Of a DNA stretch of 64,000 nucleotides, positions 1-64,000 are shown piece after piece; position 1 is the first letter of the stretch; each line of letters starts with the position of its first letter. The position numbers were made by a program, and so were the translations under genes. The stretch covers positions 124,001 through 188,000 of the forward strand of contig UBPA01000014.1 of the NCBI GenBank assembly GCA_900467185.1. The letters run 5' to 3'. The notes under the pieces are model-generated. The model worked only from the letters and a program-made list of their open reading frames with translations. It did no database searches and was not told the DNA's origin. The DNA comes from Hyphomicrobiales bacterium. GTDB lineage: Bacteria; Pseudomonadota; Alphaproteobacteria; Rhizobiales; Rhizobiaceae.

Positions 1-287
1 CGTTTCACATGAGCGGCAGCGGGCGGACGAGCTGGGCCGGTTTCGCCGAGGAGATCTTCCGGGCGTCGCGGGCGCGCGGCGGTCCGTTCGCCGCCGTCAA
101 CCCGATCCCCTCGCACACCTATTCGAGCGCCGTCGAGCGACCGGCGAATGCGGAACTCGACTGCCGCAAGCTGAAGGCCGTGCACGGCATCGCCATGCCG
201 GACTGGAGGCCCGCGACGCAACGGGTGATCGAACGGCTTTTCGACACGATGATAGAGGCAACGCCGATGAAGGAGAGGCATTCATGA
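1..287 (+). CDS. rfbD: dTDP-4-dehydrorhamnose reductase, C-terminal part (cut by window edge)
   Basis: Only the last 94 residues are inside the window; the reading frame is open to the left edge. The fragment starts [19 protein letters not shown] and later carries [13 protein letters not shown], which matches the conserved C-terminus of RmlD/RfbD (the xRPxNSxLDCxKL block that closes the substrate pocket). The enzyme is known to reduce dTDP-4-keto-L-rhamnose to dTDP-L-rhamnose in the cytoplasm for O-antigen or exopolysaccharide synthesis. The stop codon overlaps the rfbA start by four bases (ATGA), so the two are co-translated. The start lies outside the window. Confidence 0.88.
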
Positions 288-1183
288 AGGGTATTATTCT
301 GGCAGGTGGCAGCGGTACGCGCCTGCATCCGATGACGCTGGTCACATCCAAGCAGCTGATGCCGGTCTACGACAAGCCGATGATCTACTACCCGCTGTCC
401 ATGCTGATGCTGGCCGGCATTCGCGACATTCTCATCATCTCCACGCCGCACGACCTCCCGAATTTCCGGCGACTTCTCGGTGACGGCAGCAAGTGGGGCC
501 TGAAGCTGACCTATGCCGAGCAGCCGTCTCCGGGCGGCCTCGCGCAGGCCTACATCATCGGCGCGGATTTCGTCGGCTCCAGCCCTTCCTGCCTCATCCT
601 GGGCGACAACATCTTCTACGGACACGGCATCGCGGACCTCTTCGCACGCGCGAGAATGCGCAAGGCGGGCGCGACCGTGTTCGCCTATTACGTCAACGAT
701 CCCGAACGCTACGGCGTGGTCGACTTCGATGTCCGCATGAAGGCGGTTTCGATCGAGGAGAAGCCTCTCGTTCCCCGATCGAACTGGGCCGTGACGGGCC
801 TCTACTTCTACGACAGCAGCGTCGTGGACATCGCCGCGAGCCTCGAACCTTCGCCGCGCGGGGAACTGGAGATCACCGACGTCAATCGCGTCTATCTGGA
901 ACGCGGTCAGCTGAATGTCGAACTGATGGGCCGCGGTTATGCCTGGCTCGACACGGGCACGCCGGACAGCCAGCTCGACGCCGGAGAATTCGTCGCCATC
1001 CTCGAGCGCCGGCAGGGCTTCAAGATCTCCTGCCCGGAGGAGATCGCCTTTCAGAAGGGCTTTATTTCGAGCGAGCAACTGCTTGAGCTGGCACGCGAAC
1101 TCGGCAAGGGGGCGTACGGGCAGTACCTTATGAAGCAGGCCCTGCAGCCATCGAACGTCGTGCCGTTTCCCATCGCGCGGTAG
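284..1183 (+). CDS. rfbA: Glucose-1-phosphate thymidylyltransferase (RmlA)
   Basis: This 299-residue protein has the usual RmlA length. The nucleotidyltransferase signature GGSGTRLHP is at residues 8-16, followed by SKQLMPV with the conserved lysine at residue 23. Further on are GDNIFYG and an EKP motif near residue 160, both typical of sugar-nucleotide pyrophosphorylases. The family joins dTTP and glucose-1-phosphate to make dTDP-glucose, the first step of dTDP-L-rhamnose synthesis. It overlaps rfbD by ATGA and appears to be the last gene of that operon, because the next genes are unrelated small ORFs. Confidence 0.95.
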
Positions 1184-1312
1184 GCGTCCCGCAATATTCG
1201 ACAGGGCCACTTGTAACGGAAAGATTCAGCGCCACTTGACGGAGAGTGACAGCTCACGGAACGGGCGCTGGCATCGAGGCAAAGGAACCTTGCCCCAACA
1301 GAGGAGGACAGC

Positions 1313-1444
1313 TTGTCTTCCAGCCAGAACGTTCACGCTCCTTTCGATATCGCCTCTCCACGGACCGTCCGGTCATCGCGTCGGCAGACACGCGCCGCGG
1401 TGGCGTGGCCGCAGTCCGGGAGGGCATTTCGCGATGTCGCTTAG
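1313..1444 (+). CDS. Possible 43-residue leader or small protein, TTG start
   Basis: A short frame begins with TTG five bases after a near-perfect Shine-Dalgarno GAGGAGG (1301-1307). It runs 43 codons to TAG at 1442-1444. The product starts MSSSQNVHAPFD and has an arginine-rich middle. Its end overlaps the start of the DUF1488 gene (ATG at 1434) by 11 bases, which would permit translational coupling. I do not recognise the sequence. The main support is the ribosome binding site and the overlap; with no family match it could be chance. Confidence 0.38.
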   Translation: MSSSQNVHAPFDIASPRTVRSSRRQTRAAVAWPQSGRAFRDVA

Positions 1445-1700
1445 CTTTCCCAACGTATCCCGCAGCTTCGACGACAGAAACCAGTGCGTTCGCTTCGTCG
1501 GGTATGACGGCATGTCGGAAATCCGGTTCTTCGTTGCGCTCGACGCGCTGCAGTCGGAAAAGTCGCACCGCAATACCAGCGAGGAAAATTACCTCGCATC
1601 CTTCGACGAACTGCGTGGAGCGATCCTGAAGGCCGCCGAGACCGCCTATACGAAGAAGCGCGGCAACATGATCGGGCTCGGCCTTGAGGACCTCCGATAG
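1434..1700 (+). CDS. DUF1488 family protein
   Basis: The 88-residue product starts MSLSFPNVSRSFDD and contains CVRFVGYDGMSEIRFFV, the pattern of the small DUF1488 proteins common in rhizobia and of unknown function. The open frame extends upstream to 1236, but ATG 1434 is preferred because the family begins with this LxFPNxSRSYD segment and GGGAGGG lies about nine bases upstream. No signal peptide or membrane segment is visible, so it is probably cytoplasmic. It stands apart from rfbA by about 250 bases. Confidence 0.7.
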   Translation: MSLSFPNVSRSFDDRNQCVRFVGYDGMSEIRFFVALDALQSEKSHRNTSEENYLASFDELRGAILKAAETAYTKKRGNMIGLGLEDLR

Positions 1701-1797
1701 GACCCGGCGCACCCGACGATACGATGTCGAGCGTCAAATTACACCTCTGAATCTGTAACCGGAGGCCGCCGAACGCGCGGCTTTGAAGGATGAGAAA

Positions 1798-1938
1798 ATG
1801 ATCGAATTTCGCCCGAAGACGCCTGCCGAAATCAAACGCGACGCCGATAGCGCACAGCGCGCGGCCGCCGTGAAGGCACCCGCCCCCGCAGGCAAAAAGC
1901 GCAGCGAAAGCGCGGACGAGACCGTCGAGACACCCTGA
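1798..1938 (+). CDS. Small hypothetical protein (46 aa)
   Basis: The frame starts at ATG 1798 behind GAAGGATGAGAAA, a reasonable ribosome binding site, and ends at TGA 1936-1938. The product begins MIEFRPKTPAEIKRDADSAQ and is rich in Ala, Lys and Glu, so it is likely a short soluble helical or disordered peptide. It follows the DUF1488 gene by about 100 bases in the same direction. I recognise no family. A plausible small gene, not a certain one. Confidence 0.45.
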   Translation: MIEFRPKTPAEIKRDADSAQRAAAVKAPAPAGKKRSESADETVETP

Positions 1939-2024
1939 CGCCCGCCGCCTTTGCCTCTCTATCCCCGTCGTCCCGTGATCCCGCGGGACGCCGCTTCCGC
2001 GACAGCCAGAACTGGAAGACGTCC

Positions 2025-2249
2025 ATGAACGTTCATTTCGATATCACCGGACACTATGTCCACGAGATACACAGCGTCCTTGCCGCCGTCGGCATCGCCG
2101 AGGGAACCGCCTATCACGAGGTGCCCTTCGATCCGGCAACGCGAGCCCGCGGTCAGCACACCTTCGACTTTCGCGACAAACAGACCGCGGACGATGCGAC
2201 GACGACCTGGCAGCAGCATCTCGAGCGCCGCGCAGCCGTTCATCGCTGA
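2025..2249 (+). CDS. Small hypothetical protein (74 aa)
   Basis: The product starts MNVHFDITGHYVHEIHSV and has no recognisable domain, signal peptide or membrane segment. A weak purine-rich stretch (TGGAAGAC) precedes the ATG. A 98-codon frame overlaps it in another phase. This frame is chosen because its composition (balanced His, Asp and Thr, not Arg/Pro/Ser-rich shadow composition) looks more like protein. Function unknown. Confidence 0.35.
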   Translation: MNVHFDITGHYVHEIHSVLAAVGIAEGTAYHEVPFDPATRARGQHTFDFRDKQTADDATTTWQQHLERRAAVHR

Positions 2250-2297
2250 GCGACAGGGCGGCTTCCGGGCGAGTGCCAAGAAGCCGCCATTCGGCCT

Positions 2298-2777
2298 TTA
2301 CCGGGGCAGATCAGCCGTAAAGGCTTCGAGAACGTCGATCAGTACGGCCTGAACCGCCTCGGCGGTAAAATCGTTCAGCGCGATGATGCTGTGGCCGACA
2401 GCAACGCTCTGCGCGGATGAGCGGCTGTAATGCTGAAACTGGATATGATCGTCCGTCAGGCTGACCGCACTACGGATGGAGCGGCCTGACACCGCGCTCG
2501 TGAGTTCCATCTCGACCTTGGATGACGTTCCCGCCGAGGGTTCCGTCAACCGCATCTTCGGCATGTCGGCCATCTGGAGCTTTTGATTCAGCGCCTCGAT
2601 CGCGCTTTCGATCTTCGGGCGGAATGTCTGGACCCAATGCGTCTCGACCCACTGCTTCCGCTCGACTTTGCGCGACTTGATCAGGTCCGCCTCTTCCTGC
2701 TTTCGCCTGGCATCCCCTTCGATGCGGCTTCCCATGACCAGAACCTTGTTCAGGCGTTCGTCGATCGGCTTCGTCAT
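2298..2777 (-). CDS. Hypothetical protein (159 aa)
   Basis: The protein starts MTKPIDERLNKVLVMGSRIE and its first 80 residues are strongly charged and probably helical (DARRKQEEADLIKSRKVERK), followed by a more beta-like half. There is no signal peptide or membrane segment. A GGAAAAG stretch about four bases before the start serves as the ribosome binding site. It is transcribed toward the small genes at 1.3-2.2 kb. I recognise no family; the protein-like composition and clean start make it a probable real gene. Confidence 0.6.
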   Translation of the reverse strand: MTKPIDERLNKVLVMGSRIEGDARRKQEEADLIKSRKVERKQWVETHWVQTFRPKIESAIEALNQKLQMADMPKMRLTEPSAGTSSKVEMELTSAVSGRSIRSAVSLTDDHIQFQHYSRSSAQSVAVGHSIIALNDFTAEAVQAVLIDVLEAFTADLPR

Positions 2778-3055
2778 GTCTTTTCCAGTGCAGATGTCCG
2801 GGTGGGTGCGGTTACGGTGCTTGCTGCCGCAAGGCCTTCGCCGGACACTTGTCCATTCGCTCAGCTGAAAACAAGCCCTCCGGATGTTGAATGTACGATT
2901 ATCAGAATGAATTCGGATGAAATCTCACCGTTTATTGCATATCGAGAGAGTTTTGCTCGCCATTCCACAAATAAATTTTAAATATTAACTGGCAAATCCC
3001 GATCCATTACAGGTTTGAAATATTGATTAATATTATCATAGCCCGTGTCCGCTGC

Positions 3056-3373
3056 ATGGAAAAAACACAGATCGCCGATATTAACGAACAGATCCTCAAG
3101 CTCAGAGCGGCTTTGCCGATATGGGGCGTCGAGGCCAACGACCTTGTCGAACTGGCGCAAAATGCCGAAAGGGCAGCGGCGCATGTGGATGAGCGGACGC
3201 TTCAGCGCGTCCGCGGCCTGATCGAGACGACCACCGGGTGGCACAACACGCTTCTCTACTGGGAAGAGCAGGACGCAGCCCCTGCCCTCAGCGCGGACAT
3301 CCGCGTCCTGCGCGGCTCGCTCGACGCCATGCGGACCGAGGTATCCACGGCCGCATCCAAGTTCCTCGGATAA
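3056..3373 (+). CDS. Hypothetical helical protein (105 aa)
   Basis: The product starts MEKTQIADINEQILKLRAAL and is predicted by eye to be mostly helical (long amphipathic stretches with heptad-like Leu/Ala spacing), ending EVSTAASKFLG. A TTG start at 3023 would add 11 hydrophobic residues. Neither start has a strong ribosome binding site, so the N-terminus is uncertain. It lies downstream of an AT-rich intergenic stretch shared with the divergent gene at 2298-2777. No family recognised; probably a small cytoplasmic protein. Confidence 0.55.
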   Translation: MEKTQIADINEQILKLRAALPIWGVEANDLVELAQNAERAAAHVDERTLQRVRGLIETTTGWHNTLLYWEEQDAAPALSADIRVLRGSLDAMRTEVSTAASKFLG

Positions 3374-3399
3374 AATCCGACTGCCCAGGACGGTCTACG

Positions 3400-3645
3400 T
3401 CAGGAGGAGGCACCTGGCACGACCACGAGAAGCAAGGCGATCACCAGGCCGAGGATCAGCGTGCATTCGACGGTGACGAGCAGCACCCGGCGCACGAGGG
3501 ATGAACGCTGCCCTGAAAGCGGAGACAGATCGCGGTCGAACGCGGCATGACTCCGCAAGGGCAGGCTCCGATAGGCCGCCTTCCCTGCCCACTCATCGGT
3601 CGCGAACACGGATGTCGGTTTGATCGAAAGTTTCTTGGAAGACAT
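3400..3645 (-). CDS. Small single-pass membrane protein (81 aa), hypothetical
   Basis: ATG at 3645 is preceded by GAGGAGG with five-base spacing, one of the best ribosome binding sites in the window, so this start is preferred over one ten codons upstream. The product begins MSSKKLSIKPTSVFATDEWA. The first 55 residues are polar. A hydrophobic segment near the C-terminus (VLLVTVECTLILGLVIALLL) should span the membrane once, leaving a tail of a few residues. It is convergent with the gene at 3056-3373. Function unknown. Confidence 0.62.
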   Translation of the reverse strand: MSSKKLSIKPTSVFATDEWAGKAAYRSLPLRSHAAFDRDLSPLSGQRSSLVRRVLLVTVECTLILGLVIALLLVVVPGASS

Positions 3646-3855
3646 GATGTCCTCCTCAATTTGAGGCCAAGGCATTCAGCCCTTAAGCGGCAGCGCCCGC
3701 CAAATTTGCTGCAGAAGACCCGTACTGCGCCTAATCCCGAGCGTTAGCAAGAGCGCTCCGACGGGATCGGGGAGCGGCAAGACCCGCGGAAAGGTCTGGC
3801 GGAACGCCACGGCAGTTGCTACCGAGGCGGCACGTATACCTTCGGGAGGACTGCG

Positions 3856-6300
3856 GTGGACGCGCTGATCGACCGGCCCGAACTGATAGCCCGCATCCTA
3901 GATGCTAGGACACCAATCGTCATACTGGAAGCACCCGCCGGCATGGGCAAGTCCTCCGTTCTGGCACTGGTTGCGCAGCAGAGGGGAGGCGACGTCGTTC
4001 ATTCGCCCCAGCCGCCCATTCACCCCGCGAGCAGCGCGGCAGCGGACACCGTGCCCGACCTGTGGGACATACCGCCCTACACGACACCGCGCCCCATCCC
4101 CGAGGTCTGCGTCTCCGGTACGCGCAGGCTGATCATCGCGAAGCGTCCGGACACGGTTCTTCCGGGACAGGCACGGGCTCTTGCTTACGGACAGGCGACG
4201 CTGATCGGCAGCAACGACCTGATGATATCGCAGAGCGAGCTTGCAAGACTGTTCGGGACTGCGTGCGACGACGTGGCCGCCAGAAGCGGGGGATGGCCGC
4301 TCGCCGTGTTCAATGCCGGCCTCTTCGATGGTCCTCCGGATGTCCTGCGTGCTTTTCTCGATGCCGAGGTGCTGGCGACGATGCCCGACAAGGAGCTCGT
4401 CGTCCTGCGGCTGATGCTGGCGGAGACGCCCGAGCGGGCGGGGGTCGCGATACCGCACCCCGCCTTTTCCGTGTCTGACGTCTCCGCTTCATCGCCCGCG
4501 CCGCCCATGGCACCGTTCCTGATGCGCCCCGACGCCGCAGGTCGGCCAACGCTGGCCGTGGCAGGCGTCCGCGAGGTCCTGCGCGAGGCTATCGACGATG
4601 CGATGGAACGGCGACTGCGCAATGCCGGGAGCGCCAGAGCCATCGCCGAAGCCTACCGGGCGAGAGGTCTCGTGGTCGAGGCAATCTGCGCCTTCCAGAA
4701 AGCTGGCCTCTTCGACAATGCGCTGCGCATCTTTCAGGATGCCGGCGGCCCTTTCTTTCTCTACTATTTTGGGCCAAAGGCTTTCGACACCGTCCTCGCC
4801 GGGTTTCCGCTGACCTTTTCGATCCAGACAGAGGTCCTCGTTCTCGCCAAAGCGTTGCAATCGCTCAAGCTCGGCGATATCGCGCGCGCCCGCCGCCTGC
4901 TCATCGACCGCTTCGGCGACATCGCCAACGACTACACGCAGGTGTTTTCCAGCCGCTCGGTCTTCTCGCGTCCGTTCCGGGCGTTCCGGCTCGTGATGCT
5001 GCTTTACGAGGACTACTTTTTCTCAGAGGAGCTGCTGGAGCTGGCCTATGCGCTGATTGCGGAGTTTCCGGCGGATGACCATCTGTCGCGCGGCAGCTTC
5101 TACAACTCCGTGCTCGAATTCTACATTCGCAATCGACAGTTTGCTGCGGCCGAAGAGGTGGCGCAGAGGGCGATGTTTCATTATCGCGCCGCCCGCGCAC
5201 CGCTTCTCGCCTTCTATATCAGCCTTCACCAGACGCTGATCCGGCTGATGATGGGCGATGCGCTGGCCGCGCGCCGCCACGCGACGCAATCGGCGGCCTT
5301 CATCGCGGAACTGCCCTTCGAAAGCCCCAACGATGCGCGGCTGCAGGTGCTGATGGATGCTTGCGTCGAGTACGAAGCCGGAAGGGCCGAGCCGCTCGCG
5401 CGGTTCCTCAATCTGGAGATCGACGGTTTCGCGCATGGCGAAATCTGGCCGAGCCTTCTCGAATTCGCGCTTCATTATGGCAGTCAGGCGCTGGGCGAGC
5501 ATTTTTCCACTATGGCCGCCCGAAGTTTTCTCGATCGGTGGCGCGTCTACCAGACATCGAACGGGCAATTCCAGGCAATGATCTCGATCCGCGAGGCGGC
5601 CGTTCTCCAGAACGCGAACCGGTGGCAGGAGGCGGCCGACACGCTGGCGGCGATACCCGGCAGGGTCGATCGCGCCTTCGTGCTTTCCGGCGGCGAGCCG
5701 CTGGCGCGCGTGCAGGAGCGCGACGAACTGGCGCTGGCGCTCATCTGGCTGCGCCAGATTGTCTACGAGGCGCCGCAGCGACCCGGCCTCGACCTTCTCG
5801 TGACGACCATCATCGGCAACATGAACCTGACGGATCGCCAGCGGATGAGCGCCGAGATCTGGCTCGCCTACGTCGCCAAGCGCCAGCGCAATGCAACACA
5901 GGCACGCGCCGTGCTGCAGAAGACCTTCGGCGACTGTGCCAGGCTCGGCACCATCGCGCCGCTCGCAGAAGAGCGCATCTTCCTGCAGGAACTGATCGAC
6001 AACCAGCGCATCGGCGGCTTCTTGTCCACCGTCACCGGGAACCGACAAATTCTTCGCAAACTGCGGGATTCCGGCCGCCTCGACACCCCGTCCACGCGGA
6101 TGGGCAACACGCTGTCGCGGCGCGAGAGCAAGATCCTGTTGATGATCTCGGAGGGCGCCGCAAACAAGGACGTCGCCAACACGCTTGGCCTCAGCGAAGC
6201 GACGGTGAAGTTTCATCTTGGCAACGTCTACAGGAAACTGGGCTGCCGCAGCCGCCAGGAAGCGATCCTTTCTGCTCGGGCGCTGGGGCTTCTCGACTAG
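3856..6300 (+). CDS. MalT-like LuxR-family transcriptional regulator (814 aa)
   Basis: GTG start with GGGAGGA five bases upstream. The N-terminal NTPase-like domain has APAGMGKS (residues 26-33), the Walker A form seen in MalT-type STAND regulators. A long alpha-helical, TPR-like middle follows. The last 65 residues form a LuxR-type helix-turn-helix (LSRRESKILLMISEG, then ATVKFHLGNVYRKLG). Known relatives bind a small inducer and ATP, oligomerise and activate promoters with direct repeats. The NTPase half is shorter than in the paralogue at 15690 and has no obvious hhhDD Walker B, so nucleotide use may be altered. It reads into the importer operon at 6460, with a direct repeat between them, and probably controls it. 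Confidence 0.85.
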   Translation: MDALIDRPELIARILDARTPIVILEAPAGMGKSSVLALVAQQRGGDVVHSPQPPIHPASSAAADTVPDLWDIPPYTTPRPIPEVCVSGTRRLIIAKRPDTVLPGQARALAYGQATLIGSNDLMISQSELARLFGTACDDVAARSGGWPLAVFNAGLFDGPPDVLRAFLDAEVLATMPDKELVVLRLMLAETPERAGVAIPHPAFSVSDVSASSPAPPMAPFLMRPDAAGRPTLAVAGVREVLREAIDDAMERRLRNAGSARAIAEAYRARGLVVEAICAFQKAGLFDNALRIFQDAGGPFFLYYFGPKAFDTVLAGFPLTFSIQTEVLVLAKALQSLKLGDIARARRLLIDRFGDIANDYTQVFSSRSVFSRPFRAFRLVMLLYEDYFFSEELLELAYALIAEFPADDHLSRGSFYNSVLEFYIRNRQFAAAEEVAQRAMFHYRAARAPLLAFYISLHQTLIRLMMGDALAARRHATQSAAFIAELPFESPNDARLQVLMDACVEYEAGRAEPLARFLNLEIDGFAHGEIWPSLLEFALHYGSQALGEHFSTMAARSFLDRWRVYQTSNGQFQAMISIREAAVLQNANRWQEAADTLAAIPGRVDRAFVLSGGEPLARVQERDELALALIWLRQIVYEAPQRPGLDLLVTTIIGNMNLTDRQRMSAEIWLAYVAKRQRNATQARAVLQKTFGDCARLGTIAPLAEERIFLQELIDNQRIGGFLSTVTGNRQILRKLRDSGRLDTPSTRMGNTLSRRESKILLMISEGAANKDVANTLGLSEATVKFHLGNVYRKLGCRSRQEAILSARALGLLD

Positions 6301-6321
6301 CCTCGACTGATCCGAGCGCGC

Positions 6322-6353
6322 AAAACCTAGACCATTTAGGCGAAAACCTAGAC
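6322..6353 (+). promoter_or_regulatory. Direct repeat AAAACCTAGAC x2, candidate activator site
   Basis: The 11-base sequence AAAACCTAGAC occurs exactly at 6322-6332 and 6343-6353, start to start 21 bases, which is two helical turns. It lies in the gap between the MalT-like regulator gene and the binding-protein gene, about 107 bases before the start at 6460. MalT-type regulators are known to bind short direct repeats, so this is a natural operator candidate. The role is inferred from position only. Confidence 0.5.
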
Positions 6354-6459
6354 GTGCTGACGCTTGAGATCCCTGGTCTCACGATGCATCCTTGCTTCCA
6401 ACAACGAGATGACGGTCGATCAGACCGCGCCGGGAACCTTCGACAACACGGGAGACACA

Positions 6460-8019
6460 ATGCGCACGCTTTGCACCCTCGCCTCCACTGCCGCCATCGC
6501 ACTGGTTGCCGGCTTTGCCGGATCGGCCGCGGCCAAGACCGTAGTGACCATGAACACCGTCCAGATCTTCGGCACGATCGATCCCGCCAAGATCTCGGAC
6601 TACACGGACTATATGTCCGCGGTGAACCTCTATGACAGCCTGACCACGGTCGACCCGACGGGCAGGATCATCCCCGAGCTTGCGGAAAGCTGGACCGTGT
6701 CGGACGATGCCAAAGAGGTCACCTACAAGATCCGGGCCGACGCCCGGTTCTCGGATGGTACGCCGGTCGAGGCGAAGGATGTGGTCTACTCGTTCGAGCG
6801 GCTCTTCCGCATCAATCAGGGCCCGGCCAACCTCTTCACCGATGTGCTGAAGCCCGGTTCGATCGTCGCCGTCGATGACAAGACGGTCCGGTTCACGCTG
6901 TCGAAGACCTTCGCGCCCTTCCTGACCACCGTTCCCGCCGTCTTCATCGTCAACTCGGACGTGGTCGAGGCCAATAAGGGCAGCGATGACGCGCAGGCCT
7001 ATCTCGGCAGCACCGTGGCCGGCGCCGGCGCCTACAAGCTGGTCGAGTGGGACCGCGGCGCACGGATGACGATCGAGCGTGATCCCAATTATTACAAGGG
7101 TTTCGGCAAGGGCGCGATCGACGAGGTGCGCTGGATCATCACCAATGACGAGGCGACAGTGCGGTCGCTCGCAGCCTCCGGCGAACTGACCATGACAAGC
7201 CAGTACCAGTCGCCCGAGACCTACAAGGCGCTCGCCGACATGGGTCGCTTCACCGTCGTCAGCGAACCGACGACAACGGCTTTCTACCTCAAGCTCAACA
7301 CCAAGGTGCCGCCGACCGACGACGTGCATATCCGCCGCGCGCTGGCGCTGGCCACCGACTACCAGACCATCCGCGAGGTCATCCTTCCAGGCGGCGAACT
7401 GACGACCCCGCTGCCATCCGGTTTTGCCGAGTTTCATGCCGGTGACGTACCGGCGCCGAAATACGATCTGGAAGCCGCGAAGGCCGAGATCGCCCAGTCG
7501 AAATATGCTGGATCCGAGATCCCGATAACGCTTGGCTATGTCGCCGGCACCAAGTTCGAGGAAGAGATCAGTCTGTTGATGCAGTCGAACCTCGAACAAC
7601 TCGGCTTCAAGGTGACGCAGCAGGCCGACCCCTGGAACAGGATTACGGAGATCGCGACGAAGGTCGAGACGACGCCTGCCGTCAATCAGATCTTCTTCGG
7701 ACCGACCTATCCCTCGCCGGACTCGATGTTCTTTACGCAGTACCATTCCAAGTCCGCAGGCACCTGGGCCTCCGCCGAATGGCTGCAGGATCCGGCGATC
7801 GACGCCCTGATCGACGAGGCCCGGTCGACCGCCGACGTCGCGAAGCAGGCCGTGATCTACAAGGATCTCCAGCGCAAGCTTGTCGAAATCCAGCCGGACG
7901 TCTTCCTGATGACCCAGACCGTCCAGCACGCGATGGACAAATGCCTGACCGGCTTTAAGGCCGTGCCCATGCAGTCCTTCGACTACGATTTCACGCGCTA
8001 CAGCTGGACGTGCAACTGA
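6460..8019 (+). CDS. ABC importer substrate-binding protein, dipeptide/oligopeptide family
   Basis: The chosen ATG (6460) has GGGAGA five bases upstream and begins a clear Sec signal peptide, MRTLCTLASTAAIALVAGF, with likely cleavage after SAAA near residue 25. An upstream in-frame start would bury this signal. The 519-residue protein has SBP_bac_5 features: the VDPTGRIIPELAESW block and a YSFERL segment after VEAKDVV. It captures a peptide-like or other small ligand in the periplasm for the permeases at 8167-10076. Linkage to a hydantoinase-like ATPase and two DUF917 proteins suggests the ligand may be a cyclic amide or a small derivatised amino acid, not an ordinary peptide (inference). Confidence 0.9.
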   Translation: MRTLCTLASTAAIALVAGFAGSAAAKTVVTMNTVQIFGTIDPAKISDYTDYMSAVNLYDSLTTVDPTGRIIPELAESWTVSDDAKEVTYKIRADARFSDGTPVEAKDVVYSFERLFRINQGPANLFTDVLKPGSIVAVDDKTVRFTLSKTFAPFLTTVPAVFIVNSDVVEANKGSDDAQAYLGSTVAGAGAYKLVEWDRGARMTIERDPNYYKGFGKGAIDEVRWIITNDEATVRSLAASGELTMTSQYQSPETYKALADMGRFTVVSEPTTTAFYLKLNTKVPPTDDVHIRRALALATDYQTIREVILPGGELTTPLPSGFAEFHAGDVPAPKYDLEAAKAEIAQSKYAGSEIPITLGYVAGTKFEEEISLLMQSNLEQLGFKVTQQADPWNRITEIATKVETTPAVNQIFFGPTYPSPDSMFFTQYHSKSAGTWASAEWLQDPAIDALIDEARSTADVAKQAVIYKDLQRKLVEIQPDVFLMTQTVQHAMDKCLTGFKAVPMQSFDYDFTRYSWTCN

Positions 8020-8040
8020 TACCCCATCGGAGAAACCGGC

Positions 8041-8114
8041 AACCGTCGTGATCGACGGTTTCTGTCTCCATTTCCCTCGTCCCGGTCCGATGTCCTCCCA
8101 AGGCGGACCGGGAC
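8041..8114 (+). other. Two hairpins between binding-protein and permease genes
   Basis: The first hairpin has a perfect 8 bp stem, AACCGTCG/CGACGGTT (8041-8060, loop TGAT). The second has a perfect 11 bp stem, GTCCCGGTCCG/CGGACCGGGAC (8079-8089 with 8104-8114). Neither is followed by a T-tract, so they look like mRNA-stabilising or processing structures that leave more binding-protein mRNA than permease mRNA. The stems are seen directly; the role is inferred. Confidence 0.55.
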
Positions 8115-8166
8115 ATCTTCTCCGCTCCGCGAATTGTCGCTTTGATCTTTCGAAAAGGCTGGATTC

Positions 8167-9189
8167 TTGGAATTCCTGCTGTTCCTCCTCAGGCGTGTTG
8201 CATGGTCGCTGCTGGTCCTTTTCGGGCTCTCGGTGGTGATCTTCCTCATCGCCCGCGCCATGCCGGGCGACCCCGTGCGGCTTGCGCTCGGACCGCGGGC
8301 GAGCGCCGAACAGGTCGAGCAACTGCGCGAGACGCTGGGGTTCAACCAGCCGCTCATCCAGCAATACGGCATCTATGTCGCGGGCCTCGTTCGTGGCGAT
8401 CTCGGCCAGTCGCTGCTGACGGAGCAACCGGTGGCCAACGACATCCGCCAGACGTTTGCCGCAACCTTCGAGCTCGTCCTTTCGACCATCACCATCGCCT
8501 TCGTGCTCGGCGTCCCGCTGGGCGTCGCCGCCGCGCGATACAAGGACCGATGGCCGGACAATGTGGTGCGGATCATCGCCATCTTTTCCGCCGTGACCCC
8601 CAGCTTCTTCCTGGCCTTGCTTCTCCAGATTCTCGCCGGTTACGTCCTGCATATCCTGCCCACCACCGGCCGCCTGCCGCCGGGGCTGACATTTTCAGCC
8701 GACATCACGGGTCTGATCACTCTCGATGCGCTGTTGAACGGCCGGCTGGACGTCTTCCTCGAAGCGCTGCGCTATCTGCTCCTGCCGTCCATCGCGCTGG
8801 CCGCCGCCACGATGGGGCAGATCGCGCGCATCACCCGCTCGTCGATGATCGACGTCTCCAGCCAGGATTATGCAGAGGCCGGTCGCGCCTTCGGCATCCC
8901 CGAGCGTGTGCGCGTCTTCAAGTACATGCTGCGCCCGAGCTTCGTGCCGCCGCTCACCATTCTCGGCCTCGAATTCGCCTCGCTGATCGGCAACGCCTTC
9001 GTCGTGGAACTGGTCTTCTCCTGGCCCGGCATGGCCGCCTACGGGGTGCGCACCATCCTGCAGAAGGATCTCAACGCCATCATGGGCGTGGTGATCGTCT
9101 CCGGCGTGTTCTTCGTGCTCGCCAACCTCGTCATCGACGTTCTCACCGGCATCGTCGATCCACGCATCCGCATCCGGGGGCGCCGCTGA
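8167..9189 (+). CDS. ABC importer permease, DppB type
   Basis: TTG start; the 340-residue protein opens with a membrane segment and the family hallmark MPGDPVRLALGP. About six membrane segments are visible. The EAA cytoplasmic loop that docks on the ATPase reads YAEAGRAFGIPERVRVFKYM in the C-terminal third. It forms the channel with the DppC-type subunit encoded next; its TGA overlaps that ATG by one base. The ribosome binding site is weak. It lies behind the hairpins at 8041-8114, consistent with lower expression than the binding protein. Confidence 0.9.
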   Translation: MEFLLFLLRRVAWSLLVLFGLSVVIFLIARAMPGDPVRLALGPRASAEQVEQLRETLGFNQPLIQQYGIYVAGLVRGDLGQSLLTEQPVANDIRQTFAATFELVLSTITIAFVLGVPLGVAAARYKDRWPDNVVRIIAIFSAVTPSFFLALLLQILAGYVLHILPTTGRLPPGLTFSADITGLITLDALLNGRLDVFLEALRYLLLPSIALAAATMGQIARITRSSMIDVSSQDYAEAGRAFGIPERVRVFKYMLRPSFVPPLTILGLEFASLIGNAFVVELVFSWPGMAAYGVRTILQKDLNAIMGVVIVSGVFFVLANLVIDVLTGIVDPRIRIRGRR

Positions 9190-10076
9190 TGACGCAGATG
9201 TCCCTCGCTCCCCCGGAGGCGCGCCGCCTCTCGAATGCCTACCAGAACTGGTATCGCTTCTCCCGCAATCCGACGGCCGTGATCGGCGCCGCGATCGTCG
9301 TGGTCTGTATCCTCGCAGCCCTTCTCGCGCCCTTCATCACGCCCTATCCAGAGCATGTCGGCGCCGTCGTCAACTTCCGGGCCCGCCACCAGCCGCCGTC
9401 GCTGACCTTCTGGTTCGGAACCGACAATGTCGGGCGCGACATTTTCACCCGCACGATCTACGGCATGCGCATCTCGCTGCTGCTCGCCTTCGTCGTGCTC
9501 GGCACCGCCGTCCCCATCGGTACGATCCTCGGTCTCCTCGCCGGCTATTTCGGCGGCTGGACGGAGGCAATCATCATGCGCATCACGGATATAGCGCTCG
9601 CCCTGCCGCCGCTGGTCATGGCACTGGCCGTTGCCGCCGTGCTGTCGCCCGATCTCGTCAATTCCCTGCTCGCCATCGCAGCTCTCTGGTGGACCTGGCA
9701 CACGCGGCTGATCTACGCGATCACCAAACAGATCCGCACGCAGGAATTCATCGAGGCGGCGGAAACGCTCGGCGCCAGCAAATTCCACATTCTCTTCCGC
9801 GAGATCCTGCCGAACTGCGTTTCCGCCATTGCCGTCAAAACCTCGCTCGATTGCGGCTTCGTCATTCTGGTCGGCGCGTCGCTGTCCTTCCTCGGCCTCG
9901 GCATCCAGCCGCCGACGCCCGATCTCGGCACCATGGTGGCGCAGGGCGCAGGCTTCCTGCCGGATTTCTGGTGGGAATCGGTGCTTCCGGGCCTCGCCAT
10001 CCTCTTCGTCGCGCTCGGCTTCAACCTGCTTGGCGATGGCTTGCGCGACCTCTTCGACGTGCAGGAGGTCCGATGA
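9189..10076 (+). CDS. ABC importer permease, DppC type
   Basis: This 295-residue protein starts MTQMSLAPPEARRLSNAY. After a short cytoplasmic N-terminus there is a membrane segment, then FWFGTDNVGRDIFTRTIYG, the conserved DppC/OppC periplasmic motif. The EAA loop is FIEAAETLGASKFHILFREI. It pairs with the DppB-type permease. It overlaps the preceding stop by one base and the following ATPase by ATGA, so the operon is tightly coupled. Confidence 0.92.
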   Translation: MTQMSLAPPEARRLSNAYQNWYRFSRNPTAVIGAAIVVVCILAALLAPFITPYPEHVGAVVNFRARHQPPSLTFWFGTDNVGRDIFTRTIYGMRISLLLAFVVLGTAVPIGTILGLLAGYFGGWTEAIIMRITDIALALPPLVMALAVAAVLSPDLVNSLLAIAALWWTWHTRLIYAITKQIRTQEFIEAAETLGASKFHILFREILPNCVSAIAVKTSLDCGFVILVGASLSFLGLGIQPPTPDLGTMVAQGAGFLPDFWWESVLPGLAILFVALGFNLLGDGLRDLFDVQEVR

Positions 10077-10918
10077 GCTTCCCCCTTCTGCGTGTCGAAA
10101 ACCTCTCGGTGTCCTTCACCACCTATGGCCGGACCGTGCCCGTGCTGCACGGCGTCAGCCTCGATGTGCCCGCCCGCTCGCAGGTGGCGCTGGTCGGAGA
10201 AAGCGGGTCCGGCAAGACCGTGACCATGAAGGCCATCATGGGCCTGCTGCGCCAGCCGCCCGCCCGCATCACCTCCGGCGCGATCTATTATGACGGCGCG
10301 GACCTCCTGACCATGCCGGAGAAGGAACGCCTCAAACTGCGCGGCACGGCGATGTCGATGGTGTTTCAGGACCCGATGAGTTCGCTCAATCCTGTCTTCA
10401 CCATCGCCGACCAGATGGCGACGATCCTGAAATATGCCGACCGGCGCCTCGGCCGCACCCGCTCTTCCAGGGACCGGATGCAGAGGGTCTACGATACGCT
10501 GGCACAGGTGCGCATGCGCGACCCCGAGCGGGTGGCGCGCGCCTATCCGATCGAACTTTCCGGCGGCATGCGCCAGCGCGTGCTGATCGCCATGGCGCTG
10601 CTCAGCGAAACCGACCTTTTGATCGCCGACGAGCCGGGAACGGCGCTGGACGTGACCACGCAGGCGCAGATCCTGAAGCTTCTCAAGGATCTGGTCGAGG
10701 CGCGTGGCCTCGCGCTTCTGATGATCACCCACAATCTGGGCGTCGTGCGCGAGACCTGCAACAGCGTCTACGTCATGCAGAAGGGCGTCATCGTCGAGAA
10801 GGGCGAAACCGCTGCGATCTTCGAAGCCCCGGCGCATGACTACACCCGCAGCCTCATCGATGCCGTCCCGCGCCTCACCGGCGGACGCCGCTTCGGAACG
10901 GCCGGGGTGCCGGCATGA
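10073..10918 (+). CDS. ABC importer ATPase, DppD type, lacking the C-terminal Cys region
   Basis: The 281-residue protein has Walker A GESGSGKT (residues 42-49), Q-loop MVFQDPMSSLNP, signature LSGGMRQR, Walker B DLLIADEPG and an H-loop in ITHNLG. At this length it stops soon after the nucleotide-binding domain. Typical DppD/OppD proteins run to about 320-340 residues and end in a cysteine-rich oligopeptide/dipeptide transporter domain, which is missing here. It would work as a heterodimer with the ATPase at 10915, which it overlaps by ATGA. Confidence 0.9.
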   Translation: MSFPLLRVENLSVSFTTYGRTVPVLHGVSLDVPARSQVALVGESGSGKTVTMKAIMGLLRQPPARITSGAIYYDGADLLTMPEKERLKLRGTAMSMVFQDPMSSLNPVFTIADQMATILKYADRRLGRTRSSRDRMQRVYDTLAQVRMRDPERVARAYPIELSGGMRQRVLIAMALLSETDLLIADEPGTALDVTTQAQILKLLKDLVEARGLALLMITHNLGVVRETCNSVYVMQKGVIVEKGETAAIFEAPAHDYTRSLIDAVPRLTGGRRFGTAGVPA

Positions 10919-11796
10919 GCGGACCGATGCTGGAGCTGAAGAACCTCTGCAAGGCCTTCCCGATCCGCAACGCCTTCGGCCGCAAGACCGGCGCGCTGCA
11001 GGCGGTCGACAACGTCTCGATGACGATTGCGCCCGGCGACATCTATGGCCTTGCCGGCGAGAGCGGATCGGGCAAGTCCACGATCGCCCGCATGATCATG
11101 GGGCTGGAAACGCCCGACAGCGGCGAGATCCTGATCGACGGGCGCAGCATTCACGACCGATCGGACGGCGTGGCCCATGGTCGCCGCGTGCAGATGGTAT
11201 TCCAGAACCCCGGCTCCTCGCTCAACCCCCGCCGCACCGTCGGCCAGTCGGTCGCTGTCCCGCTGGACGCCCATGGTTTTCCGCGCAGCAAGCGCCCTGC
11301 CCGTGTCGCGACGCTGCTCGACATGGTGCAACTGCCCGCAGCCTTCGCCGAGCGATATCCGCACGAACTTTCGGGCGGGCAGAAGCAGCGCGTCGCCATC
11401 GCCCGGGCGCTCGCGGTCGAGCCGAAACTTCTCGTGCTGGACGAACCCACATCCGCGCTCGACGTCTCGGTGCAGGCAAAAGTCATGGACCTGCTCACCG
11501 ACCTCGGCCGGCAGATGGGCCTGACCTATCTGTTCATTTCCCACGATCTGAGCCTGATGCGCAATTTCGCGCGCGAGGTCAGCGTGCTGTATCGCGGCGG
11601 CATCGTCGAAAGCGGCACGTCGGACACCGTCTTCGGACACCCGTCCCACGACTATACGCGTCTGCTGATCGCCTCCGTGCCGGTCATCTCGGCGGAGGAA
11701 GCGGCGCTCAGGCCCGTCATCCCGCTGATCGACGGCGAACTTCCCACACCCGAACAACTGATCGCGCTGCGGCAAGCGGCGGATCGGCAAGCATGA
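10915..11796 (+). CDS. ABC importer ATPase, DppF type, short form
   Basis: The 293-residue protein has Walker A GESGSGKST, Q-loop MVFQNPGSSLNPRR, signature LSGGQKQRVAIARAL, Walker B LLVLDEPTSALD and H-loop ISHDLS. Like its partner it lacks the usual C-terminal cysteine extension, in contrast to the ATPases of the second dipeptide-type system at 45-47 kb. It ends the importer part of the operon; the hydantoinase-like gene follows after about 37 bases. Confidence 0.9.
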   Translation: MSGPMLELKNLCKAFPIRNAFGRKTGALQAVDNVSMTIAPGDIYGLAGESGSGKSTIARMIMGLETPDSGEILIDGRSIHDRSDGVAHGRRVQMVFQNPGSSLNPRRTVGQSVAVPLDAHGFPRSKRPARVATLLDMVQLPAAFAERYPHELSGGQKQRVAIARALAVEPKLLVLDEPTSALDVSVQAKVMDLLTDLGRQMGLTYLFISHDLSLMRNFAREVSVLYRGGIVESGTSDTVFGHPSHDYTRLLIASVPVISAEEAALRPVIPLIDGELPTPEQLIALRQAADRQA

Positions 11797-11833
11797 CAAG
11801 CGCAGACAATACAGGCAATGAGGTTTGAAGCCC

Positions 11834-13381
11834 ATGATTAGGATAGGCATCGATGTCGGCGGCACCAATACGGACGCCGTGGTCATGAACGGACCGGAGG
11901 TGATCGCCGGCGTCAAATCCGCAACGACCGCCGACGTGATGAGCGGCGTCGTCAACGCGCTGCGCGACGTGCTCGTGGCGTCCGAAATGGAGGCTTCCGC
12001 CGTCGATTTCGTGATGATCGGCACGACCCATTTCACCAATGCCGTCGTCCAGCGCCGCGATCTCGCGCAGACCGCGGCCGTCCGCCTCGGCCTGCCCGCC
12101 ACGGCCTCGCTGCCGCCGATGGTCGACTGGCCGGAAGACCTGAAGCAGTCGATCGGCAACCACGCCTATCTCGCCCATGGCGGCAACGAGTTCGACGGCC
12201 GCGTCATCTCGCCGCTCGACGAGGACGAACTGAAGGGCATCGCCCGCGACATCGCCGCCAAGGGCATCCGCAGCATCGCGATCACCTCGGTGTTCTCGCC
12301 GGTTTCCAGCGACTTCGAACGCCGTGCCGGCGCCATCTTCGAAGCGGCGATTCCCGGCGTGCACATCACGATGTCGAGCGATATCGGCCGTATCGGGCTT
12401 CTGGAACGCGAAAACGCGGCCATCATGAATGCCTGCCTGCGCGATCTCTCCACCCATGTCATCGACGCCTTCCGCAACGCCATCCGCGAGGCCGGCATCA
12501 CCGGAAAGTTCTTCCTGACGCAGAACGACGGCACGCTGATGGATGCGAGCTTCGCCGAAAAATTCCCGGTCCTGACCTTCGCTTCGGGACCGACGAACTC
12601 CATGCGTGGCGCGGCGTTCCTGTCCGGCGTCAGCGATGCCATCGTGGTCGATATCGGCGGCACGACCTCGGATGTCGGCTCGCTGCACAAGGGCTTCCCG
12701 CGTCAGGCGACGATTGCCGTCGAGGTCGGCGGCGTGCGCACCAATTTCCGCATGCCCGACGTCTTCTCGATCGGACTCGGCGGCGGGTCGCATGTCGTGG
12801 AAACGGACAGCGGCATCAAGGTCGGCCCGGTTTCCGTCGGTTACCGCATCAAGACCGAGGCGCTGATCTTCGGCGGCCAAACGCTGACCACCACCGATGT
12901 GGCCGTGGCGGCCGGCCGCGCCTCGCTCGGCGATGCCGCCAAGGTCCAGCACCTCTCTCCTGATCTCATCGATCGCGTGCAGGCGAAGATCCACGCGATG
13001 CTGGAAGACTGCGTCGAGAAATCCCGCCTCTCGCCCGATCCGCTGCCCGTCATCGTGGTCGGCGGCGGTTCCATCCTGGTCGATGGTCCGCTGAGTGGCC
13101 TTGAGGTCATCAAGCCCGCGCATTTCGGCGTCGCCAACGCCGTCGGTGCTGCCATCGCGCAGGTCTCCGGCGAAATCGACCGCGTCTATGCGCTGGCCGA
13201 CATCGGCCGCGACAAGGCGCTGGAAGACGCCAAGCAACGGGCGGTCGATGCCGCGATTGCCGCAGGTGCTGCACCCGACAGCATCGAGATCGTCGATGTC
13301 GAGGACGTTCCGCTCGCCTACCTGCCGGGCAACGCCACCCGTATCCGCGTCAAGGCCGTGGGAGAACTCCATGCCGGTTGA
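11834..13381 (+). CDS. Hydantoinase/oxoprolinase-type (HyuA_N) ATPase, short form
   Basis: ATG 11834 is preferred over a TTG nine bases upstream because the GAGG at 11820-11823 would be too close to the TTG. The 515-residue protein begins RIGIDVGGTNTDAVV, the first phosphate-binding motif of the HyuA/5-oxoprolinase group, and has the second, VVDIGGTTSDVGSL, near the middle. It is about 170 residues shorter than the HyuA at 20178 and has no HyuB partner in its operon. Relatives use ATP to activate cyclic amides for hydrolysis. It overlaps the first DUF917 gene by 11 bases, so the three proteins probably act together. The substrate is unknown. Confidence 0.82.
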   Translation: MIRIGIDVGGTNTDAVVMNGPEVIAGVKSATTADVMSGVVNALRDVLVASEMEASAVDFVMIGTTHFTNAVVQRRDLAQTAAVRLGLPATASLPPMVDWPEDLKQSIGNHAYLAHGGNEFDGRVISPLDEDELKGIARDIAAKGIRSIAITSVFSPVSSDFERRAGAIFEAAIPGVHITMSSDIGRIGLLERENAAIMNACLRDLSTHVIDAFRNAIREAGITGKFFLTQNDGTLMDASFAEKFPVLTFASGPTNSMRGAAFLSGVSDAIVVDIGGTTSDVGSLHKGFPRQATIAVEVGGVRTNFRMPDVFSIGLGGGSHVVETDSGIKVGPVSVGYRIKTEALIFGGQTLTTTDVAVAAGRASLGDAAKVQHLSPDLIDRVQAKIHAMLEDCVEKSRLSPDPLPVIVVGGGSILVDGPLSGLEVIKPAHFGVANAVGAAIAQVSGEIDRVYALADIGRDKALEDAKQRAVDAAIAAGAAPDSIEIVDVEDVPLAYLPGNATRIRVKAVGELHAG

Positions 13382-14489
13382 AGGCTATCTCCTCAAGGAA
13401 GAGGACCTCGTACCGCTGTCGATGGGGGCCGCCCTGCTTGGCACCGGCGGCGGGGGCAATCCCTATATCGGCATGCTGCGTGCCCGCGAGCTGATGCGCA
13501 AGGGCGCCGAGGTCCGCGTGCTGCCGCTGGAAGCGCTGGCTGACGATGCCTGGGTGGCGGAGTGCGGCGGCATCGGCGCGCCGGTCGTCGGCGTCGAGAA
13601 GATCGAGGAAGGCGGCGAGTGCTACCGTGCGGTGCGCGCCGTCGAAGAGGCGGCAGGCGTTACCGTCTCCGCAATGATATCGGCCGAAATCGGCGGCGCG
13701 AACGCGATCGAGCCGATCATCGCGGCCGCCATGGCCGGTCTTCCTGTCGTCGATGGCGACGGCATGGGCCGGGCGTTTCCCGAAGTGCAGATGACCACCT
13801 ACATGATCTATGGCGCACCCGCGGCACCGGCCGCCATCGCCGACGACAAGGGCAATGTCGTGGTCTTCAGGCAGATGGTCGATATGTTCTGGCTGGAGCG
13901 CTTCGCGCGCGACGCATCCGTCGCCATGGGGGCCGGCGCCGGCTTCGCGGTCGCTCCGATGCGCGGCGATTTCGTCAAGAAGACCTCGGTGCCCGGAACC
14001 GTCACGCAGGCGCTGGAGATCGGGCGCACCATTCTCGATGCCCGCTCCAGGCGTCAGAACGTCGTGGAACGCCTGGTCGAGGCGACGGGCGCGACGTTGT
14101 TCTTCACCGGCAAGATCACCGACATCCGCCGCGAACTGACCGGCGGCTTTGCCAGAGGCGAGGCTCTGCTGTCGGGCATTGGCGGATGGGCGGGGTCTGA
14201 GGCGCGGATCGCGATCCAGAACGAAAACCTCGTGCTCTGGGTGGACGGCGTCGCCGTCGCCATGGTGCCGGACCTCATCATCAATCTGGAACTCGACACC
14301 GGCGAGCCTCTGACAACCGAGATCCTGCGCTATGGCCAGCGCATCGCGGTCATCGGCCTGCCGGTGCACGACCTCATGAAGACGCCGCGCGCGCTGGAAA
14401 TCGTCGGCCCCAAGGCCTTCGGTTACCCTGAATTGACCTTCGAGTCGATGGCCTACAGCAACGCGCAAGGCGGGGAGCGGCGTGCATGA
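13371..14489 (+). CDS. DUF917 family protein, first of two tandem copies
   Basis: The 372-residue protein has a Gly-rich motif GTGGGGNP at residues 24-31 and GLPVVDGDGMGRAFPE around residue 125, the two hallmarks of DUF917. The start ATG lies inside the end of the hydantoinase-like gene with GGGAGA upstream. As I recall, some family members have been described as S-methyl-thiohydantoin desulfurases of ergothioneine breakdown, so a role on a hydantoin-like ring would fit the neighbours. It overlaps the second copy by ATGA. No signal peptide or membrane segment is visible. The exact reaction is unknown. Confidence 0.85.
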   Translation: MPVEGYLLKEEDLVPLSMGAALLGTGGGGNPYIGMLRARELMRKGAEVRVLPLEALADDAWVAECGGIGAPVVGVEKIEEGGECYRAVRAVEEAAGVTVSAMISAEIGGANAIEPIIAAAMAGLPVVDGDGMGRAFPEVQMTTYMIYGAPAAPAAIADDKGNVVVFRQMVDMFWLERFARDASVAMGAGAGFAVAPMRGDFVKKTSVPGTVTQALEIGRTILDARSRRQNVVERLVEATGATLFFTGKITDIRRELTGGFARGEALLSGIGGWAGSEARIAIQNENLVLWVDGVAVAMVPDLIINLELDTGEPLTTEILRYGQRIAVIGLPVHDLMKTPRALEIVGPKAFGYPELTFESMAYSNAQGGERRA

Positions 14490-15568
14490 ACATCCTGAGA
14501 ACCATCTATGCCGAAGATCTCGATGATATCGCCATCGGCGGCGCCATTCTCGGCACCGGCGGCGGCGGCGATCCCTATGTCGGCAAGCTCATGGCGAAGG
14601 AAGCCATCCGCAAGCACGGTCCGGTCGAACTGATCGACGTCTGCGAGCTTGCCGACGACGCCCTCGTCGTTCCCGTCTGCATGATGGGCGCGCCGACGGT
14701 GATGACGGAGAAGCTGCCGCAGGGCGACGAGCTTCTGACCGCCTTCCGCAAGCTGGAACAGCTCCTCGGCCGCAAGATCGACGCCGTGCTGTGTGGCGAA
14801 GCAGGCGGCGTCAACTCCACCACGCCCTTCGTGGTCGCCGCTGCCGCAGGCCTGCCACTGATCGATGGCGACGGCATGGGCCGGGCCTATCCGGAGTTGC
14901 AGATGGTAACCTTCACCCTGCACGGCATTTCCGCAACGCCCATGGTTCTCTGCGACGACAAGGGCAACGCACTGGTGCTGGAAACCGTCAGCAATGCCTG
15001 GACGGAACGGCTAGCGCGTGCCGCCACCGTCGAAATGGGAGGCTCGGCACTGCTCGCGTTCTACCCGATGAGCGGCAAGCAGGCCAAGGCATGCGTCGTT
15101 CGCGGTACGCTGTCGCTCTGCGCCAATCTCGGCCTCGAACTGCGGGAAAGCCGGCTTTCGAACGGCGATCCGGTCGGCGCCATCGCGGAAAAGCTCGGTG
15201 CTTCCGTGCTCTTCCACGGCCGCCTGACCGATATCGACCGCCGCACGATCGGCGGCTTTGCCCGGGGAACGGCGCGGTTCGATGGCGTGGAGGACTGGAA
15301 AGGCCAGACGTTCCGCCTCGACTTCCAGAACGAATTTCTGATGGCCGAGCGCAATGGCGAGATCGTCTGCACGACGCCGGATCTCATCACGCTGCTAGAA
15401 GCCGAAAGCGGCAATCCGGTCACGGCGGACTCGCTGCGCTACGGCCTGCGCCTCGTCGCCCTTGCCTTCCCCTGCAATCCGCAATGGAAGACGGACGCCG
15501 GCATCGCCCTCGTCGGTCCCCGCTATTTCGGCTATGACACGGATTACATTCCGTTCGACGCACATTGA
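14486..15568 (+). CDS. DUF917 family protein, second tandem copy
   Basis: The 360-residue protein has the same framework as its neighbour: GTGGGGDP at residues 23-30, GLPLIDGDGMGRAYPE in the middle, and a C-terminal LRYGLRLVALAFP block matching LRYGQRIAVIGLP in copy one. The two are clearly paralogous but diverged, so they may form a heteromer or handle successive steps. It is the last gene of the operon; the next gene, another regulator, starts about 120 bases later. Confidence 0.85.
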   Translation: MNILRTIYAEDLDDIAIGGAILGTGGGGDPYVGKLMAKEAIRKHGPVELIDVCELADDALVVPVCMMGAPTVMTEKLPQGDELLTAFRKLEQLLGRKIDAVLCGEAGGVNSTTPFVVAAAAGLPLIDGDGMGRAYPELQMVTFTLHGISATPMVLCDDKGNALVLETVSNAWTERLARAATVEMGGSALLAFYPMSGKQAKACVVRGTLSLCANLGLELRESRLSNGDPVGAIAEKLGASVLFHGRLTDIDRRTIGGFARGTARFDGVEDWKGQTFRLDFQNEFLMAERNGEIVCTTPDLITLLEAESGNPVTADSLRYGLRLVALAFPCNPQWKTDAGIALVGPRYFGYDTDYIPFDAH

Positions 15569-15689
15569 GCGGATGACGGGGTTATGAGAGCGCGGTCGGC
15601 CACATTCGGCCGGGTTTCCAAACGGTCTTCAAGGCCATAAGATCGTTCGGCTCGCACCTGTTGCAAGCCGTCGTTCATGCCTGGGAAAA

Positions 15690-18374
15690 ATGCCGAGAGC
15701 CGTGCTGCCACCATCGTCGCTTCGCCGGCAAGCCCGCTTTCGACCGCCGTCGATCGCGGGGAAGGTCGCACGCCCCCGGCTTCTCGATCTTCTGTCCCTG
15801 CCCGGCCAGCGACGGTTGACGATCCTTCTGGCGCCGGCCGGCTATGGCAAGACATCGCTGGCCGCACAATGGTATCACGCGCTTCTGGCGCAGGGCATAG
15901 ACGCGGCTTGGGTTTCGCTCGGTCCGGATGATAGCGACCAGAGCCGGTTTCTGCTCGCCCTGATCGAGGCGCTGGACCACGCGCTCGACCATCCGGCAAA
16001 GCCGGTCGATGCCGGCTCCATGTCCGTCGCCACGCTTCTCTCCGTGCTCGTCACGCGCCTGCAGCGCGTTCCGCCGGAAACGACCCTGTTTCTCGACGAT
16101 TATCATGCGTCCCAGACCGATGGCACGGAGGCGCTGATCGCGCGGCTGCTGTCGCATGACGATGTCGGGCATATCCGGTTCGTGCTTGTGTCCCGCAGCG
16201 CGCCGCGGTTTCCCACATCCGCCTTGCGCCTTTCCGGGGATGTCCGGCAGATCGGGCTTGCCGAGCTTGGATTCTCCGACGACGAGGCGCAGGCTTTCTT
16301 CGGCGGCAGCGATGCCGCGCTGAGCATCCCGCAGCTGAAAAGCCTCAACCAGCGGGCGGAAGGCTGGCCGGTCGCCCTGCAGATGATGCGGATTCTTCTG
16401 GAGGAGACCGGCGCCGACAGTCCGGCGATCCTGTCCGCGTTCAAGGACCGGAGCGGCGATATGGGGCTCTATCTGTCGGAGCAGGTCTTTTCGGGCCTCT
16501 CGGCTCCCCTCCAGCGGCTGCTCCTCGAAACATCCTCCCTGCCGGCCATCCATCGCGACCTCGTTTCGGCGCTGTGCGACGAGACGACCGCCGGCGCTTT
16601 TGCGTCCCTGCGCGATCAGGCCCTGCCCATCGCGGTGCTCGATGACGAGGGACGCTGGCTCCGCCTGCATCCGGTGCTGACGGCCTTCCTGAAGGAGGAA
16701 GCCGCCCGTCTCGGCATCGACAGTGCCGCGATCCTTGCCCGTGCCGCGCGCTGGTTTGCCGGGGAAGGCGATCTGGAGGCCGCCGTCGAGCATGCCTTCG
16801 CCGCCCGGGCGCCGGAGCTTGCGGCCGAGATCATCGAGGCGGCCGGAGGCTGGCGTCGGGTCTACACGACCAGCCGCGGCGGTGCCGCCCTGTTCCGCAA
16901 ACTGTCGGACGAAGCCGCGCAGATCGATCTTGCGGCCTATCCCCTGACCACGCTCGGTCTGGCCGTCGTCAGCGCCAAGGCGGCGCAGCTCGACGCGGCG
17001 GACTATTATCTCGAGATCGCCTCCCGGGGCGCCGACGCCGCGGACGAGGCGCTGTCGAGTGCGCTCCGGGTCGTCCGGGTTCTCGTCTCCCTCTACACCG
17101 ACCGCTGGGTCAGCAGCGCGGATCTCGGCGAACTCGAGCGCGATCTCGGCCGCGCCTCCGGGCGGGAGCTCGTGCATCGTGCGCTGTCGCTCAACATGCT
17201 GTCCTACAATTTCCTGATCCGCACGGACCTCGATCGCGCTTTGCATTACGGCAATCTGGCCATGCAGGCGTTTCGGGATGGGGGTGCGGATTTCGGAGCC
17301 CTGCACCTCTACACCCATATCGGCCAGGCATCCTTCTTCCGCGGCGACATGACCTCGGCGGAGGAGGCCTATGACCGGCTGATCGCCGAGGTAGCCGCGC
17401 ATATCGGCCGCGGCAGCGATTTCGATGCGGTCGGCCATGTGCTGAAATGCGAGGTCCTGTCGATGCGGGGCGATATCGCCGAGGCGGGTCAAGCGCTTGC
17501 CTGGGCGCTGCCGCATGTCGAACGCCATGATACCTGGCTCGACCCGCTGGCCGCCGGACTGCTGGCGCAGCAGCGCGTTCTCATCCTGTCCGGCGACAGG
17601 ATCGGTGCGCATGCCGCTATGGACCGGGCGCGGGCGACCGCGGGACGACGCGGCTTCGACCGCCTCGTCCGGATGATCGACGGGGAGCGCGTCGCGCTGC
17701 TCATCGCCTCGGGCGATCTTGCGGAGGCCGCGCGCTATGCCGAGGCAACCGGGTTCGGCGAGAAGGCAGCCCGGGCGGACCAGGTAAACGACCTCTCCCT
17801 GCGGCTTCGGGGAACGGTGCCCGCGCTTCTCTGGGTGCGGATGCATCTCGCAGAGGGTCGGCTGGAGGTCGCGCGCGATCTGCTGTCGAGGCTGGAGACG
17901 AGCCAGGCCCGCAAGCCGCATGTTGTCCGGCAGATCGAGTTGCGTCTCCTCGGCATCCGGCTGGCCATGGCCGCCGGCGATACGGCGACGGCCGGAAGCC
18001 GTCTGTCGGATCTCGTGCTCGGCCTGCCCGTGACGGACTATCGCGCCGTTCTCCTGTCGGAGGGTCCCGCCTTCATGGACGCTATCCTTGCGCTCGCCCA
18101 CGCGGCACCCGTGCCGCAGGTCGTGCTGCAGCGCCTGTTGCAGACGGCCGGCTCGCCGTCTGCGATCGTCCCGAAGACAGGTGGCCTGACGGAGCGCGAG
18201 CACGCGGTGATGCAGCTTCTGAGCGAAGGCCTCGGGAACAAGGATATTGGCCGGCGACTGTCCCTCAGCGACAACACGGTCAAGTTTCACCTGCGAAACA
18301 TCTACGCCAAGTTCGGCGTGACGACCCGCACGGCGGCAGCGGCAGCGGCGCGGACGGCCGGCCTGCTGCCCTGA
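15690..18374 (+). CDS. MalT-like LuxR-family transcriptional regulator (894 aa)
   Basis: The full STAND layout is visible. Walker A APAGYGKT is at residues 48-55 and Walker B LFLDDYH at 133-139. A winged-helix and TPR-like helical region covers about 250-800. The C-terminal LuxR helix-turn-helix (LTEREHAVMQLLSEGLGNKD, then NTVKFHLRNIYAKFG) occupies the last 65 residues. It is a paralogue of the regulator at 3856 but keeps the classical ATPase motifs. The ribosome binding site is modest (CTGGGAAAA). It reads toward hyuB at 18493, with an imperfect direct repeat in the gap, and probably activates the hydantoinase/polyamine-type importer operon. Confidence 0.87.
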   Translation: MPRAVLPPSSLRRQARFRPPSIAGKVARPRLLDLLSLPGQRRLTILLAPAGYGKTSLAAQWYHALLAQGIDAAWVSLGPDDSDQSRFLLALIEALDHALDHPAKPVDAGSMSVATLLSVLVTRLQRVPPETTLFLDDYHASQTDGTEALIARLLSHDDVGHIRFVLVSRSAPRFPTSALRLSGDVRQIGLAELGFSDDEAQAFFGGSDAALSIPQLKSLNQRAEGWPVALQMMRILLEETGADSPAILSAFKDRSGDMGLYLSEQVFSGLSAPLQRLLLETSSLPAIHRDLVSALCDETTAGAFASLRDQALPIAVLDDEGRWLRLHPVLTAFLKEEAARLGIDSAAILARAARWFAGEGDLEAAVEHAFAARAPELAAEIIEAAGGWRRVYTTSRGGAALFRKLSDEAAQIDLAAYPLTTLGLAVVSAKAAQLDAADYYLEIASRGADAADEALSSALRVVRVLVSLYTDRWVSSADLGELERDLGRASGRELVHRALSLNMLSYNFLIRTDLDRALHYGNLAMQAFRDGGADFGALHLYTHIGQASFFRGDMTSAEEAYDRLIAEVAAHIGRGSDFDAVGHVLKCEVLSMRGDIAEAGQALAWALPHVERHDTWLDPLAAGLLAQQRVLILSGDRIGAHAAMDRARATAGRRGFDRLVRMIDGERVALLIASGDLAEAARYAEATGFGEKAARADQVNDLSLRLRGTVPALLWVRMHLAEGRLEVARDLLSRLETSQARKPHVVRQIELRLLGIRLAMAAGDTATAGSRLSDLVLGLPVTDYRAVLLSEGPAFMDAILALAHAAPVPQVVLQRLLQTAGSPSAIVPKTGGLTEREHAVMQLLSEGLGNKDIGRRLSLSDNTVKFHLRNIYAKFGVTTRTAAAAAARTAGLLP

Positions 18375-18386
18375 CAGTCCGGGCTT

Positions 18387-18443
18387 CCCACCCGTTCGGG
18401 CAGGTATCGCCGGCCCCACCCCACCCGTCTGGCAGGCTATGCC
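18387..18443 (+). promoter_or_regulatory. Imperfect direct repeat upstream of hydantoinase operon
   Basis: CCCACCCGTTCGGGCAGG (18387-18404) recurs as CCCACCCGTCTGGCAGG (18420-18436). Further similarity follows (TATCGCC against CTATGCC). The copies start 33 bases apart, about three helical turns. They lie between the second MalT-like regulator and hyuB, ending 50 bases before the start. The arrangement parallels the repeat at 6322-6353, so a regulator site is a reasonable guess. Confidence 0.42.
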
Positions 18444-18492
18444 ACGCCGCGCTCCTCTCCTACGCTGCCTTTGACGAACCAAGGGGGTCCAC

Positions 18493-20181
18493 ATGCCGTC
18501 CGGGCAGACCATCATCGATTCGGTGACGCAGGAAATCATCGAGGGCAAGCTCGTTGCCACCGTGGATGAGATGGGCATCGTGATGGCCCGCACGAGCATG
18601 AGCCCCGTCATCTACGAAGTGCTCGATTTCGCCTGCGGTCTCCTGACCGCCGATGGCGAACTCGTGGCGCAGATGAACGGCATCACGCTCTTCACGGGCA
18701 CGTTCGGCGTGCAGGTCAAGGCGCTGATCGCGCAGTTCGGCGGGCGTCTTGCCGATGGCGACGTGCTTCTGACGAACGATCCCTATACCGGGGGCACGCA
18801 TGCCTGCGACTTCGCGATCGTCAAGCCGCTCTTCGTCGATGGGGAGATCCTGGCCTATGCGATCAACGTCGCCCACTATCTCGATGTCGGCGGCTCCGTT
18901 CCCGGCAGCCTTGCGCCCGATGCCACCTCGGTGTTTCAGGAGGGCCTGCGACTTCCCGGCGTGAAGGTGATGCGCGCCGATGCGTTCTGCGACGAGATCC
19001 TCCACATCCTCGCCGCCAATGTCCGCATGCCGCAGATTGCGCTTGGCGATCTCAACGCGCAGATCGCCACCGTTCGCGTCGCGGGTCGTCGGATGGCGGA
19101 GCTTGCGGCCAAGTATGACGCCGACGTGGTAAAGGCCGCCTTTGCGCATCTTCTGGCCAGCAGCGAAGCCAGTGCGCGCGCGGCGATTCTCGCTCTGCCC
19201 GACGGCGTGTACACGGCAACGGATGTGATCGACGGCGATGGCGTCACCGACGCACCGATCGATGTCACGGTCACGATCACGATTGCGGCCGATCGCATCA
19301 TCGCCGATTTCACCGGCTGCCCGCCTGCCGTTGCCGGGCCGATCAACTGCGCGCGCGGCGCCCTGCAATCCGCCGTCAAGACCATCGTCAAGGCTCTCAT
19401 CGACCCCCAGGCGCCGTCCAACGAAGGATGGTTCCGCCCCCTCGACGTCCTCTGTCCGCCGGGCACAGTGTTCACCGCGGAAAAGCCCTCACCGACCGGC
19501 TGGTACTACGAGGGTTCGGTTCACGCGTCGGAGCTGCTCTGGAAGGCGCTGGCGCCGCTCAAGCCCGGTCGGTTCTCCGCCGGCTCCTATTCCAGTCTCT
19601 GCGTCGTCTACATTTCCGGCCGGGACGACACCGGCGCGCCCTTCATCCACATCGAGCCGCAACATGGCGGATGGGGTGCGACGCCGGACGAGGACGGCGC
19701 CGGCGCGCTGATCGCGCTGACAGATGGCGACACCTACAACTATTCGGTCGAGGTCATCGAGGCCCGGTTTCCGCTGCGGGTCCGCCGCTACGCGCTGAAT
19801 GTCGAGGGCGGCACCGGCGCAGGGCGCCGCCGCGGCGGCTTCGGCATCATCCGGGAGTACGAGGTGCTTTCGACGGAAGCCTCCGCCTACGCCAGTTTCG
19901 GTCGGACGAAAACCCTCCCCTGGGGCGTCGATGGCGGGGCGGAGGGAACCGCAAACCGGCTCGAGATCGAACGGCACGCCGGAGGCCTCGACGTCCACGG
20001 CCGCGTTGCGCATCTTGATATCGCGCGCCACGACATCGTGCGGATCGTCACCGGCGGCGGCGGCGGCTGGGGGGATCCGAAACGGCGCGAGGCATCGAGG
20101 ATCGCGCGGGATGTGCGCGACGGACTGGTGGCGCGCGAGCTTGCGCTGGACGTGTACGGCTACGAGGAAGCGGCATCATGA
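18493..20181 (+). CDS. Hydantoinase B family subunit (HyuB-like)
   Basis: The ATG has AAGGGGG five bases upstream. The 562-residue protein matches the HyuB/oxoprolinase beta family: DPYTGGTHACDFAIV, GGSVPGSLAPDATSVFQEG, a GCPPAVAGPINC block, and a glycine-rich end (GGGGGWGDP). With HyuA it forms a cytoplasmic ATP-dependent complex that opens hydantoin, N-substituted hydantoin or 5-oxoproline-type rings. Its stop overlaps the HyuA start by ATGA. The substrate cannot be read from sequence. Confidence 0.9.
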   Translation: MPSGQTIIDSVTQEIIEGKLVATVDEMGIVMARTSMSPVIYEVLDFACGLLTADGELVAQMNGITLFTGTFGVQVKALIAQFGGRLADGDVLLTNDPYTGGTHACDFAIVKPLFVDGEILAYAINVAHYLDVGGSVPGSLAPDATSVFQEGLRLPGVKVMRADAFCDEILHILAANVRMPQIALGDLNAQIATVRVAGRRMAELAAKYDADVVKAAFAHLLASSEASARAAILALPDGVYTATDVIDGDGVTDAPIDVTVTITIAADRIIADFTGCPPAVAGPINCARGALQSAVKTIVKALIDPQAPSNEGWFRPLDVLCPPGTVFTAEKPSPTGWYYEGSVHASELLWKALAPLKPGRFSAGSYSSLCVVYISGRDDTGAPFIHIEPQHGGWGATPDEDGAGALIALTDGDTYNYSVEVIEARFPLRVRRYALNVEGGTGAGRRRGGFGIIREYEVLSTEASAYASFGRTKTLPWGVDGGAEGTANRLEIERHAGGLDVHGRVAHLDIARHDIVRIVTGGGGGWGDPKRREASRIARDVRDGLVARELALDVYGYEEAAS

Positions 20182-22241
20182 TCAGACTGGCAACGGATGT
20201 CGGCGGAACCTTCACCGACCTGGTCGGCTACGATGAGCGAAACGGCCGGCTTTTCACAGCAAAGAGCCTGACGACGACGCAGGATCAGTCGGAAGGTGTC
20301 CTTAACGCGATCTCCGCATCCGAGGCCGCCGACGGGCTTGCCACCCGCGACGTCACGTTCTTCGCCCATGGCGGCACCACCGTGATCAACGCGATCACGG
20401 AACGCAAGGGCGTGCGAACCGCGCTGGTCACCACGGCCGGGTTTCGCGACGTGCTGGAGATTGGACGCGGCAACCGGCCGGACCTCTACAACCTGCAGTT
20501 CAAGAGCCCCGAGCCCTTTGTCCCGCGTCACCTGCGTTTCGAGGTGCGCGAACGGATGGACGCCGGCGGAACCGTGGTTCTGCCCTTCGAGGAAGCCGAC
20601 CTGGCGCCGATCATCGCGGCCTGCAGGGCAGAGCGGATCGAGGCCGTCGCCATCCTCTTCCTCCACAGCTATGCGAACCCTCTCCATGAGGAGATCTGTG
20701 TGCGCCTTCTGGCCGCAGCCCTGCCGGAAGCGACCGTCTGCGCAAGCCACGCCGTGTCCCGGCAGTGGCGCGAATATGAGCGGTCGAACACCGTCGTCCT
20801 CAACGCCTATGTCCAGCCGATCATTCAGCGCTATTTCGAGCGGCTGGAGCGCGCCCTGATGGCGCGGGATCTGACCTGTCCCTACTACGCCATGCAGTCG
20901 AACGGCGGCATCTCCACATTCGACCAGGCGACCGCACGCCCGCTGACGCTGGTGGAATCCGGACCGGCCGGCGGCGTGGCGGGTGCTGCCTGCATCGGGC
21001 GCATACTGGGCGAGAGCGAGGTGCTCCATCTCGATGTCGGCGGCACGACGGCGAAGTGCTCGCTGATCCATGAGGGGCGCCCGACGCTGAACGTCGATTA
21101 CAAGCTCGAACATACCCGCATCGCCCCCGGACATCCGGTGCAGGTTCCGGTGGTCGATATCGTGGAGATCGGGTCGGGCGGCGGCTCCATTGCCCGCATC
21201 GACACGCAGGGTCGCCTACGCGTTGGCCCGGAAAGCGCTGGCTCTTCCCCGGGCCCCGCCTGTTACGGTCGCGGCGGCACCCGGCCGACGCTGACCGATG
21301 CGCTCGTTGCCATCGGCATCTTCGACCCGGACAGTTTTGCCGGCGGGACGATGCGCCTCGATGTCGCCAAGGCGTCCGAGGCGATCGCATCCATCGCCGG
21401 GCCGCTCGCCATGTCGGTGGAGGATGCCGCACTGGCCATCATCGAGATCGCGCATGCCAGCATGATCAATGCCCTGAAGCTGGTGACGGTCCAGCGCGGC
21501 CACGACCCGCGCGATTCCGTCTTCATCATCAGCGGCGGCGCCGGGCCGGCCTTGGCCAGCCGCCTCGGCCGGGACCTCGCCGTCAAGGCGACGATCGTAC
21601 CGCCGCATTCCGGCATCTTCTCCGCCTGGGGCATGCTGGCCGCCGAGCCGCGGGCGGACTTCCGGTCGACCTGGTTCGCGCCTCTGTCGCACGAGGCTCT
21701 TGCCGCCCTCGCAGAGCGCTTCTCCGGCCTCGAAAAGGAAGCTGCGACCTACTTCGCCAAGGACGAGGACGTCCCGATCCGCTTTCTCTATCAGGTCGAG
21801 GCGCGCTATCGCGGTCAGGAACACGGCGTGTTCGTGGGCTTCTCCGCCGGGGACACGGTGGAAAGCTTCTCCGAACGGCTGCACGCGGCGCATGAACGCG
21901 CCTATGCCTTCCGTCTGACGACGACGCCGGTGGAGATCACGACGATGCACCTCGAAGCCGTCCTCGAAGGCCCGGTCATCACGCTGCCCGCGCAGAGCCC
22001 GGCCGGGCGAACGCTCGATGCGGCGGTAAAGGGCGAACGCCGGGTCTATTTCGGCAAGGAGACCGGGTGGCTGCCCTGCCCCGTCTACGATCGCCTGGCC
22101 CTGCCGATCGCGCAGGATATCCTGGGGCCGCTTCTGGTCGAGGAGGCGACGACCACCAGCCTCGTTCAGCCCGGCCAGCTGCTGAGCCTGACCGAAAACG
22201 GCATTATGGTCATTCGCGAAGCCGGCCGGGGAGCGCGCTAG
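20178..22241 (+). CDS. Hydantoinase A family subunit (HyuA-like)
   Basis: The 687-residue protein has usual HyuA length, with IRLATDVGGTFTDLVGYD at the N-terminus and LDVGGTTAKCSL near residue 285, the two nucleotide-binding motifs of the ASKHA fold. GSGGGSIARID and GPESAGSSPGPACYGRGG are further family signatures. It should supply ATP-dependent activation for the HyuB partner upstream. The polyamine-type ATPase gene starts on the next base after its stop, so uptake and hydrolysis share one transcript. Confidence 0.92.
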   Translation: MIRLATDVGGTFTDLVGYDERNGRLFTAKSLTTTQDQSEGVLNAISASEAADGLATRDVTFFAHGGTTVINAITERKGVRTALVTTAGFRDVLEIGRGNRPDLYNLQFKSPEPFVPRHLRFEVRERMDAGGTVVLPFEEADLAPIIAACRAERIEAVAILFLHSYANPLHEEICVRLLAAALPEATVCASHAVSRQWREYERSNTVVLNAYVQPIIQRYFERLERALMARDLTCPYYAMQSNGGISTFDQATARPLTLVESGPAGGVAGAACIGRILGESEVLHLDVGGTTAKCSLIHEGRPTLNVDYKLEHTRIAPGHPVQVPVVDIVEIGSGGGSIARIDTQGRLRVGPESAGSSPGPACYGRGGTRPTLTDALVAIGIFDPDSFAGGTMRLDVAKASEAIASIAGPLAMSVEDAALAIIEIAHASMINALKLVTVQRGHDPRDSVFIISGGAGPALASRLGRDLAVKATIVPPHSGIFSAWGMLAAEPRADFRSTWFAPLSHEALAALAERFSGLEKEAATYFAKDEDVPIRFLYQVEARYRGQEHGVFVGFSAGDTVESFSERLHAAHERAYAFRLTTTPVEITTMHLEAVLEGPVITLPAQSPAGRTLDAAVKGERRVYFGKETGWLPCPVYDRLALPIAQDILGPLLVEEATTTSLVQPGQLLSLTENGIMVIREAGRGAR

Positions 22242-23327
22242 ATGGCGATCGCAATCGACATACAGTCCGTGACCCGCGCCTATGGCCCCATCAAGGCACT
22301 GGACGGCATCGATCTCTCCATCAAGGCCGGCGAATTCTTCACGCTTCTCGGCTCCTCCGGCTGCGGAAAGAGCACGCTTCTGAAGCTCCTCGGCGGGTTC
22401 GATCGCCCGACTCAAGGCCGTATCCTCTTCGACGGCCGCGACGTGATCGACGTGCCCGCCAACAAGCGGCCCGTAAACACTGTCTTTCAAAGTCTCGCAC
22501 TCTTCCCGCACATGACGGTCGCGCAGAACGTCGGCTACGGCCTGAAACTGCGCGGTCTCTCCGGAGCCGCGCTCAAGGCGAAAGTCGAGGATGCGCTGGA
22601 TTTGGTCGAGCTTCCCGGTTTCGGCCCGCGCGCGATCGGCATGATGTCGGGTGGTCAGCGCCAGCGGGTCGCGCTTGCGCGCGCTCTGGTCATGGAACCG
22701 GGCATCCTCCTGCTCGACGAGCCGCTGACGGGCCTCGACGAGCGCCTGCGCCAGCAGATGCGCGACGAGTTCGGCCGCCTCCACCGGCGAACCGGCGCCA
22801 CCTTCATTCTCGTGACGCACAATCAGGACGAGGCGCTGAGCCTGTCGGATCGCATGGCCATCATGCACAAGGGCCGGATCGAGCAGCTGGACGCGCCGGC
22901 ACAATTTTTCGAGCGTCCCGCCAACAGCTTCGTGGCCCGCTTTGTCGGCATCGAGACACTGCTCAGGCCGGAGCGCATCGAGATGCGGGAGGACGGTCCC
23001 CACGCCATCGTGGGCGGCCAGTCCCTGCGGCTCCGCTTGCCGGTGGCAAGCGCGGACGCCGACAGCCTCGTCGCCATTCGGCCGGACAGGCTGCGTATTG
23101 CGGAGAAGATCGACACCGCGGATCTCGTCCTGACGGTGGCGGAGACCACGTTTCGCGGGCTGCAGACGGATGTACGCCTTGCATTCGCAGACGGTCAGAG
23201 CCTTGTGGCCGTCGTCTCGAGCGACAGTCCCGCGGCGAGGGTGACGGCGGGCACGCGCGTCCCGCTTTCGCTTCTTCCGGATGCCGCCATGCTTCTATCG
23301 GGTTCGGGAATGCCGCCGGCCGCGTAA
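22242..23327 (+). CDS. ABC importer ATPase, PotA/CysA-like with TOBE tail
   Basis: The 361-residue protein has Walker A GSSGCGKST (37-45), Q-loop FQSLALFPHMTV, signature MSGGQRQRVALARAL, Walker B ILLLDEPLTGLD and H-loop VTHNQDEA. The region after about residue 240 fits the TOBE-type regulatory domain of spermidine/putrescine-type importers. It starts directly after the HyuA stop, with GGGGAG eight bases upstream. It energises the permeases at 24613 and 25467. Confidence 0.92.
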   Translation: MAIAIDIQSVTRAYGPIKALDGIDLSIKAGEFFTLLGSSGCGKSTLLKLLGGFDRPTQGRILFDGRDVIDVPANKRPVNTVFQSLALFPHMTVAQNVGYGLKLRGLSGAALKAKVEDALDLVELPGFGPRAIGMMSGGQRQRVALARALVMEPGILLLDEPLTGLDERLRQQMRDEFGRLHRRTGATFILVTHNQDEALSLSDRMAIMHKGRIEQLDAPAQFFERPANSFVARFVGIETLLRPERIEMREDGPHAIVGGQSLRLRLPVASADADSLVAIRPDRLRIAEKIDTADLVLTVAETTFRGLQTDVRLAFADGQSLVAVVSSDSPAARVTAGTRVPLSLLPDAAMLLSGSGMPPAA

Positions 23328-23358
23328 CGCGTCGGGGGTCAACAAAAGGGGAAAGACC

Positions 23359-24531
23359 ATGACGAGACGTCCAGTGCCTTCCGCATGCGCCAGCAATATC
23401 GGCCGGCGCCAGATCCTGAAACTCATGGGCCTCGGGGGCACGGCTCTGGCAGCCGGCGGCCTCGGGCTTGGGCAGCGCGCCCTTGCACAGGAGGCGGGAA
23501 CCGTCGCCTTTTGGGCAACCGCGACGCTCGATATCGCCGACAAGTGGCCGGAGTTCGCGACCCAGGCCGGCATCGCACCCGAGTTCACCGACAACGGCAA
23601 CGATCTCGGCCCCGTCATCGCCCGCCTTGCCGCGGGGAACGCCAACGATCTCTTCGATGTCGGCGGCTTCCAGGGCGGCGCGGAAAAGGAACTCGCCCGT
23701 CAGAGTGCCATCGTTCCGTGGGACCTTTCGAAGATCCCGAACTACGACAGCGTCTGGTCCTGGGCCAAGGACATCGCCTATCTCAAGCAGGACGGCAAGC
23801 AGTACGGCATACCCACCGTCATCAACGCGGACTCGATCATCTACCGGCCCGACAAGCTCGGCAAGATCGACAGCTACGGCGCCATCTTCGACCCGAAGCT
23901 GAAGGGCCGCGTGGCCATGGAGGATGCCTGGATCAACAGCGCCATCTTCACCGCCATGTATCTGAAGGAAAGCGAGAACCAGCCGATCAAGGACCCGGGA
24001 AACCTGTCGGAGTCCGAACTCGGCCTCGTCATGGAATTTCTGATCAAGCACAAGACCGACGGACAGTTCCGCACCTTCTGGAACGGCTGGGAGCAGGGCG
24101 TGCAGCTCGTCGCCGACGAGGAAGTCGATGCCATGACCGGCTGGGAGCCGATCGTCTATGAAGGCCGCAAGCGGGGCCTTCAGGTGGAATACGCCGCGCC
24201 CGTCGAGGGCTATGAGGGCTGGGGCAACAATACGGTGCTGCTGAAGGGCGCCGAAGACCGGGGAACCGCCGAGGCGGCGCATCGGTTCGTCGACGGGCTG
24301 CTGGGCGGTTTCTACGGTTGCGAACTCGGCAAGGCGCGTGGCTACATCGTGCCGACCGACAAGAACCTCGACTACGCGAAGGCTCACCCGACGGAATATG
24401 CACCCGAAGAGGTCGAAAAGCTGGCCGAGCACGTCAAGGCGAAATTTGCCGGCAAGGTCTTCTGGCAGAACGCGCGGCCGGACAATTTCCAGCTTTACGA
24501 GGAATGGTGGCAGAAGCTGCGGAATGCCTGA
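23359..24531 (+). CDS. ABC importer substrate-binding protein, spermidine/putrescine (PotD) type, Tat signal
   Basis: The chosen ATG has AAAGGGGAAAG upstream. It yields a twin-arginine signal, NIGRRQILKLMGLGGTALAA, with cleavage near ALAQ-E around residue 38. The 390-residue protein has the PotD-like layout (VAFWATATLDIADKW, YGIPTVINADSIIYRPDK). The Tat signal implies folding or cofactor acquisition before export. Operon context with hydantoinase subunits points to a cyclic amide or related nitrogen compound as ligand, not a polyamine (inference). Confidence 0.9.
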   Translation: MTRRPVPSACASNIGRRQILKLMGLGGTALAAGGLGLGQRALAQEAGTVAFWATATLDIADKWPEFATQAGIAPEFTDNGNDLGPVIARLAAGNANDLFDVGGFQGGAEKELARQSAIVPWDLSKIPNYDSVWSWAKDIAYLKQDGKQYGIPTVINADSIIYRPDKLGKIDSYGAIFDPKLKGRVAMEDAWINSAIFTAMYLKESENQPIKDPGNLSESELGLVMEFLIKHKTDGQFRTFWNGWEQGVQLVADEEVDAMTGWEPIVYEGRKRGLQVEYAAPVEGYEGWGNNTVLLKGAEDRGTAEAAHRFVDGLLGGFYGCELGKARGYIVPTDKNLDYAKAHPTEYAPEEVEKLAEHVKAKFAGKVFWQNARPDNFQLYEEWWQKLRNA

Positions 24532-24566
24532 TCGCGTCAAGCCGGGCTTCCAGATCTTGAGAGAAG

Positions 24567-24591
24567 GCCGGCGGCAATCCTTGCCGCCGGC
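24567..24591 (+). other. Perfect 11 bp hairpin after binding-protein gene
   Basis: GCCGGCGGCAA pairs perfectly with TTGCCGCCGGC around a TCC loop, 36 bases after the binding-protein stop and 22 bases before the permease start. No T-tract follows, so it is more likely an mRNA-stabilising structure than a terminator. This is the same placement as at 8041-8114, 36341 and 63031. Confidence 0.6.
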
Positions 24592-24612
24592 GCCGTCAAC
24601 CGGATCCTGTCC

Positions 24613-25470
24613 ATGAACCGTCGCCCCCTCGCCCTCATCGCGTCGCCGCTCCTTGCCATCCTCCTGCTCGGCGCCGTGCCGCTGGCGCTGGTGCTCGTCT
24701 GGAGTTTCTGGACCTGGGATCCTGCCACCTACTGGATCAAGCCGGATCTGAGCCTTGCCGGATACGGCGCGATCCTCGAGGCAGGTCGCTGGACGGTAAT
24801 CGTCTCGACCCTGCTCAAGGCCGCGGGAACGGCCGCCTTGTGCGTGGTGCTCGCCTTTCCCATCGCCTATGCCGTTCATTTCCTCAGCGGGCCGCGCCTG
24901 CAGACCGTGCTTCTCGCGCTGATCACGATTCCGTTCTTCACGTCCTACCTCATACGCGCCTTTTCCTGGCGGCTGGTCCTCGGGCGAACCGGCATCGTCA
25001 ACACGACGCTCCAGCAGCTCGGCCTGACGCAGGCGCCGGTGGACTGGCTGCTGTTCAGCAACTTCGCCGTCGTGGTCGGCCTGGTCGCCTCCTATCTTCC
25101 CTTCGCCGTCTTCCCGCTCGTCCTCGCCTTCAAGCGCGTCTCGCCCGACCTGTTGGCCGCCGCGCAGGATCTCGGCGCCGGTTTCTGGCGTGCCGTCGTC
25201 ACGGTTCTCGTGCCTCTGACCATGTCCGGCATCTTTGCCGGCTTCCTGTTCGTCTTCGTCATGGCCGCCGGCTCGTCCACCGAGGTGCAGATGCTGGGCG
25301 GCGCCGGCGCCTCCATCATCTCCGTGATGATCAACGACGTCATGCGGGTGGCGAACTACCCGCTCGCCTTTGCGATCTCCACGATCGTCCTCGTCGTCAT
25401 TTTCGCGCTCGTGCTGATCGGCAACGCCGCCTTCGGGCTCGCATCCCTGTTCGGGGAGGAGGAACGATGA
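24613..25470 (+). CDS. ABC importer permease, PotB type
   Basis: The 285-residue protein has about six membrane segments. It carries the PotB landmarks LITIPFFTSYLIRAFSWRLV and an EAA-like loop, SPDLLAAAQDLGAGFWRAVV. It starts at ATG 24613 with a weak ribosome binding site and overlaps the PotC-type gene by ATGA. It forms the transmembrane pore with that partner. Confidence 0.92.
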   Translation: MNRRPLALIASPLLAILLLGAVPLALVLVWSFWTWDPATYWIKPDLSLAGYGAILEAGRWTVIVSTLLKAAGTAALCVVLAFPIAYAVHFLSGPRLQTVLLALITIPFFTSYLIRAFSWRLVLGRTGIVNTTLQQLGLTQAPVDWLLFSNFAVVVGLVASYLPFAVFPLVLAFKRVSPDLLAAAQDLGAGFWRAVVTVLVPLTMSGIFAGFLFVFVMAAGSSTEVQMLGGAGASIISVMINDVMRVANYPLAFAISTIVLVVIFALVLIGNAAFGLASLFGEEER

Positions 25471-26267
25471 CCGTCCACGAAGGTCTCGGCAACCGCATCG
25501 TCCTCTGGGTCATCGCCGTTCTCGGCCTGTTGGTGATCTACGCGCCGCCGCTTTATCTGCTCGCGATCTCGTTCAACCCTGCGCTCCAGCCCGGCCTGCC
25601 CAGCCTGTCGGCGCTCAGCCTGGACTGGTACATGGCGCTGCCACGGGAGAAGGCCCTGATCGGCGCGCTCCAGCAATCGTTCCTGATCGCGTTCGTGACC
25701 GCCGTCCTCGCAACGTTTCTGTCGCTTCTGGCCGCGCTCGGCTATGTCGAGTTGCGGCTCGGGCGAACCACGTGGTTTCTCGCGGTCCTCCTGCCCATGT
25801 TCGTGCCCGGCGTGGTCCAGGGGCTGGCGCTCTCCGCCGTCTTCACCCGGCTCGGCGTGAAGGCCTCGATGATCACGGTCATGTCGGGCCATCTGCTCTG
25901 GGCCATGCCGTTCGCCTTCATCGTCATCCTCACGAGCTTCGCGGCGGTGCGGCAGAACGTCCTGCTCGCGGCGGCCGATCTCGGCGCCAGCCGGTGGCGG
26001 CAGTTCGTCGACATCACGCTGCCGCTCATCCGCCCCGGCCTCGTCAGCGCCTTCATCTTCTCGTTCCTGCTCTCGCTGAACGAGTTCACGCGTGCCTTCT
26101 ATCTCGCCGGACGGCAGAACACCCTTCCCGTCGTGCTCTTCAGCAAGATGAACTCCGGCGCCTCCCCCGTCATCTACGCCATGTCCGGCGCCATCTTCAT
26201 CGTTTCGGTCGTCACTGTCGCGGCACTGGCACTGTACAATCTTGTGGGCAAACGGCGCCTGTCCTGA
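25467..26267 (+). CDS. ABC importer permease, PotC type
   Basis: The 266-residue protein starts MTVHEGLGNRIVLWVIAVL with GGGGAGGAGG upstream. Six membrane segments and the EAA loop NVLLAAADLGASRWRQFVDI are visible. It is the last gene of the hydantoinase/importer operon and converges on the FGGY kinase gene, whose end is 109 bases away. No T-tract terminator stands out in that gap. Confidence 0.92.
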   Translation: MTVHEGLGNRIVLWVIAVLGLLVIYAPPLYLLAISFNPALQPGLPSLSALSLDWYMALPREKALIGALQQSFLIAFVTAVLATFLSLLAALGYVELRLGRTTWFLAVLLPMFVPGVVQGLALSAVFTRLGVKASMITVMSGHLLWAMPFAFIVILTSFAAVRQNVLLAAADLGASRWRQFVDITLPLIRPGLVSAFIFSFLLSLNEFTRAFYLAGRQNTLPVVLFSKMNSGASPVIYAMSGAIFIVSVVTVAALALYNLVGKRRLS

Positions 26268-26376
26268 CGGAGATGACGTTGCGGCTGGCGGCGGCGAGAT
26301 CCTCGTCGCGGATCGTCAAATGTGGTCGGCAGCGCCGCGTCACCTCCGGCGAAACCCCGGCGCTCCCTCTTCCCCG

Positions 26377-27879
26377 CTAGGCAGGAACCGGTGCCGTCTC
26401 CTGCCGCGTCGCGCGATAGAGCCGTCCCTGCCGCTCCGATAGATCGTCCCAGAGAGGCCGGGCTGTCGGATCGGGCGGGATTTCCTCGGCAAGCCGGGTC
26501 ATGGCGTCGGCGGCGGCCTTGAAGCCATCGTACCAGCCGGCGCCGACAGCCGCCGACATGCCGGCGCCGAGCGCCGAGGCCTCGTTGGAGAGGCTGCGGA
26601 TGACGGGCAGGCCGGTGGCGTCGGCCACCATCTTGCGCCAGAGCCGGCTTTCCGCGCCGCCACCGATGACGAAGAGGCGGTCGGCTTTTGCGCCACTTTC
26701 CCGCATTTTGGAGAGGGAGCGCGCGAATTCGAGCGTGATCGCCTCCATCGAGGCGCGGTAGAGATGGCCGATCCCCGTGTCCGGCCCCATGCCGGAAAAG
26801 GTCGCGCGCGCCGTGTCGTCCCAGTGCGGGTCCATGCAGCCGACGAGATAGGAGCAGACGGTCACGCCGTTCGAGCCGACCGGGAGGCGGATCGCCTCGG
26901 ATTCGAGCCGCTCGAACACGCCGGGATCGCCGCGCCCGCCGGCGAACGCATCCAGCAGCCAGTTGAAGAAATAGGCGCCGCCGCGCTGGCAGCTTTCGAG
27001 CAGATATCCCTCGCCGCTCGGCGAGACCAGCGTGCGCCAGTAATTGCTGAGTTCGGGCGTGGGCGACCACAGACCGCCGACGACGGCCGTGCCGAGATTG
27101 AGATAGACCGCGCCCTGCTGGATCGCGTTGACCCCGAGGCCCGCGCAGTTGCCATCGCCGCCGCCGGCAAAGACCGGCGTTCCCGGCCGCAGACCGGTGA
27201 TGGCCGCCGCCGATGCGGTGATCTTGCCGATCGCCGACCCCGGCGCATGGAGGGACGGCAGCTTCTCGACCGGAATTTCGAGGTGATCGAGGATCTCGCG
27301 CGACCAGGTCTTGCGCGCGATATCGAGGATGCCGAACGGATCGGCGCTCGTCCAGCTGGCCGAGGCCGTGCCGGTCAGCTTCAGCGTCAGGAAGTCATGG
27401 ACGCTGAGAATGCGGGCGGCTCGGTCGAGAAGCGCCGGATCGTGCTCGCGAAGATAGCGCAGCCGGTAGACGCAGGGAATGACATCGACCGGCTTGCCGG
27501 AAATCGCATGCAGCCTGCCGGTACCGAGTTCGTCCGCCAGCACCGACACGATTTCGTGGGCGCGCCGGTCGAGCCAGAGGGTCGCGGGCGCCAGCGGTCG
27601 GTCGTCGGCATCGAGCAGAACCATGGTCTCGCGCTGGTTGGAGATGGCGATGCCGTCGATGAGGTCCGAGTCCACCTGCCGCATCAGGGATTGCAGGGCG
27701 GTGCAGGCCGCCGTCCACCAGTCGTCGGCATTCTGTTCCGCGCGCAGGGAATCCGGTGTGCTGATCGCCAGTGGCGCGCGACCTTCCGCATGGCAGCGCC
27801 CGTCGGACGTCCAGGCGATCGCCTTGACGGACTGGGTGGACGAATCGATTCCGATGACGAAACGCTCGCGGTCGTGCAT
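26377..27879 (-). CDS. FGGY-family carbohydrate (polyol/pentulose) kinase
   Basis: ATG 27879 has GGGAGGAG six bases upstream; an upstream in-frame start adds Arg-rich non-family sequence. The 500-residue protein starts FVIGIDSSTQSVKAIAWTSDG, the FGGY ATP-binding loop. It has DGIAISNQRETMVLLD and a C-terminal FVIGGGAESRLWRKMVADATG, which resembles xylulokinase. It would phosphorylate a sugar or polyol with ATP in the cytoplasm. It lies downstream of the SorC-type regulator in the same direction, and opposite the polyol dehydrogenase/importer operon it probably serves. The exact substrate is not deducible. Confidence 0.88.
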   Translation of the reverse strand: MHDRERFVIGIDSSTQSVKAIAWTSDGRCHAEGRAPLAISTPDSLRAEQNADDWWTAACTALQSLMRQVDSDLIDGIAISNQRETMVLLDADDRPLAPATLWLDRRAHEIVSVLADELGTGRLHAISGKPVDVIPCVYRLRYLREHDPALLDRAARILSVHDFLTLKLTGTASASWTSADPFGILDIARKTWSREILDHLEIPVEKLPSLHAPGSAIGKITASAAAITGLRPGTPVFAGGGDGNCAGLGVNAIQQGAVYLNLGTAVVGGLWSPTPELSNYWRTLVSPSGEGYLLESCQRGGAYFFNWLLDAFAGGRGDPGVFERLESEAIRLPVGSNGVTVCSYLVGCMDPHWDDTARATFSGMGPDTGIGHLYRASMEAITLEFARSLSKMRESGAKADRLFVIGGGAESRLWRKMVADATGLPVIRSLSNEASALGAGMSAAVGAGWYDGFKAAADAMTRLAEEIPPDPTARPLWDDLSERQGRLYRATRQETAPVPA

Positions 27880-27973
27880 GCACTGCTCCTCCCTGTGCAG
27901 CGGGATGCCGGGGCTCGACGGGATCGAGCGCACCTGCGCATACCGGAGCTCCTCCACCGGCCTGCGCACATCC

Positions 27974-28002
27974 CTTCTATGAGTCCTCACTTACACTTTC
28001 AA
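27974..28002 (-). promoter_or_regulatory. Candidate sigma-70 promoter for the FGGY kinase
   Basis: Read on the minus strand, TTGAAA (28002-27997) and TAGAAG (27979-27974) are separated by exactly 17 bases, about 95 bases before the kinase start. The -35 box matches consensus at five of six positions and the -10 at four. It lies in the 158-base gap after the regulator gene, so the kinase may have its own promoter as well as readthrough. Confidence 0.38.
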
Positions 28003-28037
28003 TCGTCCCGATCCCGCCATCCGGTCGGCCTCGGCGC

Positions 28038-29063
28038 TCAATCGGGCACGGCCGAAGCGATCAGCGCCTCGGCGGTGGCCATGTCGGTGATGAAATGGGT
28101 AACGTATCCCGCCTCCAGCGTGGCGGTGATCGCCCTAATTTTGGAGGGACCGCCCGCCACGCAGATGCGGCTCGGCACGTTCTTCAGTTCGTCCAGCGTG
28201 ATGCCGACGATGCGCTCTTCATGCGGGCCGCCGACGGCCCCGCCATGAGCGTCGATGAAGCGGCCGATGATCACGGCCGTCGCCCCGCGCGCCACGTAAT
28301 CGTCGATCTCCTCCGGCTCGGCGATGCCGGCCTGGCGCACCGTGCTCTTCGGCCCGATATCGCCAACACCGAAGAGGATCCGGTTGGCCGAGTGCACGAG
28401 GTCCATCTGCTTGCGCAGCACGGGCTCGGCCAGAAGCATGGCCTTCAGCGCCTTGGTCGATAACACGGCCGGCGCCAGCAGGTTGACGCAGCGGGCGTGG
28501 ATGCGATTGGACAGCAGCGACGTACATAGTTCCGGCGAAAAATCGGCCTCGCCGGTGGAGCTTCCCGAGACCTGCACGACCGTGAGATCGCGCACCGGCC
28601 GGGTCAGGGAGATCTGGTCGGCCACGGCCAGCACCGTGCGCCCCCAGGCGACACCGATCGTGTCGCCGTCTTCCACCTGATCGGCCAGAACGCGCGCCCC
28701 GGCATCGCCCAGACGCCGCGTGAGCGCCAGGTCGTCGCCATCCGGAATGACGAAAGCCCCGGCGAGATCGAACGTCTCCATCAGGGCGCGGGCAATGCTC
28801 GTGCGGTTGCCCGCCTTCGGGTGGATGTTGACGGAGACGATGCCGCGCTCGCGCGCCTCCTGCAGATAGTTGACGATCGTCGCGCGGGAGACGTTCAGCC
28901 GCTTGGCGATCTCGCTCTGCGTCATCTGGTCGGCATAGTAGAGCCAGGCCGCCCACATGATGGAATCGTCGAATTCCGTGGGGACAAGCGCCCCCTTTTC
29001 CATATCGATCCGTTCTGACGTCTTTGCCTTGGCCATGGGGTTATCTGACGCCGTTCCTGTCAT
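28038..29063 (-). CDS. SorC/DeoR-type sugar-binding transcriptional regulator
   Basis: The 341-residue protein has an N-terminal helix-turn-helix (ADQMTQSEIAKRLNVSRATI) around residues 45-70. A SorC-type sugar-phosphate-binding domain follows: DTIGVAWGRTVLAVADQI and a GGPSKIRAI stretch near the C-terminus that binds a phosphorylated effector in the family. The start at 29063 has AGAGGAAG eight bases upstream; an alternative at 29036 is possible. It is divergent from the dehydrogenase/importer operon, with repeated TGTCATTTG motifs between, and probably controls both directions in response to a sugar or polyol phosphate. Confidence 0.88.
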   Translation of the reverse strand: MTGTASDNPMAKAKTSERIDMEKGALVPTEFDDSIMWAAWLYYADQMTQSEIAKRLNVSRATIVNYLQEARERGIVSVNIHPKAGNRTSIARALMETFDLAGAFVIPDGDDLALTRRLGDAGARVLADQVEDGDTIGVAWGRTVLAVADQISLTRPVRDLTVVQVSGSSTGEADFSPELCTSLLSNRIHARCVNLLAPAVLSTKALKAMLLAEPVLRKQMDLVHSANRILFGVGDIGPKSTVRQAGIAEPEEIDDYVARGATAVIIGRFIDAHGGAVGGPHEERIVGITLDELKNVPSRICVAGGPSKIRAITATLEAGYVTHFITDMATAEALIASAVPD

Positions 29064-29118
29064 TTGTCAACTTCCTCTGTCTTGTGTATTGACATATGCC
29101 ACAGCCTGTTGTCATTTG
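29058..29118. promoter_or_regulatory. Divergent control region with repeated TGTCATTTG
   Basis: TGTCATTTG occurs at 29058-29066 and again at 29110-29118. Between them TGTCAA (29065-29070) is mirrored by TTGACA (29089-29094). The TTGACA is also a perfect -35 hexamer for the rightward operon, although no good -10 is obvious 16-18 bases on. The first copy overlaps the regulator start codon, which suggests autorepression. The repeats are seen directly; assignment to the SorC regulator is inferred. Confidence 0.45.
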
Positions 29119-29146
29119 AACGAAAGGCGAGGAGGCCCCGACAGTC

Positions 29147-30496
29147 ATGGAACTTGAAGCGACGCGAACGGCGCAGACGACGCGCCCGAACTGGACCGCG
29201 CTGATCGACGATATCGTCGAGGGCAAGTGGACGAATCCCGAGACGGGCAAGCTCGCCCGCGTTCCCTACGAGTCCATCGTCATCGAGGAGAGTCTCGACG
29301 GTCAGGAAGCGGATCTCGTCGCCGGTCTCGGGCTCGGCGAGCGCTTCACGGTGGTGGCCGATACGAACACATGGGATGCGATGGGTGCCCGCGTGGCGGG
29401 AGCGCTGCGGTCCCTCGGGCCGGTGGAGACCGTGGTGCTCGACCATCCTCATGCCGACATGGCGAATGCGGAGGATCTGGGCCGGAAACTGCACGGCGCG
29501 GATGCCGTCATCGCGGTCGGGTCGGGCACCATCAACGATCTCTGCAAATTCGTCACGGCCAAGGCCGGAAAGCGCTATGCCGTGTTCGGCACGGCCGCCT
29601 CGATGAACGGCTACACCTCGACCACGGCATCGATGACGCTCGACAGCGGCCTCAAGGTCTCCCTGCCCTCACAGGGACCGGCCGGCTTCTTCGTCGATCT
29701 CGGCGTCAGCGCCCGCGCGCCGCGGCACCTCTCGGCCTCGGGCTTCGCCGATTGCCTGGTGCGCTCGGTCGCGCAGGTCGACTGGTGGATGTCGCACCGG
29801 CTGCTCTCCACGCTCTATTCCGCCGTCCCCTACATCATCCAGGAGGAGGACGAGGTGGAGCTAAACGCGCGCGCGGCGGGGATCGCCACCGGAGATATCG
29901 CGGCGAACGGCTATCTCCACCGCGTTCTCACGCTCTGCGGCCTCGGCGTCTCGTTCACCGGCATGTCCAACCACGGCTCCATGGGCGAGCACCAGATCTC
30001 CCATTACATCGACTGCTTTGCCGGTGCCGATCATCCCGGCACGCTGCATGGGCAGCAGGTCGGCGTCGCCACCCTGACGATGGCCCGTCTGCAGCGGCAT
30101 TTCCTCGACAGCGAGACGGCACCGTTCATCCACCCGACGCAGATCAACCCCATCGACATGGCGCGGCGCATGGGGCCGGACATTGCCGCGCAGTGTTTCG
30201 AGGAGTTGAAGGGGAAGATCTTCGACGAGCGCGGCGCGGCGCGCATCAACGAGACGTTCGCCGAGATCTGGCCGACCCTGCGGGCCGAGCTCAACGCCTT
30301 CGCGCTGCCGGTCGCGGACATGGAGAAACTGCTGTCGGATGCCGGTGGCCCGATGACGTCTCGGGATCTCGGCCTTCCCGTCGCCCGCTATCGCGAGGCC
30401 GTGATCCACAGCCGCGAAATGCGCAACCGCTACTCCTTCCTCGACGTGGCGGCGGATGCCGGCATTCTCGAGGACTTCGCGGCCGGGGAGGCATGA
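29147..30496 (+). CDS. sn-Glycerol-1-phosphate dehydrogenase homologue (AraM/EgsA family)
   Basis: The 449-residue protein has the NAD-binding AVGSGTINDLCKF and the following FGTAASMNGYTSTTASM. The metal-ligand block SNHGSMGEHQISHYID and GTLHGQQVG match AraM/EgsA-type enzymes of the iron/zinc polyol dehydrogenase superfamily. Family members interconvert dihydroxyacetone phosphate and glycerol-1-phosphate. In this kinase/aldolase/importer context it more likely oxidises a longer polyol phosphate (inference). GAGGAGG lies 11 bases upstream of the ATG. It is the first gene of a long rightward operon. Confidence 0.87.
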   Translation: MELEATRTAQTTRPNWTALIDDIVEGKWTNPETGKLARVPYESIVIEESLDGQEADLVAGLGLGERFTVVADTNTWDAMGARVAGALRSLGPVETVVLDHPHADMANAEDLGRKLHGADAVIAVGSGTINDLCKFVTAKAGKRYAVFGTAASMNGYTSTTASMTLDSGLKVSLPSQGPAGFFVDLGVSARAPRHLSASGFADCLVRSVAQVDWWMSHRLLSTLYSAVPYIIQEEDEVELNARAAGIATGDIAANGYLHRVLTLCGLGVSFTGMSNHGSMGEHQISHYIDCFAGADHPGTLHGQQVGVATLTMARLQRHFLDSETAPFIHPTQINPIDMARRMGPDIAAQCFEELKGKIFDERGAARINETFAEIWPTLRAELNAFALPVADMEKLLSDAGGPMTSRDLGLPVARYREAVIHSREMRNRYSFLDVAADAGILEDFAAGEA

Positions 30497-30500
30497 GCCG

Positions 30501-31313
30501 ATGCGACCGATCCTGGACATGCCCATCGAGGCGGCGGCGCGGATCAAGGTGCTGTTCGCCGATATCGACGACACGCTGACGAACGAGGGCCGGCTGCCCG
30601 CCTGCGCCTATGAGGCGCTGGAGCGGTTGACGGCGGCCGGCATCGCGGTCGCCCCCATCACCGGCCGTCCGGCTGGATGGTGCGACATGATCGCCCGGAT
30701 GTGGCCCGTCGCCGGCGTGGTCGGCGAAAACGGGGCTTTCTATTTCGCCTATGACGAGGCGTTGCGCCGGATGCACCGCGTCTTCGCCGTCGCGGATCAG
30801 CAGCGAGCGAGCGACCGGGAAAGACTGCAGCACATCAAGCAGCGGATCCTGCGCGAGGTGCCGGGGTCGGCCCTGTCCGCCGATCAGCTCTACCGCGAGG
30901 CCGACCTCGCCATCGATTTCTGTGAGGATATTCCCGCCCTTGCGGTGTCCGACGTGGACCGGATCAAGAGCATCTTCGAGGAGGAAGGCGCCGTAGCCAA
31001 GGTGTCTTCGATCCATGTAAATGGCTGGTACGGCGCTTACGACAAGCTGACCATGGCCCGCCGTTTCGCGACCGACATTCTCGGTATCGATATCGACCGG
31101 GAGCAGGAGGCGATCGTCTTCGTCGGCGACAGCCCGAACGACGCGCCGATGTTCGGCTTCTTCCCGCATGCCTGCGGGGTCGCCAACGTGCTGCAGTTCG
31201 AAGGCCGCATGGAGGCCAACCCGACCTATGTGACAGCGGCACGCGGCGGCTACGGCTTCGTGGAAGTGGCCAACCATCTTCTGAACGCCGGCCCCCGGAG
31301 GGATGCGGCATGA
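30501..31313 (+). CDS. HAD-family (IIB-like) sugar-phosphate phosphatase
   Basis: ATG 30501 gives 270 residues, with the HAD motif I DIDDTLT (catalytic Asp pair 21 and 23), motif II ITGRP, and motif IV FVGDSPNDAPMF near residue 210. The large cap insert between motifs II and III fits the IIB group (Cof, sucrose- or mannosyl-3-phosphoglycerate phosphatase-like). It probably dephosphorylates a sugar or polyol phosphate made in this pathway. Its end overlaps the GlpD-type gene by ATGA. Confidence 0.85.
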   Translation: MRPILDMPIEAAARIKVLFADIDDTLTNEGRLPACAYEALERLTAAGIAVAPITGRPAGWCDMIARMWPVAGVVGENGAFYFAYDEALRRMHRVFAVADQQRASDRERLQHIKQRILREVPGSALSADQLYREADLAIDFCEDIPALAVSDVDRIKSIFEEEGAVAKVSSIHVNGWYGAYDKLTMARRFATDILGIDIDREQEAIVFVGDSPNDAPMFGFFPHACGVANVLQFEGRMEANPTYVTAARGGYGFVEVANHLLNAGPRRDAA

Positions 31314-32851
31314 GCGCGCCGCTGTTCGATCTCGTCGTCGTCGGCGGCGGCATCAACGGTGCCGGGATCGCGCGCGATGCGGCCGGCCGGGGGCTGAAGG
31401 TCCTTCTGGTCGAGCGGTCGGACCTCGGCTCGGCGACGTCGTCGGCCTCGACCAAGCTCATTCATGGCGGCCTGCGCTATCTGGAACACTACGAATTCAA
31501 GCTGGTGCGCCATGCGCTGGCCGAACGCGAGCGTCTCTGGGCGATCGCGCCGCACATCATCTGGCCGCTCCGCTTCGTGCTGCCGCACCGCAAGGGGCTG
31601 CGGCCGGCGTGGCTGCTGCGGCTCGGGCTCTTCCTCTACGATCATCTGGGCGGCCGCAAACGTCTGCCGGCAACGGTGACGCGCCGCCTGCGGAGCGATC
31701 CGGTCGGGCGTCCCTTGCGCGACGTCTCCGGCATCGGGTTCGAATATTCGGATTGCTGGGTGCAGGACAATCGTCTCGTCGTGCTGAACGCCCGGGACGC
31801 TGCGGCAAACGGAGCCGATATCCGCGTGCGGACGTCCTGCATCGCAGCGCGGCGGGAGGCCGATCTGTGGCAACTGACGCTTCAGGACGAGGGGACCGGC
31901 TATCGCAGCGAGGTGCGCGCCCGCGCCGTGGTCAATGCCGCCGGCCCCTGGGTCGACAGCTTTCTCTCCGGCGTCGCCGGCATCAACGCCGCCGGCCGGG
32001 CGCGGCTGGTGCAGGGCTCGCACATCGTCGTGCCGAAGCTCTACGACCACGACCGCTGCTACATCTTCCAGAACCCGGACGGCCGCATCATCTTCGCCAT
32101 TCCCTATGAGGACGATTTCACGCTGATCGGCACGACCGACCAGGACTATCGCGGCGACCCGAAAGACGTGAAGGCCACGCAGGCGGAGATCGCCTATCTC
32201 GTCAAGGCGATCTCGTCCTATTTCCAACGCGCGGTGACCGAGGACGATGTGGTCTGGACCTATTCCGGCGTGCGCTCGCTCTATGACGACGGGGCGGCAA
32301 ATGCCCAGGAAACGACGCGCGACTACGTGTTGTCGCTCGACCACGGCCCCGGCCGGGCACCGCTCCTGTCCGTTTTCGGCGGCAAGATCACCACCTATCG
32401 CTGCCTTGCCGAAGACGCGCTGGACAAGCTCGCCGTCCTGTTTCCCGATACGGTGGCCAGGCGCGGCTGGACGGCGACGCGGGCGCTGCCGGGCGGCGAT
32501 TTCCCCGCCGGAACGGCCGGCGACGTGGCGCGCGATCTGCGGCAGACATACGGCTTCCTGTCGGAACGCGAGGCGCAGCGTCTCGTGCGGCATTACGGGC
32601 TGGAGGCGCGCGACATTCTCGGCACGGCACGCCGCCGCGAGGATCTCGGCCGCGCCTTCGGCGGCTCCCTGACGGAACGCGAAGTCGTGTTTCTGATGGA
32701 CCGGGAATATGCGCGGGCGGCGGCCGACATCGTCTGGCGGCGCACGAAATCGGGGCTGCGCATGACGCCGGGCGAAATCGATGCGCTCGACAGTTTCATG
32801 GCGGAAAGGCGCCGGCAGACAGGGGCTCCGAAGGCTGCGGCCAGCGGCTAG
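31310..32851 (+). CDS. FAD-dependent glycerol-3-phosphate dehydrogenase family (GlpD/EryB-like)
   Basis: The 513-residue protein starts with the FAD-binding VVVGGGINGAGIARDAAGRG, then SSASTKLIHGGLRYLEHYEF, the GlpD signature. A GTTDQDY block and the C-terminal DAAO-like domain are also present. GlpD oxidises glycerol-3-phosphate to dihydroxyacetone phosphate at the membrane and passes electrons to quinone. Homologues such as EryB act on other polyol phosphates, and the FGGY kinase and SorC regulator here recall the erythritol locus. The substrate is therefore open. Confidence 0.88.
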   Translation: MSAPLFDLVVVGGGINGAGIARDAAGRGLKVLLVERSDLGSATSSASTKLIHGGLRYLEHYEFKLVRHALAERERLWAIAPHIIWPLRFVLPHRKGLRPAWLLRLGLFLYDHLGGRKRLPATVTRRLRSDPVGRPLRDVSGIGFEYSDCWVQDNRLVVLNARDAAANGADIRVRTSCIAARREADLWQLTLQDEGTGYRSEVRARAVVNAAGPWVDSFLSGVAGINAAGRARLVQGSHIVVPKLYDHDRCYIFQNPDGRIIFAIPYEDDFTLIGTTDQDYRGDPKDVKATQAEIAYLVKAISSYFQRAVTEDDVVWTYSGVRSLYDDGAANAQETTRDYVLSLDHGPGRAPLLSVFGGKITTYRCLAEDALDKLAVLFPDTVARRGWTATRALPGGDFPAGTAGDVARDLRQTYGFLSEREAQRLVRHYGLEARDILGTARRREDLGRAFGGSLTEREVVFLMDREYARAAADIVWRRTKSGLRMTPGEIDALDSFMAERRRQTGAPKAAASG

Positions 32852-32979
32852 CATGAACGGCGATCGGCCCTCGGCCGGTCGAAAGGCAGCGTCGGACACC
32901 GTTGGGAGAGAGCGGTGACGGACACGGGACGAGCCTGCGGCGCAGTTTGCGTCCGGAAATCTGGGAGGAATGAAGCGCA

Positions 32980-33867
32980 ATGTCCATTGCACAGGTGAAA
33001 CGCATCGCGATCTCGGATTCGCCGTGGCCATGGCTGCTGCCGCTCGTCGCACTGCTGGTGGTCTTTACCGTCTATCCGCTGATCTACAACATCTGGCTCA
33101 GCTTCCACGAATTCGTGCCCAAGCAGAGAGTGCTGAAATATGTCGGCATGGCCAACTGGGTGCAGCTGGTCAATGACGGCCGGTTCTGGGGGGCGCTCGG
33201 CGTCACCTTTCTCTATTTCTTCATCGCGCTCACGGTCGAGATCATCCTCGGCATGTCCGTCGCGATGCTGCTGGATGCCGAACTGCCGGGATTTGCAGCG
33301 CTCCGCGCCATCCTGTCGATGACGCTCGTCATCCCGCCCGCCATCGCCGGCATGATGTTCCTGCTGATGGAAGACTCCCAGTTCGGCGTGCTCTCCTATT
33401 TCCTCGGCCAGCTCGGCCTGCTCGACAAATCGACGCCGATCCTCGGCACGTCGTCCCTTGCCCTTCTCGGCGTGCTCGTGGCGGAAATCTGGCAGTGGAC
33501 GCCTTTCATGGTGCTGATCTTCATGGCCGGCCTGCGCTCGCTGCCGGCCGAGCCCTACGAGGCGGCATCCATCGACGGGGCCTCCGCGTTCCAGATGTTC
33601 CGCCGACTGACCTTGCCCATGATGTCTCGGGTCATCGCGGTCGCCGTCCTGCTGCGCGGCATCGATCTGTTCCGGGTGTTCGACTACGTCTTCGTCATGA
33701 CCTCGGGCGGCCCGGGAACCGCGACCTACACCGTCAGCCTCTATGCCTGGCAGCAGACGTTCTCGTTCCTGAAATGGGGCTATGGCGCGACGCTGAGCCT
33801 GACGAGCCTCGTGATCGTCATGGTCATGGCCAACCTCTTCATCCGCGTCGCCAAGGTCAGGTGGTAA
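32980..33867 (+). CDS. ABC sugar importer permease, MalF/UgpA type
   Basis: The 295-residue protein begins MSIAQVKRIAISDSPWPWLL, with six predicted membrane segments and an EAA loop PAEPYEAASIDGASAFQMFR. It belongs to the CUT1 carbohydrate-uptake family. GGGAGGA sits ten bases upstream of the ATG. A one-base gap separates it from the second permease. A 128-base gap with small GC-rich hairpins precedes it. Confidence 0.92.
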   Translation: MSIAQVKRIAISDSPWPWLLPLVALLVVFTVYPLIYNIWLSFHEFVPKQRVLKYVGMANWVQLVNDGRFWGALGVTFLYFFIALTVEIILGMSVAMLLDAELPGFAALRAILSMTLVIPPAIAGMMFLLMEDSQFGVLSYFLGQLGLLDKSTPILGTSSLALLGVLVAEIWQWTPFMVLIFMAGLRSLPAEPYEAASIDGASAFQMFRRLTLPMMSRVIAVAVLLRGIDLFRVFDYVFVMTSGGPGTATYTVSLYAWQQTFSFLKWGYGATLSLTSLVIVMVMANLFIRVAKVRW

Positions 33868-33868
33868 C

Positions 33869-34744
33869 ATGCATCAGAGCAAACTCGCCCGCACCGTTCG
33901 CACCATTGCCGGCTGGCTGGTGGTCGGCGCCTTCTTCTTCCCGATCTACTTCTGGACCTCGGTGGCCTTCCGCGACTCCAAGGACATCTTCAACTGGCCG
34001 CCGATCATCTTTAATTTCCAGCCGACCATGCGCAATTTCGAACAGGTCTTCGGCATTTCCTTCGGCTTCGCCCGGCAGGATGCGGTGGCCCCCGGCGGCG
34101 GCAACTTCTACATGGCGCCGCGGCTGTGGGATTCGATCGTGGTCGCATCGCTGTCGACGGTGCTTGCCATCACGGTGGCGACCTTCGCTTCCTATGCGCT
34201 TTCCCGGATGAATTTTCGCGGCCGCCACCAGTTCGTCAACTGGGTGCTGTCGACGCGCATGATGCCGCCCGTGGCCGTCGCCATTCCGATGTTCTTCATC
34301 TTCAAGCAGTTCAACCTGCTCGACACCTATATCGGCGTGATCCTCATCCACGGGCTGATGAACCTGCCGCTGGCGGTGCTGCTGCTCAAGAGTTTCTTCG
34401 ACGACATCCCCGCCGAGATCGACGAGAGCGCACTGCTCGACGGCGCGTCCCGCTGGACCATCTTCCGGCGCGTCGTCCTGCCGATGGCCAAGGGCGGGAT
34501 CGCGGCCACCGCCGTCCTCTGCTTCATCTTCTCGTGGACGGAATTTCTGTTCGTCCTCACGCTCACCCAGACGGGCCTCAAGACCGTACCCGTCGTGTCG
34601 TCCACCTTCGTGACTTCGATCGGAACCGCCTGGGGCAACATGGCTGCCCTCGGCGCTGCTGCGATCGTGCCTGCCTTCTTCGTCGTCCTTCTGGTCCAGC
34701 GCCATCTGGTGCGGGGCCTGACCATGGGCTCGCTGAAGCAATGA
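33869..34744 (+). CDS. ABC sugar importer permease, MalG/UgpE type
   Basis: The 291-residue protein has the CUT1 MalG layout. The first membrane segment is followed by a long periplasmic loop, then FASYALSRMNFRG. The EAA loop is PAEIDESALLDGASRWTIFR. It starts one base after the previous stop and pairs with that permease. The substrate-binding protein gene follows 82 bases later with its own strong ribosome binding site. Confidence 0.92.
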   Translation: MHQSKLARTVRTIAGWLVVGAFFFPIYFWTSVAFRDSKDIFNWPPIIFNFQPTMRNFEQVFGISFGFARQDAVAPGGGNFYMAPRLWDSIVVASLSTVLAITVATFASYALSRMNFRGRHQFVNWVLSTRMMPPVAVAIPMFFIFKQFNLLDTYIGVILIHGLMNLPLAVLLLKSFFDDIPAEIDESALLDGASRWTIFRRVVLPMAKGGIAATAVLCFIFSWTEFLFVLTLTQTGLKTVPVVSSTFVTSIGTAWGNMAALGAAAIVPAFFVVLLVQRHLVRGLTMGSLKQ

Positions 34745-34826
34745 CTGCGGCGGGCCGGGAGGGCCTGCCGTTCGATCAACGATCTTCCGCCGTCAATCCC
34801 GGCAGCGGAAACTGGAGGAGAGAACC

Positions 34827-36323
34827 GTGAAAGACAGCGATAGAAAATCATACCTCGCATCCGTCACCGACCGCTTCGTGCGGGGCCAGATGGACCGGCG
34901 CGCCTTCCTGCGCGCAACCAGCAAGCTGGGACTGGGGGCCGCGGCGCTCGGAATGGGCATGGGAAGCCGCCCCTTCATGCTCAACAAGGCCATTGCCCAG
35001 GAAGAGCTGCAGCCCTCGGCCGAGGTGATGGCCTGGCTGAAGGACGTCGGCAAGCCCTTTGCCGGCACGACACTGAAATTCGCGACGGAATCCACGCCGC
35101 CGTCGAACGCGATCAACTCGCAGCTGAAGAAGTATTTCGAGGAAGCGACTGGCATCAAGGTCGAGATCGAGGTCCTGCCGCTCGAGCAGGTTCTGCAGAA
35201 GATGACGCTCGACGTCGCGTCCTCGCTCGGCACCTATGACCTCTATTACATCGACCAGAGCTGGGCCGCATCCTTCAGCCAGGACGTCTTCGATCCGCGC
35301 GAGCAGATCAAGGCCAAGGCCGACCTTGCCATGCCGAACTACAATATCGACGATTTCCTGCCGGCGCTGGTCGACGGCATCTCGAAATATCAGGACCGTT
35401 GGGTCGGCGTGCCCTACGACATTCCGATCTTCATCATGATCTATCGGAAGGACATCTACGAGAAGCTCGGCCTCAAGGCGCCGGCGACCTTCGAGGAGCT
35501 GTACACCAACTCGGCCGCCATCACGAAAGAGATGGGCCCGAAAACGTTCGGCTATGCCGGACAGATGAAGTCCGGCCATTATGCGCTGGAATGCGAATGG
35601 ACCTCGATGCTGTGGGGCCATGGCGGGTCGATCTTCAATGCCGACAAGACGTTCACCGGCAATGACGAACGCGGCATTGCCGCGCTCGACTATTATACGA
35701 AACTCAAGGACATCATGCCGCCGGGCGTCAACCAGTGGACATGGGACGGACAGGGCCAGGCTGTCGCTCAAGGGGTCGCGGCATCTATGCTGTCCTGGGG
35801 CGAGTTCTTCCCCTTCTTCGACGATCCGACGCAGACCAAAGTCTCCGGCCTCTGCGAAGCCATCATCCCGCCGCAGCCGATCGCGCTCCGCAAGCCCGAA
35901 GAGTGCGGCTACGGCGAAATTCCCGGCGTCGGCCATCAGGGCGGCTCGTCGCTCGCGGTCTCGCGCTACTCCAAGAACCCGGATGCCGCATGGCTGTTCA
36001 TGCAGTGGGCGACCTGCGCCGACACGCAGGCGCTGGTGACGACGCTGGGCGGCGGCACCGGCCCGACACGGGCAAGCGTCTACGACGATCCGCGCGTCAA
36101 GAGCCATGCGCGCGTGGGCGCCGGCACCACCCGGCATCTGCCGGTCGTGCGCGAGACCATTGCCAAATATATGGGCTCCGAGCCGGACCTGCCGGAATGG
36201 GCGCAGATCTCCTCCGACACGATCCCCGTGGCGCTCGGCAAGTATTTCTCGGGCAGCTACGGCTCGTCCAAGGAAGCGCTCGACGATATCGGCAACGGAA
36301 TCGCGGCCGTCCTGAAGGGCTGA
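34827..36323 (+). CDS. ABC sugar importer substrate-binding protein (CUT1), Tat signal
   Basis: GTG start behind GGAGGAGAGAACC. The 498-residue protein has twin arginines in MDRRAFLRATSKLG (RR at 24-25), then an Ala/Gly-rich hydrophobic core and an AIAQE cleavage site near residue 58, so it is probably exported by Tat. SBP_bac_1-type features include GVPYDIPIFIMIYRKDIYEK and GYAGQMKSGHYALECEW. It is longer than average for CUT1 binding proteins. The ligand is likely the polyol or polyol-glycoside that the surrounding enzymes degrade. The hairpin at 36341-36367 follows its stop. Confidence 0.9.
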   Translation: MKDSDRKSYLASVTDRFVRGQMDRRAFLRATSKLGLGAAALGMGMGSRPFMLNKAIAQEELQPSAEVMAWLKDVGKPFAGTTLKFATESTPPSNAINSQLKKYFEEATGIKVEIEVLPLEQVLQKMTLDVASSLGTYDLYYIDQSWAASFSQDVFDPREQIKAKADLAMPNYNIDDFLPALVDGISKYQDRWVGVPYDIPIFIMIYRKDIYEKLGLKAPATFEELYTNSAAITKEMGPKTFGYAGQMKSGHYALECEWTSMLWGHGGSIFNADKTFTGNDERGIAALDYYTKLKDIMPPGVNQWTWDGQGQAVAQGVAASMLSWGEFFPFFDDPTQTKVSGLCEAIIPPQPIALRKPEECGYGEIPGVGHQGGSSLAVSRYSKNPDAAWLFMQWATCADTQALVTTLGGGTGPTRASVYDDPRVKSHARVGAGTTRHLPVVRETIAKYMGSEPDLPEWAQISSDTIPVALGKYFSGSYGSSKEALDDIGNGIAAVLKG

Positions 36324-36340
36324 GGCTTGCTATCAAGCCT

Positions 36341-36367
36341 GGAGGTCGCGGCGAGACCGCGACCTCC
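36341..36367 (+). other. Perfect 11 bp hairpin after binding-protein gene
   Basis: GGAGGTCGCGG and CCGCGACCTCC form a perfect stem around a CGAGA loop, 18 bases after the binding-protein stop. No T-tract follows. As with the other binding-protein genes here it probably protects the upstream mRNA end; it lies before the SDR gene at 36404. Confidence 0.62.
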
Positions 36368-36403
36368 TCCCGATAGCACGACGCAGGACAAACGGAGGAT
36401 ACG

Positions 36404-37129
36404 ATGGACCACAAACCCCTGATCGCCATTACCGGCGCCAGTTCCGGGATCGGCGAGGCCGTGGCCCGCGCCTTTTCGGACGCCGGCCACCCGCTTCTCC
36501 TGATGGCGCGCCGGCTCGACCGCCTCGAAGCGCTCGACCTCCCCCGCGCCGTGTTGCGCAAGGTGGATGTGCGCGACCGTGCAAGCCTTGTCGCCGCGGT
36601 CCGCGATGCGGAGGCAGACTACGGTCCGGTCGATCTGATGTTCGCCAATGCCGGCATCGCCCGGCTCGGCGATATCGCCACGCAGCCGCCCGAAGAGTGG
36701 GACGAGATGATCGACATCAACACCAAGGGCGTCATGAACAGCGTCCATGCGGTGCTGACAGGCATGGTGGCGCGCCGGCACGGCACGCTGGTGATGATGA
36801 GTTCGATCGCCGGGCGGAAGGTCTATCCCGACCACACCGTCTATTGCGGCACGAAGTTCTTCGTCCACGCGGTGTCGGAAAGTCTGCGCGCCTATCTCGC
36901 GCCCCACAATGTCCGCGTCGTCGTCGTGTCGCCCGGCATCGTCGATACAGAGGTCCTCGACCACGTCAACGATCCCCGGACACTCGAAAACTACAAGTCG
37001 AACAAGGCCGCCATCGGCGGCGGCATCTCCGCCGATATCGTCGCCGGCCTGATCCTCGACGCCTATGCACTGCCGCAACGCGCCATCGTGCAGGAAATCG
37101 TCATCACGCCGACGCAGCAGACCTACTGA
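36404..37129 (+). CDS. Short-chain dehydrogenase/reductase
   Basis: The 241-residue protein has the classical SDR set: nucleotide motif TGASSGIG (residues 10-17), NAG at about 84, a catalytic Ser in MMSSIAG and YCGTK as the YxxxK active site near residue 146. It is a cytoplasmic NAD(P)-dependent oxidoreductase. GGAGG lies directly upstream. Placed between the importer binding protein and ATPase, it probably oxidises the imported polyol or reduces an aldehyde product; the sequence does not tell which. Confidence 0.9.
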   Translation: MDHKPLIAITGASSGIGEAVARAFSDAGHPLLLMARRLDRLEALDLPRAVLRKVDVRDRASLVAAVRDAEADYGPVDLMFANAGIARLGDIATQPPEEWDEMIDINTKGVMNSVHAVLTGMVARRHGTLVMMSSIAGRKVYPDHTVYCGTKFFVHAVSESLRAYLAPHNVRVVVVSPGIVDTEVLDHVNDPRTLENYKSNKAAIGGGISADIVAGLILDAYALPQRAIVQEIVITPTQQTY

Positions 37130-37176
37130 AACGACGCCGTCCACAGACGGCACCCCGATACAATGGAGCACAGTCA

Positions 37177-38241
37177 ATGGCGACCGTCGAATATCAGCGC
37201 ATAGGCAAGTCCTTCGGCGCCTTCACCATCATGCGCGATATCTCCTTCAAGATCGCGGACCAGGATTTCGTCGTTCTGCTCGGCCCGTCGGGCTGCGGCA
37301 AGACCACCCTGCTGCGCATGACGGCGGGGCTGGAAAGCGTCAGCGAGGGCGACCTTCTCATCGACGGAAACCGCGTCAACACGCTGCACCCGCGCGACCG
37401 CAACATCGCCATGGTGTTCCAGAACTACGCGCTCTATCCCACCATGAAGGTCTACGACAATATCGCCTTCAGCCTCGAGGTCGCCAAGGTGCCGCCGGCC
37501 GAGATCAAGCGCCGGGTGGCATGGGCGGCCGAGACGCTGAACCTCACGCCCTATCTCGACCGCTACCCCAAGGAACTCTCCGGCGGGCAGCGCCAGCGCG
37601 TCGCCATGGGGCGGGCGATGGTGCGCGAGGCGGCCGTGTTCCTGTTCGACGAACCGCTCTCCAACCTCGACGCCAAGCTGCGCGCCCATATGCGCACCGA
37701 GATCCGGCAGCTGCACAACCGGCTGAAGACCACCACCGTCTACGTGACGCACGACCAGATCGAAGCCATGACCATGGCCGACAAGATCGTCGTGATGCGG
37801 GCCGGCAAGATCGAGCAGATCGGCTCTCCGGACGAAGTCTACGACCGGCCGGCCAGCAAATACGTCGCCGACTTCATCGGCGCGTCCGCCATCAACTTCC
37901 TCCCTGGAACGGTCGTCGTGTCCGACGGCACGCCTGCCGTCGACACGGCGACCGGACGGGTGGCCCTGGAAACGACGACGACCGCGAAGCCCGGCGAAAA
38001 GGTCGTCATCGGCCTGCGCCCGACCGATGTCGTGGTCGATGCACAAGGCGCGCTCTCGGCGAAATCCGTGCTGGTCGAGCGGCTTGGTCATGATGCCCAG
38101 CTGTTCTGCGACGGTGCCGACGGACGCTTCACGGTGTCGGTGGACAAGACCGCCCGCTTTGCCGAGGGCAGCGAGGTCTGCTTCTCCATCCCGCCATCCA
38201 AAGTTCACGTCTTCAACGCCGAAACGGAAGCGCGCCTCTAG
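37177..38241 (+). CDS. ABC sugar importer ATPase, UgpC/MalK type
   Basis: The chosen ATG at 37177 gives 354 residues starting MATVEYQRIGKSFGAFTIM. Walker A GPSGCGKTT, Q-loop FQNYALYPTM, signature LSGGQRQRVAMGRAM, Walker B FLFDEPLSNLD and H-loop VTHDQIEA are all present. The last 110 residues form the MalK-type TOBE/regulatory domain. It completes the CUT1 importer with the permeases at 32980 and 33869; the unusual order places the SDR gene between binding protein and ATPase. Confidence 0.92.
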   Translation: MATVEYQRIGKSFGAFTIMRDISFKIADQDFVVLLGPSGCGKTTLLRMTAGLESVSEGDLLIDGNRVNTLHPRDRNIAMVFQNYALYPTMKVYDNIAFSLEVAKVPPAEIKRRVAWAAETLNLTPYLDRYPKELSGGQRQRVAMGRAMVREAAVFLFDEPLSNLDAKLRAHMRTEIRQLHNRLKTTTVYVTHDQIEAMTMADKIVVMRAGKIEQIGSPDEVYDRPASKYVADFIGASAINFLPGTVVVSDGTPAVDTATGRVALETTTTAKPGEKVVIGLRPTDVVVDAQGALSAKSVLVERLGHDAQLFCDGADGRFTVSVDKTARFAEGSEVCFSIPPSKVHVFNAETEARL

Positions 38242-38319
38242 GCCGCGCGATCCAGTCTCCTCTTCCCTCTACCGACTGCCGGCCTCCCCGAACGCGCCGG
38301 CACAGAAAGGACCGTCACC

Positions 38320-40368
38320 ATGAAATCCCGCTGGTCGGATACCGAATTCACATCCGTCGTCGATGCCTATGTCGCAAAGGGCATCAACCGCGACCTCGCC
38401 ATCCGCACCTATACGACGCGTCTTCTTGGGCAGGACCCGGAACTGGTGCTGCATGGCGGTGGAAACACCTCGGTCAAGACGGTGTTCACGGAGATGGACG
38501 GAACGCAAGTCGATGTGCTCTGCGTCAAGGGCAGCGGCTGGGACATGGGCACGATCGAGCCTCAGGGCCTGCCCGCTGTGCGGCTGGAGCCGCTCAAAGC
38601 CATGGTCGCGTTCGACACCCTGTCGGACGACGACATGGTCATGCTGCAGCGCCGCCTGCTGCTCGATCCCTCGGCCCCCAACCCTTCGGTCGAGGCGATC
38701 CTGCACGGTCTCCTGCCGTTCAAGCATATCGACCATACCCATGCCAACGCCATCGTCTCCCTGACCAACCAGCCGCATGGTGAGGATCTGGTGCGGGAGC
38801 TGTTTCCCGATGCGATCATCGTCCCCTATGTCATGCCCGGCTTCGATCTGGCCAAAGCCTGCGATGCCGCCTTCAAGGCCAATCCCGGCGGCGACGGCAT
38901 GATCCTGCTCAAGCACGGCATCTTCACCTGGTCGGAAGATCCGCGCACGAGCTACGAGGACATGATCGCCAATATCGATGCTGCCGAAAAGCGCATCGCC
39001 AAGGGGAACCCGAGGCCGTTCCGGGGCGTGACGCTGCCGCAAAAGATCGCCACCGCGGCCGAGATCGCGCCCATCCTGCGCGGCGCGATCGCACTTCCCA
39101 CGGATGTGGAGGGTGCGCCGCGCCGGTTCGTGCTCGAACATCGCGCAAGCGACAAGATCCTCGATTTCTGCAATGCCGAGACCGCGTCCTCGCTGGTCAG
39201 GCGCGGAAATGCGACGCCCGAGCACGTCATCCACATCAAGCGCTTCGGCGTCGCGCTGCCGGCACCGGAGGCGGGAAAGCTGGAGGCGTGGGCTGAGACC
39301 GTGGCGCAGGCGGTCGAAGCCTATCAGGCAGAGTACAAAGCCTATTTCGAGCGCAACAACGCCCACGTCGGCGGCGGCAAGCGCATGCTCGACCCGATGC
39401 CGCGCGTGTTTTACGTCGCAGGCGTCGGCCTCTTTGCCGCCGGCGCCGCCCGCAAGAACGCGCTGGTGGGCGCCGATGTCGCCGAGGCGACCATCGCCGT
39501 CATTACGAATGCCGAGGGTATCGACGCATTCGAGGCGCTCTCGGAGGCCGACCTCTTCGATATCGAATACTGGTCGCTGGAGCAGGTGAAACTCGCCAAA
39601 TCGGTCGAAAAGCCGCTGACCCGGCAGGTCGCCATCGTCACCGGCGGCGCGAGCGGCCTTGGCCTCGCCGTGGCCGAAGCGCTCAAGGCGGAGGGTGCGG
39701 AGATTGCGCTGTTCGACATTTCGCCGGACGGCGTGGCACGGGAAGCCAAGCGCATCGGCGCGTTTCCGGTCGTCTGCGACGTCACCGATCCGCAAGGGGT
39801 GGATGCGGCGGTCGCCTCCGTCGCGGAGCATTTCGGCGGGGTCGATATCCTGATTTCCAATGCCGGCGCCGCCTTCCAGGGCAGCCTTCTCACCGTGCCA
39901 GAGGACACGTTCCGCAAGGCCTTCGACCTCAATTTCTGGGGACATCACTATATGGCGCGGGCCGTGGTGCGGGTGATGGAACAGCAGAAGACCGGCGGTG
40001 CGCTCGTCTTCAACGTCTCCAAGCAGGCCGTCAACCCCGGCGCGGATTTCGGCCCCTACGGCACGTCGAAAGCGGCGCTGATGGCGCTGATGCGGCAATA
40101 TGCGGTGGAGCACGGCGCGTCCGGCATCACCTCCAATGCGGTCAATGCGGACCGAATCCGCACCGGGCTGATGACCGACGAGATGGTGGCAGCCCGCAGC
40201 AAGGCGCGTGGCGTCACGCCCGAGGCCTATCTCTCGGCCAATCTCGTGCGCCGCGAGGTCACCGCCGCCGATGTCGCCGCCGCCTTCGTGCACCTTGCCA
40301 AGGCGCGAACATCGAGCGGCGCCGTCATCACGGTCGACGGCGGCAACGTCGCCGCCATGATGCGCTGA
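38320..40368 (+). CDS. Bifunctional class II aldolase / short-chain dehydrogenase fusion (RhaD-like)
   Basis: The 682-residue protein joins two domains. Residues 1 to about 420 are a class II aldolase/adducin-type domain with metal-ligand blocks HIDHTHANAIVS and KHGIFTWSED. Residues about 430-682 are an SDR with TGGASGLG, a catalytic Ser in FNVSKQ and active site YGTSK. The same fusion is known in rhizobial rhamnose catabolism, where the aldolase splits rhamnulose-1-phosphate and the dehydrogenase oxidises the aldehyde. Here it would cleave a ketose phosphate produced by the locus. AAAGGA lies eight bases before the ATG. Confidence 0.9.
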   Translation: MKSRWSDTEFTSVVDAYVAKGINRDLAIRTYTTRLLGQDPELVLHGGGNTSVKTVFTEMDGTQVDVLCVKGSGWDMGTIEPQGLPAVRLEPLKAMVAFDTLSDDDMVMLQRRLLLDPSAPNPSVEAILHGLLPFKHIDHTHANAIVSLTNQPHGEDLVRELFPDAIIVPYVMPGFDLAKACDAAFKANPGGDGMILLKHGIFTWSEDPRTSYEDMIANIDAAEKRIAKGNPRPFRGVTLPQKIATAAEIAPILRGAIALPTDVEGAPRRFVLEHRASDKILDFCNAETASSLVRRGNATPEHVIHIKRFGVALPAPEAGKLEAWAETVAQAVEAYQAEYKAYFERNNAHVGGGKRMLDPMPRVFYVAGVGLFAAGAARKNALVGADVAEATIAVITNAEGIDAFEALSEADLFDIEYWSLEQVKLAKSVEKPLTRQVAIVTGGASGLGLAVAEALKAEGAEIALFDISPDGVAREAKRIGAFPVVCDVTDPQGVDAAVASVAEHFGGVDILISNAGAAFQGSLLTVPEDTFRKAFDLNFWGHHYMARAVVRVMEQQKTGGALVFNVSKQAVNPGADFGPYGTSKAALMALMRQYAVEHGASGITSNAVNADRIRTGLMTDEMVAARSKARGVTPEAYLSANLVRREVTAADVAAAFVHLAKARTSSGAVITVDGGNVAAMMR

Positions 40369-40399
40369 CGCAGCCGACCCGTCGCAGGAGGAGAGGTCC

Positions 40400-41455
40400 A
40401 TGGCCAATATTCTGATTCTGGGGGCCGGCGTCATGGCAACGGCGCTGGCCGTGCCCGCCAGCGACAACGGCCACGCGGTCGTTCTGGCGGGCACGCCGCT
40501 CGATGACGCCGTCGTCGCACGCATGCAGGCATCGGGCGGCACGCATCCCAAGCTGGATGCTTCCCTGCCCGGCACCGTGCGCGTCATCGCGGATGCGGAG
40601 GTGACGGCGCAGGACACGGACCGGGCCGACCTGATCGTCGTCGGCGTCAGCAGCCCAGGCATCGCCTGGGCGGTCGACAGGCTGAACGGGCTGCTGCGCC
40701 ACGAGGCGACGGTGGCCTTCGTGACCAAGGGGCTCGACCGTAAGGATGGCGCCGTTGTGACCTTCGCCGAAACCGTGCCGGAGCGCATAAGCCGCCTCGG
40801 CACCTTCATCGGCATCGGCGGCCCCTGCATCGCGCGCGAGCTTGCCCTTCGCCTTCCCACGGCGAGCGTCTATGCCGCGCGGGACAAAGCCGATGCTGAA
40901 CGCGCGGCAGCCCTCTTCCGCACGCCCTATTACCGTCTCGCCGCCAGCGACGACCTGACCGGCGTGGAGGCCTGCGCCGCGCTGAAGAATTTCTTCGCCA
41001 TCGGCGTCAGCGCCATGCAGACCCGCTATCCCGACGCACTTCGCGCCGACGGGCAGTCCAAGAACCCGACCGCGGCCGTCTTCACCCAGGCCGTCCACGA
41101 GATGGCAACGCTATGCGAGAGGATCGGCGGAGCCCGCTCCACCGCCTTCGACCTTGCCGGCCTCGGCGATCTGCACGTCACCGTTGGCGGCGGCCGCAAC
41201 AGCCGGCTTGGCCATAGCCTCGGCCGAGACCGGACAGTCGAAGAAGCCATGGCGCAGGACCTCGCCAACGAGACGGTAGAAGGCATCGATACCGCCCGCG
41301 TCGTCGCGTCCTTGCTGGAGGCCATCGGGCTTCAGGCGAATGGCCGAGACGCCGTCAAATTCCCTCTGGCGCAGGCGATCATCGACGCCGTCCTCGGGAA
41401 CGCCCTGTTCGATTTCGACTTCGAAGATCTTCCCACGCCGGCGAATGCGGGCTGA
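40400..41455 (+). CDS. NAD(P)-dependent glycerol-3-phosphate dehydrogenase family (GpsA-like)
   Basis: The 351-residue protein starts with the nucleotide-binding ILILGAGVMATALA. It has the GpsA active-site run GVEACAALKNFFAIGVSAM, with the catalytic lysine, and GLGDLHVTVGGGRNSRLG. It has diverged from housekeeping GpsA (for example ACAALKNFF in place of the usual LAGALKNVI). A paralogue dedicated to this polyol pathway is therefore more likely than the phospholipid enzyme. GGAGGAGAGG precedes the start. It is the last gene of the rightward operon. Confidence 0.85.
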   Translation: MANILILGAGVMATALAVPASDNGHAVVLAGTPLDDAVVARMQASGGTHPKLDASLPGTVRVIADAEVTAQDTDRADLIVVGVSSPGIAWAVDRLNGLLRHEATVAFVTKGLDRKDGAVVTFAETVPERISRLGTFIGIGGPCIARELALRLPTASVYAARDKADAERAAALFRTPYYRLAASDDLTGVEACAALKNFFAIGVSAMQTRYPDALRADGQSKNPTAAVFTQAVHEMATLCERIGGARSTAFDLAGLGDLHVTVGGGRNSRLGHSLGRDRTVEEAMAQDLANETVEGIDTARVVASLLEAIGLQANGRDAVKFPLAQAIIDAVLGNALFDFDFEDLPTPANAG

Positions 41456-41557
41456 TCGACCGCGCGCCGATCAGGCGACGGCACCGTGCCTCATCGTTGA
41501 CGCACAGTGCCGAAACATTGCGAACCTGCCGCATTACGCGACAAGCGGCTCCCGGGA

Positions 41558-41929
41558 TCAATCGTCGAAGACGGGCAGCGCGGCAGCCTTCGCCGCATCG
41601 AGATCGACGACCAGACGCAGGCCGTCCTGCTTGAGGCCGGAAAGCGGCACGACGCGATGTTCACGGCCGAGGCCTGACGTTTTGTCGAAGTCGATCGCGA
41701 CGCCCGTGGCGACCGTCGCCTCGGCCCCGACGACATCTTCGATCTCGCCGATCCTCTGGCCTGCCGCGTTGTAGACATGCATGCCCTCGATATCGTCGGC
41801 GGTCACGTTCAGTCCGGGCAGCACCGTCGCATCGGCGACTTTGACGAAAGCGGGTGTCTGCGCGAGCGCCGCCGTGGCCGTCAAAGCGACGAAGGCGGTT
41901 GTGGCGATCAGCGTGGTCAATCGGATCAT
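41558..41929 (-). CDS. Secreted PRC-barrel domain protein
   Basis: The 123-residue protein has a Sec signal peptide MIRLTTLIATTAFVALTATA with cleavage after ALAQ near residue 24. The remainder contains DIEGMHVYNAAGQRIGEIEDVV, the PRC-barrel beta fold common in small periplasmic rhizobial proteins, often stress-related. GGAATAGAG upstream is the ribosome binding site. It follows the RTX protein gene on the same strand by about 60 bases, so the two may be cotranscribed. Function unknown. Confidence 0.75.
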   Translation of the reverse strand: MIRLTTLIATTAFVALTATAALAQTPAFVKVADATVLPGLNVTADDIEGMHVYNAAGQRIGEIEDVVGAEATVATGVAIDFDKTSGLGREHRVVPLSGLKQDGLRLVVDLDAAKAAALPVFDD

Positions 41930-41991
41930 ATCTCTATTCCATTCATGTCAGGGTCCCGGCCGACAGCCGGGCGGAAAATCGGGTGCGCGTT

Positions 41992-42576
41992 TCAGACCAG
42001 GAGAAAATCGCTGGCCTTGAGGTCGGCGAGCCGCGTGTCTTCGAGGTGAAGCTCGTGCTGGCCGAAATCGATGACGAGATCGTCGCCGCCATCGGTGGAG
42101 CGTGTCAGCGCGAGAATATCGTCGAAGCTGGAGACGCCGAGCGACGTGGAGATCTGCAGCCGATCGGCACCCGACTGAAAATCCTCAATCTCGGTGATGC
42201 CCGACTTGAAGATGAAGGTGTCCGCGCCGCGCCCGCCGCTGAGTTCGTTGAAACCTGCGCCGCCGTCGAGGATGTCGTTGCCGGTGCCGCCTTCGATCTC
42301 GTCGTTTCCGGCACCGCCGTCGAGAACATCGTTCCCGGCGCCGCCCTCCAGATCGTCATTGCCGGCCTCTCCGAAGAGACGGTCGTTGCCCGCGCCGCCT
42401 TCGATCTCGTCGTGGCCGTTTCCACCGTAGAGGCTGTCATTGCCATTGCCGCCGAACAGATCGTCATTGCCGTTCCTGCCGAACAGCTGATCGTTTCCGT
42501 CGAGGCCGTAGAGCTTGTCGCTCGTATTCGTGCCGTTGATGAGGTCGGCCTTGCCGGTGCCTTTGCGCGTGACCAT
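41992..42576 (-). CDS. Small RTX (haemolysin-type Ca-binding repeat) protein, type I secretion candidate
   Basis: The 194-residue protein consists of about ten or eleven consecutive nonapeptide repeats of the form GGxGNDxLx from residue about 22 to 125. These fold into a Ca2+-bound beta-roll. A short domain follows, ending LADLKASDFLLV, a typical hydrophobic C-terminal type I secretion signal. No enzyme domain is present, so this is a bare RTX module. AAGGGAG is the ribosome binding site. No type I exporter genes are in the window. It is divergent from the PepSY/two-component operon. Confidence 0.83.
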   Translation of the reverse strand: MVTRKGTGKADLINGTNTSDKLYGLDGNDQLFGRNGNDDLFGGNGNDSLYGGNGHDEIEGGAGNDRLFGEAGNDDLEGGAGNDVLDGGAGNDEIEGGTGNDILDGGAGFNELSGGRGADTFIFKSGITEIEDFQSGADRLQISTSLGVSSFDDILALTRSTDGGDDLVIDFGQHELHLEDTRLADLKASDFLLV

Positions 42577-42677
42577 GATCGTCTCCCTTGGCTCTGTTCG
42601 ACACGGTCTATCCAGCCGATGGCGGCTGCCGGTGTCGTTGATACGGGGCGATAATGCACGAGGCCGCCTTTCGTGCC

Positions 42678-42705
42678 CTGACAGGCTTTGTCAACATTCT
42701 GTCAG
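42678..42705. promoter_or_regulatory. Candidate response-regulator box (TGTCA repeats)
   Basis: TGTCA at 42689-42693 and 42700-42704 are 11 bases apart, the spacing expected for OmpR/PhoB-family tandem sites. CTGACAG (42678-42684) is the inverted form of CTGTCAG (42699-42705). The site lies 23 bases before the PepSY gene and in the gap shared with the RTX gene. The adjacent OmpR-type regulator is the obvious candidate binder; this is inferred from spacing and position. Confidence 0.45.
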
Positions 42706-42727
42706 CTTGAGTATGGTAGGGCGCGGG

Positions 42728-43045
42728 ATGTTCCGATGTCACCGACTGTCCCGCTTCGCAGCGATCGCCACTGTGTCCGTCCTCTGTCTCGCAGCGCCGG
42801 CGATATCGGATGACGGCGACGATCTGCTGGACCAGGAGGCGGCACGCCAGGCACTCGCCGAAGGCCGCGTCCGTCCGCTGGAAGACATTATTGCGCATGT
42901 GCGGCAGACGATCAAAGGCGACATCATCGAGATCGAATTCGAGCGTGACAATGGTCGCTTCGTCTACGAGCTGGAAATTCTGCAGGAAACGGGCCATCTC
43001 CTCGAAATCGTCGTCGATGCCCGCACGATGGAAATTCTGCCCTAG
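42728..43045 (+). CDS. Periplasmic PepSY-domain protein
   Basis: ATG 42728 gives 105 residues, MFRCHRLSRFAAIATVSVL, a Sec signal peptide with cleavage near APAIS-D. The mature part DIIAHVRQTIKGDIIEIEFE followed by FVYELEIL is the PepSY pattern. An ATG at 42713 is also in frame. Small PepSY proteins encoded beside two-component genes often modulate the sensor from the periplasm; FeuN of Sinorhizobium is a functional parallel, not an established orthologue. It is followed by the regulator and kinase genes. Confidence 0.75.
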   Translation: MFRCHRLSRFAAIATVSVLCLAAPAISDDGDDLLDQEAARQALAEGRVRPLEDIIAHVRQTIKGDIIEIEFERDNGRFVYELEILQETGHLLEIVVDARTMEILP

Positions 43046-43116
43046 ATGACCGGGAAGCGGGCGAAAGCCTCTGAATACGATCGGAGACCTCTCATGCGTA
43101 CGGATCGACGGCACTG

Positions 43117-43782
43117 ATGCGGCTGCTTGTCGTGGAAGATGACAGGCGGATCTGTGAAGATCTGGTCGCCGTCCTCACGGGCGCCGGCTTCGTCGTCGAT
43201 CTCGCCCATGATGGCGAGGATGCCTGGTTCAAGGGCGACACCGAGGACTACGGCATGGTCGTGCTCGACCTCGGCTTGCCCAAGCTCGACGGCATCAGCG
43301 TCTTGAAGCGGTGGCGCGCCAATGGACGCCACATGCCGGTCCTCGTTCTGACTGCGCGGGGAAGCTGGGCGGAACGGGTCGAGGGCATCGATGCCGGGGC
43401 CGACGACTACCTGCCCAAGCCCTTCCAGTTCGAGGAGCTGCTCGCGCGGGTTCGCGCGCTGATCCGCCGCTCGGTCGGTCATGGCGCGGCGACCCTCGAC
43501 ATCGGCGCGCTGACGATCGACACCCGCACCATGCGGGTCCTCGTCTCCAACAAGCCCGCGCGGCTGACGCCGCTGGAGTATCGTCTCGTCAGCTACCTCG
43601 CCCATCACAAGGGTCGGACGGTGCCGATCATCGAGCTTCAGGATCATGTCTATGGCGACGATTTCTCGCGCGATGCCAACGCGCTGGAGGCTGTCGTGGC
43701 CCGCCTGCGCAAGAAGCTCGGCAGCGAGGCGATCACGACCCGGCGCGGCTTCGGCTACATGATGGGCGGAGATGCGGAATGA
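43117..43782 (+). CDS. OmpR/PhoP-family response regulator
   Basis: The 221-residue protein has a receiver domain with acidic pair D8-D9, phospho-acceptor D51 (VVLDLGLPKLDG) and K101 in PKPF. A winged-helix DNA-binding domain follows (LTPLEYRLVSYLAHH to TTRRGFGYMM). It accepts phosphate from the histidine kinase encoded next, which it overlaps by ATGA. The ribosome binding site before the ATG is weak, so translation may depend on coupling or a nearby promoter. Confidence 0.92.
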   Translation: MRLLVVEDDRRICEDLVAVLTGAGFVVDLAHDGEDAWFKGDTEDYGMVVLDLGLPKLDGISVLKRWRANGRHMPVLVLTARGSWAERVEGIDAGADDYLPKPFQFEELLARVRALIRRSVGHGAATLDIGALTIDTRTMRVLVSNKPARLTPLEYRLVSYLAHHKGRTVPIIELQDHVYGDDFSRDANALEAVVARLRKKLGSEAITTRRGFGYMMGGDAE

Positions 43783-45134
43783 CGCGGCATTCGCTGCGCC
43801 TGCGCCTTGCGCTCGCGGGTGCGGCTTCCGTGGCGCTCGCGCTCGTCGTCGCCTTTCTCGGCCTGTCGCTGCTGTTCGAGCGGCATGTCGAGCGCCGGAT
43901 CGTGGAGGAACTCAGGCTTCACCTCGACCAGGTCATCGCCGGGCTCGATCGTGACCCCGCCGGTCGGCTCGACGTGACGCGGCCTCCGGCGGATCCGCGT
44001 TTCCAGCGACCGCTGTCGGGTCTCTACTGGGCCATCGAACAGGACGGCACGCGTCGTCAGTCCCGCTCCCTTTGGGACCAGACGCTGGCCCTTCCCGCAC
44101 TGGCGCCGGGAGAGCCGAAGCAATCGCTCGTTCCTGGCCCGGCCGATACCCGGCTTCTGATGCTGGCGCGCCGGATCGTCACCGGTCCGAATCTCGGCGC
44201 TCGGTCGGTCCTTGCCGCCGTCGCGATCGACCGGCAGGAGATCGAGCGCGCCACGGCGGACTTCCGCCGGGACCTTGCGCCGCTGCTCGCGATCCTCGCC
44301 GGTCTTCTCTGTCTTGCCAGTTTCGCGCAGATCGTCGTGGGCCTCAGACCGTTGAAGCTGTTGCGCGACCGCATCGCCGCCATCCGCAGCGGCGACGCAA
44401 AGCGCCTCGGCAGCGGCTTTCCCGATGAGGTCCTGCCGCTGACGGCGGAAGTCGACGGGCTGCTTGCCTCGCGGGAAGAGCAACTGGAAAAGGCCCGCGC
44501 GCGTGCGGCCGATCTCGCCCATGGCTTCAAGACGCCGCTTCAGGCGCTGACAGGCGACGTGCTTCATCTGCGCGAGGCCGGCATGACGAGAGCCGCCGAC
44601 GACATCGAGGGCGTGATCATCGGCATGCGCCGGCTGGTGGACCAGGAAATGGTGCGCGCGAGAATGGCCGGCCGCGACGTCACCGCGCGCGCGAGTCTCG
44701 CCGACGTCACCGACCGCGTCATCGCCGTTCTCAGCCGCACGCCGCACGGCGAGGCCATCGACTGGCACAACGGCCTGACGGCGGCCGACTGTGTCCGCCT
44801 GGACGCCGGCGACCTCGCCGAACTGCTGGGGAACATCCTTGAGAACGCAGCGCGATATGCGCAGGAGAGCGTGACGCTCCGGGCCGAGCGGACGGGCGAC
44901 CGGATTCGCCTGTCCATCCGCGACGACGGGCCGGGCATCCCGGACGACAAGCTCTCCCACGTGCTACGCCGTGGAGAACGGCTGGATACGAGCAGCACCG
45001 GCGCCGGCCTCGGTTTTTCCATCGCCCAGAACATCGTCGAGGCCGCCCACGGCTCCATCGTGCTGCGCAACGCCGCGCCAGGGCTGGAAGTCATTGTCGA
45101 CCTGCCGGCGGCCGACGAACGGCCGCCTCAATAG
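43779..45134 (+). CDS. Membrane sensor histidine kinase (PhoQ/FeuQ-like)
   Basis: The 451-residue protein has membrane segments at about 12-33 and 168-187 enclosing a periplasmic sensor domain. A HAMP-like linker follows, then the phospho-acceptor His248 in DLAHGFKTPL. The ATPase core has NILENAARYA (N box), DDGPGIPD (G1) and GAGLGFSIAQNIV (G2). The KTPL variant of the H box is usual for PhoQ-type kinases. It phosphorylates the regulator encoded immediately upstream. The sensed signal is unknown, though a PepSY partner is encoded in the same cluster. Confidence 0.92.
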   Translation: MTRHSLRLRLALAGAASVALALVVAFLGLSLLFERHVERRIVEELRLHLDQVIAGLDRDPAGRLDVTRPPADPRFQRPLSGLYWAIEQDGTRRQSRSLWDQTLALPALAPGEPKQSLVPGPADTRLLMLARRIVTGPNLGARSVLAAVAIDRQEIERATADFRRDLAPLLAILAGLLCLASFAQIVVGLRPLKLLRDRIAAIRSGDAKRLGSGFPDEVLPLTAEVDGLLASREEQLEKARARAADLAHGFKTPLQALTGDVLHLREAGMTRAADDIEGVIIGMRRLVDQEMVRARMAGRDVTARASLADVTDRVIAVLSRTPHGEAIDWHNGLTAADCVRLDAGDLAELLGNILENAARYAQESVTLRAERTGDRIRLSIRDDGPGIPDDKLSHVLRRGERLDTSSTGAGLGFSIAQNIVEAAHGSIVLRNAAPGLEVIVDLPAADERPPQ

Positions 45135-45209
45135 CGTTATGTGCAGTGCCGAAATCGCGAGAACAGAACGCGCGTGTCTGGCGACGGGAGACCGCCCGGA
45201 GACACGCCA

Positions 45210-45230
45210 CCGGCGGTGTGAAGCCGCCGG
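45210..45230. terminator. Hairpin in convergent gap, possible bidirectional terminator
   Basis: CCGGCGG and CCGCCGG form a 7 bp stem with loop TGTGAAG between the stop of the histidine kinase (45134) and the end of the leftward ATPase gene (45247). A second imperfect structure (GTGTCT with AGACAC) lies just before it. No T-tract is present on either side, so termination efficiency is doubtful. Confidence 0.3.
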
Positions 45231-45246
45231 CCCATCCGGAAGCGCA

Positions 45247-46290
45247 TCATGCCAGCGGAAAATGGCAGGCGACCTGACGCTCCGTCGAGATGGGTGCGAG
45301 CGCCGGGCGGACCTGCCGGCAGATCTCCTGCGCCTGCGGGCAGCGGGTGGAAAACTTGCAGCCGCTCGGCGGGTTGAGTGGACTGGGGATTTCGCCCGAG
45401 AGCAGGATGCGCTCGCGGCGGCCGCGATTGTGCGGCTGCGGGATCGCCGACAACAGGGCCTGCGTATAGGGGTGGCTCGGGCGCGCATAGAGCGCGTCGG
45501 TCTCGCCGGTTTCGACGATGGAGCCGAGATACATGACGGCAACGCGGGTGGAGACCTGCCGCACGACGGCGAGATCATGGGCGATGAAGACGTAGGTCAG
45601 GTCGAGCTTTTCCCGCAGATCGCTGAAAAGATTGACGATCTGTGCCTGCACCGAGACGTCGAGCGCGGAGACCGGCTCGTCGGCCACGATCAGCGTCGGC
45701 TCCACCGCAAGTGCCCGGGCGATGCCGATCCGCTGGCGCTGACCGCCCGAAAACTCGTGCGGGTAACGATCGAGATATTCCCGGCGCAGACCGACGAGGT
45801 CCATGAGTTCCCCCAGCCGCTCCTCGATGCCGGCACCCTCGCGGATACGATGGACCTTGAGCACTTCGGCAAGCACGTCGCGCACACGGCGGCGCGGATT
45901 GAGCGAGGCCGAGGGATCCTGGAAGATCATCTGGACCTTGCGCCGCACCGGCTTCAGCGCCCGTGTCTGCGCCGCGGTGATATCGGCCCCCTCGAAGCTG
46001 AGCGTGCCCCCGTCGATGTCGTAGAGCCGGGTGAGACAGCGCCCGAGCGTCGATTTTCCGCTGCCGGACTCGCCAACGAGGCCGAGCGTCTCGGCGGGAA
46101 AGACGTCGAGGCTGATGCCGTCGACGGCGTGAAGCGTGCGCCCCGAACCGGGCTTCCAGGTTCGCCCGACGGTGAAGGTCTTGACGAGCGACCGTGCCGA
46201 CATCAGCGGGATGCGGGGCGCGCCGGGTGCCTGCAGGGCGTCGGGTTTCAGGGGTCCCGGCACGTGGTTCGAAGGGATGGACGACGTCAT
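45247..46290 (-). CDS. ABC importer ATPase, DppF/OppF type
   Basis: ATG 46290 overlaps the upstream ATPase stop by ATGA; the frame further upstream is not family-like. The 347-residue protein has Walker A GESGSGKST, Q-loop MIFQDPSASLNPRRR, signature FSGGQRQRIGIARAL and Walker B LIVADEPVSALD. It ends in the oligopeptide-type extension with cysteines (PSGCKFSTRCPQAQEIC). It is the last gene of the leftward AmiC/ANTAR-controlled importer operon. Confidence 0.93.
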   Translation of the reverse strand: MTSSIPSNHVPGPLKPDALQAPGAPRIPLMSARSLVKTFTVGRTWKPGSGRTLHAVDGISLDVFPAETLGLVGESGSGKSTLGRCLTRLYDIDGGTLSFEGADITAAQTRALKPVRRKVQMIFQDPSASLNPRRRVRDVLAEVLKVHRIREGAGIEERLGELMDLVGLRREYLDRYPHEFSGGQRQRIGIARALAVEPTLIVADEPVSALDVSVQAQIVNLFSDLREKLDLTYVFIAHDLAVVRQVSTRVAVMYLGSIVETGETDALYARPSHPYTQALLSAIPQPHNRGRRERILLSGEIPSPLNPPSGCKFSTRCPQAQEICRQVRPALAPISTERQVACHFPLA

Positions 46291-47312
46291 GCGAATTCCT
46301 CGGGAGACAGGACAGTGCGGCGGAGCGCGCTTCTCTCCGGCTCCTCCAGAACGCAAAGGGCAGCCTGCGTGCCGATCTTGCGCAGCGGCGGCCGCTCCAG
46401 ACAGGCCGACCTGGCAAAGGCGCATCGCGGTGCGAACCCGCAGCCCTCGCCGATCCGGTCGGGCGTCGGCGGCATGCCGGGAATGGATTTCAGCCGGGCG
46501 AGACGCGGACCGGTCAAGGGCGGGATCGAACCCATCAGCCCCCAGCTATAGGGGTGAAGCGGGCTTGCGAACATCGCCTCCGTCTCGCCGCGCTCGACGA
46601 TGCGTCCGGCATACATGACGGCGACGCGGTCGGCGACCTCGGAGACGACGCCCATGTCGTGCGTGATGAGGATAATGGCGGAGCCGAAATCCTTGCGAAG
46701 CCGCAGCAGAAGATCGAGCACCTGCGCCTGCACCGTCACGTCGAGCGCCGTGGTCGGCTCGTCCGCGACCAGAAGTGCGGGATTGCAGGAAAGCGCCATG
46801 GCGATGACGGCACGCTGGCGCATGCCGCCCGAAAGCTGGTGGGGATAGCGGTCCACGGCTTCCTGCGGATTGGAGAGACCGACCTCGGCCAGAAGCTCGA
46901 CCGCCCGCTTTCGTGCGGCGCGGGCGGAGATGGCCTCGTGGGCGCGGATCTGTTCCACGATCTGCCAGCCGATCGTGTAGACCGGCGTCAGTGCCGTCAT
47001 CGGGTCCTGCGAGATCAGGCCGATCTCCCGGCCGCGGATGCGGCGCAGGTCGCCGGGGCTGAGATCGAGCATGCTCCGCCCGCGGAACGACACCATGCCA
47101 TCAACGCGGGTGGTCTTGCGGTCGTGGAGGCCAAGCAGCGAGAGCAGCGTCACCGACTTGCCGGAGCCGGATTCGCCGACGATCGAGAGAATCTCGCCCT
47201 CGCGCACCGAGAAGGAGACGTCGCGGACGGCCTTGACCATGCCGCGGTCCGTGGCGAACGAGACGGTCAGGCCGTTTACGTCGAGAAGGATGGGTTTTTC
47301 CGCGAGGGTCAT
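46287..47312 (-). CDS. ABC importer ATPase, DppD/OppD type
   Basis: ATG 47312 gives 341 residues starting MTLAEKPILLDVNGLTVSFA. Walker A GESGSGKSV, Q-loop LISQDPMTALTPV, signature LSGGMRQRAVIAMAL, Walker B LLVADEPTTALDV and a C-terminal Cys extension (GCGFAPRCAFARSAC) are present. The full-length C-terminus contrasts with the truncated ATPases of the 10-12 kb system. It starts four bases after the permease stop. Confidence 0.93.
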   Translation of the reverse strand: MTLAEKPILLDVNGLTVSFATDRGMVKAVRDVSFSVREGEILSIVGESGSGKSVTLLSLLGLHDRKTTRVDGMVSFRGRSMLDLSPGDLRRIRGREIGLISQDPMTALTPVYTIGWQIVEQIRAHEAISARAARKRAVELLAEVGLSNPQEAVDRYPHQLSGGMRQRAVIAMALSCNPALLVADEPTTALDVTVQAQVLDLLLRLRKDFGSAIILITHDMGVVSEVADRVAVMYAGRIVERGETEAMFASPLHPYSWGLMGSIPPLTGPRLARLKSIPGMPPTPDRIGEGCGFAPRCAFARSACLERPPLRKIGTQAALCVLEEPERSALRRTVLSPEEFA

Positions 47313-47316
47313 GGCT

Positions 47317-48288
47317 TCAGCTCTCCCGCACGCGCGGATCGATGAGGACGTAGACGACATCGACCAGGGCATTGGCCACCACCACGAAGAAGGAGGCATA
47401 CATGACAGTGCCGAGCACCATGGGCAGGTCGAGGTTGAGAAGCGCCTGATAGGTCAGACGCCCGACGCCGTTCAGCCCGAAGACGACCTCCGTCAAGAGC
47501 GCCGAGCCGCCGACGAGCACGCCGAAATCGAGACCGAACATGGTGACGAAAGGAATGAGCGAGGTGCGCAGCGCATGCCGGACCATAACGCGCGCGGGGC
47601 TCAGTCCCTTTGCGCGCGCGGTGCGGATGAAGTCCTCCTGGTAGGCCTCGACAAGGTTCGCGCGCAGCACCCGGCCGTAGATGCCGATATACAGGGCCGC
47701 GAGCGTGAACCAGGGAATGATCAGCGTCTTGAACCAGCCCCAGGGATCGGTCAGCAGCGGCTTGTAGCCGAGCGAGGGAACCCAGGAGAAGAACACCGTG
47801 TCGTGAAAGCGGCTCTGGGTAACGAGGTTCATGACCTCGCCCAGCCAGTAGACCGGCATGGACACCCCGATCAGCGCCAGCACCATCAGTCCGCGGTCGA
47901 GCAGCGTATCGCGCGACAGAGCAGCCACCACGCCGACGAAAATGCCACCGATGACCCAGAGCACGGCGGCGCCGGCCACGAGCGACAGGGTGACGGGCGC
48001 GGCCTGGGCGACGGCCGGCACGATGCGCAGGCCGCGATTGACGAAGGATGTCAGATCCTGCGTGACGAACAGGCGGTTCATCATAATGACGTACTGGACG
48101 GGCAGCGGTCGGTCGAAGCCGAAGTCCTTGCGAATGGCTTCAACCGTTTCGGGAGACGCGTTGCGCCCGGCAAGCCGCGCCGCGGGATCGGAGCCCGGCG
48201 TGGCGAAGAAGATGAGAAACACGAGCGCGGAGATGCCGATCATGACGAAGAGCATCTGGCCGAGGCGCTGGAGAACGGCAAAGATCAT
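47317..48288 (-). CDS. ABC importer permease, DppB type
   Basis: ATG 48288 (GAGGGAACGCC upstream) gives 323 residues starting MIFAVLQRLGQMLFVMIGIS. About six membrane segments are present, with FFATPGSDPAARLAGR replacing the usual MPGDP-type N-terminal motif. The EAA loop YQEDFIRTARAKGLSPARVM is near residue 210. It pairs with the permease at 48299. Confidence 0.92.
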   Translation of the reverse strand: MIFAVLQRLGQMLFVMIGISALVFLIFFATPGSDPAARLAGRNASPETVEAIRKDFGFDRPLPVQYVIMMNRLFVTQDLTSFVNRGLRIVPAVAQAAPVTLSLVAGAAVLWVIGGIFVGVVAALSRDTLLDRGLMVLALIGVSMPVYWLGEVMNLVTQSRFHDTVFFSWVPSLGYKPLLTDPWGWFKTLIIPWFTLAALYIGIYGRVLRANLVEAYQEDFIRTARAKGLSPARVMVRHALRTSLIPFVTMFGLDFGVLVGGSALLTEVVFGLNGVGRLTYQALLNLDLPMVLGTVMYASFFVVVANALVDVVYVLIDPRVRES

Positions 48289-48298
48289 CGGCGTTCCC

Positions 48299-49348
48299 TC
48301 AGACCAGTTTCGTGCGCGGATCGAGCGCATCGCGAATGCTGTCGCCGAGCACGTTCAGCGACAGGACGGTGAGCGCGATGGCGATGCCGGGCGCCAGCGC
48401 CACGGCGGGGCGGGTGTAGAGTAGCGTCTGGCCATCCTGGATGATCGTGCCCCAGCTCGCATCCGGCGCCTGAACGCCGATCGACAGGAAGGACAGCGAG
48501 GACTCCGTGATGATGTTCAACGCCATCATCAGCGGCACAAAGACGATCAGCATGGTGGAGACGTTGGGCAGGATGTCGTTGAGGAGAATGCGCCAGGCGG
48601 GAATTCCGAGGCCGGTGGCCGCCAGCACGAACTCGCTCTTCTTCAGGGCCATGACGCGGCCGCGCACGGGGCGCGCGACATAAGGCACATAGATGATGCC
48701 GATGATGACGATGGGCAGCAGCAGACTGTCGCCGGTGATCTCGATCGGCCCGATGACGATGCCGTGCGACAGAAGCACGATGGAGAGCGAGATGGCGAGG
48801 AGATAGACCGGAAACGCCCAGAGGATATCGAGGATGCGCGAGAGGATCTGATCGGTGACGCCGCCGAAGAAGCCGGCGGTGATGCCGATGACCGCCGCCA
48901 GCACGAGACAGATGACGGTCGCGGACGTGGCGATCAGCAGCGAATTCCGCCCGCCATAAAGAAGCCGCGCGGCAACGTCGCGGCCTTGCGTGTCCGCGCC
49001 AAGGAAATATTGCGGCCCGTAGGTCGGGCCGATGGGGGTGACGCCGAGGCCGAGGCCCTCGGTGGACGCCTGCATGACCTTGACCCGTTTGCCATCGACC
49101 GTGATGCGCGCCGACAGGTTCGAGCGGAACGGATCGGTTGCGGCGACATAGCCTGCGTAGAGCGGCGCCGACAGGCTGGAAAGGACGATGAGCACGAGCA
49201 CGATGGCGGCGATCACCGTCGGCTTGTCGCGTCGCATCAGGAGCCACGCCCGGCGCCACGGGCTTGCACCCGTCCGCTTGCCCGCGGTCTCGTCCGGTAC
49301 GTCGGGGATGAAGGCGTCGGGGGAAGCGATATCGGACGGGATGCTCAT
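48299..49348 (-). CDS. ABC importer permease, DppC type
   Basis: ATG 49348 follows GGAGG six bases upstream. The 349-residue protein has a polar N-terminus of about 45 residues and five or six membrane segments. It carries YFLGADTQGRDVAARLLYG, the DppC/OppC periplasmic motif, and the EAA-like loop EFVLAATGLGIPAWRILLND. It is longer than the DppC at 9189 because of an insert between the first membrane segment and the GRD motif. Confidence 0.92.
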   Translation of the reverse strand: MSIPSDIASPDAFIPDVPDETAGKRTGASPWRRAWLLMRRDKPTVIAAIVLVLIVLSSLSAPLYAGYVAATDPFRSNLSARITVDGKRVKVMQASTEGLGLGVTPIGPTYGPQYFLGADTQGRDVAARLLYGGRNSLLIATSATVICLVLAAVIGITAGFFGGVTDQILSRILDILWAFPVYLLAISLSIVLLSHGIVIGPIEITGDSLLLPIVIIGIIYVPYVARPVRGRVMALKKSEFVLAATGLGIPAWRILLNDILPNVSTMLIVFVPLMMALNIITESSLSFLSIGVQAPDASWGTIIQDGQTLLYTRPAVALAPGIAIALTVLSLNVLGDSIRDALDPRTKLV

Positions 49349-49459
49349 GGCACCTCCTGCAGGCGTCTGATGGTCAGGGACCATACAGGAATGAGGGATG
49401 GACCGGCGGCGTGAGGCCCTTAAGGTCCCACGTCGCCGTCTTGTCGCACTTGGCGCGGA

Positions 49460-51157
49460 TTACTTCACCCAGGCGTGGGAAATGATCCAGCGGTTCTGCT
49501 TGTTGAAGACATAGTTCCCGAGGCGGGCGGAGGTGAAGTTGACGATTTTCGGCGTGATCAGCGGCACCATGGGCGCCTGCTCCATGAAGCCCTGATCGAC
49601 CTTGGCCCAGATTGCATTGGCGGCGTTCTGGTCGGTCAGCGCCGTGGTCATCGCCTGCTTCATCTGGGCATCCAGCTCTTTGTTGCAGTAGCCGGCAATG
49701 TTGACCGAGGCATCGCTGCCCTTGTTGAACGAGCTGCAGGACAGGAGCACGTTGAGGAAGTTCGAGGCGGCAGGATAATCCTGATACCACTGGCTGACGC
49801 TGATCTGGACGTTATTGTTGGTGTTCTGGATGTAGGTGAACTGGATGTTCGGCGAAAGCGCCTTCATCGAGGCATCGTAGCCGAGTTCCGTCAGCACGCT
49901 GGCGATATAGGTGCCGATGCCGCGAGCGACCGCGTTGTCTTCCGCGACGACAGTGACCTTCTGGCCCTTGGTGCCGCTTTCGTCCACCAGCGCCTGCGCC
50001 TTCTCCATGTCCGGCTCGCTCCATGTGGCGCCGGGCTCCTTGGTGTAGATGCAATTATCGACATGACCGGGAAAGTCCGGCGGCAGGATCTGGCACACCG
50101 GCTGACCGAGCACCTCGCCGCCGAAGAGGCCGACAACGGCATCACGGTCGACCGCATAATTCAGCGCCTGGCGCACCTTCACATTGTCGAAAGGGGCGAG
50201 GTTGGTGTTCATCGGGGCATACCAGAAGGCCGCCAAAGGATCGATATGCACCTGGCTGGCATATTTCGTGCCGATTTCCGGCAGGCGGTCGGCCGGCGGC
50301 GTGTCGAACAGCCAGTCGATCTGGCCGTTGATGATGGCGTTGATCGCCGCTTCCTCGGTCAGGCCGAACTTGTAGACCACCTCGTCGGCATAGCCGTCCG
50401 GTTGCGCATCGACGCTCCATTCCTTGAAGGACGGGTTGCGCTTCAGCACCATCTCGGCGTTCGGATCGTAGCTCGCGATCATGTAGGCGCCGGTGCCCGG
50501 AATCGGCGTGGTGCCGGCATCGGAGAGCGGCGCGTCGGCCGGCAGGATCGAGGCGTGCGGCACGGCGAGCTTCGAGAAGATTTCGGCGTCCGGCGCAACG
50601 AGGTTGATCGTCACCGTTCCCGCAGCGTCGTCTCCCGTCACGCCGCCTTCGAGCGTGCAGCTTTCCGGCGTCGCGATGCATTTGTCGGCGCCGACGATGC
50701 CGTTGTAGAAGCTGCCCGTGGTCGGACCCTTGATCTTGAAGATGCGCTGGAACGAGGCGACGACGTCGGCGGGCGTGACCTCCTTGCCGTTCGAGAACGT
50801 GATGCCCTTGCGGATCTTGAAGACGTAGGTCTTGCCGTCATTGGTCGGCTCCGGCAGCGCCTCGGCGATCGACGGCACGATGTCGAAGCCTTCGGTGCCG
50901 CCGGCCTGTTTGAACTTGACCAGACCGTCATACGTCATCTGGAAGATCTGCCAGAACTGGGCGGTGTAGTTGATCATCGGATCGACGGTGCCCGCGGCCG
51001 AGACGGCGGCAAGCGTGATGGTGCCGCCGCGATGCTGGCTCATCAGCGCTGCGCGGTCCTCGGCCTGCGCGGCGCCGCAGAGCGCCGTCTGGGCAAGAAG
51101 GCCGGATACGAGCAGTGCGCCCGCATGTCGTGTCAGATGTTTCAGGCGAATGGTCAT
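49460..51157 (-). CDS. ABC importer substrate-binding protein, dipeptide/oligopeptide family
   Basis: The 565-residue protein starts MTIRLKHLTRHAGALLVSGL with a Sec signal ending GAAQA-E near residue 32 and AAGGGAACG upstream. It has family SBP_bac_5 features: MTYDGLVKFKQAGG, IRKGITFSNGKEVTPADVVA and RQALNYAVDRDAVV. It presents a ligand to the permeases at 47-49 kb. The neighbouring AmiC-like sensor and PIP/amidase-type hydrolase suggest a prolyl peptide or an amino acid amide as ligand (inference). Confidence 0.92.
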   Translation of the reverse strand: MTIRLKHLTRHAGALLVSGLLAQTALCGAAQAEDRAALMSQHRGGTITLAAVSAAGTVDPMINYTAQFWQIFQMTYDGLVKFKQAGGTEGFDIVPSIAEALPEPTNDGKTYVFKIRKGITFSNGKEVTPADVVASFQRIFKIKGPTTGSFYNGIVGADKCIATPESCTLEGGVTGDDAAGTVTINLVAPDAEIFSKLAVPHASILPADAPLSDAGTTPIPGTGAYMIASYDPNAEMVLKRNPSFKEWSVDAQPDGYADEVVYKFGLTEEAAINAIINGQIDWLFDTPPADRLPEIGTKYASQVHIDPLAAFWYAPMNTNLAPFDNVKVRQALNYAVDRDAVVGLFGGEVLGQPVCQILPPDFPGHVDNCIYTKEPGATWSEPDMEKAQALVDESGTKGQKVTVVAEDNAVARGIGTYIASVLTELGYDASMKALSPNIQFTYIQNTNNNVQISVSQWYQDYPAASNFLNVLLSCSSFNKGSDASVNIAGYCNKELDAQMKQAMTTALTDQNAANAIWAKVDQGFMEQAPMVPLITPKIVNFTSARLGNYVFNKQNRWIISHAWVK

Positions 51158-51223
51158 GATCGTCGTTCCCTTGTTATTATGGCTTTGGCTTTGTCATGCG
51201 TTCTTAGGCGTGTCGCGCTCCCG

Positions 51224-52117
51224 TCAGGCGGCCGTCTCCTCGAGAAAGGCTCCAACGACGGCCATGCAGTCCTCCCGTTCCTCCACATGCGGCATGTGGC
51301 TGGACTGTTCGAAGATCGTCCACCGCACGTCCGGGATCTCGTCGGCATAGGGCTGGACGCAGGCCTCCGTCGCCTCGTCGAAGCGGCCGGAGATCAGAAG
51401 CGTCGGCACCAAGATGGTCGAGAGACGGCCGACGATCGACCAGTCCTTCATGGTGCCGATCACATGGAATTCGTTCGGACCGTTCATCGTGTGGTAGACC
51501 GTCGGGTCCGCGGCGATCGCATCGAAGGTGCGCTGCACCTCCGGCGGCATCGGCACGATGCGGCAGACGTGGCGCTGGTTGAAGACGTCCGTTGCCGCGG
51601 CATATTCCGCGCTGTCCGTCGTTTCCGCGTGCTCATGCTTGAGAAGCGTTTCCTGCACGTCCTGCGGAAGCTCGCGGCGCAGGCGGTTCGCCTCGGAAAT
51701 CCAAGTGTGCATCGTAGCCGGCGAGTTGGCGATCACCAGCGCCTTCAAACCGGCCGGACGATCGACGGCGAACTCGGCACCGAGCATCCCGCCCCAGGAC
51801 TGGCCCAGCAGGCAATAGGCCTCACGGATGCCCAGATGGTCGATCAGATTGTGCAGTTCGGCCTTGAAGAAGGCGACGGTCCAGAAGTCTCCGCCTTTTT
51901 CTGGCAGGTGCGTCGATTGGCCATTGCCCACCTGATCGTAGTGAATGACCGCCCGGCCGGTGGCGGCGACGTCCTTGAAGCTGTCGACATAGTCATGGGT
52001 GCAGCCGGGACCACCATGCGCGACGATCAGCGGCGGCTTGGGCGACGAGAGATCGCCCGTGATGCGATACCACGTCCGATATTCCCCATAGGGCGCGAAG
52101 CCTTCGGTGATCTTCAT
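51224..52117 (-). CDS. Alpha/beta hydrolase, proline iminopeptidase / L-amino acid amidase type (S33)
   Basis: The 297-residue protein has the oxyanion motif HGGPG (34-38), YDQVGNGQS at 60-68 and the nucleophile elbow GQSWGG with Ser107. SGRFDEAT holds the likely acid and SSHMPHVEE the His near the C-terminus. There is no signal peptide, so it acts in the cytoplasm after uptake. S33 relatives release N-terminal proline or hydrolyse proline amide. Location in an AmiC/ANTAR operon favours an amide substrate (inference). GGAGGGG precedes the ATG. Confidence 0.87.
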
Positions 52118-52135
52118 GGGTTCATCCCCTCCTGT

Positions 52136-52726
52136 TCAGGCACCGCTTCGGGTGCGTTTGTCGTCGCGGCAGATTGCTTCCGCGGCATCTTCGATGGTCA
52201 TGCCCCAGTCCATGGCTACGGAGCGCAGCCGCTTCCAGGCCGCCGCTTCGTCGCCGCCCTCGTTCTGCATCAGATGCAAGACCGCATGCACGACGATCGG
52301 CCGCTGGCGCAGCCGGTTCTCAAGCGCGCGAATATCGTCGGCCTGCGCACGGACCTTCTCATAGGCATCCGCAGCGATAAGAAGGGCGCTATAGGCACCG
52401 GTGGACCCGATCGGCTTGAGGAGATGGGCGTTGGAGCCCTGATCCAGCGCCCACTCGATCCGTCCCGGTGCTTCCGAGCCGATCAGGGCGATCATCGGCA
52501 TCGGCGCAAATCCCCGCGGCCAGGGAAACTGGCCGTCATGCCCCATGTCCGCGTCGAAGAAGATCACATCGGCCTGCGCCTGGCGTTCATCCAGATGCGG
52601 CCAGCAGAGCGTGACGCGGATCTGCAGGAGTTCGAGCTGTCGTCGCAGCGCATCGACAGACGGATGGTCGCGATGAAGGATCACGGCATGCCACTGCGCG
52701 AGAAGCGGTCTGTTGCGACGCCTCAT
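52136..52726 (-). CDS. AmiR/NasR-type ANTAR transcription antiterminator
   Basis: The 196-residue protein has an N-terminal pseudo-receiver (ADVIFFDAD in place of a canonical phospho-Asp pocket) and a coiled-coil linker. The C-terminal ANTAR RNA-binding domain is at about 130-190 (ALENRLRQRPIVVHAVLHLM, then WKRLRSVAMDWGMTIEDAAE). In Pseudomonas, AmiR is held by AmiC until amide binds and then prevents termination in the leader RNA. The gene overlaps the AmiC-like gene by ATGA. A strong intrinsic terminator lies just upstream of that gene, the expected target arrangement. Confidence 0.87.
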   Translation of the reverse strand: MRRRNRPLLAQWHAVILHRDHPSVDALRRQLELLQIRVTLCWPHLDERQAQADVIFFDADMGHDGQFPWPRGFAPMPMIALIGSEAPGRIEWALDQGSNAHLLKPIGSTGAYSALLIAADAYEKVRAQADDIRALENRLRQRPIVVHAVLHLMQNEGGDEAAAWKRLRSVAMDWGMTIEDAAEAICRDDKRTRSGA

Positions 52727-53874
52727 TTGACCACCTTCAGCGCTGCCGGATGCGGGGCTGCCGCTCTCTTCAGCATCGAGCGGACAAGATAGGGATCGGC
52801 CTCGATCGTCTCCTCGGCGCTCTGAAGCAGGGTGAACCCGCCCTCCTCGTCCGAAAGACCGAGATGCGGCCGGAATGCAGCATGATGGGTACGCGGATCG
52901 ATCCCGATGGGGCCCGCAGGCGTGTCGAACAGCCTGGATGTCGCGACCTTCCGCACGGCCTCCGGTGCGTCCGTCCCGGCATCGGCGATCGACCGGGCAA
53001 GGATCGACATTGCCGTGTAGGCCGCCGTGAAGGGTGTCGAGATCCGCCGGCCGGCGCCCTGGCGCGCAGCCATCCGCGCCTTGAAGGCGTGGTTATCGGG
53101 CGTGTCCAGCCGGTCGAAATAGATCGCCGTCGCAATGTGGCCGCGCCGCGCCTCGGGGCTCAGCCCCTCCAGATCGCTTTCCGACAGGTTGCAGGCGACG
53201 ATCGGCGGCGCATCGGAATGGCTTTTGCGAAACGTGCCATAGGCCTCGATGAAGGCCGTTGCCGACTGGCCGACGAGGTTGCTGAGAATGAAGTCCGGCT
53301 TCTTCTGCCGGATCTCGGTCACGAGATGATCGACCTCCGTAGCGCCGAGCGGCACGTAGCGATCCGAGACCACCTGGCCTCCGGATGCCTCGGTGATCTC
53401 CCGCGCGATACGGCTGATCTCCCAACCCCAGATGTAGTTCGAGCCGACGATGAAGGCCCGGCGACCGTAGCGTGGCAGGACGTAATCGAAGAGGGGCAGC
53501 AGGTGCTGGTTCGGACAGGGACCGAGATAGACGGCGCTGTCGCTCGCCTCGTAGCCCTCGTAGGGAAAGGCGTACCAGAGAAGCGCGCCATGGCGCTCTA
53601 CGACCGGCAGCACGTCCTTGCGGCTCCACGAGGTCAGTGTCCCGATGATATGGCGGCAACCGACATCGCGGATCGCGGACTGCGCAAGCCCCGCATAGGC
53701 CTCCGCCCGACCGCAGGGATCGTCGATCTTGGCAGCGATGCCGAAGCCATAGGCGGGATCCGCATTGATCTCCGCGACGGCTGCCAGTGCACCGCTCACC
53801 GCTTCGCGACCCAGCGCCGCATAGGGGCCCGTGGTCGAATAGAGGATGGAGACGGGCGCCGTCTTAAGCGTCAT
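52723..53874 (-). CDS. AmiC-like periplasmic-binding-fold ligand sensor
   Basis: Starting at ATG 53874 the protein has 383 residues, close to AmiC, and begins MTLKTAPVSILYSTTGPYAA. Family landmarks are VLPVVERHGALLWYAFPYEG, PNQHLLPLFDYVLPRYG and VGSNYIWGWE, which match the AmiC ligand-binding core. No signal peptide is seen at this start, as expected for a cytoplasmic sensor. Starts up to 54021 are in frame but would translate through the terminator hairpin at 53957-53995. It probably sequesters the ANTAR protein encoded next until an amide or similar ligand binds. Confidence 0.85.
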   Translation of the reverse strand: MTLKTAPVSILYSTTGPYAALGREAVSGALAAVAEINADPAYGFGIAAKIDDPCGRAEAYAGLAQSAIRDVGCRHIIGTLTSWSRKDVLPVVERHGALLWYAFPYEGYEASDSAVYLGPCPNQHLLPLFDYVLPRYGRRAFIVGSNYIWGWEISRIAREITEASGGQVVSDRYVPLGATEVDHLVTEIRQKKPDFILSNLVGQSATAFIEAYGTFRKSHSDAPPIVACNLSESDLEGLSPEARRGHIATAIYFDRLDTPDNHAFKARMAARQGAGRRISTPFTAAYTAMSILARSIADAGTDAPEAVRKVATSRLFDTPAGPIGIDPRTHHAAFRPHLGLSDEEGGFTLLQSAEETIEADPYLVRSMLKRAAAPHPAALKVVK

Positions 53875-53956
53875 TTCGAACAACATCTTTCCCGAGGGCA
53901 TGCGCCGTCGATCATCCGGTTCAGGCTTCGCCACCGGCATCGCGGTCGCCGAAAAC

Positions 53957-53995
53957 AAAAAAAGCCCCGAACCGCGTGAAGCGGTGTTCGGGGCT
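53957..53995 (-). terminator. Intrinsic terminator or attenuator before the AmiC/ANTAR operon
   Basis: On the minus strand AGCCCCGAAC pairs perfectly with GTTCGGGGCT (inner CGC/GCG extends it) and is followed at once by seven Ts, a textbook intrinsic terminator. It lies about 80 bases before the AmiC-like start and 215 bases after the end of the GGDEF-EAL gene. A small stem GGC-AATCGA-GCC just upstream has a six-base loop and shares its 3' arm with the terminator. The structure is certain; whether it is an ANTAR-controlled attenuator or the end of the upstream gene is open. Confidence 0.8.
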
Positions 53996-54032
53996 CGATT
54001 GCCATCGGCGTCCAACGCCATGTGTCGGTCCC

Positions 54033-54061
54033 ACGCTACGATAAGGACGGATTTCGGTCAA
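54033..54061 (-). promoter_or_regulatory. Candidate promoter for AmiC/ANTAR operon leader
   Basis: On the minus strand TTGACC (54061-54056) and TAGCGT (54038-54033) are separated by 17 bases. The -35 matches five of six consensus positions; the -10 is weak. Transcription from here would give a short leader of roughly 70 bases ending at the terminator at 53957-53995, as needed for antitermination control. Confidence 0.28.
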
Positions 54062-54210
54062 TTCCATTTCTGCTCATTTTCTATTCATCCAAGCTTTGTT
54101 TCATGGATGGAACGGGATGAGCCGGACCGGCGCTCGGTCGGATCGTCCTCGCGTGCGCGGCGCGTCGTTGCCCGATGGCGGAGATTCGTGCGCCTGGATC
54201 TACCTTCCGG

Positions 54211-56199
54211 CTATCGCGAGACGACCACCAGCTTCGGGAGCTGCCGGATAGGGCGCAGGCTCGAGGCGGGTGCGGGGCGGCCGACATAGTAACCCTGCAT
54301 CAGGTCGATCTTCAGGCGGTGCATGAGCGAGAAATGCTCCTCCGTTTCCACGCCTTCGACGAGGATCGTCGCACCGCGATTGCGCGCGAGACGCAGGATA
54401 TCGTCGAGCATGGCGCAGCCGCGCTGGGTGTCGCAGTCGTGCAGGAAGGACTTATCGATCTTGATGCAGTCGAAATCGATGAGGCGAAGCCAGGAGAGAC
54501 CGGCAAAGCCCGTGCCGAAATCGTCGAGCCAGATCTTGATGCCGAGGGCGCGCAGGTCGCTGATGCAGCGCAGCAGGCTCGAATGGATCTCCATGTCCTG
54601 CCCTTCGGTAATTTCGAAGGCGAGGCGATCCCCGGTGATGCAGAACTCGTCCAGCGTCTTCGCCACGAAGGACACGAAACCGGGCGTCTTCAGCTGCAGC
54701 GGCGAGACGTTGACACTGGCGACGGGCGCGAGATTGGTGACCAGCAGCTCCTCGCAGACGCGACGCAGAGCCCACTGCCCGAGATTGACGATCGCACCGG
54801 ACCGCTCGGCCGCCGGAATGAACAGCGACGGGGAGATGAAGGCGCCATCCGACATTTTCAGCCGCATCAGCGCTTCATAGGCATAGGTCTTGCCCGTCGC
54901 CACATCCTGCAGCGGCTGATAGACCATCGACACGAGGCCCTGCGGTACGGCGATCTTGAGAAGGGCGGCGATGTTTTCGCCGTCGTCACGGTTGTTCGGA
55001 TCGTTGGCATGGAACAGCTTGACGCAGTTGCGACCCGACGCCTTGGCACTGTAGAGCGCACGGTCCGCCTGGTGGATCACCTTCTCGACCTTGGAGAGGG
55101 TACGATCCGCGGTAAAGGCCGCTCCGACGCTGACCGTGACCTTCGATGTCCCGTCGCGCCGCTGTTCGTGCAACAGACCGAGATCCTCGACCGTTTTGCG
55201 AATGGCTTCGCAGAGCGCGGCCGTCTGCTGCTCTGAGACCGCATAGGCCAGAAGGATGAACTCTTCGCCACCAAACCGGCCGACGGAGGCCTTATGCTCC
55301 TCGGCAAGCGCGCGGAGCGCCTGCGCGACCAGCACGAGACACTTGTCGCCTTCGAGATGGCCGTAATAGTCATTGTATCGTTTGAAGAAATCCACATCGA
55401 CCAGGATGACGGCGAAGGTGCGCCCGGCCTGCTGCCAGTCCCGCCAGACGTCGCGCAGACGGTTGTCGATCGCGCGCCGGTTGGCAAGGCCCGTCAGGGG
55501 ATCGGTATGGGACAGCCGCAACAGGGCCTCGCCGCGCTCGGCCGCCTGGCGATGCTGGGCTTTGGCCTCCAATGCGTTCAAAAAGACGTTGTAGCGCTCC
55601 AGATTGAGCTTCCAGTTCACATACGAGGTGAAGATGAAACAGGAGAGGCAGAAGAGCCCGAACGTGAACTTGTAGCTGTATCCGACATTGGGAAACCAGA
55701 CGAGCCCGGCCAGGAAGATCAGCACGATGATGCCTGAGGCGACGACGGAGATGCGGAACGGGAAATTGAAGAAGAGGTTCACGCTCATCATGAAGATGGC
55801 GCCGAACACCATGTAGTAGGACATGACGACCGAGTGTTCGCTCATCATGCTCGGCACGAGCCAGCCGGCATAGGCGAAGATGAGCGCGAGTGCGGCCGTG
55901 CTATCGACGGCGTCGGCCGTCGATGCCCGCCGCATCTGCCATTCCAGCGCGATCAGCATGATGATGGAAATCGTGAAGCGCGCGCCGACGACATAAGGCG
56001 CGACGTCGCCGATCAGCAGGATATCGCTGATCGAGAAGACGAGATAGACGAGCACGGCAGCCCAGAGCCCGCGGCGCGTAGACTGCTTGTGCGCGTTCTC
56101 GCCGTGCCGCTTGTAGAGCTCGCGAAGGGTAACCTTCGGCTGCTGCAGCGGATCTCTCGATGCGCCGAACTCGATGGTGTCGGTCGACTTGTGCGTCAT
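54211..56199 (-). CDS. Membrane GGDEF-EAL cyclic-di-GMP signalling protein
   Basis: The 662-residue protein has a short polar N-terminus and then about five or six membrane segments (about 45-200). A GGDEF domain follows with GRFGGEEFILLAY and no RxxD inhibitory site just before it. The EAL domain carries YEALMRLK, FEITEGQD, DDFGTGFAGLSWL, KIDKSF, EGVETEEHF and QGYYVGR. Both catalytic signatures look intact, so it could both make and degrade c-di-GMP. GGTGGAGAG precedes the start. It is divergent from the methyltransferase at 56491. The signal sensed by the membrane region is unknown. Confidence 0.92.
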   Translation of the reverse strand: MTHKSTDTIEFGASRDPLQQPKVTLRELYKRHGENAHKQSTRRGLWAAVLVYLVFSISDILLIGDVAPYVVGARFTISIIMLIALEWQMRRASTADAVDSTAALALIFAYAGWLVPSMMSEHSVVMSYYMVFGAIFMMSVNLFFNFPFRISVVASGIIVLIFLAGLVWFPNVGYSYKFTFGLFCLSCFIFTSYVNWKLNLERYNVFLNALEAKAQHRQAAERGEALLRLSHTDPLTGLANRRAIDNRLRDVWRDWQQAGRTFAVILVDVDFFKRYNDYYGHLEGDKCLVLVAQALRALAEEHKASVGRFGGEEFILLAYAVSEQQTAALCEAIRKTVEDLGLLHEQRRDGTSKVTVSVGAAFTADRTLSKVEKVIHQADRALYSAKASGRNCVKLFHANDPNNRDDGENIAALLKIAVPQGLVSMVYQPLQDVATGKTYAYEALMRLKMSDGAFISPSLFIPAAERSGAIVNLGQWALRRVCEELLVTNLAPVASVNVSPLQLKTPGFVSFVAKTLDEFCITGDRLAFEITEGQDMEIHSSLLRCISDLRALGIKIWLDDFGTGFAGLSWLRLIDFDCIKIDKSFLHDCDTQRGCAMLDDILRLARNRGATILVEGVETEEHFSLMHRLKIDLMQGYYVGRPAPASSLRPIRQLPKLVVVSR

Positions 56200-56461
56200 G
56201 CACTCTCCACCGCTTTCATTGCTGTGCCGAATTTATGCACCGGTACCGTGCGATCGAGCCCCTGAACGGATGGTCACGACAGACGGTTTCAATGTTTTAT
56301 CACGCTTACGAATGTCGCGGCAAACATTAGCGAAAACGGCTTAACACTTCCTTTCCACAGGCTTGAGCCCCTGTGCCGCAACGGCGCAGCTGTGCCATTA
56401 ACCAACAAATCGGAACGTCCATGCATTTCCAGACAATTTGAGTCATCTCTTACGCGTCTTG

Positions 56462-56478
56462 TTAACCCAACGGTAACC
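56462..56478 (+). promoter_or_regulatory. Near-match to CtrA box before methyltransferase gene
   Basis: TTAA (56462-56465), seven bases, then GTAA (56473-56476) differ by one base from the alphaproteobacterial CtrA consensus TTAA-N7-TTAA. Another TTAACC lies at 56398-56403. The site is only 13-29 bases before the GTG start, so it could act as a repressor site. Short motif; moderate to low weight. Confidence 0.25.
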
Positions 56479-56490
56479 AAAGGACGTAGC

Positions 56491-57531
56491 GTGAAGAACC
56501 CACTCGCCGCTTTTGACGGGCAAAGCCTGATCACCCCGACCGCTGTGAAGCGGGAGGTTTTCCCGGCCGGCGCGCCGGCCGACGAACGGCAACTCCGGAT
56601 CGCCAGGGACGAATTGACGCTGATTTTGCAGGTTGCCTCGCAACAGATTCAGGCCGATCGCAGTCCCGATCTGATCATCGATCGCCTGATCCGCTCCCTT
56701 CACGAGAGCCGCGAAAAGTACCGGGCCGTATGGCCTGACCTCATTACCATGGTCCAGGACCATCCGGTGGCCGCCTATTTCCACAACGACCCGTTCACCC
56801 GCTGGTCCTTCGAAAAGCCGCGCGGCTATTCCGGGGATGCCAGCCTGATCGACTTCATCTATGGACACCCGGATATCGCAGCCGACGTCGAGCGCGCCAC
56901 GCCGCTCGGGCGCACGCTCTACGAATACACGCGCAACGCCCCGTCCGCCGTGGCGGTGCGGGAACGTCGCGATCTGCTGACGCGCACCGTGGATGAAACG
57001 GCGGCGAGGCTCGGACCGGAAACGGAAGTGCTCGCTGTCGCGGCGGGGCATCTACGCGAGGCCGAGACGTCCCGCGCCGTGCGGGAGCGCGGACTCAAGC
57101 GATGGGTGGCGCTCGATCAGGACCCTCTGAGCGTGGGCCGCACCATGCGCGACTTCAACGGAACGCCGATCGACGCGATGGATGGCTCGGTTCGCGGGCT
57201 TTTGAAGAACGACTATCGTCTCGGGCAGTTCGATCTAATCTATGCGGCCGGCCTCTACGACTATCTGGCCGACAAGGTCGCGGTGAAGCTGACGCAGACG
57301 TGCCTGTCGATGCTGAAGCCGGGGGGAACGTTCCTGTTTGCCAACTTCTCCACCGAGGTTCCCGACGACGGCTACATGGAGACGATGATGAACTGGACGC
57401 TTCTCTTGCGGTCGCAATCGGAAATGTGGGCGATCATCGAGGCGAGCCTCGACGGGCAGCAGGCGGAGAAGAGCGTCTTCTTCGGTGCCAACCGCAACAT
57501 CATCTACGGCACCATCCGCAAGCCGTCCTAA
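56491..57531 (+). CDS. SAM-dependent methyltransferase-like protein
   Basis: GTG 56491 with AAAGGA six bases upstream is chosen over an ATG 99 bases earlier. The 346-residue protein has an N-terminal helical part, a FEKPRGYSGDASLIDFIY block and a class I Rossmann region: EVLAVAAGHLREAE (motif I, with a non-canonical GxG), WVALDQDPLSV and QFDLIYAAGLYDYLAD, then MLKPGGTFLFANF. The RGYxGDA segment resembles proteins annotated as 3-hydroxypalmitate methyl ester (extracellular factor) synthases, but that is a weak link. Its substrate is unknown. It is divergent from the GGDEF-EAL gene. Confidence 0.78.
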   Translation: MKNPLAAFDGQSLITPTAVKREVFPAGAPADERQLRIARDELTLILQVASQQIQADRSPDLIIDRLIRSLHESREKYRAVWPDLITMVQDHPVAAYFHNDPFTRWSFEKPRGYSGDASLIDFIYGHPDIAADVERATPLGRTLYEYTRNAPSAVAVRERRDLLTRTVDETAARLGPETEVLAVAAGHLREAETSRAVRERGLKRWVALDQDPLSVGRTMRDFNGTPIDAMDGSVRGLLKNDYRLGQFDLIYAAGLYDYLADKVAVKLTQTCLSMLKPGGTFLFANFSTEVPDDGYMETMMNWTLLLRSQSEMWAIIEASLDGQQAEKSVFFGANRNIIYGTIRKPS

Positions 57532-57553
57532 ACGCCCCCCAAGGCGCATCTCC

Positions 57554-57575
57554 TTCGGCCGCTCAGGCGGCCGAA
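57554..57575 (+). other. 9 bp hairpin after the methyltransferase gene
   Basis: TTCGGCCGC and GCGGCCGAA form a perfect stem around TCAG, 23 bases after the methyltransferase stop. It lacks a T-tract, so it may be a weak terminator or an mRNA end structure separating this gene from the small gene at 57668. Confidence 0.4.
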
Positions 57576-57667
57576 CTTGCGATAGAATTGCAGACGCGAA
57601 AAGATGGGGTTACCCTGAAACTCTTTTCGGTCCGTCCTCGTCTTCCTCCACCTGGTCCGGAGGAAAA

Positions 57668-57937
57668 ATGCATATTACGAGAGCGCAGTGGCTCAGTCTG
57701 GCGTCGGAACGGCACTCCCTGAGGCACATCTACAGCCTGTGCCTGCTCGTCCATGGTGGCGATATCTTCAGCTACAAGGAACGACACCTCGCCGGTCGTC
57801 TGATCCACAAGCTCGACGGCATCGTGCATCTGGCGATGGCGCCGAGCGACGACGCAAAGGTCATCGCAGGAGAATTCTCGCTCCTGGAAAGCCAGGTCGC
57901 CAAACGTCTGGAGCGCTTCGAGCCGCCGCGGCGATGA
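57668..57937 (+). CDS. Small hypothetical protein (89 aa)
   Basis: The ATG follows CCGGAGGAAAA, a strong ribosome binding site, which fixes the start. The product begins MHITRAQWLSLASERHSLRH, is mostly helical by eye, has no signal peptide or membrane span, and ends FEPPRR. It is separated from the methyltransferase by about 136 bases with a hairpin. It converges on the ABC ATPase gene, whose end is 21 bases away. I do not recognise the family. Confidence 0.65.
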   Translation: MHITRAQWLSLASERHSLRHIYSLCLLVHGGDIFSYKERHLAGRLIHKLDGIVHLAMAPSDDAKVIAGEFSLLESQVAKRLERFEPPRR

Positions 57938-57958
57938 CCGCGCAGCGCCGACGCGCCC

Positions 57959-59122
57959 TCACATGCCCTGCCGCAGGCGCAGGCCGGCGTCATCGAACAG
58001 ACGGATCGTCTCCATCGACCAGGACAGCACGATCCGCTCGCCGGGCCTGACCGCAACGGGTGACCGGTACTCGACCGTGACCGTCTGACCATCGGCAAGC
58101 TGGCAATAGAGATATTGCGTCCCGCCGAGATACTCCGAGAAATCGACGCTTGCCGTCAGCGAGCGGCCATCGACGGCGGTCTGGCCGACCGTCAGATGTT
58201 CGGGCCGGATCCCGAAGGTGACGTCCGCCCCGCTTTTTCCCGATGCGGTCGGGAACGGCGCCCCGAGCGTCGCATCGGCCAGCGTCAGGCTGTCGCGACC
58301 CGTGCGCCGCGCCTTCAGGAGATTCATCCGCGGCGAACCGATGAAGCCGGCGACGAAGCTGTTGGCCGGGTCTTCGTAGATTTCGCGCGGGCTGCCGACC
58401 TGCTCGATCCGCCCTTCGCGCAGAACCACGATCATGTCCGCCAGCGTCATCGCTTCCGTCTGGTCGTGCGTCACGTAGATCATCGTATTGCCGAGCTCGC
58501 GGTGAAGCCTGGCGATCTCGATGCGCATGGAGACGCGAAGCTCGGCGTCGAGGTTCGACAACGGCTCGTCGAACAGGAAGACGTCCGGTTTGCGCACGAT
58601 GGCGCGGCCGATGGCAACGCGCTGGCGCTGGCCGCCGGAAAGCTGTCCTGGACGCCGGTCGAGAAGATGATCGGTCTTGAGGATGGCGGAGGCCGCCGTG
58701 ACGCGGCGGTCGATCTCCGCCTTCGGCGTATTCGCCATCTTCAGGCCGAAGGCGAGGTTGTCGCGAACGCTCATATGGGGATAGAGCGCATAGGACTGGA
58801 AGACCATCGCAATGCCGCGATCCGACGGGTCGAGATCGGTCACGTCGCGCCCCTTGATGGCGATCAGCCCGTCGGAAACCTCCTCGAGCCCCGCGATCAT
58901 CCGCAGCAACGTGGATTTGCCGCAGCCGGACGGCCCGACGAAGACGGTGAAGGCACCCTCCGGGATCGACAGGTCGATCCCGTGGATGATGTCGAGATGG
59001 CCGAAGGATTTCCGAACGCCCGACAGGCGAACGCCCCCGGTTGCAGCGCCGTCGTCGCCCAGGGGCGCGGCGGCCGCGCCGCCGGCCCATGCGGGCGAAC
59101 CGGTCTCCGGAGCGAGGCTCAT
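57959..59122 (-). CDS. ABC sugar importer ATPase, UgpC/MalK type
   Basis: ATG 59122 with GGGAGGGG upstream gives 387 residues. About 35 Ala/Gly-rich residues precede the nucleotide-binding domain, an unusual N-terminal tail. Walker A GPSGCGKST, Q-loop FQSYALYPHM, signature LSGGQRQRVAIGRAI, Walker B FLFDEPLSNLD and H-loop VTHDQTEA are all present, followed by a TOBE-type domain. It overlaps the end of the GH127 gene by four bases and is the last gene of the operon. Confidence 0.93.
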   Translation of the reverse strand: MSLAPETGSPAWAGGAAAAPLGDDGAATGGVRLSGVRKSFGHLDIIHGIDLSIPEGAFTVFVGPSGCGKSTLLRMIAGLEEVSDGLIAIKGRDVTDLDPSDRGIAMVFQSYALYPHMSVRDNLAFGLKMANTPKAEIDRRVTAASAILKTDHLLDRRPGQLSGGQRQRVAIGRAIVRKPDVFLFDEPLSNLDAELRVSMRIEIARLHRELGNTMIYVTHDQTEAMTLADMIVVLREGRIEQVGSPREIYEDPANSFVAGFIGSPRMNLLKARRTGRDSLTLADATLGAPFPTASGKSGADVTFGIRPEHLTVGQTAVDGRSLTASVDFSEYLGGTQYLYCQLADGQTVTVEYRSPVAVRPGERIVLSWSMETIRLFDDAGLRLRQGM

Positions 59123-61080
59123 TTCACCCCTCCCTTGCCGTCGCGCATCCACACCAGCATTTCGCCCGGCTCCCGGTTGTCCCAGAGATGATAGGGGACG
59201 AAACGCGCCGTCACTTTCGTGGCCTGCGGCGGCGTCTCGCGATAGAGCGTTTCGCCCCAATCGGCCTCGTCCCGCTCCGCCGCGATCTCGAGCGCGACTG
59301 CATCGTTCAGTCCGGGCACCGGCCGCTCGGTCGCGGATGCCGGCTCGCCGGTGATCGTCAGCCGTTGCAGGCCGCTGCCGTTATCCGTCTCTTCCGTGCA
59401 GTAGACCAGCGGTCCGCGCACCAGCGCGACGCGCCCGGCGTCCTGCCGGATCAGCGGATTGGCCCTGAGAAGACGCGGTGCGAGCGGCAGGTCGAGCGCG
59501 ATCTCGTCCCTGTCGGACCATTCGCGCTCGATCCGCGCATAGCCATCGACCATCACCTGGTCGAGTTCGACTGGTACGCCGTTGATCGAGAGCATCGCTC
59601 CCTTGCACCATGCGGGAATGCGCAGCGACAGCGTGAAGCGGGCAGGCTTGGCGAGACCGACATCGAAACGGATGGCCCCATCCCAGGGATAGCGCGTTTC
59701 CTGGGACAGCGAGACCGCTTCACCGGATATCTCGAACTGCGCCTTGCCTTCTCCATAGAGGTGGACCGCGATCTCGTCGTCCGAGACGGCATACATATAG
59801 GAGCCGATGGAAGCGAGCAGCCGGGCGATGTTCGGCGGGCAGCACGGGCACGGATGCCACGTCCAGCGATGGTGCTTGCCGGCGCTTTCCAGCGGGTTAT
59901 CGTAGAAGAAGCGCGTTCCGTCGAGCGAGAGACCCACCATCGCGCCGTTGTAGAGCGCCTGCTCCATGATATCGGCATAGCGCCGGTCGGGCCCCCGGCC
60001 GAGCATGCGCGCGGCCCAGAAGACGATGCCGACCGAGGCACAGGTTTCGTTATAGGCGCTTTCGTTCGGCATGTCGTACGGGTCGGTGAACCCCTCGTTC
60101 GCCGCAGAGGGACCGATGCCGCCGGTGACGTACATCTGCCGCGTGACGAGATCGCTCCAGAGCGTTTCGAGCGCGCCCGTCAGGCTGTCGTCGCTATATT
60201 CCGTCGCGATGTCGGCCATGCCGGAATAGAGGTACATAGCACGCACGGCATGGCCGACGACCCGGGTCTGCGCGCGCACCGGCTGGTGCGACTGGTTGTA
60301 CTCGAAGCTGTGAAAGACGAACTTCTTTGCCTCGCGACCGTCGCGTTTCGCCTCCTCGATGAAGAAGTGCGGCTCCGTGCCGCGTTCGTCGATGAAGTAT
60401 TTGGAGAGGTCGAGATACTTCTGCTCGCCGGTCGCGCGGGCGAGCTTGACCAGCGCCAGCTCGATTTCCTCATGCCCGTCATAGCCGGGAATCTGGCCTT
60501 CGCCATGGCCGAAGACGGTGATCATATAGTCCGCGAAGCGGGCCATGACGTCGAGAAGCTTGCGCTTGCCCGTTGCCTGGTAATAGGCGACGGCGCCTTC
60601 GATCAGATGGCCGGCGCAGTAGAGTTCGTGAAAATCGCGCAGGTTCGTCCACCGGCGGCCGGGCTGCACGCGCTGGAACCAGGCGTTGAGATAGCCATCC
60701 TCGTCCTGCAGCCTTTCATAGAGATCGGCGATCTGGTCGACGCGGGCTTCGAGCGCGGGGTTGGGCGAGCGGAACAGCGAATAGGCGACGGTCTCGATCG
60801 ACTTGCCCAGATCGCTGTCCCAGAACATCTGGGTGGAGCCGTCCCAGGGCTGGATCGGCAGCACGACGCCCGGGCTCGGGAGGCTGACGTCGATCGCGGT
60901 GAGCATGCCGGCCTCGACGCAACGGTCGAGCAGCGTCTGCGCCGTCGTCGCGCAGATGGCATCCTGTCGCTCGCCGAACAGGCCACCAAGCGTGACGCTC
61001 GGCACCGGCAGCGGCCGGAACTTGCGGTCTTTGCGGGAATGGGGGCGGGTCTGGGTCTCGGTGTGAACGTTGCTATCCAT
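59119..61080 (-). CDS. Glycoside hydrolase family 127 (beta-L-arabinofuranosidase, DUF1680)
   Basis: ATG 61080 is used; a GTG three codons upstream is an alternative. The 653-residue protein carries the complete GH127 active-site set at the known spacing: Glu in NEGFTD (about residue 329, acid/base), ETC (Glu about 345, Cys about 347) and CPCCPPN (Cys about 413-414). In characterised members these cysteines and glutamate bind zinc and one cysteine is the nucleophile. No signal peptide is seen, so it acts in the cytoplasm on imported arabino-oligosaccharides, probably plant-derived. It lies between the importer permeases and ATPase in one operon. Confidence 0.93.
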   Translation of the reverse strand: MDSNVHTETQTRPHSRKDRKFRPLPVPSVTLGGLFGERQDAICATTAQTLLDRCVEAGMLTAIDVSLPSPGVVLPIQPWDGSTQMFWDSDLGKSIETVAYSLFRSPNPALEARVDQIADLYERLQDEDGYLNAWFQRVQPGRRWTNLRDFHELYCAGHLIEGAVAYYQATGKRKLLDVMARFADYMITVFGHGEGQIPGYDGHEEIELALVKLARATGEQKYLDLSKYFIDERGTEPHFFIEEAKRDGREAKKFVFHSFEYNQSHQPVRAQTRVVGHAVRAMYLYSGMADIATEYSDDSLTGALETLWSDLVTRQMYVTGGIGPSAANEGFTDPYDMPNESAYNETCASVGIVFWAARMLGRGPDRRYADIMEQALYNGAMVGLSLDGTRFFYDNPLESAGKHHRWTWHPCPCCPPNIARLLASIGSYMYAVSDDEIAVHLYGEGKAQFEISGEAVSLSQETRYPWDGAIRFDVGLAKPARFTLSLRIPAWCKGAMLSINGVPVELDQVMVDGYARIEREWSDRDEIALDLPLAPRLLRANPLIRQDAGRVALVRGPLVYCTEETDNGSGLQRLTITGEPASATERPVPGLNDAVALEIAAERDEADWGETLYRETPPQATKVTARFVPYHLWDNREPGEMLVWMRDGKGGVK

Positions 61081-61107
61081 GGTTTTCACTTTCGGAAGGA
61101 GGAGGCA

Positions 61108-62049
61108 TCACTTGACGGCGCCGGCCATGAGGCCGCGCATGTAGTAGCGTTGGAGGAGGAGGAAGATGATGAGGCACGGGATCGTCATGACGACCACCCC
61201 GGCCTGGACCGCGCCCCAGTTGATCGCGCCGAGCCGACCGGCGCGCACGGCCATCATAAGGACGGGCATGGTGTAGTTCTCGTTGCTGGAGAGAAGCACG
61301 AGCGCCGCGAGAAACTCGTTCCAGGCATTGAGGAAAGCGAAGATCGCGACGGTGGCGGCGCCCGGCAGGACGAGCGGCAGGAGCACGCGCACCAGCAACT
61401 TCAGGTCCCGCGCGCCATCGATCCGCGCGGCTTCCTCGATCTCCTTCGGCACGGCGTCGAAGGCATTGCGCATCATGAACACGGAGAAGGGCAGCTGCAG
61501 CGTGACATAGACCGACACCAGCCCGAAGAGCGAATTGTTGAGCCCGAGCTTTGCGAGGATAATGAACAGCGGCGTCAGGATCGACTGGAACGGGATCATC
61601 AGCGTCGCGATGATCAGCACGAACAGCGTGTTCTTCAGCGGAAACCGATAGCGCGAGAAACCGTAGCCCGCGAGCAGGCTGATGGCGACGGTGAGCACGA
61701 CGGTGGCGAGCGAGACGATCAGCGAGTTGAGCGTATGCTGCCAGACGCCGGCACCGAACGTGTCGAGAGATCGATAGGAGTCGAGGCTGAAACCCGTCGT
61801 CGGCCAGGGCGGCAAGGGCGGGGTCATGCCTTCCGCACCGCTGCGGAACGAGGCGAGGAAGGCGATGGCGAAGGGTGCGAGGAAGAAGAGGACGATGGCG
61901 ACGCCGGCCGTGTGGTAGGCGATCGCATCCTTGCGCTTGCGGCGGGCGCGGGCGAGCTTCGCCGCCTCGTTCGCCGGGTTCGGTCTTACCTCTACGGTGT
62001 GTCCGGCCGCTGTCATGGCCGGGGAGAGCGCTGTCTGCGTCATGGTCAT
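61108..62049 (-). CDS. ABC sugar importer permease, MalG type
   Basis: ATG 62049 overlaps the MalF-type stop by ATGA. The 313-residue protein has a 45-residue polar N-terminus, six membrane segments and GYGFSRYRFPLKN. The EAA loop is PKEIEEAARIDGARDLKLLV. It is CUT1 family and pairs with the permease at 62046. Confidence 0.93.
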   Translation of the reverse strand: MTMTQTALSPAMTAAGHTVEVRPNPANEAAKLARARRKRKDAIAYHTAGVAIVLFFLAPFAIAFLASFRSGAEGMTPPLPPWPTTGFSLDSYRSLDTFGAGVWQHTLNSLIVSLATVVLTVAISLLAGYGFSRYRFPLKNTLFVLIIATLMIPFQSILTPLFIILAKLGLNNSLFGLVSVYVTLQLPFSVFMMRNAFDAVPKEIEEAARIDGARDLKLLVRVLLPLVLPGAATVAIFAFLNAWNEFLAALVLLSSNENYTMPVLMMAVRAGRLGAINWGAVQAGVVVMTIPCLIIFLLLQRYYMRGLMAGAVK

Positions 62050-62963
62050 GCCTTGTCGTCTCCGACCTTCAGCAGCCAGAGCTGCACGATGCTGATGGCA
62101 ACGAGGATGGCGAGCAGCACGATCGAGAGCGAAGCGCCGTAGCCGAGGTTGAAGGACACGAAGGACTGGTTGAAGATGTAGTAGACGACCGAGATCATCC
62201 GGTTCTGCGGCCCGCCTGCCGTCATGATGTAGAACTGGTCGAAGGCGAGGATCGAACCGGTCACGGAGATGATCAGCGCCAGCGCGATCGTGCGGCGCAT
62301 CAGCGGAAGCGTGAGGTAGCGAAACCGTTGCCAGCGTTTCGCTCCGTCGATGCGCGCCGCCTCGACGATATCGGCCGGAATGGCCTGCAGCCCGGTGAGC
62401 AGGATGATCATGGTGAAGCCGGCGATCTTCCAGACGACCATGACGATGATGGTGAGGAAGGCGCTGTCGAAGCTCGCAAGCAGGTTGGGGCTTCGCTCCA
62501 CGATGCCGAGCTGCCGGAGAAGAGGTCCGATGAAGCCGCTGTCCACATTGGCAAGCCACACCCAGAGGAGCGACGCGGTCGCCAGTCCGACGACGACGGG
62601 CAGGAAGATGATGGTGCGATAGGCGCCGACGAAACGCCGCTGCTTTTCCACGAAGAGCGCCAGCGGAAAGGCGACGGCGAAAATCGCGATGGTGGCGACG
62701 ACCGTGTAGAGCGCCGTGAACCGCAGGGCCGACAGGAATCGGGTGTCGTTGACCATGCGGATATAGTTGTTGATGCCGATCCAGCGCTGGGCGCCCATCA
62801 GCGGCCAGGCATGCAGGCTCATCCAGGCGGTCATGATCACCGGAATGACGAAGAACAGGAGGACGAGCGCCATGGCGGGCGCGATATACAAGAGACCGCG
62901 CCAGGCCGATGACCTCGGCCTCGGGCGTCCCGCGGCGCGCGACAGGTTGGAAACGACAGTCAT
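62046..62963 (-). CDS. ABC sugar importer permease, MalF type
   Basis: The ATG at 62963 is preferred to a TTG two codons upstream. The 305-residue protein has six membrane segments (first at about 25-48) and an EAA loop PADIVEAARIDGAKRWQRFR near residue 205. It forms the CUT1 pore with the MalG-type subunit. The ribosome binding site is weak. It lies downstream of the hairpin at 63031-63062, which separates it from the binding-protein gene. Confidence 0.92.
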   Translation of the reverse strand: MTVVSNLSRAAGRPRPRSSAWRGLLYIAPAMALVLLFFVIPVIMTAWMSLHAWPLMGAQRWIGINNYIRMVNDTRFLSALRFTALYTVVATIAIFAVAFPLALFVEKQRRFVGAYRTIIFLPVVVGLATASLLWVWLANVDSGFIGPLLRQLGIVERSPNLLASFDSAFLTIIVMVVWKIAGFTMIILLTGLQAIPADIVEAARIDGAKRWQRFRYLTLPLMRRTIALALIISVTGSILAFDQFYIMTAGGPQNRMISVVYYIFNQSFVSFNLGYGASLSIVLLAILVAISIVQLWLLKVGDDKA

Positions 62964-63030
62964 GAGCAATCTCGCACTTCACGGTCCGGCCGACGACCCG
63001 ATCGACATCGGGCGCGGTCGCTGAAGGGAT

Positions 63031-63062
63031 CGGGCGGAGGGGATAGGTGCCCCCTCCGCCCG
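63031..63062 (-). other. Perfect 12 bp hairpin after binding-protein gene
   Basis: CGGGCGGAGGGG (63031-63042) and CCCCTCCGCCCG (63051-63062) form a perfect 12 bp stem with an eight-base loop, 20 bases past the stop of the binding-protein gene on the minus strand and before the MalF-type gene. No T-tract follows in the direction of transcription. It matches the placement seen after three other binding-protein genes in this window. Confidence 0.62.
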
Positions 63063-63081
63063 CAGGCGACCAAGGGGAGGA

Positions 63082-64000
63082 TCACTGGCCGCTGTCGATG
63101 ATCGACTGCATCTCGGACTGGGCCGAAGAGAACGCGCCATCGACGTCGTCGCCGAAAATCGCGGCGTTGATGAAGGTTGCCCAGGGGCCGTTGGCACTGT
63201 TGATCAGGTCGTTGAACTGCAAGGTATAGGGTGTCTTTGCGACCGCGATCGCCTTCATGCCCACCTCCATGCGCGGATCCAGACCCTTCAGCACCTCTTC
63301 GGCAATATCACTGCGGGTCGGCAGGCTGCCATACTTCGCCATGATCTTCTGGCCTTCCTCCGAATAGATGTACTGGATGAAGGCCTTGACCGGCTCAAGC
63401 TTGGTCGTGCCCTTGGTCACAACCACATTGTCGCCGCCGGCAAAGGACGAGGGTTGCCCGTTGACGCCGGGAATGAGCGTGACGCCGAAGTCGATCGTCG
63501 GATGTTCGGTGACGAGCGTACCGATGGCGAAGGCACCCAGGCTCTGCTGGCCGATCTTGCCATTGGTGAAGGACAGGAAGTTCGTGCCGTTGTCGCTGGC
63601 CGCGCCCGACGGCACGAGGTCCTTCTTGACCATGTTGCGGTAGATATCGACCGCCTTGCGCATCTCCGGCGTATCGAGGGTCGCGGTTTTGCCGTCGGCC
63701 GAAAGGATATCGGCACCCGCACCCCAGACAAGCGGCGTGTAGGTGAAGATCATGCAGCCGCCGCAGCCACCGCCCGAAAAGTAGAAGCCGTAGGTGTCGT
63801 CGCCGAGCGCGCGGATCTTTTCGGCATTGGCGGTGATCTCGTCCCAGTTGGCGGGCGCCTTTTCCGGGTCGAGGCCGGCCTTGCGGTAGAGGTCCTTGTT
63901 CCAGGCGAAGACAGAGGTCTCGACGGACAACGGCAGGCCGTAGATCTTGTCCTCATAGGTGCCGAGGCGGACATGGGACGGCGAGAGGGCATTGAAGTAG
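63082..64000 (-). CDS. ABC sugar importer substrate-binding protein (CUT1), C-terminal part, cut by window edge
   Basis: The frame is open to the right edge, so the N-terminus and signal peptide are missing; about 305 residues are visible. The fragment reads YEDKIYGLPLSVETSVFAWN then KDLYRKAGLDPEKAPANWDE, the classical SBP_bac_1 hinge region. Later come SFAGGDNVVVTKGTTKLEPV and QYIYSEEGQKIMAKYGSLPT. It should bind the arabino-oligosaccharide or related glycan for the permeases and GH127 enzyme downstream (substrate inferred). An internal TTG at 63930 is not the true start. Confidence 0.92.
   Translation of the reverse strand, partial: YFNALSPSHVRLGTYEDKIYGLPLSVETSVFAWNKDLYRKAGLDPEKAPANWDEITANAEKIRALGDDTYGFYFSGGGCGGCMIFTYTPLVWGAGADILSADGKTATLDTPEMRKAVDIYRNMVKKDLVPSGAASDNGTNFLSFTNGKIGQQSLGAFAIGTLVTEHPTIDFGVTLIPGVNGQPSSFAGGDNVVVTKGTTKLEPVKAFIQYIYSEEGQKIMAKYGSLPTRSDIAEEVLKGLDPRMEVGMKAIAVAKTPYTLQFNDLINSANGPWATFINAAIFGDDVDGAFSSAQSEMQSIIDSGQ

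Follow-up and report, generated by a model that had tools for sequence, protein, structure and literature searches.

Our analysis of a 64,000-nucleotide stretch of DNA (the window) points to a conserved gene set of soil and plant-associated bacteria that probably serves sugar-alcohol uptake, phosphorylation, oxidation by relatives of glycerol-phosphate dehydrogenases, and cleavage. We put at about even the chance that the locus is an operon under SorC control whose substrate, a sugar alcohol with a chain longer than that of glycerol, is degraded by a route in which phosphorylation would come first.

Gene content of the locus

Positions 26377-41455 hold 12 intact open reading frames encoding a kinase, a regulator, AraM-, GlpD- and GpsA-type dehydrogenases, a phosphatase, a short-chain dehydrogenase (SDR), an aldolase-SDR fusion, and an importer (Table 1). 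We scanned 10 of the 12 proteins against Pfam and NCBIfam and found the expected domains; both permeases were assigned through homology. In line with the original prediction, the locus looks like one for polyol phosphates, and its glycerol-phosphate dehydrogenases represent three families that are unrelated to one another. For the kinase, the most likely start is an ATG at 27879 (500 aa) and not 27990; the starts of the HAD phosphatase and the ATPase were corrected to 30501 and 37177. Because the start given for SorC, 29063, falls within an operator-like sequence, the true start may be further in.

Table 1. Features of the locus, with window coordinates and supporting evidence.
Feature	Coordinates	Strand	Evidence
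FGGY polyol kinase (K)	26377..27879	-	PF00370/PF02782; signature R-E-I-D-V; XylB model 290.5 vs cut-off 380.25 (below)
SorC-family regulator (R)	28038..29063	-	PF04198 Sugar-bind, E 2.3e-56
Operator-like repeats TGTCATTTGTCA	29058..29101	.	SorC-AraM intergenic; 29058-29069 (+) exact, 29090-29101 (-) 2 mismatches
AraM-type (Fe-ADH_2) dehydrogenase (M), GSM-loop subfamily	29147..30496	+	PF13685
HAD-IIB phosphatase (H)	30501..31313	+	TIGR01484, 54.9 bits vs cut-off 41.8
GlpD-type flavoprotein (D)	31310..32851	+	NF008899, 755 bits vs cut-off 360
CUT1 importer permease 1	32980..33867	+	ORF; homologue with permease 2 and binding protein in 55/58 loci
CUT1 importer permease 2	33869..34744	+	ORF; homologue with permease 1 and binding protein in 55/58 loci
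Solute-binding protein (B)	34827..36323	+	PF01547; closest solved structure 5iai, E 2.4e-34
Stand-alone SDR (S)	36404..37129	+	PF00106
Importer ATPase (T)	37177..38241	+	NF008653, 460.2 bits vs cut-off 432
Class II aldolase-SDR fusion (A)	38320..40368	+	NF006192, 1044.7 bits vs cut-off 639
GpsA-like NAD(P) dehydrogenase (G)	40400..41455	+	PF07479/PF01210

At up to 2 mismatches, the operator-like repeat TGTCATTTGTCA has just two sites in the 64 kb, both between SorC and AraM. Since 43 of 100 shuffles likewise yield at least two sites, it is position and conservation that count, not the number of sites. A similar sequence is present in 16 of 19 aligned intergenic rows; the other three (L086, L093, L094) were extracted too short.

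Conservation in relatives

The order kinase-SorC-AraM-HAD-(GlpD)-importer-SDR-ATPase-aldolase-GpsA is found again in named genomes and on plasmids from Agrobacterium salinitolerans and Rhizobium leguminosarum; in view of this recurrence we rejected chance juxtaposition. We counted genes in the best 80 of 255 AraM loci, 58 of which, all from the named set, have at least 8 kb on either side. Among these 58, the kinase is universal (58/58), followed by SorC (56/58), the binding protein with both permeases (55/58), HAD (52/58), the stand-alone SDR (52/58), any class II aldolase (40/58), and GlpD (15/58). The 18 loci whose flanks show no such aldolase include eight from Mesorhizobium together with L110, L112 and L120, and we therefore rejected the aldolase as an obligatory member. 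AraM, GlpD and GpsA occur together in 14 named relatives, a count that leaves out L092; all three are present in L112 and L120, where the class II aldolase has no match in the flank. L092 and the locus on R. etli p42a (L164) have a decayed look.

We also followed the GpsA-like gene (E<=1e-45) through a family sample and an order sample of 297 genomes each. It is present in 17 of the family genomes, all among the 30 with AraM; 16 of the 17 pairs lie on one contig no more than 12 kb apart, and the remaining GpsA sits where its contig ends. The order sample has it in 12 genomes, adjoining AraM in 10. The two exceptions, G228 (where the contig stops past the adjoining ATPase gene) and G024, led us to reject a strict tie between GpsA and AraM. 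AraM matches occur in 45 plasmid records, of which 20 are classed as conjugative and 24 as non-mobilizable; given the conjugative ones, some rhizosphere bacteria may be able to pass the trait on.

The kinase carries a distinct signature

The window kinase signature, REIDV, follows an R-E-x-D-x pattern found in 90 of 90 relatives; these 90 kinases, like the 101 AraMs described below, contain duplicates, as the unnamed and named sets apparently share some contigs (for example L053/L150, L054/L151 and L056/L159). The roles of Arg83, Glu84, Tyr135, Asp245 and Phe270 in glycerol kinase, GlpK, are described in PMC3245297. The window kinase retains Arg83, Glu84 and Asp245, resembling glycerol kinase at one end, but Tyr135 and Phe270 are replaced by small or aliphatic residues, as in all 90 relatives, and the full GlpK signature is not matched.

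These residues bear on a rather unlikely alternative in which a dehydrogenase acts first: the stand-alone SDR would turn the polyol into a ketose for phosphorylation by the FGGY kinase, and an aldolase or the pentose phosphate pathway would follow, with AraM, HAD, GlpD and GpsA as repair enzymes recycling or dephosphorylating polyol-phosphates made in error. The SDR and HAD are indeed more frequent than the aldolase, and the Mesorhizobium loci combine SDR, kinase, AraM and HAD with no aldolase in the flank. Moreover, AraM-HAD-GlpD adjoins a true xylulokinase model match in L064 (512 bits) and L167 (500 bits; cut-off 380). However, those two xylulokinases have Met-Tyr where the locus kinase retains the glycerol-kinase Arg-Glu pair, and L155, L158 and L159 have kinase, AraM and GpsA but lack any SDR closely related to that of the window. 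In L155 and L158 no aldolase was detected within the flank either, so the kinase there would act directly on the imported compound. An R-E-type kinase was not found in the stretches of five loci with GSM-type AraMs outside the best 80 (L062, L064, L065, L080, L081); signatures there include MYGDV for the L064 xylulokinase, LDTDV for L080, and LDSDV for L081.

The three dehydrogenases

Solved relatives of the window AraM, namely the glycerol-1-phosphate (G1P) dehydrogenases 9h4x and 4rgq and 3ce9 (deposited as a glycerol dehydrogenase), share with it their family, metal-site regions and C-terminal tail. They differ in the active-site loop, which is PASG-x-EH in all three but GSM-x-EH in the window protein, with the change present in 99 of 101 AraMs, the window's among them. 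They differ as well at residue 154, which is Asn in 95 of the 101 (Asp in 5, Thr in 1) and Asp in 5/5 distant AraMs. Both the loop change and Asn154 would fit an altered substrate. D202, H282, H286 and H301 are invariant (n=16) and align with the solved enzymes, so that the metal-site residues, presumably Asp-His-His ligands drawn from these four, are retained. On NF002022, the model for canonical G1P dehydrogenases, the window protein scores 124.6 bits, below the cut-off of 413. With the active-site loop changed, the 'G1P dehydrogenase' label of the original prediction is nominal.

In a tree without printed supports, the locus GlpDs group in a clade of their own, to which neither the EryB candidate nor the glycerol GlpD belongs. 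NF008899 cannot tell GlpD from EryB, as the EryB candidate scores 747.6 bits on it against 755 for the window protein. Nor does a residue check separate them: at 11 positions that we take to be informative in E. coli GlpD, both agree at 10. The GpsA-like protein is above the cut-off for PF07479 (91 bits vs 25) and below it for the subfamily model NF000942 (165 bits vs 257). Across 18 aligned sequences K110, K196, N197, D257, T261, R266 and N267, which we assume to have active-site roles, are invariant, keeping the Lys/Asp/Arg-Asn active-site type. Given this conservation, both GlpD and GpsA could be ordinary G3P/DHAP enzymes. They are not sole housekeeping copies, a point on which the original prediction could have fallen: the genome carries another GpsA, as well as further full-length GlpDs in a glycerol-type operon and an eryABCD-like operon.

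The intact GpsA active site and the GlpD residues are what would be expected if the three dehydrogenases sent G1P and G3P from a glycerol-containing compound to DHAP, and known members of all three families use glycerol phosphates. We consider this reading very unlikely. No glycosidase, phosphodiesterase or lipase domain was found among the 10 scanned locus proteins, the kinase lacks both bulky glycerol-pocket residues, the AraM loop is unlike that of solved G1P dehydrogenases, and the class II aldolase would be left without a job. The suggestion of an unusual glycerol-phosphate enantiomer in the original prediction may still hold.

Comparison with known systems

Loci for erythritol, adonitol and L-arabitol in Rhizobiales (eryABCD, lalA-rbtABC; PMC3599248) resemble the window in their polyol FGGY kinase, GlpD-type dehydrogenase, sugar-binding regulator and ABC importer. 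The main text of that paper has no occurrence of AraM or glycerol-1-phosphate. The window differs in its kinase signature, REIDV vs GDCDV for the EryA candidate of its own genome, which holds a separate eryABCD-like operon (L072). That operon contains an EryC-type TIM barrel (AP_endonuc_2) next to EryB, a domain found in none of the 10 scanned locus proteins. The families of EryB and EryD used in this comparison are in part our assumption.

The class II aldolase-SDR domain order of the window fusion is that of the L-rhamnose RhaD fusion (TIGR02632), but the window protein scores 460.9 bits on that model, below the cut-off of 567.75, and its best model is NF006192, a generic 'bifunctional aldolase/short-chain dehydrogenase'. 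It has no match to E. coli FucA and a weak one to RhaD (E 0.005). By eye, PSVE in the fusion lies opposite PSSE of FucA; the alignment misplaced FucA position 73 for fusions. The stand-alone aldolases of relatives (n=34) are 33-51% identical to FucA (median 47%), and all 34 retain three zinc-type His residues.

Despite the shared protein families (FGGY, GlpD and SorC; aldolase-SDR), it is extremely improbable that the locus is one already known, for erythritol or rhamnose, bearing a different name, given the separate ery-like operon, the kinase signature, and the RhaD score. The same evidence, with the separate GlpD clade, argues against the earlier idea that modules for erythritol and rhamnose are combined here. 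Our open-access literature search turned up no description of the operon.

Proposed pathway

In the phosphorylate-first route, the CUT1 importer would admit the polyol and the FGGY kinase would place a phosphate on an end carbon. A glycerol-phosphate-type dehydrogenase would then oxidize the carbon beside the phosphomethyl group, yielding a ketose-1-phosphate; AraM would be the core enzyme, with GlpD and GpsA as accessories for the opposite C2 configuration. A class II aldolase, SDR-fused in the window and stand-alone and FucA-like in relatives, would split the product into DHAP and an aldehyde, which the fused SDR may oxidize. HAD may be a clean-up phosphatase for polyol- or sugar-phosphates, and the stand-alone SDR may provide a second dehydrogenase acting on polyols or aldehydes; these two roles are not forced by the scheme. 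The reaction order, C2-stereochemistry split, HAD and SDR roles, and substrate are what we infer from the genes.

The E. coli L-fucose/D-arabinose route (FucK-FucA) likewise splits a ketose-1-phosphate into DHAP and an aldehyde, and relatives of the window have FucA-like aldolases. It is entered through an isomerase and a ketose kinase, whereas the proposed route is entered through a polyol-phosphate. The phosphorylate-first route draws on the universal kinase and its R-E-x-D-x signature, L155 and L158, the AraM loop and Asn154, the aldolase in 40 loci, the GpsA-AraM pairing (16/17), and the binding protein's match to 5iai. Against it stand the 18 aldolase-less flanks, the five loci with no R-E-type kinase, GpsA away from AraM in G228 and G024, the possibility that GlpD and GpsA are ordinary, and the window fusion's lack of a FucA match.

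As for the substrate, D-arabitol and ribitol converging on D-ribulose-1-phosphate is a guess that we regard as unlikely; L-fucitol fits the same route logic. We take 5iai to be a ribitol complex, but did not accept ribitol as the ligand on that basis, the relation being distant.

More broadly, the locus may exemplify a general 'polyol-1-phosphate' strategy in Alphaproteobacteria, a proposal we hold tentatively and think somewhat doubtful. A new FGGY specificity (R-E-x-D-x) and a new GSM-loop AraM subfamily would together yield a ketose-1-phosphate. Gathering three glycerol-phosphate dehydrogenases of separate evolutionary origin in one operon would let polyols of either C2 configuration feed one aldolase. 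If this is true, rhizobial genes labelled 'sn-glycerol-1-phosphate dehydrogenase' would serve sugar-alcohol catabolism and not G1P, and the three-dehydrogenase operon would be a test case for the recruitment of unrelated enzymes for opposite stereochemistry.

The locus and its genomic setting

All of the genes named in the original prediction, which described an unusual polyol-phosphate locus with three families of glycerol-phosphate dehydrogenase, are present in the window (C35:124001-188000 in our contig numbering; genome size 5.04 Mb). The kinase and SorC genes are divergent from a run of ten co-directional genes in the order AraM, HAD, GlpD, two permeases, binding protein, SDR, ATPase, aldolase-SDR, and GpsA. 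HAD shares a 4-base overlap with GlpD; the remaining gaps run from 1 to 128 bases, the widest separating GlpD from the first permease. The contig also carries a RepC-family gene and is therefore probably a repABC replicon. The genes upstream apparently form a separate operon, and the gene immediately downstream encodes a small repeat protein.

Coordinates of the locus, its surroundings and features of related loci
Feature	Sequence	Coordinates	Strand
Locus under study (12 genes)	window	26377-41455	
Hydantoinase/oxoprolinase gene, then ABC importer genes	window	20178-26267	+
RTX calcium-binding repeat protein (PF00353)	window	41992-42576	-
RepC-family gene	window contig	338886	
FucA-like aldolase adjoining DRL-domain oxidoreductase	L056	1865-3963	
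GpsA copy with one internal stop	host of L094	G594:C5:177425-178441	

Sites resembling TGTCATTTGTCA lie in the SorC-AraM gap in 16 of 19 aligned rows, and three rows are shortened. The window has only two matches to TGTCATTTGTCA at up to 2 mismatches, both inside this gap, a number not in excess over chance (shuffle mean 1.49).

The original prediction would have lost its footing had gpsA and glpD been sole housekeeping copies; for both families, further copies in the genome argue otherwise. There are two GpsA-family genes, the one outside the locus scoring higher (137.7 vs 92.9 bits). GlpD-type genes number four, three of them full and one distant. One GlpD sits in a glycerol-type operon with a glycerol kinase bearing the REYDF signature (L071); another lies in an operon, FGGY-GlpD-AP_endonuc_2-SorC (L072), that fits eryABCD; a survey of ery loci places eryD after eryC in R. 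leguminosarum and Brucella (PMC3599248). AraM has a single match in this genome.

Conservation and gene content of related loci

At E<=0.001, an AraM match is present in 32 of the 297 genomes sampled from the order, though some matches are weak. At E<=1e-60, 30 of 297 family genomes have one, and at least one genome of the same genus (G386) does not. A GpsA-like gene (E<=1e-45) occurs in 17 of the 297 family genomes, all within the 30 with AraM; 16 of these 17 pairs share a contig and are no more than 12 kb apart, while the 17th GpsA lies at a contig end. In several family genomes (e.g. G380, G444) AraM is directly followed by the GpsA-like gene. At the same threshold, 12 of 297 genomes in the order sample have the gene, with AraM adjacent in 10. 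Genome G228 of that sample has the GpsA-like gene at the end of contig C54 (L069), which stops just past the ATPase gene, and no AraM match; in G024 (L070) the only AraM is distant in sequence and on a different contig.

A scan of named genomes yielded 255 AraM loci, of which we kept the best 80; gene content was counted in the 58 of these with at least 8 kb on either side of AraM. Among these 58 well-flanked loci from the best 80 of 255, the kinase is present in all, the ATPase and binding protein in 57 each, SorC in 56, the binding protein with both permeases in 55, and HAD and SDR in 52 each. Any aldolase is found in 40 (aldolase-SDR in 23, a stand-alone class II aldolase in 19), and GlpD and GpsA in 15 each, the GpsA count being too low because the gene is often outside the 10 kb flank. 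For 49 of the best 80 loci, we then sought it in the host genome; 24 of the 46 searchable genomes have it, 21 of them with Rhizobiaceae-clade loci (the others are L155, L158, and L159). In the Rhizobiaceae clade it lies, by coordinates, about 7.5-11.3 kb downstream of AraM; in L092 it is only partial. AraM, GlpD, and GpsA occur together in fourteen named loci (L083-L085, L087, L093, L094, L096-L100, L102, L112, L120). In A. salinitolerans (L165) and R. leguminosarum (L166) the same operon is plasmid-borne, the ATPase of the latter being absent from the PLSDB table, itself incomplete.

There are signs of decay: the internal stop in the L094 host's GpsA, and missing importer genes or partial genes in L092 and L164 (R. 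etli p42a). AraM relatives that have genes of this locus as neighbours also occur in records labelled Crocosphaera, Thiothrix, and Deltaproteobacteria (L148, L153, L137, L139); the cause is either transfer or a fault in the MAG contigs (mislabelling or contamination). A very small genome, at about 1.6 Mb (G290, listed contamination 8%), has a single run (L068) containing AraM, the kinase, the SDR, the binding protein, the ATPase, and the aldolase-SDR.

Reading the AraM tree together with gene content gives three layouts. In the window type, the SDR is present and an aldolase usual. The second combines the importer, kinase, AraM, ATPase, GpsA, and SorC and lacks an SDR closely related to that of the window; its frequent neighbours are a FucA-like aldolase, an oxidoreductase with a DRL domain (DXR-like, of Brucella), and an RpiB-type isomerase. 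In L056, L061, L159, and their relatives, the aldolase adjoins the oxidoreductase and the isomerase is farther along. Such neighbours could indicate a polyol that is branched or has four carbons. The third layout is SorC-AraM-HAD-GlpD, beside which L064 and L167 carry a xylulokinase above its model cut-off; in L167, on a Shinella plasmid, the annotated importer differs. L062, L064, and L167 represent a second, probably different, use of the AraM-HAD-GlpD trio. L062, L064, L065, L080, and L081, which are not among the 80 named loci, have AraMs with the GSM loop, and no R-E-type kinase was found in the stretch covered in each. AraMs that are more distant, at about 30% identity (L075, L078, L079), also accompany an FGGY kinase, SorC, importer, and SDR.

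Residues of the enzymes

The AraM profile aligns with the solved structures 9h4x and 4rgq, G1P dehydrogenases by name, and 3ce9, a glycerol dehydrogenase by name, and retains the metal-site regions. Where these three have a PASG-x-EH loop and five of five distant AraMs PASG-x-DH, 99 of 101 close relatives, the window included, have GSM-x-EH and the remaining 2 have PASQ. Of the 101, 95 carry Asn at residue 154, 5 Asp, and 1 Thr, compared to Asp in all five distant AraMs. Judged from the changed loop and residue 154, the window AraM is less likely to be a plain G1P dehydrogenase.

The locus GlpDs form a clade of their own, to which neither the EryB candidate nor the glycerol GlpD belongs; like the EryB candidate, the window GlpD matches the E. 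coli enzyme at 10 of 11 positions compared. The GpsA-like proteins retain the expected active-site residues and score below the NCBIfam subfamily cut-off.

FucA-type enzymes cleave a ketose-1-phosphate to DHAP and an aldehyde, and the E. coli enzyme accepts D-ribulose-1-phosphate too. The window fusion scores above the cut-off of a generic bifunctional aldolase/SDR model and does not pass the RhaD model. In relatives, a stand-alone aldolase replaces the fusion or adjoins it; all 34 matched E. coli FucA (33-51% identity, median 47%) and retain three zinc-type His. All 30 fusions have the first two, and 24 have the third (6 gaps).

Five positions track FGGY specificity, and in GlpK the glycerol hydroxyls are bound by Arg83, Glu84, Tyr135, and Asp245, with Phe270 packing against the carbons (PMC3245297). 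All 90 locus kinases (>38% identity, duplicates included) have R-E-x-D-x; the Tyr135 position holds Ile, Thr, Leu, Val, or Cys and the Phe270 position Val, Ile, Leu, or Ala. The window kinase reads REIDV, compared to REYDF in two glycerol kinases, GDCDV in the EryA candidate, and MYGDV in two xylulokinases. Such residues would hold one end of the substrate much as glycerol is held and leave space for a longer chain.

A possible catabolic route

The pairing of kinase and AraM in all 58 loci suggests a route in which the kinase would phosphorylate a polyol and AraM would oxidise the product to a ketose-phosphate; a class II aldolase as the next step would be consistent with it. Gene regularity across these loci (among the best 80 of 255) speaks against this reading and for a less probable alternative in which the SDR would oxidise the polyol, the kinase would act on the ketose, and AraM, HAD, GlpD, and GpsA would mend wrongly made polyol-phosphates: HAD and SDR recur more consistently than the aldolase, and 18 of the 58 have no class II aldolase in the flank.

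Of the two enantiomers of glycerol phosphate, AraM-type enzymes use one and GlpD/GpsA-type enzymes the other, so the three families could serve epimeric polyol-phosphates that yield one common ketose-1-phosphate. A single substrate such as L-fucitol would give L-fuculose-1-phosphate, and a pair such as D-arabitol and ribitol would converge on D-ribulose-1-phosphate.
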